From positions 1-38,390 of the forward strand of contig JAQBNO010000005.1 of NCBI GenBank assembly GCA_028288485.1: 38,390 nucleotides of DNA. Direction: 5' to 3'. Source of the DNA: Segetibacter sp. (lineage in GTDB: Bacteria > Bacteroidota > Bacteroidia > Chitinophagales > Chitinophagaceae). Of this stretch, positions 1-38,390 are shown in pieces (the stretch's first letter is position 1; the number at the start of each line of letters is the position of its first letter). Below the pieces are notes generated by a model. The model was not told where the DNA came from, did no database searches, and worked only from the letters and a program-made list of their open reading frames with translations. A program made the position numbers and the translations under genes.

Positions 1-199
1 ACCTAACTCTTAAACCTTCAAATGGAATAGTATCTGCCGCTTTGGATGTTTCAAAAACGTTGATACCTCTTTGGTCGTATGGCCTCCAGTAGGATGGTCT
101 TAAGTAGTATTCTCTGTCGCTTTGAGCGAGAGATGCAAGGGGAATTGCAGCCAATAAAACCAGTATCAGCTTTGTGGTGTTGAAAAAAATCTTTTTCAT
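1..199 (-). CDS. Exported protein, N-terminal part only (runs off the window)
   Basis: Only the first 66 codons lie inside the window; the reading frame is open to base 1. The start MKKIFFNTTKLILVLLAAIP followed by a small-residue stretch ending SLAQ is a typical Sec signal peptide with cleavage after Ala-Gln. The mature part begins with Ser-Asp-Arg-Glu and is rich in aromatic and charged residues (several Tyr, Arg and Pro). That would fit a periplasmic or outer-membrane protein, but the family cannot be named from this fragment. It lies 50 bases downstream of the yceI-like gene on the same strand, so the two may be co-transcribed from the promoter at 901-965. I am confident that it is a gene and that it is exported, not of its function. 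Confidence 0.75.
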   Translation of the reverse strand, partial: MKKIFFNTTKLILVLLAAIPLASLAQSDREYYLRPSYWRPYDQRGINVFETSKAADTIPFEGLRVR

Positions 200-249
200 G
201 TTGTTGAATTTTTAATAATTCGAAAAATGCTTCCAGTTATTTGTTTTGG

Positions 250-846
250 TTAATTTTTAATTTTCAGCTTATAGGTAATGGTAATGGCATCGCCTGTTTT
301 AATGGTGCCAAGCATGACAGTAGGAGGCTTAACACTGTATTCTGTCATTTTAAAACTCTTGGTTCCGGTGCAGCTGAAGCTTTCATCGGCAGCATTGTAC
401 TTGCAAACAGCATTAAGGTCGGTTTCCTTAGTAGCACCTGCTATAGTAAGGTTACCAATGCCTTTAAACTGGTAAGTAGTTGCATCTATAGGAGTAACTT
501 TCGCAGATGAAAGAACAAAGCTGATGATGGGATTTTTTTTCACATCGAGCGCTTTGTAAGTGTTTTTATCCATCATACCATGACCGCTTTTTAAACTGTT
601 TGCAGGCAATGAAAAGATTAGTTTTGAAAAGCTTACGTTTTGCTTGTTTACCACAACCGTAGCTTCGCATGTGCCTTTGTCTGATTTCATTTCCCAATCA
701 TGGAGCGAAGACGTTCCTTTGATTGATACGTCCAGGGTTTGTAAAGAATATTTTTCCTGTGCTATGCCCAACAGAGGAGCATTGATGAAAGCAGCGATTA
801 ACATCATTGAAAAAATCCCGGTTAAGTTCGAAAGTAGAGTTCTCAT
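250..846 (-). CDS. YceI-family periplasmic protein
   Basis: The 198-residue product begins with a Sec signal peptide (about residues 1-29, ending LGIAQ). A single YceI-like beta-barrel domain follows: the early motif GTSSLHDWEMKSDKGTCEA, then repeated beta-strand segments with a conserved ALDVKKNPIISFVLSS stretch and a closing strand near GDAITITYKLKI. YceI proteins form a lipocalin-like barrel that binds isoprenoid or quinone-like lipids in the periplasm; the exact ligand here is unknown. The gene is preceded by a promoter of the same architecture as those of the cbb3 oxidase genes (901-965). This suggests co-regulation with microaerobic respiration, and a quinone-related role would fit. Start and length are normal for the family. 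Confidence 0.88.
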   Translation of the reverse strand: MRTLLSNLTGIFSMMLIAAFINAPLLGIAQEKYSLQTLDVSIKGTSSLHDWEMKSDKGTCEATVVVNKQNVSFSKLIFSLPANSLKSGHGMMDKNTYKALDVKKNPIISFVLSSAKVTPIDATTYQFKGIGNLTIAGATKETDLNAVCKYNAADESFSCTGTKSFKMTEYSVKPPTVMLGTIKTGDAITITYKLKIKN

Positions 847-900
847 AAAAAATATTTTGTGGGTACTGGTTTGGTCATTTATTCCCCTTTATTTGTTACA

Positions 901-965
901 CAAAGCTATCGTTGTAGTACCCGGCATAATATGTTGCAGAACATTGAGAAAAGTGATTGTCGTCA
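901..965 (-). promoter_or_regulatory. Regulated promoter of the yceI-like gene (Crp/Fnr-type site plus -7 box)
   Basis: On the minus strand the palindrome TGACGACAATCA (bases 965-954) is followed by the Bacteroidota -7 element TAGCTTTG (bases 908-901). The palindrome centre (959.5) is 58.5 bases from the last base of the -7 box, the same spacing as in five other promoters of this window. The start codon lies 55 bases beyond the box. Binding by a Crp/Fnr-family activator is inferred. Confidence 0.75.
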
Positions 966-1116
966 TATAACACGACGGGTAAAAGGTGAGCGGGATATCA
1001 GGAACAATTTCACTCTTATTGAAGGCCGCGGGAGAAGTGTGTGGCTTTGCAGCTGCGAGATGTACCAAGAGAAATACTGATTTGGGAGCCGCCTTCAAAC
1101 CTTTTTTGTTCCATTT

Positions 1117-1136
1117 GTTGCGTCGCACTCTTGTAC
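1117..1136 (+). repeat. Dispersed intergenic repeat, copy 1
   Basis: This is a perfect copy of the 20-base core gttgcgtcgcactcttgtac. The same core occurs at 12122-12141, at 6236-6255 (inverted) and with one change at 27516-27535. All copies lie between genes. Confidence 0.85.
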
Positions 1137-1360
1137 TCTAGGTAATTCTAAGAGTCATTGAAGACTTGTCGCCGGAGCCCTTACAGCTTTTGGGTAAGGC
1201 GTGAACTCCTACTACAATCGATGCTGCTGTATCCCGACCTCCTCGATTCGACTAAGATTTTGACGACGACCAATAGCAGTATCGTAAATAAATAAAATCG
1301 ACGGGGTAAAGGAACTACACCGGATAGCTGAATGGGATTGAGGAAATGTTTCTGAAAATT

Positions 1361-2068
1361 CTAATGGCAGGAAATAGCGCTTTGGGTTGTATTAGTCATG
1401 CCAGGACTTAAATAAGGTATGCCTAAACCCATTCCTCTTACAATAAGCAATACACCCATTAAAGCGACCACAAAAGGAACCGCTTTTTTAATGGCATTGC
1501 GGGTTGTTATGCTGATAAGAAAACCAAAATAAGAAAGAAGAAACATAGCCGGGAATGTACCAACGCCAAAGGCTGCCATAAAAGTTGTGGCGCCAGTAAT
1601 TGTACCCGCAGCCAAAGCCCCGGTAATGGCTAAATAAACGAGGCCGCAAGGCAAAAGCCCGTTTGCCATGCCGAGTAGGAAAATACTTGCGAAGGAAGGC
1701 TTTAGAAGAAACCTACCAATTAATTTTTGAACAAACAAGTTAACTTGTTTAAAGCCAGGTAAATGAAAGACTGGCGATCCTACATAAGATTGGATTACAA
1801 TTACCAGGATTGAGGCACCTGCTATTATTGAAAACCATTGCTGCAATCCGCCCACATATATTTGCCTGCCTGCTATTCCAAATAACATTCCAAAAAAAGC
1901 GTAAGTAAGTATTCGACCAGTATTGTATAACAAAATACCGGCAATTTTTTTAGCAGGTGAAAGAGACTGGGTAGGTAGTGAAAATGCTATTGCTCCGCAC
2001 ATTCCTACGCAATGAAAGCTGCTTAGTAACCCAAGACTGAAAGCGGTTATGAAAATTTGCCAGCTCAT
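1361..2068 (-). CDS. TauE/SafE-like (COG2836-type) membrane protein of the cco cluster
   Basis: The 235-residue protein has about six hydrophobic segments. It begins with the signature SLGLLSSFHCVGMCGAIAF and has a second half-repeat, LLGMANGLLPCGLVYLAI. These paired Cys-containing membrane motifs are typical of the small sulfite-exporter/DsbD-like family that sits at the end of cbb3 operons in many Bacteroidota and epsilonproteobacteria. It is thought to help copper or haem delivery during oxidase assembly; the precise role is not established. Its ATG overlaps the ccoH stop by one base (TAATG), so the two genes are translationally coupled. Lengths and motifs look complete. Confidence 0.85.
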   Translation of the reverse strand: MSWQIFITAFSLGLLSSFHCVGMCGAIAFSLPTQSLSPAKKIAGILLYNTGRILTYAFFGMLFGIAGRQIYVGGLQQWFSIIAGASILVIVIQSYVGSPVFHLPGFKQVNLFVQKLIGRFLLKPSFASIFLLGMANGLLPCGLVYLAITGALAAGTITGATTFMAAFGVGTFPAMFLLSYFGFLISITTRNAIKKAVPFVVALMGVLLIVRGMGLGIPYLSPGMTNTTQSAISCH

Positions 2069-2502
2069 TATTTTACTAGCAGGCTTTGTTCGTTATAAAA
2101 TTTATCGTTGCCCGTTTGCCAGTTCAGCTTTAACTGGTAATTTGTTTTTGCAAGCTTTCGTTTGTCTATCAACATCTTCCCGTCTTCATTAACCACTACC
2201 GGTATCTTACGGTCGTTCGATGCGTTGGTGACACAATAAAACCACAGTTGTCCGCTGGTTGCCAGGCCGTTCAACTCTTTTGGTAATTGGACGGAGACTT
2301 CTTCTCCTGTTTGGCCTATTTGAACCGTGGTGAGCTTGTTCGCATTGTTCACACCATCTATTTTATCCTGGTAACGCAACTCGTCATTGTAATAGTCTTT
2401 TGAGACCAGTTCAAAATTCTGGTTCATGCAGTTGTATACCAACGTACTCATAAGTACTGCGAACAGGATGAATACTATGATTAATTTATTTCCCCAGGTC
2501 AT
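2068..2502 (-). CDS. ccoH: FixH/CcoH-family cbb3 oxidase assembly protein
   Basis: The 144-residue protein has one N-terminal transmembrane anchor (about residues 6-25). A periplasmic domain follows, with the family-typical start after the anchor, LVSKDYYNDELRYQDKID, and a C-terminal beta-rich part ending YQLKLNWQTGNDKFYNEQSL. FixH/CcoH proteins associate with cbb3 oxidase and are needed for stable assembly. Here the gene is separated from ccoG by the inserted ORF6N gene and has its own promoter (2522-2586). The downstream TauE/SafE-like gene overlaps it by one base. The family assignment is firm; the gene symbol follows the cluster. Confidence 0.88.
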   Translation of the reverse strand: MTWGNKLIIVFILFAVLMSTLVYNCMNQNFELVSKDYYNDELRYQDKIDGVNNANKLTTVQIGQTGEEVSVQLPKELNGLATSGQLWFYCVTNASNDRKIPVVVNEDGKMLIDKRKLAKTNYQLKLNWQTGNDKFYNEQSLLVK

Positions 2503-2521
2503 GTCGGTATTTATATTTTTA

Positions 2522-2586
2522 CAAAACTATAGATAGTAAAAAACGAAGAACTGAACGGTGGTCAGGTGAAAACATGAGATTGGTCA
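2522..2586 (-). promoter_or_regulatory. Regulated promoter of ccoH
   Basis: On the minus strand TGACCAATCTCA (2586-2575) precedes the -7 box TAGTTTTG (2529-2522). The palindrome centre, 2580.5, is 58.5 bases from the end of the box, and the site ends 73 bases before the ATG. A second TGACCACC half-site lies between them near 2558-2565. This promoter lets the ccoH part of the cluster be controlled independently despite the intervening ORF6N gene. Confidence 0.82.
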
Positions 2587-2684
2587 GTATTTTTGCCACA
2601 GACGAAGGCTGTATGCGGAGAATTACGATTTCGAGAGTGACCACGATTGAATTACCTTAACAAGAAAAAGCAACCGAAGGACAT

Positions 2685-3233
2685 ATGGATGCAGTAATCA
2701 TACAACAAAAAATATTTGAAGTAAGAGAACAGAAGGTAATGCTTGATTTTGATCTTGCAGAACTATATGAAGTCGAAACAAGAACACTTAACCAGGCAGT
2801 TAAAAGAAATGCCGAACGATTTCCTGAAGATTTTATGTTTCGCCTTTCAAAGGAAGAATGGGAAAAGACAAAGATGGAAATAATCACCGCGTCAAACAAT
2901 AATTTGAACTCATCACAATCTGTGATGAGTTCACGCAAACATCGCGGCGGCCTTTACCTACCATATGCTTTCACAGAACACGGTATAACAATGTTAGCAA
3001 GTGTATTAAGAAGTGAAAAGGCCGTAAAAATGAACGTCGCTATTGTGCGGGCATTTATTGCCTTGCGAAAGATCGCCCTGCATTATAAAGAGTTAGCTCA
3101 AAAATTAGCTGAACTGGAACAACAGACAAACAAGCAGTTTGTAGATATTTATGAAGCGTTGAACTATCTCGTTCACCAAAAACAAAAAGAAGAGAATTTT
3201 GAAAAAAGAGAGAGAATTGGGTTTAAAAAATAA
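2685..3233 (+). CDS. ORF6N-domain DNA-binding protein
   Basis: The 182-residue protein carries an ORF6N domain over roughly residues 5-100. Visible motifs are the opening IIQQKIFEVREQKVMLDFDL, the segment AELYEVETRTLNQAVKRN, then RFPEDFMFRLSKEEW, and the later LYLPYAFTEHGITMLASVLR. A coiled-coil-like tail rich in Glu, Lys and Gln follows (about 125-182). ORF6N domains are KilA-N relatives found in phage and mobile-element proteins and presumed to bind DNA; the target is unknown. The gene runs opposite to the oxidase genes and sits between ccoG and ccoH with only 15 bases to the convergent ccoG stop. It therefore looks like a later insertion into the cluster. It appears intact. Confidence 0.85.
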   Translation: MDAVIIQQKIFEVREQKVMLDFDLAELYEVETRTLNQAVKRNAERFPEDFMFRLSKEEWEKTKMEIITASNNNLNSSQSVMSSRKHRGGLYLPYAFTEHGITMLASVLRSEKAVKMNVAIVRAFIALRKIALHYKELAQKLAELEQQTNKQFVDIYEALNYLVHQKQKEENFEKRERIGFKK

Positions 3234-3248
3234 TTGCTGTTGTTAATT

Positions 3249-4667
3249 CTAATGTCCTACGGGCCCTAAAAAATTCGTTTTCACAACTTCAATTTGCTTC
3301 TCGCCTTCATACAAGCCCAGCTTTAATTCGCTCTTCCTGTCATGGATATCTTTCCTCGGTAATACAATGAAGAAAGAACCACTCCCCTGCCCTTCTTTTG
3401 CAACATCGATAAACGGCTTCCCAATTATTTCAACCTTACCTTTTGCATCTTCCAGTTTTATAGTTAAGGGGATTTGGCTTAGTGTTTTATTTGCCAGTTT
3501 AATATTATACAAGTTAGATACACTGTCGGTTCCTCTTTCCTGGAACAGGATGCCGGGTGTTCGCATAATTGTGGCATCAATATCTTTTCTGGTAAACAAA
3601 ATGACAGACAAAATAACTACAACAAGCGTACACAAACCTGTATACATTTTCATTCTCGAAGTGTACTTCAAAGGCTCTCCTTTTTCGATACTGTTTTCGC
3701 TTGCATAGCGGATTAAACCCTGCGGCTTGCCTATTTTATCCATGATGTTGTCGCATGCATCAATACAGGCGGTACAACCAACACATTCCATTTGAACGCC
3801 ATCGCGAATATCAATACCAGTTGGACAAACTTTTACACAGGCAAAACAATCAATACAATCGCCGAAAACATTATCTGTATTTTTTTTCCCTAATCCCCTT
3901 GGTTCGCCTCTTTTGTAATCATAGGCAACAACCATTGAGTTCTTATCAAGCAACACTCCTTGCAAGCGGCCATAAGGACAAACAACCGTACAAACCTGCT
4001 CGCGGAAAAAGGCATATACGCCATAAAAAACACCACTAAAAACCAGTAAAGAAGCAAAGCCGCCAATATGGGCAGTTAAAGGTTCTGTAATAATTTTTTC
4101 AAGCTCCTTTACGCCGATGATGTAAGAAAGAAAAAAATTGGCAATGATGAATGAAAGCAGGTAAAATGCGAGGTGCTTTGTTGTTTTCTTTAGTATCTTT
4201 TTACTGTTCCATGGTGCATTAGCCAGCATTTTTTGATGTGCTGCATCTCCTTCAATCCAATACTCTACTTTACGAAACATCATTTCCATGAAGTTAGTTT
4301 GCGGGCAGGCCCAGCCACAAAACAACCTTCCGAAAGCTGCCGTAAACAGGATGATAAAAAAGATGAACGTTATCATTCCGAGCCCGAGAATAAAAAAATC
4401 CTGTGGCCAGAATAGTTTACCAAACAAAATAAATTTAGCTTCTGTAACATTAAAAAGAAACAATGGGCGCCCGTTTACCTGGACGAACGGCAAACCAAAG
4501 AATGCAAGGAAATAAAACAAGCTGAGGTACGTGCGGATCTTATAAAACTTACCTTTTGGCTTCTGTGCATAAATCCAGTTACGCTTACCTTTTTCGTCAA
4601 CAGTAGCAATATGGTCACGAAAGCTTTCTGTACTTTTTTGTTGTATCTTCTTTGTTGCTGTTATCAT
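3249..4667 (-). CDS. ccoG: CcoG (FixG/RdxA) membrane ferredoxin for cbb3 oxidase assembly
   Basis: The 472-residue polytopic protein has a CGWACPQTNF motif at about residue 117 and a second VVCPYGR motif near 229. A two-cluster 4Fe-4S ferredoxin segment lies at about 271-305 (CIDCFACVKVCP and CVGCTACIDAC). An immunoglobulin-like C-terminal domain follows a final membrane helix near residue 345. CcoG is thought to reduce Cu(II) to Cu(I) for the CuB site of cbb3 oxidase. The gene follows ccoP by three bases, so the two are one operon. All cysteine motifs are present and the length is normal. Confidence 0.95.
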   Translation of the reverse strand: MITATKKIQQKSTESFRDHIATVDEKGKRNWIYAQKPKGKFYKIRTYLSLFYFLAFFGLPFVQVNGRPLFLFNVTEAKFILFGKLFWPQDFFILGLGMITFIFFIILFTAAFGRLFCGWACPQTNFMEMMFRKVEYWIEGDAAHQKMLANAPWNSKKILKKTTKHLAFYLLSFIIANFFLSYIIGVKELEKIITEPLTAHIGGFASLLVFSGVFYGVYAFFREQVCTVVCPYGRLQGVLLDKNSMVVAYDYKRGEPRGLGKKNTDNVFGDCIDCFACVKVCPTGIDIRDGVQMECVGCTACIDACDNIMDKIGKPQGLIRYASENSIEKGEPLKYTSRMKMYTGLCTLVVVILSVILFTRKDIDATIMRTPGILFQERGTDSVSNLYNIKLANKTLSQIPLTIKLEDAKGKVEIIGKPFIDVAKEGQGSGSFFIVLPRKDIHDRKSELKLGLYEGEKQIEVVKTNFLGPVGH

Positions 4668-4670
4668 CTT

Positions 4671-5849
4671 TTACCTTATTGCCAGCTTTCTGTCGGCAGT
4701 GTTTATTGAACCGGTTGTAGCTGTTGCTTCGTCTTTAAATAATTCACCTTGCGGCTCTTTTGCATTGGCAGGTTTAGTACCCTGAAGTGATTTTATATAA
4801 CTGGTTATTTGCGCAAGCTGAACGGGGCTGAAATCGTCTTTCCACGACTTCATTCCTTTTTCAGGAATACCATATTTAATCGTTTTAAAAACATCTTTTA
4901 CTGATCCTTTATAAAGCCAGTAATCATCTGTTAAGTTTGGTCCCACAACTCCCTGTCCTTCGGCTCCGTGACAAGGCGCACAAGATGAGCCGAAAAGCTT
5001 TTTACCTTCACCCAAATCTGTTGCGTCTGTTAATAATGTTACTGTAGTCTCATCTACCTTATTAGCAGAACTCTTTAAATATTCTGCTTTTTCTTTTTCT
5101 GCATCTGCAACAGCTATCTCGTACTCCTGTATGGTTGAAGGCGCAGAATGAGAAACGTGAAACCTATAGATATAGATAAAGCTAAATAGGATACATGCAT
5201 AAAAGCCGTACAGCCACCATGGCGGCAGGTTGTTATCCAATTCGACAATGCCATCATAATTATGATCAAGTGCCAACGCCTTTTCTTCGTGAACGGGCCG
5301 AAAACTGTTCATTTTAGCCCACCATTTTTTCCATGCCGGTTCTTTTGCTGCCCGCAGTTCAACGGCCACTTCTGCTTTTTCTTTCGCAATCAGTTGTTGT
5401 ACGAAATATAACATTCCCAGCATGATGATTACTTCAAGTGCTATTACACCGGTTAGCAGGTAGAAAGAACCTTTCGACATGCCACCAATAGTAGTGCTTA
5501 CTACTTCCAGTGTTGTCTTTTCGTCGGTGGTACCTTCACCTGCAAAAGCTACAGGTGTAATAAGGCATAAACCGGCAATCATAACTGCCTTCGCTGCTGA
5601 AGTTGAAGCTTTTGTCCGCTCTTTCAACCGGTCTAAATAATATTGTGCTGCGCCGATTAAAACCGATCCTAACATGCCTATTACCAGCATTAAAACGCAT
5701 GCAACTGTTATCAATATCATAGTTACGCCATTAGCCGGTGCGGAAGATTGCGGAGCATCTGCAGCGAATACATTGGCAGTTGAAACTGTTGCACAAAGGC
5801 CCAGTAATGCCATACTTTTTAATCGTTGTTTTCTACCTAAGGATTTCAT
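4671..5849 (-). CDS. ccoP: cbb3 oxidase subunit III, CcoP, with one cytochrome c domain
   Basis: The 392-residue protein starts with a signal-like segment ending VFAADAP. Membrane helices follow near residues 42-70, 88-104 and 128-153, then the conserved CcoP segment around 187-233 (DHNYDGIVELDNNLPPWW plus a helix). One class I cytochrome c domain has its haem motif CAPCH at 290-294 and a likely axial Met in EKGMKSW. Proteobacterial CcoP has two haem domains; a single one is seen here. The extra N-terminal hydrophobic part resembles a CcoQ-like or signal extension. It passes electrons to the CcoN catalytic centre. It lies between ccoQ and ccoG in the operon. Confidence 0.93.
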   Translation of the reverse strand: MKSLGRKQRLKSMALLGLCATVSTANVFAADAPQSSAPANGVTMILITVACVLMLVIGMLGSVLIGAAQYYLDRLKERTKASTSAAKAVMIAGLCLITPVAFAGEGTTDEKTTLEVVSTTIGGMSKGSFYLLTGVIALEVIIMLGMLYFVQQLIAKEKAEVAVELRAAKEPAWKKWWAKMNSFRPVHEEKALALDHNYDGIVELDNNLPPWWLYGFYACILFSFIYIYRFHVSHSAPSTIQEYEIAVADAEKEKAEYLKSSANKVDETTVTLLTDATDLGEGKKLFGSSCAPCHGAEGQGVVGPNLTDDYWLYKGSVKDVFKTIKYGIPEKGMKSWKDDFSPVQLAQITSYIKSLQGTKPANAKEPQGELFKDEATATTGSINTADRKLAIR

Positions 5850-5867
5850 TATTATAAATATTGACAG

Positions 5868-6041
5868 TTAATTATTGATTCCTTCGTCTAAAGGAATATT
5901 GCTCAATTTCTTAATGAGGCCTTTATCAGCACCCAAAGCCCATAAAGTCATAATCACAAAAAAGGTAAAGAAGATGAGGAAAGAGGTCATTGCATATACA
6001 TCTACCCCGGTTATTTTTTCTAAATAGTTTATAAATTTCAT
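5868..6041 (-). CDS. ccoQ: CcoQ/FixQ-like small cbb3 oxidase subunit
   Basis: A 57-residue protein with one transmembrane helix (about residues 17-34) starts MKFINYLEKITGVDVYAM. An upstream in-frame ATG at 6068 would add nine residues. I chose the internal ATG because an unusually strong Shine-Dalgarno sequence (AGGAGG, six bases before ATG) sits immediately in front of it; the longer start would also fall inside the hairpin at 6053-6080. CcoQ stabilises the cbb3 complex. Position between ccoNO and ccoP supports the call. Sequence conservation in this family is low, so the assignment rests on size, topology and context. Confidence 0.82.
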   Translation of the reverse strand: MKFINYLEKITGVDVYAMTSFLIFFTFFVIMTLWALGADKGLIKKLSNIPLDEGINN

Positions 6042-6052
6042 AAAAACCCTCC

Positions 6053-6080
6053 TAAAGTCCTCCCTCACGGGAGGACTTTA
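6053..6080 (-). promoter_or_regulatory. Perfect 12-bp intercistronic hairpin in front of ccoQ
   Basis: The arms TAAAGTCCTCCC and GGGAGGACTTTA are perfect reverse complements around a four-base loop. In the mRNA the 3' arm ends just before the ccoQ Shine-Dalgarno AGGAGG, and the CCUCC of the 5' arm could also pair with that Shine-Dalgarno. No U-run follows, so this is not a classical terminator. An RNA-stability, processing or translation-control element between ccoNO and ccoQ is plausible. Confidence 0.7.
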
Positions 6081-6178
6081 AAAGCCGCTCCCGTTCCGGA
6101 GATTTGTGTTTATTTAATTATTATTATTGTTAGCGAACAATCTGTTATTAATTGAGCTTTGTTGTGTAACACACTGTA

Positions 6179-6200
6179 CTGCGTCTTCTTCGTGACGCAG
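6179..6200. repeat. Short inverted repeat between ccoNO and ccoQ
   Basis: The arms CTGCGTC (6179-6185) and GACGCAG (6194-6200) are perfect complements around an eight-base spacer. The element lies in the 230-base space between ccoNO and the ccoQ hairpin, next to a dispersed repeat copy. It may be a weak RNA hairpin; the function is unknown. Confidence 0.45.
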
Positions 6201-6235
6201 TGGTTCAAAAAGAAAAGCAGCGTAAAGATTTGCCA

Positions 6236-6255
6236 GTACAAGAGTGCGACGCAAC
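6236..6255 (-). repeat. Dispersed intergenic repeat, copy 2 (inverted)
   Basis: This is a perfect minus-strand copy of the core gttgcgtcgcactcttgtac, inside the cco operon between ccoNO and ccoQ. An open frame over 6110-6304 translates the repeat and a T-rich region and is not treated as a gene. Confidence 0.85.
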
Positions 6256-6315
6256 GGATGTATAAAAAAGCTATGTAGCCGACTACCAAAAAAGTCATAT
6301 ACACCTTGCTCCTTA

Positions 6316-8517
6316 TTATTTTACAGAAGCAGTTGGTTGTTTCGACTCTGCTTTAATATCGGTTCCTACACGCTGCAGGTAAGCAATCATTGCTACTATC
6401 TCACTTGTGGCTGAAGCTTCGAGTTTATCTTTTTTCAGGCTTGCTTTTATCTTATTTCCTTGTGCTACCAGATCTGCATTGGCTACTTTATCATAACCTG
6501 CAGGATAAGGAACACCGAGCGTTTGCATAGCTCTTATTTTAGCACCTGTGATTGTGGTATCAACTTTATCATCTAGTAACCAGGGGTAAGAAGGCATAAT
6601 AGAACCAGGCGACATAATACGCGGATCTAACATGTGGTTGTAGTGCCAGCTATCAGGGTACTTTCCGCCAATGCGTGCAAGATCAGGTCCGGTTCTTTTA
6701 CTACCCCACTGGAAGGGATGGTCGTAAACAAATTCACCTGCTTTGCTATACTCACCATACCGGGCAACCTCATCTCTGAAAGGACGGATCATTTGGGAGT
6801 GACAGGTGTAACAACCTTCACGAACATAGATGTCGCGCCCCTGTAACTCAAGCGGAGTATAGGGCTTAACGGCGGTGATAGTAGGGATATTACTCTTTAT
6901 CAGGAACGTTGGAACGATCTCCAGAATACCTCCTATTGCAACTGCCACCAGGCTAAATACCAGCATTTGTACTGGTCGTCTTTCAATCCACCGGTGCCAG
7001 TGCTGCTTTCCGTGGGTTTCAATTACTTTAGGAAGCGGGGCAGCTTCGGCAGCTTCATTGGCAACAAGGCTTCCTGCAGCAACAGTTTTGTAAATATTAT
7101 AAACCATTACAAACACGCCGGCAAGGTAAAGTGTGCCACCAAGGCTACGCATTATGTACATCGGCAAAATATTGGTAACCGTTTCTAAAAACTGGAACTT
7201 AAGTTGTCCTTCTTCTGTGAATGTTCTCCACATCATGCTTTGTGTAAAACCTGCCCAGTATAAAGGAACAGCATAGAGAACAATACCTATAGTACCGATC
7301 CAGAAGTGTGTATTTGCAAGTTTCTTAGAGTATAGTTTAGTACTGAATATTTTTGGAATGATCCAGTAAATAACACCAAATGTTAAGAAGCCGTTCCAGC
7401 CTAAAGCGCCAACATGTACGTGAGCAACGATCCAGTCGGTATAGTGCGCAACTGCATTTACGTTTTTCAGGCTTAATAAAGGACCTTCAAAAGTTGCCAT
7501 ACCATAACACGTTACCGCTACTACCAGGAATTTTAAAATAGGATCTTCCCTTACTTTATCCCATGCACCTCTTAAGGTGAACAAACCGTTCAGCATTCCA
7601 CCCCAGCTGGGTGCAATAAGCATAACGCTAAATACAACACCGAGGCTTTGCGCCCAATCGGGCAAAGCAGTATATAACAAGTGGTGAGGACCGGCCCAGA
7701 TATAAATGAATATTAACGCCCAGAAGTGAATAATAGACAAGCGATAACTATACACAGGCCTGTTAGCAGCTTTAGGCAGGAAGTAATACATCATGCCGAG
7801 GTAAGGTGTTGTAAGGAAGAATGCAACGGCATTGTGCCCGTACCACCACTGAACCAAAGCATCCTGAACGCCGGCATACCAGCTATAGCTCTTGAGAAGT
7901 GTAAACGGAATTTCGAAAGAGTTTACAATATGCAACATGGCAACAGTAACCCAGGTAGCAATGTAGAACCAGATAGCGACGTATAAATGACTTTCGCGGC
8001 GTTTTATAATGGTCGCAAACATGTTGTACCCAAAAACAACCCAGACAATAGTAATGGCAATGTCAATAGGCCATTCCAACTCAGCATATTCTTTACCTGT
8101 TGTATAGCCTGCCAACAAGGTTATTGCTGCGGCAACGATTATTAACTGCCATCCCCAGAAGTGGAATTTGCTAAGTTTGTCGCTATACATTCTTGCTTTG
8201 CACAAACGCTGCAGAGAGTAGTAAACACCCATGAAAATGCCGTTGCCTACAAAAGCAAAAATTACGGCATTGGTATGTACCGGCCGTACCCTTCCAAAGG
8301 TTGTAGGTGCAAGGTCGAAATTCGCCCCGGGGTAGAAAAGCTGGATGGAAGCAAGCAAACCGGCAAGCATACCTACAACTCCCCAAATAATGGTAGCATA
8401 AGTAAACATCTTTACAATGTTGTTGTCGTAATAGAACCGGTCCACCTGAACAGGTATCTTTTTTTGCAGCGGCTTCGGTAGTTCTTCAAATTCTGTTGTA
8501 AGGGAATGGTCTGGCAT
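6316..8517 (-). CDS. ccoNO: Fused cbb3 oxidase subunits I and II (CcoN-CcoO)
   Basis: The 733-residue protein joins the catalytic haem-copper subunit (about 1-490) to the monohaem cytochrome c subunit (about 510-725). In the first part I see 12 or more membrane helices, a low-spin haem His in RPVHTN (81), CuB ligands His228 (WWYGHNAVAF) and His278-His279 (WAGPHHL), and haem ligands around His366-His368 (VAHVHVGALGW). In the second part an anchor helix (about 517-540) is followed by haem motif CYTCH at 569-573, then SQMIRPFRDEVARYG and GTDIKAESKQP near the end. The enzyme reduces O2 to water at low oxygen and pumps protons. The fusion is common in Bacteroidota. It lies directly downstream of ccoS. 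Confidence 0.97.
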   Translation of the reverse strand: MPDHSLTTEFEELPKPLQKKIPVQVDRFYYDNNIVKMFTYATIIWGVVGMLAGLLASIQLFYPGANFDLAPTTFGRVRPVHTNAVIFAFVGNGIFMGVYYSLQRLCKARMYSDKLSKFHFWGWQLIIVAAAITLLAGYTTGKEYAELEWPIDIAITIVWVVFGYNMFATIIKRRESHLYVAIWFYIATWVTVAMLHIVNSFEIPFTLLKSYSWYAGVQDALVQWWYGHNAVAFFLTTPYLGMMYYFLPKAANRPVYSYRLSIIHFWALIFIYIWAGPHHLLYTALPDWAQSLGVVFSVMLIAPSWGGMLNGLFTLRGAWDKVREDPILKFLVVAVTCYGMATFEGPLLSLKNVNAVAHYTDWIVAHVHVGALGWNGFLTFGVIYWIIPKIFSTKLYSKKLANTHFWIGTIGIVLYAVPLYWAGFTQSMMWRTFTEEGQLKFQFLETVTNILPMYIMRSLGGTLYLAGVFVMVYNIYKTVAAGSLVANEAAEAAPLPKVIETHGKQHWHRWIERRPVQMLVFSLVAVAIGGILEIVPTFLIKSNIPTITAVKPYTPLELQGRDIYVREGCYTCHSQMIRPFRDEVARYGEYSKAGEFVYDHPFQWGSKRTGPDLARIGGKYPDSWHYNHMLDPRIMSPGSIMPSYPWLLDDKVDTTITGAKIRAMQTLGVPYPAGYDKVANADLVAQGNKIKASLKKDKLEASATSEIVAMIAYLQRVGTDIKAESKQPTASVK

Positions 8518-8532
8518 GTAGTCAAATGTTTA

Positions 8533-8691
8533 TTATTGTTTTTTTGGTTTCGGAGCGTCGTCGAACAATATTCTAACCGGCGGACTAATTTCATCGTCGA
8601 ATTGCCCTTTTTTTACACTCCATAAAAAGGCAACCAGGAAAATAGATGCTACGGTTATGCTTGCTATTATTAAGATAATTATTACGCTCAT
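8533..8691 (-). CDS. ccoS: CcoS-family cbb3 oxidase assembly protein
   Basis: A 52-residue protein starts MSVIIILIIASITVASIFLV and has a single N-terminal membrane helix. The conserved CcoS feature FLWSVKKGQFDD comes next, and a polar lysine-rich tail closes the protein. CcoS is needed to insert the redox cofactors into cbb3 oxidase, and its usual length is 45-70 residues. It stops 15 bases before the ccoNO start and is preceded by the regulated promoter at 8711-8775, so it is the first gene of the ccoS-NO-Q-P-G transcript. Confidence 0.92.
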   Translation of the reverse strand: MSVIIILIIASITVASIFLVAFLWSVKKGQFDDEISPPVRILFDDAPKPKKQ

Positions 8692-8710
8692 CGTTGTTGT
8701 AATCAGGATT

Positions 8711-8775
8711 CAAAAGTAGAAGAAGAACAAGGGGTAATCTTTGATGTTACTCAAGCGGGTGTATGATTGTGGTCA
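8711..8775 (-). promoter_or_regulatory. Regulated promoter of the ccoS-NO-Q-P-G operon
   Basis: On the minus strand TGACCACAATCA (8775-8764) precedes the -7 box TACTTTTG (8718-8711). The palindrome centre, 8769.5, is 58.5 bases from the end of the box. The site ends 73 bases before the ATG, exactly as at ccoH. This is expected to be the main oxygen-regulated promoter of the oxidase. Confidence 0.85.
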
Positions 8776-8819
8776 GGTTTCGCAGTTGATTTATCCATAT
8801 TTTCAGGTAACTTGAAGAA

Positions 8820-9079
8820 ATGAAGGGCAATCTTTCTTGTCAAAACTTTTCAATTAGCAGGCATGCATTAAAAGCAATGATACAAAGAGGGATTTCAGTT
8901 GATGATGTTTTAGAGGTTGGTAAAGAGGGTGAGATAACTGCAGATTATCCTTCTGATAAACCGTATGCAGGTTGTTTATTGCTGTAGTTTGTTAACAAGG
9001 GCCCCTACAAGTTGTTATTGCAAAAAATACCGTTAATGACAATTGCATTATGATAACCTGTTATCAGCCAAGTCGATAG
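8820..9079 (+). pseudogene. Broken DUF4258-family protein (toxin-like half of a TA pair)
   Basis: The open frame starts MKGNLSCQNFSISRHALKAM, continues with QRGISVDDVLEVGKEGEI, and stops at TAG (8985-8987) after CLLL. That is the DUF4258 pattern (His, RGIS, GEI.xYP). The same frame continues FVNKG after the stop. A one-base frame change then gives PLQVVIAKNTVNDNCIMITC up to the stop at 9077-9079, which is the usual C-terminal half of the family. The gene is therefore disabled by an in-frame stop and a frameshift. DUF4258 genes are often paired with a YgiT-type zinc-finger antitoxin, and one follows 37 bases downstream. Confidence 0.75.
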
Positions 9080-9116
9080 GTTATCGATATATCTTTTAAA
9101 TCTAAAATTTATTTTC

Positions 9117-9334
9117 ATGGACTGGGTAATTTGTAAAACGGGAAAAACACGCAAAGGAAAAACGAGTTTTACATTAGAAAAGAACGGGGCATTTTTGATT
9201 TACAAGGATGTTGAAGCAGATATTTGTGACAATTGCGGACCAGCATACTTTTCAATTGAGACAAGTAAAAAATTGAAAGGCTTTCTGAAGAAGCCGTAAA
9301 CAAAGGGGCAGAACTGGAAGTAGTCAGCTTCTAA
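9117..9334 (+). pseudogene. Frameshifted YgiT/MqsA-type zinc-finger protein (antitoxin-like)
   Basis: The open part (9117-9299) encodes MDWVICKTGKTRKGKTSFTL and later VEADICDNCGPAYFSIETSK, the two-knuckle YgiT pattern. The first cysteine of the first knuckle is replaced by Trp (WVIC instead of CVIC). Near 9283 the frame is lost; the continuing frame reads EAVNKGAELEVVSF and stops at 9332-9334, which matches the expected C-terminus of the family. Both a zinc ligand and the frame are damaged, so the antitoxin-like gene is decayed together with its DUF4258 partner. Confidence 0.72.
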
Positions 9335-9367
9335 GTTTTGACCCTAAATTTAAAAGTATTTAAGGTA

Positions 9368-9540
9368 ATGCACTTCTTACAAATAAGTAAGGACATCACA
9401 GATGGTTGATCAGAAGAAGACCTCGAAGAATTTCGAGAGCTAGCAAATGAACCTGATACTGGAAGACACGTATTTGAAGAAATTTTAAGGACTTACAGAT
9501 CGTTGGAGGAAAACAAAATCTATAATAAAGGAACAAGTAT
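9368..9540 (+). pseudogene. Remnant of an unidentified gene with an in-frame stop
   Basis: From an ATG at 9368 the frame reads MHFLQISKDITDG, a TGA stop (9407-9409), then SEEDLEEFRELANEPDTGRH, VFEEILRTYRSLEE and NKIYNKGTS. The acidic helical character resembles the N-terminal region of FecR-type anti-sigma factors, but the similarity is too weak to name it. The frame then runs into the 3' end of ccoI on the other strand. Together with the two broken genes before it, this marks the ccoI-ccoS gap as a graveyard of inserted DNA. Confidence 0.3.
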
Positions 9541-9541
9541 C

Positions 9542-11938
9542 CTACTTCAACCCCATCTTCCAGGCGGCCAGGTTACTCGTTCCAAAGGTTATTAATAAAA
9601 TACTTAAGCTGCTTGCAGGCATCAAAATAGCAGCAATCATAGGCGATAAATTTCCCTGAACCGAAAAGTAGATACCAACCAGGTTGTAGATAATTGAAAT
9701 AATGAAACTTGCAATGACGACCCGTTTATTAATCTTACAAAGTTTAATAAACTTATACAGCATTGGTAATTGATCTGCTTCAATAATTGCATCGCTTGCA
9801 GGAGTGAAATTGTTGGCATTATCACTTACTGCAATTCCAACATTTGCCTGTTTCAGCGCTCCCGCGTCATTTAAACCATCACCCACCATGATCACTTTTT
9901 TGCCTTGGTCCTGCATTTGTTTGATCACATCCAGTTTATCGGAAGGGTTTTGGTGAAACAGGATGTGTGCTTTGTCACCTATTATATTTTTTAGAAAGTC
10001 TTTTTCGCCTGCATTATCACCGCTCAGAACTGAAAGCGGATATCTCTTTTTCAATTGCGAGATCAAAGGCAAAATGTTCTCCCGGTAATGATTTTTAAAT
10101 ATAAACTTGCCTAAAAATTTCTCTTCAATACCAACGTAAACCGCCGTTTCTTCTGCCATTTCTTCAGTCCCTACCACAAACTTTTTTGAGCCGATGGTTA
10201 TAAGGTCATCTCCTACTATTCCTTCAATTCCCTTTCCCGGCTCCTCTGTATAACCGGTAATTTTTGAAATTAATTTTTTCCCCAAAAATAAAGCTACCGC
10301 TTTACTCATTGGGTGGGTTGAGTGAGAAGCAAGCAAAGCGATCTTTTTCTTCTGAAGGTTGGTTAATGGCTGGCCTTCATATTCAATATCCTGGTACGTT
10401 CCCGTTGTTAAAGTGCCTGTTTTATCAAATACGATATGATCTGCATTGGCTATTTCTTCAATAGTTTGTGCATTACGGAGGTAAAATTTATTACTGCTTA
10501 GTAATCGTAATACGTTCCCATTTGTAAAAGTATTGCTCAACAGCAAAGCACACGGACAAGCAATGATCAATACAGCAGTAACGCTGGTCCAGATTTTTGA
10601 AGCATCATAATAAGACCAGTAAAGTGACGTTATAGCCGCAATGGCAAAAACGCCCCAGGTAAAATACCTGCTTGTGAGGTGAACAAAAGACTGCTTGTTA
10701 TCATTTTTATCCTGCTTCAGTTCATCCCGGTTCCAAAGCTTTGTAAGATAACTTTGTGCAACTTCTTTAATAACCAGCATTTCAATGTTGCTTCCTGTTT
10801 GTTTGCCTCCTGCATAAACTATTTCTCCCATTTCTTTGGCAACAGGTAAACTTTCACCTGTAACAAAACTGTAATCTATTAATGCACTGCCCCTGGTTAA
10901 AATTCCATCCGCAGGTATCAACTCCTGGTTGTGTATTAATAAAGTGTTGTTTAGTTTTATATCAGGTAAGGCAACGGTTTCTTCGTTTTCCTTATTCACC
11001 CGTGTAACTGCTATTGGGAAATAAGAGGTATAATCGCGGTCGAAGCTCAACTGCTGGTAAGTTTTGTCTTGCAAGACCCGACCTATCAGCATAAAGAATA
11101 CAATGCCAGACATACTATCAAAATATCCTCCGCCTGTTGCGGAAAATACTTCGTACACGCTTCTTCCAAAAGTTACAAAGACAGCCAAAACTATAGGAGC
11201 ATCGATATTTAAAAACTTGCGTTTCAGGCTTTTCCACGCACTTACATAAAATTCAGAAGCACTGAAAAGGAAAACAGGAAGACTTAATATGAGGTTCAAA
11301 TATCGAAAAAGGCTTACCAGGTTTTGTTCCTTTACATCGATACCTAAATATTCAGGAAAGCTGAGCAGCATAATGTTTGCAAAACAAAAACCGGCAACTC
11401 CCAGCTTATAAATTTTTGATTTATTAAGGCCGGGCATTGCCTGCTTCATGTCGTTGAAGCTAATGTAAGGCTCATAACCGATACTAGTCAGTAATTCTGC
11501 AACCTCTCGCAAAGAGACTTGTTGATGATTAAAAATAATATCGGCTTCTTTTTTTGTGAAGTTTACTTTGCTGCCAATCACCTGCTCATTCAGCCTATGC
11601 AGGTTTTCAAGGAGCCATAAACAACTACTGCAATGCATTTGGGGAAGGTAAAACGAAACGTGTGTTTGTGTTTCATCGGTATAAGAGATGAGTGACTGCC
11701 TGATTTTATCATCATCCAAAAAAGCAAACTTGTCTTTCCTTACTTCTATCTTCCTGCTGCTGCCGGGATTTTTTGAAATGGCATAATAATCACACAACCC
11801 TCCCTGGTTCAAAATCTCGAACACCATTTTGCATCCCTCGCAGCAAAATTGCTTGTCCTGGCTAATGATCGGGTGTTTACCGCAGTCTTCCCCGCAATGG
11901 AAGCAGGCGGTTTGGTGATAAATAGTATGTGGCTTCAT
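9542..11938 (-). CDS. ccoI: CcoI/FixI copper-transporting P1B-type ATPase
   Basis: The 798-residue protein begins with a Cys-rich module (ACFHCGEDC at 11-19 and FCCEGCKMVF at 31-40). A heavy-metal-associated domain follows with MHCSSC at 101-106. Membrane helices, the TGES actuator motif (360-363), the metal-binding helix CPC (461-463), the phosphorylation motif DKTGT (Asp505) and the hinge GDGLND near the C-terminus are all present. This subfamily exports Cu(I) across the inner membrane for assembly of the cbb3 CuB centre. It has its own regulated promoter (11973-12037). It would normally abut ccoS, but about 850 bases of decayed inserted DNA now separate the two. Confidence 0.95.
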   Translation of the reverse strand: MKPHTIYHQTACFHCGEDCGKHPIISQDKQFCCEGCKMVFEILNQGGLCDYYAISKNPGSSRKIEVRKDKFAFLDDDKIRQSLISYTDETQTHVSFYLPQMHCSSCLWLLENLHRLNEQVIGSKVNFTKKEADIIFNHQQVSLREVAELLTSIGYEPYISFNDMKQAMPGLNKSKIYKLGVAGFCFANIMLLSFPEYLGIDVKEQNLVSLFRYLNLILSLPVFLFSASEFYVSAWKSLKRKFLNIDAPIVLAVFVTFGRSVYEVFSATGGGYFDSMSGIVFFMLIGRVLQDKTYQQLSFDRDYTSYFPIAVTRVNKENEETVALPDIKLNNTLLIHNQELIPADGILTRGSALIDYSFVTGESLPVAKEMGEIVYAGGKQTGSNIEMLVIKEVAQSYLTKLWNRDELKQDKNDNKQSFVHLTSRYFTWGVFAIAAITSLYWSYYDASKIWTSVTAVLIIACPCALLLSNTFTNGNVLRLLSSNKFYLRNAQTIEEIANADHIVFDKTGTLTTGTYQDIEYEGQPLTNLQKKKIALLASHSTHPMSKAVALFLGKKLISKITGYTEEPGKGIEGIVGDDLITIGSKKFVVGTEEMAEETAVYVGIEEKFLGKFIFKNHYRENILPLISQLKKRYPLSVLSGDNAGEKDFLKNIIGDKAHILFHQNPSDKLDVIKQMQDQGKKVIMVGDGLNDAGALKQANVGIAVSDNANNFTPASDAIIEADQLPMLYKFIKLCKINKRVVIASFIISIIYNLVGIYFSVQGNLSPMIAAILMPASSLSILLITFGTSNLAAWKMGLK

Positions 11939-11972
11939 TCAATCTGGGCTATTACAGTTTATATTTAAAAGC

Positions 11973-12037
11973 CAAAATTATTTAAGATGTAACAGCGAAA
12001 CACTGATGATGAGCTTTTAGAAATATGACTATAGTCA
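11973..12037 (-). promoter_or_regulatory. Regulated promoter of ccoI
   Basis: The palindrome TGACTATAGTCA (12026-12037) is a perfect inverted repeat. On the minus strand it is followed by the -7 box TAATTTTG (11980-11973), 58.5 bases from palindrome centre to box end. It is the most symmetric of the six sites. Confidence 0.85.
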
Positions 12038-12117
12038 GGTTTCTTAGAAAAAATTTGTCACGGATCAGCAGTAGGAAAGATGATACTTATGATACCAGCG
12101 CCAGTTTTTTATAGCAT

Positions 12118-12141
12118 CATCGTTGCGTCGCACTCTTGTAC
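12118..12141 (+). repeat. Dispersed intergenic repeat, copy 3 (longest form)
   Basis: The perfect 20-base core is preceded by CATC. Homology extends upstream: the segment ccagttttttatagcatcat (12101-12120) resembles 21341-21360 in another intergenic region. The repeat unit is therefore larger than the core. Confidence 0.85.
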
Positions 12142-12346
12142 TGAAGAATCAATTGCGGCACTGCGGGGAGAGCCGGTGGGGAAACAATCAGGAAATCCAC
12201 GGCAGATAATCAGGTTGATAAAAAATAAAACGAATGGGCTCCAAAGTGATAAGCAGTTCAACTGGGGCAGGGGATGCTGTGCTTGCGATAACGAACAAGA
12301 GCTTGTTGTAGAAGTGCCCGCCCGGGTAAAGCCGTTCGGAACGGCG

Positions 12347-12380
12347 TGACATCACAAAGGGATCTATTCTGACAACAATG
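12347..12380 (+). repeat. Second dispersed repeat family, copy A
   Basis: The segment begins tgacatcacaaagggatc and continues tattctgacaacaatg. It matches 25706-25740 with only a few substitutions and one indel. It follows a GC-rich palindrome at 12331-12345. Both copies are intergenic. Function unknown. Confidence 0.6.
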
Positions 12381-12453
12381 CAAAACAATTGTTCGACTGT
12401 GCGCCTCCAAAAATTTCTTACGAGTCTCCATCAGCAATGGCAGCAACTTTTAG

Positions 12454-12518
12454 TGACGATAATCATATTTACAGTTGACCTAAACGCTTTTTTGAGGTTC
12501 TACACCGTAATAGTTTTG
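12454..12518 (+). promoter_or_regulatory. Regulated promoter of the 129-aa gene
   Basis: On the plus strand TGACGATAATCA (12454-12465) precedes the -7 box TAGTTTTG (12511-12518). The palindrome centre, 12459.5, is 58.5 bases from the end of the box. It shows the same architecture on the opposite strand, which argues against an artefact of local composition. Confidence 0.83.
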
Positions 12519-12574
12519 TATTAATAATATGTATTTTTTCTTTTTCCAAAAATGACAATTAAATTAAAAATATT

Positions 12575-12964
12575 ATGAAACCAGTGAGTAAGGAATTAAT
12601 AATAAGTGGCTATAGTGTTGTCAGGGACATCCAAAAAGCTTTTAATTCACATTATCCTTTCCTGAAAATCGAGTTTTCAACTAACCCTAAAGGCGTTTTT
12701 TCTTTAAAAAAACATATGGTAAGCCCTGAAAGCAGTATGAGCAAAATAACGCACTTACCTACTCCTATACAACTAAATGTAGCGGAATATAGAACTGTTG
12801 CGGAAGTAGAAAAGGATTGCACCGAGTTCTTAGGATTATCGATGCAGGTATTCAGGAAATCAGGAAATGTTTGGAATGTCATCTCGCTTACCGACAGCTG
12901 GACCCTGGAAAGCCAGAATAACGCAGGAGAATTTATAAGTACAGAGATGGCCGCTGCTTCATAA
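12575..12964 (+). CDS. Uncharacterised 129-residue protein of the cbb3-linked regulon
   Basis: I do not recognise a named domain. The protein is soluble, with no signal peptide and no membrane segment. The N-terminus reads MKPVSKELIISGYSVVRDIQ. Motifs that look conserved are LPTPIQLNVAEYRTVAEVEK, GLSMQVFRKSGNVWNVISLT and DSWTLESQNNAGE. The pattern of a helix-rich first half and a short beta-rich second half (VEKDCTEFLGLSMQVFRKSG) suggests a compact fold. Its promoter (12454-12518) has the same architecture as the oxidase promoters, so a role in low-oxygen or respiratory stress physiology is inferred. A small cupin follows 60 bases downstream. Confidence 0.8.
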   Translation: MKPVSKELIISGYSVVRDIQKAFNSHYPFLKIEFSTNPKGVFSLKKHMVSPESSMSKITHLPTPIQLNVAEYRTVAEVEKDCTEFLGLSMQVFRKSGNVWNVISLTDSWTLESQNNAGEFISTEMAAAS

Positions 12965-13024
12965 TAATAGCGGCTAAGTTTGTATAGTGTAATTAAAGAA
13001 TAATTCCCCAATATCAATTTTCAA

Positions 13025-13333
13025 ATGCCAGTAACAATGACAATAAAAGAAGTGAATAAACAGCTTGAAACAGCAAATAACCCGGTAGCAAAGGCTTTGC
13101 ACAAAGGAGACAATTTTAAGGTGCTGGTTATAGGTTTTAAACAGGGCATGAAGCTCAAAGAGCACCAGGCACACCTGCCATCAAAACTTACAGTAATATC
13201 CGGAAAGGTTCTTTATAAACAACACGAAAAGGAAACAGTACTCGATACATTTGACGAGATTGACATTCCTGTTAATATTCCCCATTCTGTAGAAGCTATA
13301 GAAAAAAGCTTATGTTTACTTACGCAGGGCTAA
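13025..13333 (+). CDS. Small cupin-domain protein
   Basis: The 102-residue protein is one cupin barrel. The first motif region is FKQGMKLKEHQAHLPSKLTV followed by ISGKV, with candidate metal-binding His residues in KEHQAH. The second is DEIDIPVNIPHSVEA. Single-domain cupins of this kind bind small ligands or metals; no substrate can be assigned. A -7-like box TAAGTTTG at 12975-12982 suggests its own promoter, but no Crp/Fnr-type palindrome lies at the regulon distance from it. It may also be read through from the 129-aa gene upstream, so membership in the regulon is possible but not shown. Confidence 0.82.
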   Translation: MPVTMTIKEVNKQLETANNPVAKALHKGDNFKVLVIGFKQGMKLKEHQAHLPSKLTVISGKVLYKQHEKETVLDTFDEIDIPVNIPHSVEAIEKSLCLLTQG

Positions 13334-13498
13334 TACAAATGAAGTCTCCTGAATCGATCCGATCGTATTATCCCATTCCCCTCGCTCCTGTAATCACAAT
13401 GTCTTCCAGTCAATAACAACAGTGCTTCTGAACAGTTGACTAAATACTGACTACATTTAAAGATATCCGAATATTAATGAAAGTATTTTACCAGCTTC

Positions 13499-14831
13499 AT
13501 GAACCGGGAATGGGCAGCAGACGGCCTGCGCGTTTTGTTCTTCAGATATAAAATCTTTGATCAGAAACCTGGAAAAATAAATGAAGCTTTAGAAAAAGAC
13601 CTCGATTTTCTTGGAATGACGGCAATGGATCCGCCAAGAGAAGAGGTAATTGACGCAATCCGGAATGTAAAACAGCAGGCATAAAACCGGTGATGATAAC
13701 AGGCGACCAGCCTCTTACCGCTACTGCAATTGCCGAGCGCCTCGGAATGATCGAACAAGAATCAGGCAGAGTAACAAGTGGTGCCGATGTTGATAAGATG
13801 ACAGAAGAAGAATTTGTCCGCAACATTAAAAACATCTCCGTATATGCCCGTGTATCACCCGGGCAGAAATTAAACATTGTAAAGGCTTTACAAACAAATG
13901 GTGAATCTGTAGCCATGACAGGAGATGGGGTGAATGATGCACCCTCGCTGAAACAGGCAGATATCGGCATAGCTATGGGAATAACCGGAACGGATGTATC
14001 GAAAGAAGCGTTGGACATGATTTTGTTAGACGATAGTTTTGCGACCATTGTTAAAGCAGTACGGGAAGGCAGAAGAATTTATGAGAACATGCTTTTCCAA
14101 AGCCAGTTGTTCAAAGAACAACATTTATCCTTAAGTACGAGGTGCCCTTCGGAACACCTCGAACAAACCGGCAGGCAAAGTGAAAGTGGCCGCAAATTTA
14201 TTCTGTATGTGCTTTCGTGCAACCTCGGCGAAATCCTTACTATTTTCTTCGCGCCTCTCTTTGGCTTAGCCATTCCGTTGCTTCCTATTCATATTCTGTG
14301 GATCAATTTGGTAACGGACGGTTTACCAGGACTTGCGCTTGTAGCAGAACCTGCGGAGAAAGATATCATGAACCGGCCTCCCCGACTGCCTAAAGAAAAT
14401 TTGTTTGCAGGTGGATTAATCCCCAGGATATTACTTACAGGAACATTAATGGCTGTCGCAGCTATTTTTATCGCAATGGTATACGGCAAAGCAGGGTTAC
14501 ACTGTAAGAACGCAGCAAACGGCAGTATTTACAACTTTGTGTTTTGTACAATTAGGTAATGCATTGTCGGTGCGTTCCGTTTACCATTCGTATGTTTTCA
14601 ACCGGTTTATTAGAAAACCGTGGGATGTGGGGGGCAATTATCCTTACGGTTATACTTCAACTACCACTCGTTTACGTACCGTTTTTACAAACGATATTTA
14701 AAACAACTTCTTTAGATGGAGGGATTATTGGAGTTATCCTGGTTGTTACTTTTGCCTGCGTTATATTGATTGAGTTGTTGAAGTATTTGAATAAGCGACG
14801 GTATTTCAGGTTTCAAACAAAGCTCGGGTAG
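13499..14831 (+). pseudogene. Decayed cation (Ca2+/PMA-type) P-type ATPase, N-terminus missing
   Basis: Three overlapping frames together spell the C-terminal half of a P2-type cation ATPase. The first (13499-13684) has EWAADGLRVLFFRYKIFDQ and LDFLGMTAMDPPREE. The second (13690-14559) has the hinge TGDGVNDAPSLKQADIGIAMG and the membrane part up to LLPIHILWINLVTDGLPGLA. The third finishes with WGAIILTVILQLPLVYVPF. Frameshifts lie near 13682 and 14555. The N-terminal domains, including the DKTG phosphorylation site, are absent; 13334-13498 shows no trace of them. A roughly 100-base insertion (14089-14190) adds a foreign in-frame segment. The gene cannot give a working pump. Confidence 0.85.
14089..14190 (+). 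repeat. In-frame inserted palindromic element inside the ATPase pseudogene
   Basis: P2-type ATPases normally read RRIYxNIRKFILYVLSCN here. In this gene about 34 extra residues separate RRIYEN from RKFILYVLSCN. The inserted DNA contains a hairpin, CGAGGTG (14138-14144) paired with CACCTCG (14155-14161), capped by CTTCGG, which in RNA is a stable UUCG tetraloop. The insertion keeps the reading frame, like the protein-coding palindromic elements described in Rickettsia. Its exact ends are uncertain by a few bases. Confidence 0.65.
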
Positions 14832-14837
14832 GCTATA

Positions 14838-14883
14838 AAATTGAAAAGGGAGAAGCATTTGATAGCTTCTCCCTTTTCAATTT
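14838..14883. terminator. Strong bidirectional Rho-independent terminator
   Basis: Two perfect 19-base complementary arms (14838-14856 and 14865-14883) flank the loop atttgata. The stem begins with A/T-rich ends, giving AAA before and TTT after it in both directions. It lies just downstream of the ATPase pseudogene stop on the plus strand and downstream of the 15042-15356 gene on the minus strand. Confidence 0.88.
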
Positions 14884-15041
14884 CCTGTATGTAATCGGCA
14901 GAATAGGATGTTTCAACACCGTCGCTGGTATAGCCCGCTCTCTTTGGCCGCAGAAATTCTATTCCGCCAAACTAATGAACTGCGGTAAAATTATTTAAAT
15001 AAAAGGGGGACCCTACTCTACCTACAAAATAGTAAACGTTT

Positions 15042-15356
15042 TTACTCGCTTACTGAAGCCTCGTTTACCTTTTCTTCAGTTACAGGTGCTTCTTTTGCCT
15101 TTTCTTCTTCTTTAAACTGGATATATAATTTAAAGACTTTTATTTCTTTAGCCTGTTCAGTTTTAGCTTTTGATCCAAAAGAAACGTTGTTTCTTAACGC
15201 TCCAAGTAGTTGGTTTAAAATAGATACTGACGATATCTTCTCGAAGTTTGGAACCATCAAAATTCTATCGATTGAATTCATCATAAGCGAGTTTTCGCGC
15301 CAGTTCAACAGGTGATTAACCCTGCACCATTCTTCAAAATTCTGAAACTTTTCCAT
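15042..15356 (-). CDS. Hypothetical acidic-tail protein
   Basis: I chose the ATG at 15356 (MEKFQNFEEWCRVNHLLNWR) over an upstream in-frame ATG at 15386, because the extra ten residues look like untranslated leader. The 104-residue protein is soluble. A compact helical first part contains two adjacent Met and the motif MVPNFEKISSVSILNQLLGA. The Lys/Glu-rich C-terminal tail (EEEKAKEAPVTEEKVNEA) is probably disordered. I do not recognise the family. It lies downstream of the response regulator on the same strand with a 160-base gap that holds a partial repeat copy, and it ends at the strong terminator 14838-14883. Confidence 0.65.
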   Translation of the reverse strand: MEKFQNFEEWCRVNHLLNWRENSLMMNSIDRILMVPNFEKISSVSILNQLLGALRNNVSFGSKAKTEQAKEIKVFKLYIQFKEEEKAKEAPVTEEKVNEASVSE

Positions 15357-15464
15357 AATGTAAAGTTCAGGAAATTTTGTTAACAAAAGTGTAGGATAAA
15401 TAGTTAAGGATTAAAAATCAGGCAAAAGTGCAAAAAAAGCAGCACAATGGTTTGCAGATGAACG

Positions 15465-15482
15465 GATTGCGACGCAACGATG
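15465..15482 (-). repeat. Dispersed intergenic repeat, partial copy
   Basis: The minus strand reads catcgttgcgtcgcaatc. This matches the first 15 bases of the 24-base repeat before diverging. It lies between the response regulator and the 104-aa gene. Confidence 0.6.
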
Positions 15483-15517
15483 ATCAATTAAAATGCTAAA
15501 GATGGTACCAAAAAAGA

Positions 15518-16573
15518 CTAATATGGTAAATTCCGCAATTTCTTCTCGTCAAGAACAACCACTTTTCCAGTTTGAATCTCTATCAGCTTTTCATCTTTAA
15601 AGTCGCCTAAAGTTCTTATTAGCGACTCGGTTGCAATGCCTATGGACTGGGCCATGTGCTCCCTTGATAAGTTTAACACCGGCTTTGGCTCTTCATTTAA
15701 TTTATACTTGTCGTACAACTGGATAAGGCCATATGCGACTTTTTTACGCAGGGAATTATAAGCGAGGTTGAGCAGGCTTTCCTCTTTTTCGACGATGTTC
15801 TGGGTAATGATCTTGATAAAACTTTGGGCAATCTGCATATCGTTTGACACAAGCTGCAGAAAATCTTCCTTTGGGATATGCATTAAAGTGGTTTCTTCCA
15901 AAACCTGCGCTTCATCTTTATAATTTTCATCTTCCAAAATGGAGGTATATCCAAAAAAGTCGCCCGGACCGTAGATGTTGGTGATGAATTCTTTGCCATC
16001 CTGGTTTGCTTTCGAAACTTTTACCTTGCCATCAACAACGTGGTATACCACTCTTGGGCGCTGGCCTTCTTTGTATAAAATATGCTTTTTATTGTACGTA
16101 TACACTTCCCTTTCGTCGCTGGTCAGCTGCACTTTGCCGGTTTGTTGCGCATGGGCCATAAATTCATTTAACGCTTCGGGTCCTGTGTACTGTTGTTTTA
16201 TTAACTCACTTTTTTTTAACCTTGTTTCGATAGCATTCAATAATTCTATTCCGTCGAAGGGCTTGGTAATGTAATCATCTGCGCCCATCTCCATTCCCCT
16301 TCTGAAATCGGCTTTCTCAGACTTAGCAGTCAGGAAAATAAAAGGAATGGAAGCTGTTTCCTTGTGTTTGCTCAGCAGGTGGTAAACGCCGTAACCGTCA
16401 AGTACCGGCATCATTATGTCGCAAACTACCAGGTCGGGTAGTTCTTTTAAAGCAAGCTCCACCCCTATTTTACCATTTTCTGCAGTAATTACCTTGTAGT
16501 TTGACAGTTCAATTATTTCTGCTGTGTTTTCGCGAACTTCTACATTGTCTTCAATTATTAAAATCTTTTTCAT
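15518..16573 (-). CDS. Response regulator with Crp/Fnr-type output (receiver + cNMP fold + wHTH)
   Basis: The 351-residue protein has three parts. Residues 1-120 are a CheY-like receiver: acidic pocket Glu8-Asp9, phospho-acceptor Asp52 in VVCDIMMPVLDG, Lys104 in TKPFDG. Residues 135-250 are a cyclic-nucleotide-binding fold (ILYKEGQRPRVVYHVVDGKV, YGPGDFFGY). Residues 265-345 are a Crp-type winged helix whose recognition helix contains MAQSIGIATESLIRTLGDF, with Glu316 and Arg320 at the positions that contact the TGA half-site in Crp and Fnr. There is no N-terminal Cys cluster, so it is not an Fe-S Fnr. It overlaps the kinase gene by four bases (ATGA), so the two form a two-component pair. It is the best candidate for the six TGAC-N5-TCA sites in this window. 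Confidence 0.93.
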   Translation of the reverse strand: MKKILIIEDNVEVRENTAEIIELSNYKVITAENGKIGVELALKELPDLVVCDIMMPVLDGYGVYHLLSKHKETASIPFIFLTAKSEKADFRRGMEMGADDYITKPFDGIELLNAIETRLKKSELIKQQYTGPEALNEFMAHAQQTGKVQLTSDEREVYTYNKKHILYKEGQRPRVVYHVVDGKVKVSKANQDGKEFITNIYGPGDFFGYTSILEDENYKDEAQVLEETTLMHIPKEDFLQLVSNDMQIAQSFIKIITQNIVEKEESLLNLAYNSLRKKVAYGLIQLYDKYKLNEEPKPVLNLSREHMAQSIGIATESLIRTLGDFKDEKLIEIQTGKVVVLDEKKLRNLPY

Positions 16574-17865
16574 AAGTCTTTTTGTGCTGCCGCAATGGGC
16601 TGGGGAATGTAAATGGTGAATGTAGAACCTTCATCTAATTTACTGGTCATTTCTATTCTTCCGTTCATTAGTTCAAGGTATTTAGTCACAATGTGCAGGC
16701 CCAGGCCAGTGCCCTGTATATTGACTGCATTTTTTGCGCGAAAGAAGCGTTCAAACAAATGTTGCTGGTCTTCCTCCGAAATCCCAATGCCATTATCCTG
16801 AACAGTAATTATAAAATGATTGTCATCAACAAAAGAAGTGACTCTGATAATGCCGTTTTCGGGGGAAAATTTAATTGCATTTGAAATGAGGTTTATCAAA
16901 ATATTGGTAACTAAATTAGTATCCAGACAAACTATTGTAACAACCGAATTTGTATAAACAATATGCTGCCCGTTTTTTAATAGAGCATCCATCTCCTGCA
17001 TTAAATTCTTAAATAAGCTGTCAATAATTGCGCGTGTAACCATTTTTATATTTGTTTGCACGTGCCCCTCTTCCAGCTTACCAAGCGAAAGGAAATCTTC
17101 CAGTATTCCTTTCATTCCGCTAACCGCACCCTTGATCCTCTGAATGTGTTTGTCAATCTTGGGATCGGGACTAAGCTCGTTGTATTTATCTAAAAGATAG
17201 GCGGATGTAAGAATAGTGCTCAAAGGAGTCCTGAATTCGTGCGATGCCATCGTAACAAACCTCGATTTTAGCTCGCTTAATTCTTTCTCCGTTTCAAAAG
17301 CCTCGTTCAGTTCCTCTTTCGACCTTTCGAGTTCAACCAATGCTTCGCGCAGCATTTTGGTACGGTCCCCTACTGTCTGTTCAAGTTCACTGTTCATTTT
17401 TTTTATTTCGGTTGTAACCATTTCCAGTTCCTGCTTTTGTTCAAGCACAACACCCTCCTGCTTTTTTCGAACCGTAATGTCGATAACAAAAGCAATTACG
17501 AAAGTTTCACCGTTAATGGAATAATGACTGAGGCTGACTTCAACAGGGAAAGTATTTCCGCTCTTATTCAGGGCAAAAAGGTCTCGCCCATGGCCCATCT
17601 CTCTTACCTCCGGGCTTTGATAATATTGTTCGCGGTATTTTACATGCCTTGCCTGCACCGCCTGGGGCAGAAGTGTATCCACAGTCTCGCCGATCAGTTC
17701 TTCCTTGCTATATCCAAACTGGTGCTCAGCAAACTTATTGAAATTTATTATTTTCCCTTCATGGTTTGTTACTACAATTCCAATCGTTGCATAGTTAAAA
17801 AGGGCTTCAAATTGTTCGGTATTGCTAATGTACCTTGATGCTAACTCCTCCCTGGTTTCTGCCAT
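16570..17865 (-). CDS. Soluble PAS-domain sensor histidine kinase, FixL-like candidate
   Basis: The 431-residue protein has no membrane segment. Domains: PAS about 15-132 (FNYATIGIVVTNHEGKIINF), a coiled coil about 135-200, HisKA with His209 in FVTMASHEFRTPLSTI, and HATPase about 310-425 (N-box LINLISNAIKFSP, VQDNGIGI, GTGLGLHIV). In the PAS, His74 (QARHVKY) and Arg94 (GHGRDL) fall where FixL has its proximal haem His and the O2-responsive Arg. This alignment is by eye, and the RHxxY pattern also occurs in non-haem PAS domains. The partner is the overlapping response regulator. A cytoplasmic oxygen, redox or gas sensor is inferred. Confidence 0.92.
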   Translation of the reverse strand: MAETREELASRYISNTEQFEALFNYATIGIVVTNHEGKIINFNKFAEHQFGYSKEELIGETVDTLLPQAVQARHVKYREQYYQSPEVREMGHGRDLFALNKSGNTFPVEVSLSHYSINGETFVIAFVIDITVRKKQEGVVLEQKQELEMVTTEIKKMNSELEQTVGDRTKMLREALVELERSKEELNEAFETEKELSELKSRFVTMASHEFRTPLSTILTSAYLLDKYNELSPDPKIDKHIQRIKGAVSGMKGILEDFLSLGKLEEGHVQTNIKMVTRAIIDSLFKNLMQEMDALLKNGQHIVYTNSVVTIVCLDTNLVTNILINLISNAIKFSPENGIIRVTSFVDDNHFIITVQDNGIGISEEDQQHLFERFFRAKNAVNIQGTGLGLHIVTKYLELMNGRIEMTSKLDEGSTFTIYIPQPIAAAQKDL

Positions 17866-17891
17866 TATTTGCCGTTTAGATTTCAGAAAAA

Positions 17892-18101
17892 CTACAGTAA
17901 ATTCCTGTACTTTCTGTATAAAGCTTTTGAAATCAAAAAATTAGCGGTTAACCAGCGAGCAAAAAAGTCAATTGCAAAACGGGAAGTGTATTGTTCCTTA
18001 AAATAGTTGGTGAACACGGTTAAGAATGAAAGAATGTTTTGGTAGTCAACACTACCTCTTAGTGCAACAGCCGTTGCTTCCGACAGGTCGGAGCGGTTCA
18101 T
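17892..18101 (-). CDS. Possible small protein between the stress protein and the kinase
   Basis: The open frame from 18137 overlaps the end of the universal stress gene. A more likely start is the ATG at 18101 (MNRSDLSEATAVALRGSVDY), giving 69 residues ending LYRKYRNLL. The composition is protein-like, with an amphipathic middle (ILSFLTVFTNYFKEQYTS). I know no family for it. It could be a real member of a uspA-orf-kinase-regulator operon, or untranslated spacer. The evidence is the open frame and the tight spacing (26 bases before the kinase start), nothing more. Confidence 0.35.
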   Translation of the reverse strand: MNRSDLSEATAVALRGSVDYQNILSFLTVFTNYFKEQYTSRFAIDFFARWLTANFLISKALYRKYRNLL

Positions 18102-18126
18102 CTGTTTGTTTTTATAGCAGCATTTC

Positions 18127-19005
18127 TTAAACTGCATACACCGCGTTCGTACTAATCAATTTATTCTCGGCATTTGTACTTTCGCTGATAATAGATGGAA
18201 TAATAAGTAAGGGCACGTGAGAATGAAATACCAGATCTTTCGTTACACTTCTGGTAAAAAGCCTTTCTATTAACGTGTGTTCATGCGGAATAACTGCGAC
18301 CATATCTACTGCATGTTGCTTTACAAAAGTATTCATTGCTTTTGCTACGTTATCTCCCTCAAGATACTCGAAAGTGTAATTTACAAATGAGAGAAAATCT
18401 TTCAGCCTTTCAGGCCGCACAAGTCTTTCAACTGCCTGGTCCATCGACTTTTTAATAACCTTGACAATAAACACCCTGGAATTGAAATTTAGTGCGAGTT
18501 TTTTAAACGGCTTAAGGATATGAATATCAGAATCTTCGTTGATATCGCTTGCGAGTGCAATGGTTTTTGGAATAGAAAATGCTGCTTCTTCAGGCACAAC
18601 GATTACCGGGATGAAAGATTTTTTACATAAATAGGTAACTGTACTACCAAAAAATTTCCTCATTTCTCTTCCGCTTCCTTTCATTCCAACAATAATGTAG
18701 GCTGCGTTTTTTTCTTCCGCAACGGCAAGTATAGAATCGGTGATGGGCCCGTTGTAGCATTCTGTTTCAAGCGCTACAGTTCTTAACGGATCTAGGGCTT
18801 CCGCCTCTTCCAATAACTTTTTAAAATACATCCGCTCGTTATCATCGGGCGAGATAAAAACAGATCCATCGGGATAAACTGCAGGTGCCTGGTATGCAGT
18901 AAACAAAACAACTTTCGCATGAATAGACTTTGCAAGTTTAAATCCATAGAGAGTTGCGGTACGTGCCGCAGCTGAAAAATCGGTGGCGATAAGAATAGTT
19001 TCCAT
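18127..19005 (-). CDS. Tandem-domain universal stress protein (UspA family)
   Basis: The 292-residue protein carries two Usp domains. The first begins METILIATDFSAAARTATLY and ends with the full ATP-binding signature G-2X-G-9X-G(S/T) in GMKGSGREMRKFFGST. The second (about 150-280) ends RSVTKDLVFHSHVPLLIIPS but lacks the glycine signature, so probably only the first domain binds nucleotide. Its promoter (19017-19081) has the same architecture as the cbb3 promoters. This parallels other bacteria in which stress proteins are induced with low-oxygen respiration. The -7 box lies only 12 bases from the ATG, so the leader must be very short. Confidence 0.92.
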   Translation of the reverse strand: METILIATDFSAAARTATLYGFKLAKSIHAKVVLFTAYQAPAVYPDGSVFISPDDNERMYFKKLLEEAEALDPLRTVALETECYNGPITDSILAVAEEKNAAYIIVGMKGSGREMRKFFGSTVTYLCKKSFIPVIVVPEEAAFSIPKTIALASDINEDSDIHILKPFKKLALNFNSRVFIVKVIKKSMDQAVERLVRPERLKDFLSFVNYTFEYLEGDNVAKAMNTFVKQHAVDMVAVIPHEHTLIERLFTRSVTKDLVFHSHVPLLIIPSIISESTNAENKLISTNAVYAV

Positions 19006-19755
19006 AGCTTTTTTTTCAAAACTACTTTCCCGCCTTTGTGATTCTTATGCCTGAAGTTACCGCAGGTTATGACATTGGTCAGTTTTTATTGCTAAACAAC
19101 ACCACCACGTAGCTAAGATTGACCCAAGCAGCGTGGAAATCCCCATATGAAGTTTACTTGTTTGTATTAATCATGTTTAAAATGAATTTTCTCCAGCCAC
19201 CTTTTCCGGCTAAAGATTTACCAATGTGGGCACAAAAGGATAATCAGGAATAACTCCACGGTCTTTGTTTCTTCCTGTTATGGCAAAAGGATGACAAACG
19301 AAGGAAGTATGGGTAGTGCGATCTTGCTGCTTGGCAAATTAAGATCAAGGCGATGCGTTGGGCCACCCCGGGCAGCAAAGCCTGCTGTTTTTGAGTGCCT
19401 GTTTTTTTCAACCAGAATAGCAGGAAACTAACAATAAATCCTGATTGCACCAGGCAAAATAATCGTTTGAAAAAAGCCGGAAGCAAAAATTATGAATGAC
19501 CCGTTAGTGTAAATATCGGTAGGAATTTTTCGTCGTCTTATCGGTAAGGAAGTTATGGGAAAAATTAATAACTATATGAAAAGCTCTAACAGCATTTTCT
19601 GGCGGAACAACAAAAAGGTATGGACAGAAAGATAATTTCGCAGCCGTAAAAACGCCGGATCACATCTCCTCAACAATGGGAATAGTTACCGGATTAAGAA
19701 AAAGTTGTTTAATTTATGTTTCAATCTGCATTTTCATTAAGTATCTTCAAATCTT
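19006..19755. other. Intergenic region, no gene seen beyond the uspA promoter
   Basis: The first 80 bases hold the regulated uspA promoter. The rest (about 19085-19755) has no frame with recognisable protein features. A weak hairpin, CAGCA-aagcc-TGCTG followed by TTTTT, lies near 19373-19392. I see nothing else that I can name. Confidence 0.55.
19017..19081 (-). promoter_or_regulatory. Regulated promoter of the universal stress gene
   Basis: On the minus strand TGACCAATGTCA (19081-19070), a near-perfect palindrome with TGAC and GTCA ends, precedes the -7 box TAGTTTTG (19024-19017). The centre, 19075.5, is 58.5 bases from the box end, identical to the other five promoters. Confidence 0.85.
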
Positions 19756-21258
19756 ATGAAACAGATCCTGTTATTCGGCGCCGGTAAATCTGCAACGGTT
19801 CTTATTCAATACCTGAAAGAGCTGGCGTCTGCAAATCATTATTATGTTACTGTCGCGGACGGGAATTTGGAAAATGCAGAGTCGAAAGTCGGCGCTCATT
19901 CTTTGGTAAAAGCTGTAAAATCCGACGTAGAAGACGAGGAGGAAAGAGCTGGATTGATACAGAAAGCAGATGTCGTTATTTCTTTACTGCCGCCTTCACT
20001 TCATTATCCCGTAGCATTAGACTGCCTGAAGTTTAGCAAGCACCTTCTTACTGCCTCTTACATTGATGAAAAAATACAGGCACTCAAGCCGCAAATAGAA
20101 AGTAAAAACCTGCTGTTCCTTTGCGAGATGGGCCTCGATCCCGGGCTAGACCATATGAGTGCTATGCAGCTTATTCATCGTATAAAAAATATCGGGGGAA
20201 ATATAACCTCCTTTAAATCTCACTGTGGCGGCCTGGTTGCTCCCGAGTGTGACGATAACCCGTGGCATTATAAAATAAGCTGGAATCCGCAAAACGTTGT
20301 TTCAGCCGGAAAAGCAGGTGCAGTTTTCAGGGAAAATGGCAAGGATAAGAAGGTCGCTTACGAGCAACTGTTTGTTTCAACAAACGTGGTTAAAGTAAAC
20401 GATGAAATGTCGCTGGCATACTATCCAAACCGTGATTCGCTCAGCTACCTTCCCCTGTATGAATTGGAAGATATAAAAACATTTATACGTACTACCCTAC
20501 GTCATCCCGATTTTTGCTTTGGCTGGAAAAATATCATAGATCTAAAGCTAACCGATGAAACAATCGAGTATTATACAAATGGTCTTTCTATAGCAGATTT
20601 CTTCAAGCTTCATTTCGACAGGTATGGTTTTAACGACTGGTTAAACGAAATGCTCTCCACCCGTCTCTCCGTTGCCAAAGATTTGATGGAAAACCTCGTT
20701 CAACTGATAGAAGCTGAGAACGAATTGAATATTAAGGGCGAAGCACCAGATGAAAGCATCATGCTGGTAAACGAAAATGGAGAATTAAATACGGTTGAAG
20801 TGGATGACGTAAAAGGAAAAGCTTCAGCAACCCTGGCAGTTAAAATGCACGAAGCAAGTCTTATTCTCAAGCAGCTCTTCTTTTTAGGTCTCGACAGCGA
20901 TGAGTTGATAAACAGGGGTACACAGTCGGTGGCCCAATTGCTCCAGTTCATCCTGGAGAAAAATTTAAAATTGCAGGAGAACGATAAAGACATGGTGGTA
21001 ATGCTGCACGAAATAGAATACGAGACAGCCGGTTCGACCAATAATTTAAAAAGCAGCCTTATCGTTAAAGGTGAAGATAATGTGCACACCGCAATGGCTA
21101 AAACGGTAGGCTTGCCACTGGGCATTGCTGCAAAACTTATTCTCGACGGCACCATAACTACAACGGGACTACATATCCCGATCTTACCAAATATTTATAA
21201 TCCGGTATTAAAAGCGCTTGAGAAGCACGGAGTTGTTTTTGAAGAAAAAATAGAGTAA
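19756..21258 (+). CDS. Saccharopine dehydrogenase-family oxidoreductase
   Basis: The 500-residue protein opens with a Rossmann motif (LLFGAGKSATVLIQYL, residues 5-20). It continues with the family motifs ADVVISLLPPSLHYPVA and LCEMGLDPGLDHMSAMQ, then the substrate-domain segment FKSHCGGLVAPECDDNPWHY. The C-terminus returns to the Rossmann domain (LLQFILEKNLKL, MVVMLHEIEYE, AKTVGLPLGIAAKLILDG). Saccharopine reductases/dehydrogenases interconvert saccharopine with aminoadipate semialdehyde and glutamate in lysine metabolism. An acidic stretch around residues 315-355 looks longer than in close relatives I know. The substrate is not proven. Complete, single gene. Confidence 0.88.
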   Translation: MKQILLFGAGKSATVLIQYLKELASANHYYVTVADGNLENAESKVGAHSLVKAVKSDVEDEEERAGLIQKADVVISLLPPSLHYPVALDCLKFSKHLLTASYIDEKIQALKPQIESKNLLFLCEMGLDPGLDHMSAMQLIHRIKNIGGNITSFKSHCGGLVAPECDDNPWHYKISWNPQNVVSAGKAGAVFRENGKDKKVAYEQLFVSTNVVKVNDEMSLAYYPNRDSLSYLPLYELEDIKTFIRTTLRHPDFCFGWKNIIDLKLTDETIEYYTNGLSIADFFKLHFDRYGFNDWLNEMLSTRLSVAKDLMENLVQLIEAENELNIKGEAPDESIMLVNENGELNTVEVDDVKGKASATLAVKMHEASLILKQLFFLGLDSDELINRGTQSVAQLLQFILEKNLKLQENDKDMVVMLHEIEYETAGSTNNLKSSLIVKGEDNVHTAMAKTVGLPLGIAAKLILDGTITTTGLHIPILPNIYNPVLKALEKHGVVFEEKIE

Positions 21259-21724
21259 AGTGTGCGCACAGAAAACACGGACATCGCTGAAAGAGATGGT
21301 TGTTTTTACAAAAAAGTTGCGGAAGATTTATGGTACAGCATTAGTTTTCATAGCATCCTCGTTGCTTCCGATACATCGGAAGGTTTCAACTTTTCATTTT
21401 CAATTGAACTGTAGGGAACAGTTTTTATCCTGAACTTGTCGACACGCGTCAGCGGCACAGTCGAACCGTCACAATCGGTTGTAACCAAATAATTTGGAGC
21501 GTTTTTAACACCAGATCTTAAAGTTTACATTCAAAACTGGTTCTGTTTGTAAGCTGGATCAACTTTATCAACATCCTTCGTGGTAACGGGACAGGTTGTG
21601 TTACTTACCGCGACTTGTGTATCTACGTTCGACCTATTGATAAGTATCAATTGTTATTTTTCTTCGGAAGTGATTGCGTGAAACCTTTTAGGCATAATTT
21701 TCTGATGGGAGACTAAAAAGCCTT
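21259..21724. other. Intergenic region with a degenerate repeat
   Basis: No gene is visible. Bases 21333-21368 resemble the extended dispersed repeat (agttttcatagcatcctcgt), but the core is degenerate. A tcctgaacttgtcga oligomer of the kind scattered in intergenic DNA of this window follows near 21428. Confidence 0.5.
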
Positions 21725-22255
21725 ATGAAGTTTTTTATTGGAATTGTACCTCCTGAAAATATTTATCACACTGTTTTAAATATTCAACAACAATTCGGAG
21801 ACAACCGGCTGGAGCCGCATATTACGCTACGGCCACCCGTTACTGTTGCCCATAAAGAACAATGGGAGCAAGCCATTGAAGAAGTTGCTTCCTCCTTCAC
21901 CCCTATTAACATTGAATTACCAGGAACGGGATATTTCGGCAACAGGGTCCTTTTTATAGATGTTGTTGCCGAACAACTAGGAAAACTTTACGGTGTTGTA
22001 ACCAAAGCTATAAAACCTTTCGAACAACCTGATCTGAGGGAACAGGGAAACCAAATATATCATCCCCACTTAACTTTAGGGCGCAAATGGTGCGGTTTCA
22101 CCAGCCAAGATTTTGTAAAAATGAAACTGCTTGCTGACGAATTTCTTATAGGAAAACAAATGGGCTTTACGGCTAACTTCATACGAATTTATCATAAGCC
22201 TCTACCGCACGGTCAATATGAGCCAATGAAAGATATTCCGCTGAATGCAACTTAA
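21725..22255 (+). CDS. 2H phosphoesterase, 2'-5' RNA ligase/CPDase family
   Basis: The 176-residue protein has the two defining HxT motifs: His32-Ile-Thr34 in EPHITLRPPV and His115-Leu-Thr117 in YHPHLTLGRKW. It has the expected length and the beta-strand FFIGIVPP start. Family members open 2',3'-cyclic phosphates (for example after tRNA repair) or join RNA 2'-5' in vitro; the physiological substrate here is unknown. It stands alone, converging with the AI-2E family gene. Confidence 0.88.
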   Translation: MKFFIGIVPPENIYHTVLNIQQQFGDNRLEPHITLRPPVTVAHKEQWEQAIEEVASSFTPINIELPGTGYFGNRVLFIDVVAEQLGKLYGVVTKAIKPFEQPDLREQGNQIYHPHLTLGRKWCGFTSQDFVKMKLLADEFLIGKQMGFTANFIRIYHKPLPHGQYEPMKDIPLNAT

Positions 22256-22300
22256 TAACCAGTATTCCTAACGGGAAAAGCTAAAATAGCCTTACATAAA

Positions 22301-23413
22301 CTAGTGCTCCACTATTTTTTCTGCTACTGACGGCTTCTTCATGCGTGGCCATTTAAACTCCCCACGATGCCGTGTAGGCACTTCGTCACCTAATAATTTC
22401 CCCCATGGCTTCAGGTCTTCCACCCGGTCAAAAACGATCTTTAAAATAGCAATTGCAGGAATAGATAAGAACATACCTGCAACACCCCACAAGGCTCCTC
22501 CCAGAAGTACTACCAGGATAGAAACTAATGCATTTATTTGAACTTTAGAAGATACAATACGTGGAACGAGGATGTTGTTATCTATAAACTGAATAATGGC
22601 ATAAGCAATAATAATTCCTAGCTGTGTTGAATATCCATCTTTTGTTACTGTGGCCATTAGTACTGGCAAAGCAATAGCGATAATGCCACCTAAATATGGG
22701 ATCATATTGAGAATTGCACCGATAACTCCAAGCAGAATGGCATAATCAACACCTAAAATTAATAATGCAGTTGAATTTAAAGTGGCTACAATGAGTGCTT
22801 CAAGTAGCAAACCGACCATATAACTTTGGATAGCCATTTTCGTTTGGCCAAGTATTTCGCCCACCTGTTTAGAGTTTTCTTCTGCAAACACTTCGTACAG
22901 GAAATTTAGGATAAGGGTTTTGTAAAACAGCAATAAAAAAACATAAACAGGAAGCAAAAAAACTACGGCCAGTGTACCTAATGCTGTTCCTACTGTTTGA
23001 CCCAGCATTCCCTTACTACTATTAAGAGCATCGTTCACTAACTGCATCTGTTTGGTTAATGCAATTCCGAACTTCCCCTGTACCCATTGTTGCAAATCGT
23101 GCAGTATTCCACTGAACTTGCTTTTCAAAAGGGGAAGATTATCACCGAAACCGGCAATTTGAGAAGAAAGAAAATAAAGTAAGGCTGAGAAAACAATTAT
23201 CGTCAGCAACATAGCAATTCCAATGGCAAGCGCGTGTTTAATACCTGCCTTTCTTATCCTGTTAACAAGCGGGTTCAGTAGAATAGCTATAATGGTAGCA
23301 AAGGCAATAGGTACGAGAATGTCGCGTAGGTTTATCAAAGCATAGGTTAATAATATAAGACCAAAAAGAACCACCGTGCTTTTAATAAAGAAAGGGTATT
23401 GTTTTACCTGCAT
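22301..23413 (-). CDS. AI-2E family (PerM-type) membrane transporter
   Basis: I chose the ATG at 23413 (MQVKQYPFFIKSTVVLFGLI). The upstream in-frame ATG at 23461 adds a polar 16-residue extension not typical of the family. The protein has about eight hydrophobic segments. The central soluble insert is around residues 90-140, and the conserved signature is DYAILLGVIGAILNMIPYLGGIIA. Relatives export the signal AI-2 or exchange ions; the substrate cannot be told from sequence. The C-terminal tail (EVPTRHRGEFKWPRMKKPS) is basic and cytoplasmic. Confidence 0.88.
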   Translation of the reverse strand: MQVKQYPFFIKSTVVLFGLILLTYALINLRDILVPIAFATIIAILLNPLVNRIRKAGIKHALAIGIAMLLTIIVFSALLYFLSSQIAGFGDNLPLLKSKFSGILHDLQQWVQGKFGIALTKQMQLVNDALNSSKGMLGQTVGTALGTLAVVFLLPVYVFLLLFYKTLILNFLYEVFAEENSKQVGEILGQTKMAIQSYMVGLLLEALIVATLNSTALLILGVDYAILLGVIGAILNMIPYLGGIIAIALPVLMATVTKDGYSTQLGIIIAYAIIQFIDNNILVPRIVSSKVQINALVSILVVLLGGALWGVAGMFLSIPAIAILKIVFDRVEDLKPWGKLLGDEVPTRHRGEFKWPRMKKPSVAEKIVEH

Positions 23414-23557
23414 AGAATAATGATAAATGTTAATTACTATCTGATACTTAAAGCATGCCACCCCTAATTACTCGATAGGGCCGCATGTCGGAGCAAGGTC
23501 ACAACAATTACTTCCTGGTTTTGTTCATCCTTGAAACTAGTTGTAAGTAAACTGTTT

Positions 23558-24331
23558 TTAAATAATTTCCACTTCAAAAACGTTTTCAAAATTTTTTCTT
23601 ACTTTTTCTTTTACTTCTTCCATGGGCACCGGAGATCCTAATTCTTTTTCCAGTGAAGTAACCTGCTTGTTTTCGATGCCACATGGCACGATGTAATTGA
23701 AGTAATCGAGGTCGGTATTTACGTTAAATGCAAAGCCGTGCATAGTAATCCATCTGCTGCAACGAATTCCCATTGCACAAATCTTTCGCTCCCTGCCCTT
23801 AATGTCGGGGTCAAGCCAAACGCCTGTTTCGCCTTTGCTTCGGTCCCCTTTCAAACCATATTCCTTCATAGTTAAAATAATGACTTCTTCGAGATTTCTC
23901 AAATACCAGCCCAGGTCTGTTTTGAAATGTTCAAGATCGAGTATAGGATAACCCACCAATTGCTCTGGCCCATGAAAAGTAATATCTCCCCCCCTGTTGA
24001 TCTTAAAAAAATCGATGCCTTTTTGCAACCTGTCTTCCTCGCTGATCAGCACATGGCTGATGTCGCCGCTTTTACCCAAAGTATAAACGGCGTTATGTTC
24101 GACAAACAGAAGGTGGTTTATAGTAGCTGCCCGATTATTAGCCTGTTTATTCGTGTTTGCTGGTGGTTTCGCCTCACTATTAAAATTATCTGATTTTTCT
24201 GCAACAGAAATCAACTCCCTTGTTTGCGACTTTAACTGCACGTTTTCCTGCAGCAAGCTTTCCTGCAAATCCCATATTTCTTTGTAAAACTGGTTTTTAC
24301 CCAGGTCTTTCAATAAAACCGTTTGTTTCAT
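23558..24331 (-). CDS. lipB: Octanoyl-[acyl carrier protein]:protein transferase LipB
   Basis: The 257-residue protein carries the LipB motifs VYTLGKSGDISH, FFKINRGGDITFHGPEQLVG and KICAMGIRCSRWITMHGFA, and the catalytic Cys217 in VPCGIENKQVTSL with Lys near RERKICAMG. It moves the octanoyl group from ACP to lipoyl-dependent enzymes, the first step of lipoate synthesis. Between the N-terminal helix and the first core strand (about residues 45-75) a low-complexity stretch rich in Asn, Ala and Lys (VAEKSDNFNSEAKPPANTNK) adds roughly 30 residues beyond the usual length. All catalytic residues are present, so it should be active. Confidence 0.94.
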   Translation of the reverse strand: MKQTVLLKDLGKNQFYKEIWDLQESLLQENVQLKSQTRELISVAEKSDNFNSEAKPPANTNKQANNRAATINHLLFVEHNAVYTLGKSGDISHVLISEEDRLQKGIDFFKINRGGDITFHGPEQLVGYPILDLEHFKTDLGWYLRNLEEVIILTMKEYGLKGDRSKGETGVWLDPDIKGRERKICAMGIRCSRWITMHGFAFNVNTDLDYFNYIVPCGIENKQVTSLEKELGSPVPMEEVKEKVRKNFENVFEVEII

Positions 24332-24652
24332 GATAAAGCAAAGCTAAATTATAGTTACCAGTCCTCATCCAGGCTACTTGTTGTTTCACAGCTAACACGG
24401 GTATTAATTAAGCTAGATTACCTGGTAAGGTTAGGCTATTAATGCTTTCCGGTAAACTTAAAAGACTGGTAAGAGCCGTACAACGCGACACTGTTACGTT
24501 CGGTTCTGGGAGGGGAAAGAATAGGCAGGCATTTAAAAAGACGATAATTTGGCCTGGGTTTAAAAACATCAAGATTTTATTTATGTTACCAACTGCAGGT
24601 ATTAATTGTGCTTTACTTGCGACGCTCCGTTCAGCCCGTGAGCCTCGATTGA
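24332..24652. other. Intergenic region, nothing recognised
   Basis: The short frames on both strands have no family features and no supported start. A -7-like CAAAGCTA (24339-24346, minus strand) precedes lipB by seven bases, but it has no palindrome at the regulon distance. Confidence 0.5.
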
Positions 24653-25414
24653 TCATGGTTGGCGGGAAAGCCATTCATAATAGTCGGCGAACTTATTTCT
24701 CCAATGGTACTCACTATGCTCTCCTTCGGCGTGAATTTCAACATCAACGGTATATTTAGCATATTTTTTCAGCAGGTTTGTTACATCATTGATATGCTCC
24801 ACCATATTACTGCCTTCTTTTTCACCGCCATAGAAATAATAACGCTGCGGGTATCGGGAATTTAATTTAGCTGCATTTTTCAGGTCTTTTTCAGCCCCGG
24901 GAACAATCCATAATGATGGAGAAAAAACACCGGCGCCACCAAACGTTTTAGGAAAATACATAGCGCCATATAAAGAAATCAATCCGCCCATACTGCTTCC
25001 TGCAATATGGGTAAATTCTCTTCCCGGTTTAGTTCTAAAGTTCAGGTCAATTACCGGTTTAAGCGTATCAATTATAAACTCTATGTATTTTCTACCTTCG
25101 CCCCGGCCATATTCTTCACTATCTCTAAAATTGTATTCGGTCATTCTATACTCGCTATTATCTATTCCGACTACGATACATTGTGCCGACAGGCTGTTTA
25201 ATGTTTCATCAATTCCCCATTCTTCACCAAAAGCGGTAGCGTCGTCAAACAGGTTTTGCCCGTCATGCATATAAATCACCGGGAACCTTTTGTCCGTCTT
25301 AAAATAGCCTGCAGGTTTATAAACCCATATTCGTCTGCTTCTGTCTAATTGCGGCATGTAAAAATCTTCGTCAATAACTTCTACATTCACTGCATTGTGT
25401 TGAGTTCTTTCCAT
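24653..25414 (-). CDS. Alpha/beta-hydrolase esterase (esterase D/PF00756 type)
   Basis: I chose the ATG at 25414 (MERTQHNAVNVEVIDEDFYM), preceded by AAAGG. The longer frame to 25567 adds about 50 residues with no homology-like character and no signal peptide. The 253-residue protein has IYMHDGQNLFDDATAFGEEW (oxyanion side), the nucleophile elbow HIAGSSMGGLISLYGA with Ser in GSSMG, and a late GEHSEYHWRNKFADYYEW that supplies the catalytic His. Such enzymes hydrolyse acyl esters or siderophore esters. The substrate is unknown. Confidence 0.86.
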   Translation of the reverse strand: MERTQHNAVNVEVIDEDFYMPQLDRSRRIWVYKPAGYFKTDKRFPVIYMHDGQNLFDDATAFGEEWGIDETLNSLSAQCIVVGIDNSEYRMTEYNFRDSEEYGRGEGRKYIEFIIDTLKPVIDLNFRTKPGREFTHIAGSSMGGLISLYGAMYFPKTFGGAGVFSPSLWIVPGAEKDLKNAAKLNSRYPQRYYFYGGEKEGSNMVEHINDVTNLLKKYAKYTVDVEIHAEGEHSEYHWRNKFADYYEWLSRQP

Positions 25415-25897
25415 TGCACCTTTTAGTAAGGTATATCCTAAAATTGTACCTGATCTCTGAAGGAACTGAACCGGAAACAAGCAAACCGTAGCAATTAAAG
25501 GAATGTAAGAATTTGGTGCGCGGGTAGATGCGGTTCGGGGAAGTACTATAAATACAATCTGCAACATTAAAAGACTACTTCTTCCCTACCTTATATTATC
25601 GGTGTTTTTACTGCATCTATTTTTGTTTTTTGTGGTGTTGAAGAAACAATACAAACAACCGCTGCATTTTTTTTGCTCAATATTGTAGCTGCATGTACAA
25701 GTGATTGACATCACCAAAGGGATCCATTCTAACAACTATGGTGCATCGGGCTTACAGCAGTTTAGCGAAAATAATAACTAAACAACTACCGAGGCTTCGA
25801 AGAAATCAACAGGTACAAACGCCAATTCTGGAACAACTTTACAAGTAGGTAGGCTTACCTCGAATTTTAATAATAAATTTCCATTTCAAATCAGTGC
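25415..25897. other. Intergenic region with second-family repeat
   Basis: The upstream part (25415-25567) is an open extension of the esterase frame and I treat it as untranslated. A repeat copy lies at 25706-25740. A TGA-N6-TCA palindrome at 25702-25713 overlaps it, but there is no -7 box at the regulon distance on either strand. No further gene. Confidence 0.5.
25706..25740 (+). repeat. Second dispersed repeat family, copy B
   Basis: The segment begins tgacatcaccaaagggatc and continues cattctaacaactatg, matching 12347-12380. It is preceded by tgtacaagtgat, which resembles the end of the first repeat family (inverted), so the two families may be parts of one composite element. Confidence 0.6.
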
Positions 25898-27247
25898 ATG
25901 CAGTCCAAAACGAAGCTGAACATTTTCGACTTTACCATGATTGTGGTAAGCCTGGTAATTGGTATGGGTATTTTTAGAACACCTGCTAATGTAGCAGCAG
26001 CAGTTCCCACTCCTTTTGTGTTTTTTGTTGTTTGGCTCGCCGGTGGTTTCGTTGCTTTGTGTGGAGCTTTAACCTATGCCGAAATAGGTTCGCGTTATCC
26101 TGTAACCGGTGCTTATTATAAAATATTTTCCTATTGTTATCATCCTTCCATTGCATTTGCCATTAATTGTATCATACTTGTTTCCAATGCAGCATCGCTG
26201 GCCGGTGTTGCCTTAATTGGTGCAGAGTACATTACAAAAGTTATAGCGCCCAATGCTACTGATGTACAGTTTATACAAATTTCTATTGCCATTTTTTCCA
26301 TTGCTGTTTTTTATGGTGTTAACCTGCTGGGTTTAAAAATGAGTGCAAAAGCCCAGAACGTTCTCACCATCATTAAAATCTCGATGATCCTGCTGCTGAT
26401 GGCGCCTTTGTTTTTTGCAACTCCATCAACTGGTATTATTCCCACAAGTTTGCACCATGCAAGCCCTGGAATCATCGAATACATCAAAGCATTTGGAATA
26501 GGGCTGGTTGCCGTTTCTTTTACATATGGCGGTTACCAGCAAACGATCAACTTTGGTGCAGATGTAGAAAATCCGCGCAAGAATATCCCCCGCGGTATTT
26601 TCATTGGAATTTTTATCATAATTACCCTTTACCTCGCTATTAATTATGCATACATGACTGTTATTGGCTTCGGCAATTTAAAGGGGGCAAAGAATATCGC
26701 GGCAATCATGGCTGCACATGTTTTTGGAGATGCTGCAGGGCAGATCTTGTCCGTCCTGTTGTTTCTTTCGGTGCTCGCTTACGTAAATGTGCTGTTGATG
26801 AGCAACCCGAGGGTAATGTATGCAATGAGTGACGACAAAGTGCTGCCGAGAATATTTGGGACGAAGAATGAGCGGACTAATGTGTTAACTACTGCACTTT
26901 CTGTATTTGCCGCAGTGTGTATCCTGATCGTATTCTGGGCCAAAGAATTCGACGAGATCTTAAGCTTTACCATTTTTCTCGATTGCATTGGTATGGCCTT
27001 CTCTGCCGCCACCATTTTCATCTTAAGAAAGCGCACGGCAGATTTAGATGAAACAAAAATTTACACAATGAAACTTTACCCGCTCCAGCCCGTAATATTC
27101 ATAACCGCCTATATTTTTGTTGCCATCAGCATTTTTGTTGATAGTCCCCGAACCGCACTTACTGCTTTGGCTGTTTTGGCAGTGTTTATTGTTGTGTATT
27201 TTGTTTCAAAAAGAAACTATACTTCTCGACCGACTAAAGGTGAGTAG
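25898..27247 (+). CDS. APC-family amino acid permease
   Basis: The 449-residue protein has about 12 membrane helices. The first helix motif is MIVVSLVIGMGIFRTPANVA (the unwound GxGIF substrate loop), then CGALTYAEIGSRYPVTGAYY on helix 2, and FTYGGYQQTINFGADVENPR with KNIPRGI on helix 6. These are characteristic of the LAT/APC amino acid-polyamine-organocation group. It probably exchanges or imports amino acids at the inner membrane; the specificity is unknown. Complete, with a short lysine/threonine-rich tail. Confidence 0.92.
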   Translation: MQSKTKLNIFDFTMIVVSLVIGMGIFRTPANVAAAVPTPFVFFVVWLAGGFVALCGALTYAEIGSRYPVTGAYYKIFSYCYHPSIAFAINCIILVSNAASLAGVALIGAEYITKVIAPNATDVQFIQISIAIFSIAVFYGVNLLGLKMSAKAQNVLTIIKISMILLLMAPLFFATPSTGIIPTSLHHASPGIIEYIKAFGIGLVAVSFTYGGYQQTINFGADVENPRKNIPRGIFIGIFIIITLYLAINYAYMTVIGFGNLKGAKNIAAIMAAHVFGDAAGQILSVLLFLSVLAYVNVLLMSNPRVMYAMSDDKVLPRIFGTKNERTNVLTTALSVFAAVCILIVFWAKEFDEILSFTIFLDCIGMAFSAATIFILRKRTADLDETKIYTMKLYPLQPVIFITAYIFVAISIFVDSPRTALTALAVLAVFIVVYFVSKRNYTSRPTKGE

Positions 27248-27594
27248 GTTTTTTGGGAACCCGGCCGCTCTGCTACTATTCCGCTATTACTACTAATGAA
27301 CTCGTGTTTGCTGTCTTGATTTTTAATGCTTTTTAGATACCGGCTTTTTGTACTATAAGAATCTTCGTTGCTACGCTCAGTTCAACTTTTAATTCCTTGA
27401 TAGAACTTAGCGTAGTAGTTTTTTTACCCTGAGCTTGCCGAAGCCCGGCGGCTTGAGCTATAAATGATCGCTCTAAAAGTTCATTTTGCATAGTTTCGGG
27501 GCCACCCCTAAGGTTCTTGCGTCGCACTCTTGTACATTTTTTTCTCTATTCGCCAAAATGCCAGCTCTCTGATTATCTTTCAAAAAATTTTCCA
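27248..27594. other. Intergenic region with a dispersed repeat ahead of the PLP-enzyme gene
   Basis: It holds the repeat copy at 27516-27535 and an oligomer ctgagcttgccgaag near 27429. A -7-like TATCTTTC at 27574-27581 lies 13 bases before the proposed TTG start. The frame that reads back into the repeat is not counted as coding. Confidence 0.5.
27516..27535 (+). repeat. Dispersed intergenic repeat, copy 4
   Basis: The segment is cttgcgtcgcactcttgtac, one mismatch from the core. Because it is open in all codons here, automatic gene calling can extend the downstream enzyme into it. Confidence 0.85.
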
Positions 27595-28755
27595 TTGGAT
27601 ACATCTTACATTTTAAATGAGTTTGCTGAAGAAAGAGAGCTATACTTTAATGCGGTTGCACCGCCTATTATGCAAACCAGCAATTTCGTTTTCAACACCG
27701 TCGATGAAATGCGAAATGCTTTTAAGGATGAATTCTCAACCTACCTGTATAGCCGTGGATTAAACCCAACTGTTGATATGCTTCGTAAAAAGCTCGCGGC
27801 ACTTGACGAAGCTGAAGACTGCCTTGTGTTTAACAGCGGCGCTGCTGCAATTTTTGCTGCGGTCCTCGCGAATGTAAAATGCGGTGATCATATAGTTTCG
27901 GTGCGTGATCCTTACTCCTGGGCGCAAAAAACATTTAATGTAATTCTTGCCCGTTTCAATATAACTACTACTTATGTTGATGGAAGAGATATAACAAACT
28001 TTGAAAAAGCTATTCAGCCAAATACGTCGGTTATTTACCTTGAGAGCCCTAATAGCTGGGATTATGCTTTACAAGATTTAGAAGCTGTTGCACTGCTGGC
28101 AAAAAAGCATAAGATCGTTACTGTGTGCGACAATAGCTATTGTACGCCTTTGTATCAAAAACCTATCGTGTTCGGAATTGATCTTGTTTTACAGTCGGCA
28201 ACAAAATACATTGGCGGGCATAGTGATACTGTAGCGGGCGTTTTAACCGGGAGCAGCGCTATGATCACAAACATCTTCAACAGTGAGTACCTTAATATTG
28301 GAAGCGGTATTCAACCGTTCAACGCATGGCTTTTGTTACGGGGCCTACGTACTTTAACAGCAAGGATGGATCGCATTTCTGCAACCGCATTTAAAGTAGT
28401 GGAGTATCTGAAGTCGAATGCTAAAGTCGCAAAAGTGATTTACCCTTTTCATGAAAGCTTTGACCAATTCGAACTGGCGAAAAAACAAATGACAGGTGCA
28501 GGTGGGTTGCTAACGTTCGTCCTTAATGCAGCTTCTTTACAGCAGGTCGAGCTTTTCTGCAACTCCTTACAACACATCTTGATGGCGGTTAGCTGGGGCG
28601 GCTACGAATCCCTCATTATACCAAAGGCGGCAGGTTTAGCCCCGGAAACCTTTAATATAAACATTCCTGAACATCGTATGATCAGGTTGTATGTTGGACT
28701 TGAAGAAGCGACCTATATAACTGACGACTTGCAACAGGCCTTCGATAGAATTTGA
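27595..28755 (+). CDS. PLP-dependent Cys/Met-metabolism enzyme (cystathionine gamma-synthase/beta-lyase family)
   Basis: The product is about 386 residues from a TTG start at 27595 (reading MDTSYILNEFAEERELYFNA). I prefer this start because the family begins near here, a -7-like TATCTTTC lies just upstream, and the longer frame is made of repeat DNA. Motifs include the PLP-phosphate region NSGAAAIFAAVLA, CDNSYCTP for the Asp contact, and the Schiff-base Lys204 in QSATKYIGGHSD. A C-terminal PLP-fold type I domain ends EHRMIRLYVGLEEATYI. The reaction could be cystathionine synthesis or cleavage, or methionine gamma-lysis; sequence alone does not decide. Confidence 0.88.
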   Translation: MDTSYILNEFAEERELYFNAVAPPIMQTSNFVFNTVDEMRNAFKDEFSTYLYSRGLNPTVDMLRKKLAALDEAEDCLVFNSGAAAIFAAVLANVKCGDHIVSVRDPYSWAQKTFNVILARFNITTTYVDGRDITNFEKAIQPNTSVIYLESPNSWDYALQDLEAVALLAKKHKIVTVCDNSYCTPLYQKPIVFGIDLVLQSATKYIGGHSDTVAGVLTGSSAMITNIFNSEYLNIGSGIQPFNAWLLLRGLRTLTARMDRISATAFKVVEYLKSNAKVAKVIYPFHESFDQFELAKKQMTGAGGLLTFVLNAASLQQVELFCNSLQHILMAVSWGGYESLIIPKAAGLAPETFNINIPEHRMIRLYVGLEEATYITDDLQQAFDRI

Positions 28756-28801
28756 AATCATGATTAAAAAACTTCCGGTGTTTATCACCTGATACATATC
28801 A

Positions 28802-30511
28802 TTACTCGTAACTAGTTTTAACAACTCCCCACGATGTTTTTTCGATAGCATCCATTACGAGCCAGGTAGCAGTTATCGAGAGTACTGCAAAAATGCACAC
28901 TACCCAGATATAATCATACAAAAAGTAATGTATAAGGGCAATAGCAGACGGAATGGCCATTGTAAAAAGGCCCCTGATAAATGCGCCGCTTTTATCGGCA
29001 ATGGTTTGGTTAGCCGAAAAGGGAAGGTACTTTGGGCCAACATAACCCATTAGCGAACAGATAAGCAGTTGGTTAAACAGTCCAAGTACGAGGTTAGGAA
29101 TTACGGTGAGACCCATCAGGTATAAAGCCGGTGCTGCAATTAACACAATTATAGGTATGTAAAATTTCAGCATGGCGGCCTTCAATGCTCCACGCACCAG
29201 GTTTCCAGGCGATTGTATTGGTGTTGTAAAATATATCCACGCTGCTTTAAATTTTTCTGAGAATGCTATTTGCGTTATAGCCATTAACAATATAAAACTG
29301 CTGAAATAGATAATTGACAATAACACAATTTTTCCTTGTGAAGCATTGTGCTGTAATGATGCTATACTAACTTTTTTTGAAGTTAAAAACATGACGATCG
29401 TATAGACCAATACATAGCCAACACCGGGATAAACTTTCATCTTAAAATCTTTACTACGGGCAGTCATTTTCCAGCAAAACAAAAAGCCCATTTTTTCCGG
29501 GCCTTTTTTTGTAAAAAGCCGTGCCAAGGCACTAGCGTAAGCTGATGTAGTCGATATTGTTTTTTTACCTTTTTGTACAGGAGCAGCTTCGGCGTTACTT
29601 CCCGCAATCAGTGAAAGCTTCTGGTTAAACGAAGGAGCAAAATATTTAATAACTACCCATATACTTAAAAATGGTGTAAGTAAACTTAATGCAACAGCAA
29701 TTATTGAGGAAGGCTGCATATTAAAAGTAGAAAGTCCGTTCCAGGCAGCGGCGAACCAATACGAAGGTAGTATCCAAATGAATCTTGAGGTAGTGATATC
29801 ATAATCTTCCAAAGCCGTACTATCAATAGCCCTGACACCTAGCTGGTAACCACCATAAACCACAATGGCAATAAATATTTGAAAGTAGCTGATGACTGAT
29901 TGAAATCCCCCAGGTGTTGTTAACCTTAGTATTAGTATATACAAGGCATTAATAAGAAATATGGCGAACAGGGTAATTAAACCAATGAGAATAAAATAAA
30001 GTAAAGATCCAAAGATACCGGTATTAAAAATCATAAATACCAGGCCCGGTAAACACATAGGCAGCACCAGCTTACACACGTGAACAAGTATGTGCAGCAG
30101 TCTTGCTACCACTACAGTCCGGTCGTTTACCGGCTTTGGTAAGATGATATAATTGTCCCTGACATCTATTAATACCGAAGTGAAATCTGAGATAAGTATG
30201 GACGACAAAAGGATCATATACATCGAAAAATGAAGCGTGAGGTGATTAATATAATCTTTTCCAACAGAAAAACAGGCAAGTAAAACAAGGCCGAGTACAG
30301 CAGACATTACCATAGTACCCAGGGTTGCTGAGGCTACAGGCTTTTCAGATTTCTTACGTTGCATCTGCTGAAACGTATTCGGCCGCCTGTCGTCCATTAC
30401 CAGCTTAATAGTTAATATTGACCTCAGGTGAAGTACGTTTACACCGAGCCTGCTGTATAACGATTGAGGAAACAGTACGACCGCTAATAGAAATTTATTG
30501 ATAACGTTCAT
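28802..30511 (-). CDS. ABC exporter permease
   Basis: The 569-residue polytopic protein has about 12-14 hydrophobic segments in two halves, separated by a cytoplasmic stretch around 300-350 (EAAPVQKGKKTISTTSAYAS). I see no soluble enzymatic domain. It starts 24 bases downstream of the ABC ATPase stop on the same strand and is therefore its membrane partner. This large permease type is common in Bacteroidota next to CcmA-like ATPases. The substrate is unknown. It converges with the PLP-enzyme gene across a 46-base spacer. Confidence 0.85.
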   Translation of the reverse strand: MNVINKFLLAVVLFPQSLYSRLGVNVLHLRSILTIKLVMDDRRPNTFQQMQRKKSEKPVASATLGTMVMSAVLGLVLLACFSVGKDYINHLTLHFSMYMILLSSILISDFTSVLIDVRDNYIILPKPVNDRTVVVARLLHILVHVCKLVLPMCLPGLVFMIFNTGIFGSLLYFILIGLITLFAIFLINALYILILRLTTPGGFQSVISYFQIFIAIVVYGGYQLGVRAIDSTALEDYDITTSRFIWILPSYWFAAAWNGLSTFNMQPSSIIAVALSLLTPFLSIWVVIKYFAPSFNQKLSLIAGSNAEAAPVQKGKKTISTTSAYASALARLFTKKGPEKMGFLFCWKMTARSKDFKMKVYPGVGYVLVYTIVMFLTSKKVSIASLQHNASQGKIVLLSIIYFSSFILLMAITQIAFSEKFKAAWIYFTTPIQSPGNLVRGALKAAMLKFYIPIIVLIAAPALYLMGLTVIPNLVLGLFNQLLICSLMGYVGPKYLPFSANQTIADKSGAFIRGLFTMAIPSAIALIHYFLYDYIWVVCIFAVLSITATWLVMDAIEKTSWGVVKTSYE

Positions 30512-30535
30512 CCGATCTGTTTTAGTGAGACGTGG

Positions 30536-31306
30536 CTAGTCAAAAGCACTCATTAGTTGTTCGGCTGCATTGCTAACAGTGTTTTTTGCTGTAAGGCCTG
30601 AAAAAATCTTTTCCAGACTGTAATTGCCTTGTTGCTGCTTTAGTTCTTCGAAACTTCCGTCGGCAACCACTACGCCATCATCGATCAATACGATGCGGTC
30701 GCTTACTTTTTCAACCACATCCATCATATGACTACAGTAAAATATTGTTTTGCCTTCTATAGAAAGTTTGCTGATAAGCTCTTTAATAATGATGACGCTG
30801 TTTGCATCAAGACCACTTAAAGGTTCATCCAGGATAATGATATCAGGATTGTGTAAAAGCCCGGAAGTTATCAAAACCTTTTGTTTCATGCCCTTGCTGA
30901 AGGTGTCCATCCTTTGGTGGATGTTTCCTTCCAGCCCAAAGGCCGACATCATTTTTATGATCCGTTCCCCGGCTATAGCGGCATCAAGATTATATAGGTC
31001 GGCCATAAAACCAAGGAACTCTGCCGGTGTAAGTACATCGTATAATTCTGCTAATTCAGGTACATAACCTATTACGCTTTTTGCGGCGATAATATCATCT
31101 TTAAGGTTAATGCCTTTTAAAAAAACTTCGCCTTCGTAATCACTAATGAGCCCGCACAATATTTTAACGGTAGTGCTTTTACCTGCGCCGTTTGGCCCGA
31201 TATAACCAATCACCTGCCCGGGATAGATATCCAGGTTTATTCCTTTGAGCACCTGTTTATCACCATAACTTTTATATACGTTCTTTAGGCTTATAATAGG
31301 TCCCAT
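30536..31306 (-). CDS. ABC transporter ATP-binding protein (CcmA/export type)
   Basis: The 256-residue ATPase has Walker A GPNGAGKST at 37-45, signature FSKGMKQK at 136-143, Walker B IIILDEP ending near 162, the D-loop SGLD and the switch His193 in FYCSHMMD. The variant FSKGMKQK signature is typical of exporters of the CcmA type. It would power the permease encoded just downstream. All motifs are intact. Confidence 0.94.
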   Translation of the reverse strand: MGPIISLKNVYKSYGDKQVLKGINLDIYPGQVIGYIGPNGAGKSTTVKILCGLISDYEGEVFLKGINLKDDIIAAKSVIGYVPELAELYDVLTPAEFLGFMADLYNLDAAIAGERIIKMMSAFGLEGNIHQRMDTFSKGMKQKVLITSGLLHNPDIIILDEPLSGLDANSVIIIKELISKLSIEGKTIFYCSHMMDVVEKVSDRIVLIDDGVVVADGSFEELKQQQGNYSLEKIFSGLTAKNTVSNAAEQLMSAFD

Positions 31307-31501
31307 TGTTCAGGTTTGTGATACAATATGGCGTTTTATCGCGTTACTTCCACGCTTTTTTTTAGAAAAGCACATTTAATTTCGTTTCCACTCTTCTCCT
31401 TCCACCTGGCATAAGTGCTGTTAAACTGCTGTCCGTTCAGGCGCAAATACGAGGTTGAGAAAACTTTGTTGAACCGCAACTAACCACCACCTTCCTGCGA
31501 T

Positions 31502-31975
31502 TTATTCTTTCCACTTTCTATAAGGGTTAATAGATAAGTTAGAGCTATAGTATTTCTTTTCACCCGTTACTTCCTTGTCAATAAAAGGTGGCAGGTCAAA
31601 TTGCTCCTGTTCGCCACGCAACTCAATTTCAGCAGTAAGGAGTCCTTCATTGTCGTCCAGGAATTCATCAACTTCCCAGAGCTTGCCGGCAAACTTAACT
31701 TTGTATCTTATTTTACTAATTGTTGTGATACAAAAATTGTCCAGAAGTTCTTTAGCATCCTTTGTTGGAATTGCGTATTCAAACTCAGGTCTTGACATAC
31801 CTACAGCAAGTCCTTTAATCGTAAGGTAACCCTGCTTGTCGGTAAGCCTTATCCTGATCGTCTTGTTTGGATCGGTTAAAATATAACCCTGCCTGTAAAA
31901 TGTGCCTTCGACTTTTTCAAAGTCCTTCCACTTGTCCTTATTCACTAAATATTTTCTTTCAATCTCTACTCCCAT
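31502..31975 (-). CDS. CYTH-domain protein (adenylate cyclase class IV/triphosphatase fold)
   Basis: I chose the ATG at 31975 so that the protein starts MGVEIERKYLV, placing the defining ExExK motif (Glu4-Ile-Glu6-Arg-Lys8) at the very N-terminus as usual. Other tunnel residues follow in KTIRIRLTDKQGYLTIKG, KIRYKV and WEVDEFLDDNEGLLTAEIEL. The 157-residue protein should be an inorganic triphosphatase or related phosphohydrolase; a cyclase role is less likely. Confidence 0.9.
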   Translation of the reverse strand: MGVEIERKYLVNKDKWKDFEKVEGTFYRQGYILTDPNKTIRIRLTDKQGYLTIKGLAVGMSRPEFEYAIPTKDAKELLDNFCITTISKIRYKVKFAGKLWEVDEFLDDNEGLLTAEIELRGEQEQFDLPPFIDKEVTGEKKYYSSNLSINPYRKWKE

Positions 31976-32459
31976 AAAGTGTTTATATTCCATGCCGTTT
32001 ACTTAACAATGTCAACCTGAACTCGTCAAAACGTTCAATTCCTCCTATCGTTAATAAGGCTTCAACATGCTCAGCCTGCCTTCGTATTAAACCCTACGTC
32101 AACGACAATTGACTTATTATGAATTATTCACCACAACTTTTTCTGTCCTGCCCCCCGCGAAAATAGTATTACCGGGCTTTACAATTCTACAATAAAAATT
32201 TCTGCCGGCCAGAGATGGAAAGACACTTGTTTTTGCCGAAGTGAGCGTTGCGGCACAAGTGAGTGACACAACGATGTTGACAGTAGTACCACAGCTAAGT
32301 ACAAAAAATGCTGTATCCTTAAAAGCTTCCGTTTTCCATAGCCTCATTCTTGTGTTGCTTCGCGACAAGAGGCGATACTTATATAACTTTGGGCATCTTT
32401 TTCTATAATCCTCCATCTTAATACCTGCAGTTTAAATAAAGGGTGCTCTTTACCATCGC
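31976..32459. other. Intergenic region with repeat variants
   Basis: It contains a clear inverted copy of the dispersed repeat (32253-32276). A more degenerate segment near 32330-32365 reads ttttccatagcctcattc and continues with gttgcttcgcgac. Frames across it are made from these repeats and are not treated as genes. Confidence 0.55.
32253..32276 (-). repeat. Dispersed repeat, variant form, inverted
   Basis: The minus strand reads catcgttgtgtcactcactt followed by gtgc. It differs at two of 24 positions from the plus-strand variant at 34200-34223. The two variants flank the amidohydrolase gene in opposite orientations. Confidence 0.75.
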
Positions 32460-34013
32460 TCACCTCAGGGTCTGCCCATTTCTAACCATGTTATGTACGC
32501 CATCTTTAACAGTCACCTTCCCGTTCACCAAAACATACTTAAAACCCCTGGTGTATTGGTGCGGCTTCTCAAAGGTCGACAAGTCCTGTACCTCTTTGTC
32601 ATTAAATACCAGTATGTCGGCAGCATAACCTTCTTTCAGTAATCCCCTGTCTTTTAACTTGAACCTTTGTGCAGGTAACGAAGTCATTCTCCTGATTGCT
32701 TCTTCAAGACTGATCACTTTTTCATCTCTTACGTATTTTGCAAGTACCCGTGCATTGGTTCCATATCCCCTGGGGTGCGGTACGCCTTTATTAAAGATAC
32801 GAATACTCGCGTCGGAAGCGAACATATTGAAAGGATACTGCATGATCAGTTTTACATCCTCTTCGCTCATTCCGTGAAACACCATCCCTGCCCCACCCTG
32901 CTCCATCATTTCCACGATTGTTTCCGCTTCAGTATCTGCCCGATGCTTACGCCCTTTCATCAAATTTACCTGTTCAATGCTTTTGCCGTTGAAAGTAGAA
33001 TCAGCCTTGAACGATGCAACCACGGGAAAGCTGAAATGCTTTAGTTTGCGCCTGCGCAGTTTACTGATCATGTATTCTTTTACCTGTTTTCTTACGTCCG
33101 GCCTTTGAAGTCGTGCATTGATAGAGTCCTGCCCGTCCGAAAGTACCCATTCAGGCAATAAAGTACTTAACGATGTGCTGCTTGCCGTGTAAGGATATTG
33201 GTCAATAGTTACATCCAATCCCTGGTTCCTGGCTGCAATGACTATATCCAGGGTCTCATGCGACCTACCCCAGTTTTGCTGGCCACTTAATTTAAAATGC
33301 GATATTTCAACAGGCATTCCGGCTTCTCTTCCCACCCGCAACGCTTCATTGATCGCATAAACAACACTGTCTGCTTCGTCCCTTATGTGTGATGCATAAA
33401 CACCATTGTAGGCCGCAGCAACTTTTGCAAGTTCCACTACCTCGCTGGTCTTCGAATACGTGCCGGGAATATAAATAAGCCCTGTAGAGAAGCCAACTGC
33501 ACCGTCTTTCATCGCCTGCTCCACCAGGCTTTTCATACTGTTAAACTCATCTGCCGACGGCTCGCGGTTTGCCGTTCCCATAACCGCTTTTCTTACATCG
33601 TTATGGCCGATCAATGAAGCTACATTTATAGAAAGTTTTACGCTGTCAAGTTTCATAAAGTACTTATTCAAGTCAACAACCGATGAGCCACAATTGCCGG
33701 TTACAACACTCGTTACACCATCATAAATAAAATTACTGGCTTCAGGGTTCGCCATTTCATCGCCTTCAATATGGGTATGAACATCAATGAAACCCGGCGT
33801 TACATACATACCGGAAGCATCAATCTCTTTGTCAGCCGCCAGGTTTTTAAGCTTGCCAATTTTTACAATACGGCCTTCCTTTATTGCAACGTCTGCCAGG
33901 TACCACGAGTTGCCTGTACCATCCAATATCTTACCATTCCTTATAATTATATCCACACGGTTTTCGGGGTGGTTTACGAAGGAAAGTAACAATAACGCGA
34001 ACAGGAATCTCAT
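32460..34013 (-). CDS. Exported D-aminoacylase/N-acyl-D-amino-acid deacylase-like amidohydrolase
   Basis: The 517-residue protein begins with a short signal-like segment (MRFLFALLLLSFVNHPENRV). Amidohydrolase motifs follow: IIRNGKILDGTGNSWYLADV, the metal pair His79/His81 in VTPGFIDVHTHIEGDE, and the family cysteine in VTGNCGSS (Cys108). Further motifs are YASHIRDEADSV, EISHFKLSGQQNWG and the C-terminal RMTSLPAQRFKLKDRGLLKE. D-aminoacylases cleave N-acyl groups from D-amino acids with zinc; dipeptide or hydantoin substrates are alternatives. Repeat variants flank both ends. Confidence 0.9.
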   Translation of the reverse strand: MRFLFALLLLSFVNHPENRVDIIIRNGKILDGTGNSWYLADVAIKEGRIVKIGKLKNLAADKEIDASGMYVTPGFIDVHTHIEGDEMANPEASNFIYDGVTSVVTGNCGSSVVDLNKYFMKLDSVKLSINVASLIGHNDVRKAVMGTANREPSADEFNSMKSLVEQAMKDGAVGFSTGLIYIPGTYSKTSEVVELAKVAAAYNGVYASHIRDEADSVVYAINEALRVGREAGMPVEISHFKLSGQQNWGRSHETLDIVIAARNQGLDVTIDQYPYTASSTSLSTLLPEWVLSDGQDSINARLQRPDVRKQVKEYMISKLRRRKLKHFSFPVVASFKADSTFNGKSIEQVNLMKGRKHRADTEAETIVEMMEQGGAGMVFHGMSEEDVKLIMQYPFNMFASDASIRIFNKGVPHPRGYGTNARVLAKYVRDEKVISLEEAIRRMTSLPAQRFKLKDRGLLKEGYAADILVFNDKEVQDLSTFEKPHQYTRGFKYVLVNGKVTVKDGVHNMVRNGQTLR

Positions 34014-34359
34014 GCAATAAGTTTGAGCCGAAGATAAATAACATCTGAATTACTTCATCAAAGGTCTCCTTTACATTCTACATGCGGCGCCGGGCAGTTG
34101 ATGAAACATTGCAGGAGACAGTTTGATATAACCTGTTACCAGCAAAAACTAAAACCTGCTTGAGAAGAATTTGGTTACAATCGTTGGTGCAATCTTCTAC
34201 ATCGTTGTGTCACTCCCTTGTACCGCATTTTCAATATTCAGCCTTTTTTACCGGGGAATAAAATGAAAGTTTAGATAATTACGGTCACATTGGCCGAACA
34301 AAAATGAGGAACGGTTTTTAAGCAAGAGAAAATAATCAAAATTGGTAAAATAAAATTGT
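34014..34359. other. Intergenic region with a repeat variant
   Basis: Divergent space between the amidohydrolase (minus) and the SDR gene (plus). It carries the repeat variant at 34200-34223. I see no regulon-type palindrome with a -7 box here. Confidence 0.5.
34200..34223 (+). repeat. Dispersed repeat, variant form
   Basis: The segment catcgttgtgtcactcccttg followed by tac shares 20 of 24 positions with the form at 12118-12141. The differences are mostly C/T or G/A transitions. Confidence 0.75.
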
Positions 34360-35196
34360 ATGAGTAAAGTATGGTTTATAACCGGCTGTTCAACCGGGTT
34401 TGGTCGCGAACTTGCTACCAATGCATTAGCGGCAGGACATAAAGTAGTTGTAACAGCCCGTAAAACAGGTGATATAAAGGATATTGTAAAAAGCTTTCCA
34501 GAAACTTCTGTTGCAGTTCAATTAGATGTAACAAAAGCTGATGAGATCCACAGCTCAGTACAACAGGCTATGGAAAAGTTTGGACGGATCGACGTTTTGG
34601 TAAACAACGCCGGCATTGGTTATTTTGGCGCAATAGAAGAAAGCGAAGAAGAGGAAGTGCGGCGCATGTTTGAGATTAACTTTTTCGGCCTGGCTAATAT
34701 GACCAAAGAAGTGTTGCCAATCATGCGTAAACAAAAAAGCGGGCACATTGTAAACATATCCTCAATTGGCGGTTTAGTTGGCTTCCCGGCTGTTGGTTTT
34801 TATAACGCTACCAAGTTTGCTGTCGATGGTTTTTCTGAATCCCTGTCGAAAGAAACCGCACCTTTAGGCATAAACGTAACTGTTATTGCTCCCAGTGGTT
34901 TCCGTACCGACTGGGCAGGGCGATCTGCAAATAACAGCAAAATTGTGATTGAAGATTATGCTACAACTGCAGGACAAAATAGAAACAATATCCGTGGTTA
35001 CAGCGGTAACCAGCCCGGTGATCCGGTTCGTGCGGCTAAAGCCATCATCAAAGCGGTAGAATCAGAAAACCCACCACTTCGTTTATTGCTGGGTGCAGGA
35101 GCCTTAAAAGGCGCCCGAAATAAGATCAATGAACTTAAGAAAGACATTGATGCATGGGAAGAAACAACGTTAGGAGCCGATGCTCCTAAACAGTAA
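34360..35196 (+). CDS. Short-chain dehydrogenase/reductase (SDR)
   Basis: The 278-residue classical SDR has the cofactor motif TGCSTGFG (8-15), VNNAG (81-85), and catalytic Ser134/135 in VNISSIGG with Tyr148 and Lys152 in FYNATKFAVDGF. Arg34 in VVTARK after the second strand suggests NADP preference. The substrate cannot be assigned. It ends at a convergent terminator shared with the VOC gene. Confidence 0.93.
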   Translation: MSKVWFITGCSTGFGRELATNALAAGHKVVVTARKTGDIKDIVKSFPETSVAVQLDVTKADEIHSSVQQAMEKFGRIDVLVNNAGIGYFGAIEESEEEEVRRMFEINFFGLANMTKEVLPIMRKQKSGHIVNISSIGGLVGFPAVGFYNATKFAVDGFSESLSKETAPLGINVTVIAPSGFRTDWAGRSANNSKIVIEDYATTAGQNRNNIRGYSGNQPGDPVRAAKAIIKAVESENPPLRLLLGAGALKGARNKINELKKDIDAWEETTLGADAPKQ

Positions 35197-35225
35197 TTTT
35201 TAAACGCGTTGAAGTCTGAAAATAA

Positions 35226-35268
35226 AAAAGTAGTAACTGAATTAATTAATATTTATGTTACTACTTTT
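35226..35268. terminator. Bidirectional terminator between SDR and VOC genes
   Basis: Perfect 12-base arms AAAAGTAGTAAC (35226-35237) and GTTACTACTTTT (35257-35268) flank an A/T-rich 19-base loop. The A-run before and T-run after the stem suit termination in both directions for the two convergent genes. Confidence 0.78.
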
Positions 35269-35291
35269 CCATCTTGCCTAAAGCAACCTGA

Positions 35292-35675
35292 CTACGAGCC
35301 CGTTATTCTCCATGGGGGATTTTTCCTGTTATCACCTGCAAAATAGAGGATCAGTTGGTTGTTGTCGGGGTCTTTTAGTCTTGCTTCTCTCCAAAACCAC
35401 GGTTTTTCTGCAGGTAGCTCTTCAAAAACAAAACCTTTTTCTGTAAGGTGTTTTACTCGCTCATCTAATCTTTCAACTTCAAAATAAACCCATGCACCCT
35501 CGCTTTCCTGTTTTTTCTCTACCTGGTGTAAAGAGAATGTCACATCCCCTTGCGGACATTCAAATCTTGCATAACGTGGTAGCGCTTTTACAATTAATTT
35601 AAGTCCCAGGTCCTCATAAAATTGGATCGACCTTTCAACACTAGTAACGGGGATGGTTAGTTGATTTAAATTCAT
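35292..35675 (-). CDS. VOC-superfamily (glyoxalase-fold) protein
   Basis: The 127-residue protein shows the paired beta-alpha-beta-beta-beta modules of the vicinal-oxygen-chelate fold. The first is LNQLTIPVTSVERSIQFYED with a LGLKLIVKAL strand. The second is GAWVYFEVERLDERVKHLTE, ending RLKDPDNNQLILYFAGDN. The His usually found at the start of the first strand is replaced (Gln in LNQLTIP), so the metal site may be altered. The function could be isomerisation, dioxygenation or resistance; it is undetermined. Confidence 0.88.
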   Translation of the reverse strand: MNLNQLTIPVTSVERSIQFYEDLGLKLIVKALPRYARFECPQGDVTFSLHQVEKKQESEGAWVYFEVERLDERVKHLTEKGFVFEELPAEKPWFWREARLKDPDNNQLILYFAGDNRKNPPWRITGS

Positions 35676-36033
35676 ACTTTCCAGCCAGACGTTTTTAGAT
35701 GTAGAGTAACAAAGTTTATTGGCATAAATCCTATTGCATTTGATTCACCATTTCCTCTAAGCAAGAAAGGTATTGCCTATGGTTTTCAAGGCGCAAGCCG
35801 GGTAGCTTCGTTCATGCAAAGCAACTCTACAGATTTTTTTCACGACTTGTTTCCGAAACTGCTACCATGCTTTTGAAAGCCTTCCCCGATAAGCGGGCCT
35901 CGAGAATGAAACTTAAGATGTTCCTTATGTAATGACTGGTGTCGGGAAATATACAGATTTGGCAAGACTAAAGCAGAGTTGCTAATGCTATAAAACTTTA
36001 AATAACCGGGAAAACGATTTGATATTGCTGCGT
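35676..36033. other. Intergenic region, nothing recognised
   Basis: No frame with protein character and no clear promoter or terminator. It separates the VOC gene from the 3' end of the formylglycine-generating-enzyme gene. Confidence 0.5.
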
Positions 36034-37116
36034 TTATTTATCCTTTACGCACCTGAAGCCCAGGTTATTACTGGCACTGTTTATTTCGCCTTTTCCGCGG
36101 CTGCCGGCTTTGTATCTTATGCAATAATCATCGCTACATAAGAAAGAACCCCCTCTTTGTACGCGTTTTACAGTACCCGGCTCATCAGGATCATTGCTGT
36201 CTTGCGGACCTTTTGGATTAGTAGCGGGGCTATTTTTATAATAGTCAGGACGGTAAAAATCCTGGCACCACTCCCATACATTTCCGTCCAAATCGTACAA
36301 TCCAAAAGTGTTGGCAGGAAATGATTTGACGGGGGCCAGTGTTTTGTAACCGTCTTCCAGTCTATTGTTGTCGGGGAAGCTTCCCTGGAAAATATTGGCA
36401 ACCCATTTTCCACCGGGCTTTTTTTCGCTGCCCCAATAATAAATTGAATTATTTTTTCCACCCCCACGTGCCGCAAATTCCCATTCTGCTTCGGTTGGTA
36501 ATCGTTTACCTGCCCATTTTGCGTATGCTTCAGCATCGGTATAGCTTACCTGTACTACGGGCTCATTCTCCTTTCCTTTTATAGAACTTGCTGGTCCTTC
36601 AGGATGCTTCCAGTTTGCATTAGGAAGGTATTTCCACCAGCTCATAGGGTTATCGAGGGAAACTTTATGATTCGGAGGACTAAATACGGCAGAACCCGGC
36701 ACAAGTTGTTCGGCAGGAACGCCAGGGAAATCAGCAGGATTTAAAGGGCTTTCTGCTACAGTTAAATAACCCGTCGCCTTCACAAATTTTTCGAATTGCG
36801 CGTTGGTTACTTCACTTTCATCCATATAAAACCCTTTTACTGTAACAGCATGAATGGGTAGCGCATCAGCAAATTCCCCGCTTCCCATTTGAAAAGTGCC
36901 TCCGGGGATCCAAATCATTTTATCAGTATTCCTGTCTCTATCACTAGCTTCTACTGACGCTGCCGCAACTGCAGACGGCCTCGATGGTGGCTTGCATAAT
37001 GCGGCATGATCTGCTTTTTTCCGGGTTACATTGGCAGTATCGTTCTGCTTACACGCATAGGTAAAAATGACCACGACAGTAAAAAAAATAAACTTTGAAA
37101 GCGCTTGTAATTCCAT
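36034..37116 (-). CDS. Formylglycine-generating enzyme (SUMF1) family lipoprotein
   Basis: The 360-residue protein has an N-terminal hydrophobic segment ending FTYAC, a plausible lipobox with Cys22. An FGE-sulfatase domain follows (MIWIPGGTFQMGSGEFADAL, GFYMDESEVTNAQFEKFVKA, AGKRLPTEAEWEFAARGG, LDGNVWEWCQDFYRPDYY). Near the C-terminus GGSFLCSDDYC contains Cys327 and Cys332, matching the two active-site cysteines of true formylglycine-generating enzymes (human Cys336/Cys341). It also has NLGFRC at the end. Such enzymes convert a sulfatase Cys to formylglycine using O2 and copper. No sulfatase is in the window. Many bacterial relatives lack the cysteines; this one keeps them. Confidence 0.9.
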   Translation of the reverse strand: MELQALSKFIFFTVVVIFTYACKQNDTANVTRKKADHAALCKPPSRPSAVAAASVEASDRDRNTDKMIWIPGGTFQMGSGEFADALPIHAVTVKGFYMDESEVTNAQFEKFVKATGYLTVAESPLNPADFPGVPAEQLVPGSAVFSPPNHKVSLDNPMSWWKYLPNANWKHPEGPASSIKGKENEPVVQVSYTDAEAYAKWAGKRLPTEAEWEFAARGGGKNNSIYYWGSEKKPGGKWVANIFQGSFPDNNRLEDGYKTLAPVKSFPANTFGLYDLDGNVWEWCQDFYRPDYYKNSPATNPKGPQDSNDPDEPGTVKRVQRGGSFLCSDDYCIRYKAGSRGKGEINSASNNLGFRCVKDK

Positions 37117-37442
37117 ATCCTTAATAAATTTCTATACCTGTTCGATACTCTTACAGTACAATTGTTGAACTATTGGCGAAGCAAATTAGCTCAATAAAAC
37201 TCCCTGAAGTACAAGAGTGTCCCTATAAGCCTGCTGCTGATGTCTCGTTAATTACAACTTGAAATAAATTTGCTAAACCAAAAGCTTAGAGTCAAACCTT
37301 TGCGCAAAATGGATGATTAATCCAGACAAGAGTGTGGTTCTGTCAGCTAATTGAGTTTTAAATTGACCGATGGAGGTCTTATAGAAGAGTAAACTTACTA
37401 GAGCTGACAGGCAAGAGCTTTTGATTTTATAAAAGCAAAGTT
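37117..37442. other. Intergenic region and probable left end of an IS110-type element
   Basis: A partial repeat core gtacaagagtg lies at 37209-37219. Bases 37340-37348 (CTGTCAGCT) and 37402-37410 (AGCTGACAG) are perfect complements 53 bases apart, just upstream of the transposase. In IS110 elements this non-coding end can encode the bridge RNA, so a structured RNA is possible here. Confidence 0.45.
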
Positions 37443-38390
37443 ATGAGCAAAAAAACAGAGAAAAAAACATCAGTAAAAACGGGGAACAAGACAGAGAAAA
37501 AAAACATTGTAACAATGGCATTGGTAAATCCACATGCAGCAGGAATAGACATTTCTGATAAGGAACATGTTGTGGCGGTATGGGAAAATGCTTGTGAAGA
37601 ACGTGTAAGAAAGTTTGGATCTATGACATGCGATTTACTATCAATAGTGGCATGGCTAAAAGAATGTCTTATTGAGACTGTTGCGATGGAAAGCACAGGA
37701 GTTTATTGGAAACCTTTATTCAGTGTGCTTGTGCGTGAGGCGTTTGAAGTATACCTGGTAAATTCTAAACATGTAAAAATGTAACCGAACGCAAAACAAA
37801 TGAAGATGATGCAATGTGGATACAGGAGCTTCACAGTTCCGGCTTACTGAAAAGTTCTTATTTACCGATGACGAGCAGGACGCGTTACGTACGCTGGTAA
37901 GATATCGCAGAACGATATTGCAGGACAGCAGCCGATTTATAAATCGCATGCAGAAGTCACTGGAACTGATGAACATTAAATTCCATACCGTTATTAGTGA
38001 CATTGTAGGTGAAACGGCGAAGGCTGTTGTAGAGGCAATTATTGGAGGGGAGCGTAATGCGGAAAACTTTCTGCCTCTCATACGTAAGACGATAAAGGCC
38101 GATCATGAAACTATTAGAAAATCTTTAGAGGGAAACTGGCGGGATGAGCATCTTTTTACGTTAAAAGAAAGCTATGAGTTTTATAAAATGTACCAGCAGC
38201 GCCTTAAGGAATTTGATAAAGAAATAGAGAAGCAATTGCAGTGCTATGAAGCCAAATGCAATGAAGGAGTAATAGAACCTAAAAAAGCGGATGCTGACAA
38301 AAGGAATGCGCAGAACTCTAAGGGTGCCAAAAAGCTGAAGCTGAAGAAAAAGAAGGACAAGAACCATCCATCTTTTGATGTAAGAGGGTT
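37443..38390 (+). mobile_element. IS110-family transposase, frameshifted twice and cut by the window end
   Basis: The N-terminal RuvC-like DEDD domain is visible: AAGIDISDKEHVVAVWEN with the first Asp, and ETVAMESTGVYWKPLF with the Glu. The frame stops at 37782-37784, after NSKHVKM. A one-base shift near 37780 gives NVTERKTNEDDAMWIQELHS. A second near 37868 gives DDEQDALRTLVRYRRTILQD and SLELMNIKFHTVISDIVG. These are the expected next parts of an IS110 transposase, up to a Lys-rich region at the window end. The C-terminal Ser-containing domain lies outside. Two single-base losses suggest an inactive copy, though sequencing error or programmed shifting cannot be excluded. Confidence 0.85.

Follow-up and report, generated by a model that had tools for sequence, protein, structure and literature searches.

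The FixL-FixJ-FixK cascade of rhizobia links a kinase, a response regulator and a Crp-fold activator to the target fixNOQP. How environmental Bacteroidota regulate their genes has been charted only sparsely, and their promoters depart from the E. coli model. As far as the available sections of the respective papers go, a hFixL-FxkR-FixK variant of the rhizobial cascade has been described (PMC7888657), the sigma-A box of Flavobacterium psychrophilum lies at -12 to -5 (PMC9723704), and a survey of Crp/Fnr motifs including Bacteroidota bins predicted Crp/Fnr-family regulons, with cbb3 oxidase as target in other phyla (PMC8510549). In the available sections of this survey, the Flavobacteriales and Saprospiraceae bins carry a MalR-type motif, and neither a receiver-Crp regulator nor paired sites are mentioned; the former is likewise not mentioned in the accessible parts of PMC9723704, PMC9953108, PMC4618731 and PMC1183210. 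Among the matches listed from the open-access literature, titles and abstract openings gave no account of Crp-type response regulators, of microaerobic Crp/Fnr regulation in Bacteroidota, or of the double-site promoter code described below.

The stretch of DNA analysed here, hereafter the window, covers 38,390 nucleotides of Segetibacter sp. (contig JAQBNO010000005.1) and carries six promoters with a TGA-N6-TCA palindrome and a TAnnTTTG box (Table 1). Palindromes and boxes agree exactly in position, strand and sequence with a first-pass annotation, which had also claimed an invariant spacing and a gene behind every promoter: 45 bases separate palindrome and box in 6/6 cases, and the genes that follow encode YceI, FixH/CcoH, CcoNO, a P-type ATPase (CcoI by context), a 129-aa product without family and Usp. 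In other genomes, 7 of 89 promoters of this kind are followed by BLAST relatives of the 129-aa ORF. A putative short ccoS-like start, noticed in the sequence alone, lies between the third box and ccoNO.

Table 1. Promoter elements and genes of the predicted regulon in the window
Feature	Position	Strand	Basis or remark
Distal Crp/Fnr-type site, yceI promoter	954..965	-	read in sequence
Proximal degenerate site (4/6 key bases), yceI promoter	932..943	-	by arithmetic from distal site
TAGCTTTG box, yceI promoter	901..908	-	read in sequence
YceI-like gene	250..846	-	PF04264, 51 bits
Distal site, fixH/ccoH promoter	2575..2586	-	read in sequence
Proximal degenerate site (4/6), fixH/ccoH promoter	2553..2564	-	by arithmetic
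TAGTTTTG box, fixH/ccoH promoter	2522..2529	-	read in sequence
FixH/CcoH gene, then DsbD_2-type gene	1361..2502	-	family matches
Distal site, ccoNO promoter	8764..8775	-	read in sequence
Proximal perfect site (6/6), ccoNO promoter; sole exact double site found in own genome	8742..8753	-	
TACTTTTG box, ccoNO promoter	8711..8718	-	read in sequence
ccoNO fusion, ccoP-type and fixG-type genes	3249..8517	-	family matches
Distal site, P-type ATPase promoter	12026..12037	-	read in sequence
Proximal degenerate site (4/6), P-type ATPase promoter	12004..12015	-	by arithmetic
TAATTTTG box, P-type ATPase promoter	11973..11980	-	read in sequence
P-type ATPase gene, CcoI/FixI by context	9542..11938	-	
Distal site, promoter of 129-aa ORF	12454..12465	+	read in sequence
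Proximal site, promoter of 129-aa ORF; weakest of six (3/6), left half TGAC kept	12476..12487	+	by arithmetic
TAGTTTTG box, promoter of 129-aa ORF	12511..12518	+	read in sequence
129-aa ORF, no family assigned	12575..12964	+	
Distal site, usp-kinase-regulator operon promoter	19070..19081	-	read in sequence
Proximal degenerate site (4/6), usp-kinase-regulator operon promoter	19048..19059	-	by arithmetic
TAGTTTTG box, usp-kinase-regulator operon promoter	19017..19024	-	read in sequence
Universal stress protein gene, two Usp stretches	18127..19005	-	
81-aa ORF in presumed operon	17892..18137	-	no NCBIfam match
PAS-HisKA-HATPase histidine kinase	16570..17865	-	PAS nearest FixL heme PAS among solved structures listed
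Response regulator: receiver, cNMP-binding fold, Crp-type HTH; candidate activator of regulon	15518..16573	-	

On both strands of the window, TGA-N6-TCA is followed by TAnnTTTG 8 times at gaps of 0-120, and 6 of these pairs have a gap of 45. The gap-45 pair appeared on average 0.013 times (maximum 1) in 300 dinucleotide-preserving shuffles of the window, so that the chance expectation of 0.005 calculated earlier was of the right order of magnitude. Throughout the Segetibacter genome we counted 18 pairs at gap 45, against about 1.3 for each other gap between 30 and 60. The comparison with coding regions proposed in the first-pass annotation, once run genome-wide, gave no refutation, as only 1 of the 18 gap-45 sites is located inside ORFs of at least 150 aa, against 8 of 15 tested matches at other gaps. 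Three of the 18 (on contigs C91, C206 and C213), which score 0/6, 2/6 and 0/6 at the proximal position described below, are probably chance matches of the kind expected at any gap.

A second site is present 22 bp nearer to the box. At least 4 of 6 key bases are found at this offset in 14 of the 18 gap-45 promoters of the Segetibacter genome; none of 33 other offsets reaches this score in more than 2 of 18. When gaps were tallied over 80 related loci, two spikes stood out, at 45 bp (75 pairs) and at 23 bp (63 pairs), against a mean of about 1 and at most 5 for each of the other 119 gaps; the centre of the gap-23 palindrome is 36.5 bases before the last base of the box (63 pairs). The control palindromes AGT-N6-ACT, ACT-N6-AGT and TCA-N6-TGA gave 0 matches at gap 45 in the same loci; ACT-N6-AGT gave 6 at gap 47. 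The 23-bp spike of exact palindromes is absent in the Segetibacter genome (3 of 25 matches at gaps 8-38), and the proximal sites of the window are mostly degenerate, being exact in 1/6. If the box numbering of F. psychrophilum (PMC9723704, available sections) is applied to our organism, the two sites would be centred at -63.5 and -41.5, and the proximal one, on the same assumption of a box ending at -5, would fall at the class II position. Since the proximal site is prominent at one offset in both the Segetibacter genome and the related loci, plain single-site class I activation, as had been proposed, was set aside: there is good support for a Crp/Fnr-type site at constant promoter spacing ahead of microaerobic genes, and simple class I activation is not the preferred reading, with a second site 22 bp downstream in most promoters.

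The sixth promoter precedes a presumed operon in which a FixL-like PAS kinase is encoded together with a response regulator of Crp-type output. This operon, like the proximal site, lies in the same window and was absent from the first-pass annotation. The response regulator carries a receiver domain at residues 4-116 (PF00072, 93.9 bits) together with the two Crp/Fnr superfamily domains (PF00027, 75.8 bits; PF13545, 48.4 bits). Residues D52, K104, E316 and R320 are invariant in 81/81 regulator proteins, including the phospho-acceptor Asp and the Lys that define response regulators; conservation thus extends to both phosphorylation and recognition residues. The AlphaFold model matched Crp and FNR chains with E-values down to 1.8e-15, and superposition of the whole was poor (rmsd about 15-20, query TM about 0.3); no solved chain spanning both halves was found among the best 60 of 314 matches. 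The protein is not of FixK type, as it has the receiver and its Crp half scores 72 bits against NCBIfam FixK NF050806 (cut-off 300), nor of FixJ/NarL type, its output being HTH_Crp_2 without any LuxR/GerE-type HTH; no NCBIfam model exceeded its own cut-off among the best 25 of 107 matches. The iron-sulphur cysteines of FNR are missing: the single Cys is located in the receiver, and the Crp part of the 81 relatives has no Cys in 53, one in 22 and two or three in 6.

Contig C39 encodes a second, 85% identical regulator, accompanied by a kinase of its own and by a gap-45 promoter, and a kinase adjoins the regulator in 63 of 80 loci, the remaining 17, some at contig ends, showing no adjacent kinase. 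The cultured relatives Chitinophaga rupis and Longitalea luteola combine the regulator, a kinase next to it and sites ahead of cco genes. The PAS domain matches the heme domains of FixL (9.2e-15) and DosP (1.2e-11). By hand alignment to the FixL sequence, 63 of 64 kinases retain the PAS His and 37 of 64 have Arg at the distal position. A comparable His is also found in heme-free PAS domains.

The association between motif and regulator was counted over the same 296 genomes, 43 with and 253 without the receiver-Crp (REC-Crp) regulator. The exact double site was present in 18 of the 43 versus 4 of the 253, and the relaxed one in 23 versus 12; among the regulator-bearing genomes, 25 lack the exact and 20 the relaxed form. 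With 10 relaxed sites, the Segetibacter genome ranks first among the 296. The regulator is carried by 43 of the 73 sampled genomes of the window's Bacteroidota class, and within this class alone the association of the exact motif is weaker (18/43 versus 2/30, P 0.001, for genomes that are not independent).

Taken together, a double-site regulon switched on at low oxygen by the PAS kinase and the REC-Crp regulator is, in our judgement, the probable explanation. Each of the six sites would form the distal half of a double activator site. The FixL-resembling kinase would phosphorylate the response regulator, of which the Crp/FixK-type output may then bind DNA, dimers occupying two TGA-N6-TCA copies that are offset by 22 bp, or two helical turns, and centred near -63.5 and -41.5. 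The bound dimers would recruit RNA polymerase carrying the main sigma factor to the TAnnTTTG box, thus activating rather than repressing, and low oxygen would turn on the cbb3 oxidase, the genes for its assembly and further targets such as Usp and YceI, together with the kinase/regulator operon itself, presumably transcribed as one unit. A low-oxygen role agrees with the predicted targets (cbb3, cytochromes c, Usp, Hsp20). Of the low-oxygen regulon suggested earlier, the microaerobic gene content holds, and oxygen as the signal is still inferred from this content and the FixL-like PAS.

The Segetibacter genome also encodes, on contig C172, an FNR-type protein, of which the best NCBIfam match is Fnr at 69.7 bits, below the cut-off of 228, with Cys at 7, 12, 15, 18 and 106, which we take to be an FNR-like set; a Crp-like match on C200 was left out as a candidate, as it appears broken by frame changes. 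The relaxed motif occurs in 8 of 45 genomes with an FNR-type protein only, against 4 of 208 with neither protein, and exclusive control by the REC-Crp regulator was for this reason lowered. One reading, somewhat unlikely in our view, is that both proteins recognise one set of double sites, a direct and a kinase-borne oxygen signal thereby converging on one promoter code. The motif is enriched in both genome groups and present in relaxed form in 13 of 24 genomes with both proteins, and the recognition pattern E-S-x-I-R is common to most REC-Crp proteins and the FNR-type proteins of G017 and G150, which carry an ATESxIR helix; the corresponding helix of the Segetibacter FNR-type protein has, however, diverged. 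As the motif is overrepresented also in genomes with an FNR-type protein alone, and as the recognition helix recurs in two FNR-type proteins, the REC-Crp protein remains a candidate regulator, the more likely one compared with a free Crp/Fnr protein.

That the sites are bound instead by the iron-sulphur FNR-type protein of C172 sensing oxygen directly, the two-component genes being mere targets or acting elsewhere, we regard as unlikely. The five Cys, the FNR-only genomes and the location of such a site 28-88 bases behind the FNR-type gene, on the same strand, in G126, G273 and G146 agree with this reading, but among the 19 regulator-bearing genomes without an FNR-type protein at E 1e-30, 7 have exact and 10 relaxed double sites. 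Moreover, the sites are present at regulator operons, the recognition helix of the C172 protein differs (YETTFR), and this protein shares just 34% identity with its G150 counterpart, yet the genome encoding it is the richest in relaxed sites. It is far less probable that the proximal motif is a -33 type promoter element or half-site for RNA polymerase rather than a second activator site: it overlaps the -33 region, the position of that element, and its right half TCA is better preserved than the left in the Segetibacter genome, but both palindromes are exact in 49 of 89 promoters and the proximal one alone is exact in 14. Chance or shared ancestry of copied promoters is hardly credible: the clustering of the cco genes and the repetition among loci of near relatives would speak for it, but the spacers differ in sequence at constant spacing (by eye and by column counts), the shuffle mean is near zero, and reversed control patterns gave 0 exact matches and 1 relaxed match in 296 genomes.

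Given this near-zero background of one control match, the rigid double-site code should allow candidate low-oxygen regulons to be read from sequence alone, offering a simple route to low-oxygen genes in a little-studied bacterial group. It names a testable candidate regulator of unusual build, a receiver joined to a Crp-type output, and provides a handle on how a Crp-type activator contacts the Bacteroidota polymerase. More tentatively, much of the window's Bacteroidota class may manage microaerobic life by a two-protein version of FixL-FixJ-FixK, in which the oxygen-sensing kinase would act directly on the activator, and tandem dimers, lined up along the same side of the helix at -63.5 and -41.5, would contact the polymerase at TAnnTTTG, the same code possibly being read by Fe-S FNR proteins and the two sensing chemistries interchanging between genera.

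Compared with known systems, the regulon would resemble the E. coli Crp class II/III promoters in that one site is centred at -41.5 and another lies upstream, but would differ in the upstream position of -63.5, the fixed pair 22 bp apart and the Bacteroidota box. With the FNR/ANR/FnrL regulons it shares TGA-N6-TCA before microaerobic genes, including Usp and cbb3 targets, whereas the one Cys of the candidate regulator belongs to the receiver. Like the proposed regulon, the mycobacterial DosR-DosS/T system answers hypoxia through two components, with many Usp and Hsp20 genes under its control, but DosR is of NarL/LuxR type; here the output is of Crp type and the cbb3 oxidase is a main predicted target. 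In common with FixL-FixJ-FixK are the FixL-like PAS kinase, the response regulator, the putative Crp-fold activator and the cbb3 oxidase (fixNOQP) as predicted target; in contrast to that cascade, the DNA sites are double and receiver and Crp-type output reside in one protein, and the kinase would therefore act on the activator directly.

The six palindrome/box pairs of the window lie at the coordinates and on the strands claimed in the first-pass annotation, and 45 bases separate the Crp/Fnr-type palindrome TGA-N6-TCA from the Bacteroidota promoter box TAnnTTTG in every pair (the gap). Eight such pairs were found in the window at gaps of 0-120 on both strands, six of them at gap 45, and 300 dinucleotide shuffles gave a mean of 0.013 gap-45 pairs (maximum 1). 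The scan of its own genome (6.375 Mb, 220 contigs; gaps 30-60) listed 56 matches, 17 at gap 45, 4 at 46 and 5 at 49, against an average of 1.3 per gap once 45 is set aside (30 gaps); one match listed at gap 42 (C142:884) pairs at 45 too, giving a gap-45 total of 18. The gap-45 pair is rarely found inside genes: just one site of the 18 (on contig C213) is located within an ORF of 150 aa or more, in contrast to 8 of 15 other-gap matches, these 15 being taken from about 38, the remainder without locus or near a contig end. An ORF of at least 60 aa starts on the same strand within about 300 bases of 17 of the 18 sites, C213 among them; behind the C91 site no such ORF starts before the contig end. 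Two gap-46 pairs of different look (TGATnTACATCA) precede strong YceI genes, with three resembling repeated forms in genome G049 and two in G174, and are possibly the code of another regulator.

Features of the window and of its own genome (G000) with their coordinates
Feature	Location	Strand	Remark
Regulator (REC-Crp)	window 15518..16573	-	351 aa
Kinase (PAS-HisKA-HATPase)	window 16570..17865	-	
289-aa ORF	window 13690-14559		precedes the 90-aa ORF
90-aa ORF	window 14559-14831	+	matches C-terminus of cation-transporting ATPases (PF00689)
Gap-46 pair, locus L045	G000:C13:51223-51288	-	
Gap-46 pair, locus L044	G000:C208:909-974	+	

A second, proximal site lies 22 bp nearer to the box (gap 23). 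For each spacer offset we counted how many of the six key letters TGA...TCA the 18 own gap-45 sites carry. Offset 22 gave a sum of 66, with at least four key letters in 14 of the 18; none of the 33 other offsets exceeded a sum of 44 or had four or more key letters in more than 2 sites, and 20,000 spacer shuffles never reached this signal. Each of the six promoters of the window scores at least 3 at this offset (ccoNO 6/6), and the number of own sites scoring 0-2, three (C91, C206 and the coding one on C213), is about the chance expectation.

Scanning genome contigs with the regulator protein gave at least 584 relatives, of which we used the best 80 loci (L047-L126), 52-87% identical to the regulator and found in Chitinophagaceae and other Bacteroidota, the nearest being Segetibacter MAGs; these loci are not independent, including near-duplicates such as L066/L072, L064/L069 and L084/L109. 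Their 1.378 Mb contain 75 pairs at gap 45 and 63 at gap 23, with 0-5 at each of 119 other gaps (mean about 1). Exact sites at either place mark 89 promoters (49 both, 26 distal only, 14 proximal only), counting twice the single double site that serves two divergent promoters in each of L071, L095, L100 and L115. The 26 distal-only promoters keep TCA at positions 32-34 at 85-88%, and 7 of the 89 lie inside ORFs of at least 150 aa. Divergent promoters sharing one double site were also seen in genomes G292 and G064; in L071, L095 and L100 the shared site is flanked by a cytochrome c gene and, on the opposite side, an Rrf2-type regulator. ACT-N6-AGT followed by TAnnTTTG at gap 47 occurs six times in the 80 loci, versus about 0.3 at other gaps.

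The target set is one of microaerobic and stress genes. Own-genome targets include cco/fix genes, YceI-like, several Usp, baeRF3-type and Zn-ADH genes and regulator operons. Behind the 89 related-locus promoters, with gene clusters named from one representative each, we identified CcoNO (13), cytochrome c (10), Hsp20 (7), relatives of the 129-aa ORF of the window (7), Usp (6), kinase (5), CcoI (4), DoxX-type (4), YceI (3), Rrf2 (3), ScdA-hemerythrin (2), PNPOx-type (2), 157-aa ORF relatives (2), one unknown pair and 11 single-gene targets, including PFOR, NosZ, ferritin-like and flavodoxin-type; for 8 of the 89 the ORF was not found. In F. psychrophilum, oxygen limitation induces cbb3 (PMC9723704). 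The 90-aa ORF of the window, together with the preceding 289-aa ORF, is perhaps a decayed P-type ATPase.

Behind the sixth window promoter, genes for Usp, an 81-aa ORF, the kinase and the regulator follow in one direction, the last two frames overlapping by 4 bases, with equal spacing in 15 related pairs. The regulator consists of a receiver, a cNMP-binding fold and HTH_Crp_2; D52, K104, E316 and R320 are invariant in 81 sequences. In its AlphaFold model the domains are for the most part predicted with confidence (mean pLDDT 83.9), their relative placement being uncertain (pTM 0.61); no solved chain spanning receiver and Crp halves was among the best 60 of 314 matches, and no NCBIfam family above its cut-off among the best 25 of 107. 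A second own-genome regulator, 85% identical, lies with its kinase on contig C39 behind another gap-45 promoter; the end of C9 repeats its last 37 codons, so that C9 and C39 probably adjoin and the C9 site is probably part of this locus. On C200 (locus L034) a Crp-like gene is apparently broken by frame changes. The regulator gene is followed on the same strand by a double site, beginning 12-112 bases further on, in 7 of the 80 loci; coordinates show this arrangement in genomes G122, G214, G099, G002, G025, G174 and G222 as well.

As to which protein binds, all motif and protein counts were made on one set of 296 genomes drawn from the phylum. The regulator (E 1e-45) was found in 43, all within the window's class, and an FNR-type protein (E 1e-30, open frame under 300 aa) in 69. 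The exact double site occurs in 22 genomes (control 0), 18 of 43 with the regulator versus 4 of 253 without (Fisher P 1e-13), and within the class in 18 of 43 versus 2 of 30 (P 0.001), both values ignoring relatedness. The relaxed double site, in 35 genomes with one control match, occurs in 13 of 24 with regulator and FNR, 10 of 19 with regulator only, 8 of 45 with FNR only and 4 of 208 with neither; thus the regulator is the best predictor of the motif, and FNR-type proteins are predictive as well. FNR-type proteins of G017, G150 and G271 carry several N-terminal cysteines, with the recognition helix ATES-x-IR in the first two and ATETTIR in G271; in the FNR-type protein of the window's own genome (C172) this helix reads YETTFR.

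Taken together, there is strong support for a real promoter code of double sites that serves an activator of the Crp/Fnr type; it belongs to a microaerobic regulon including its own likely regulator, for which the REC-Crp protein is the probable candidate, and we infer oxygen as the signal. In 63 of the 80 loci, the gene immediately upstream of the regulator encodes a window-like kinase. The PAS domain of the window kinase matches the solved heme domains of FixL and DosP, and, with FixL aligned by hand, 63 of 64 kinases have a His aligning with the FixL heme His and 37 of 64 the distal Arg. In F. psychrophilum the sigma-A box TAnnTTTG spans -12 to -5 (PMC9723704). By this numbering, the two site centres would fall at -63.5 and -41.5, two helical turns apart. 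The position -41.5 is the classical class II position of E. coli.
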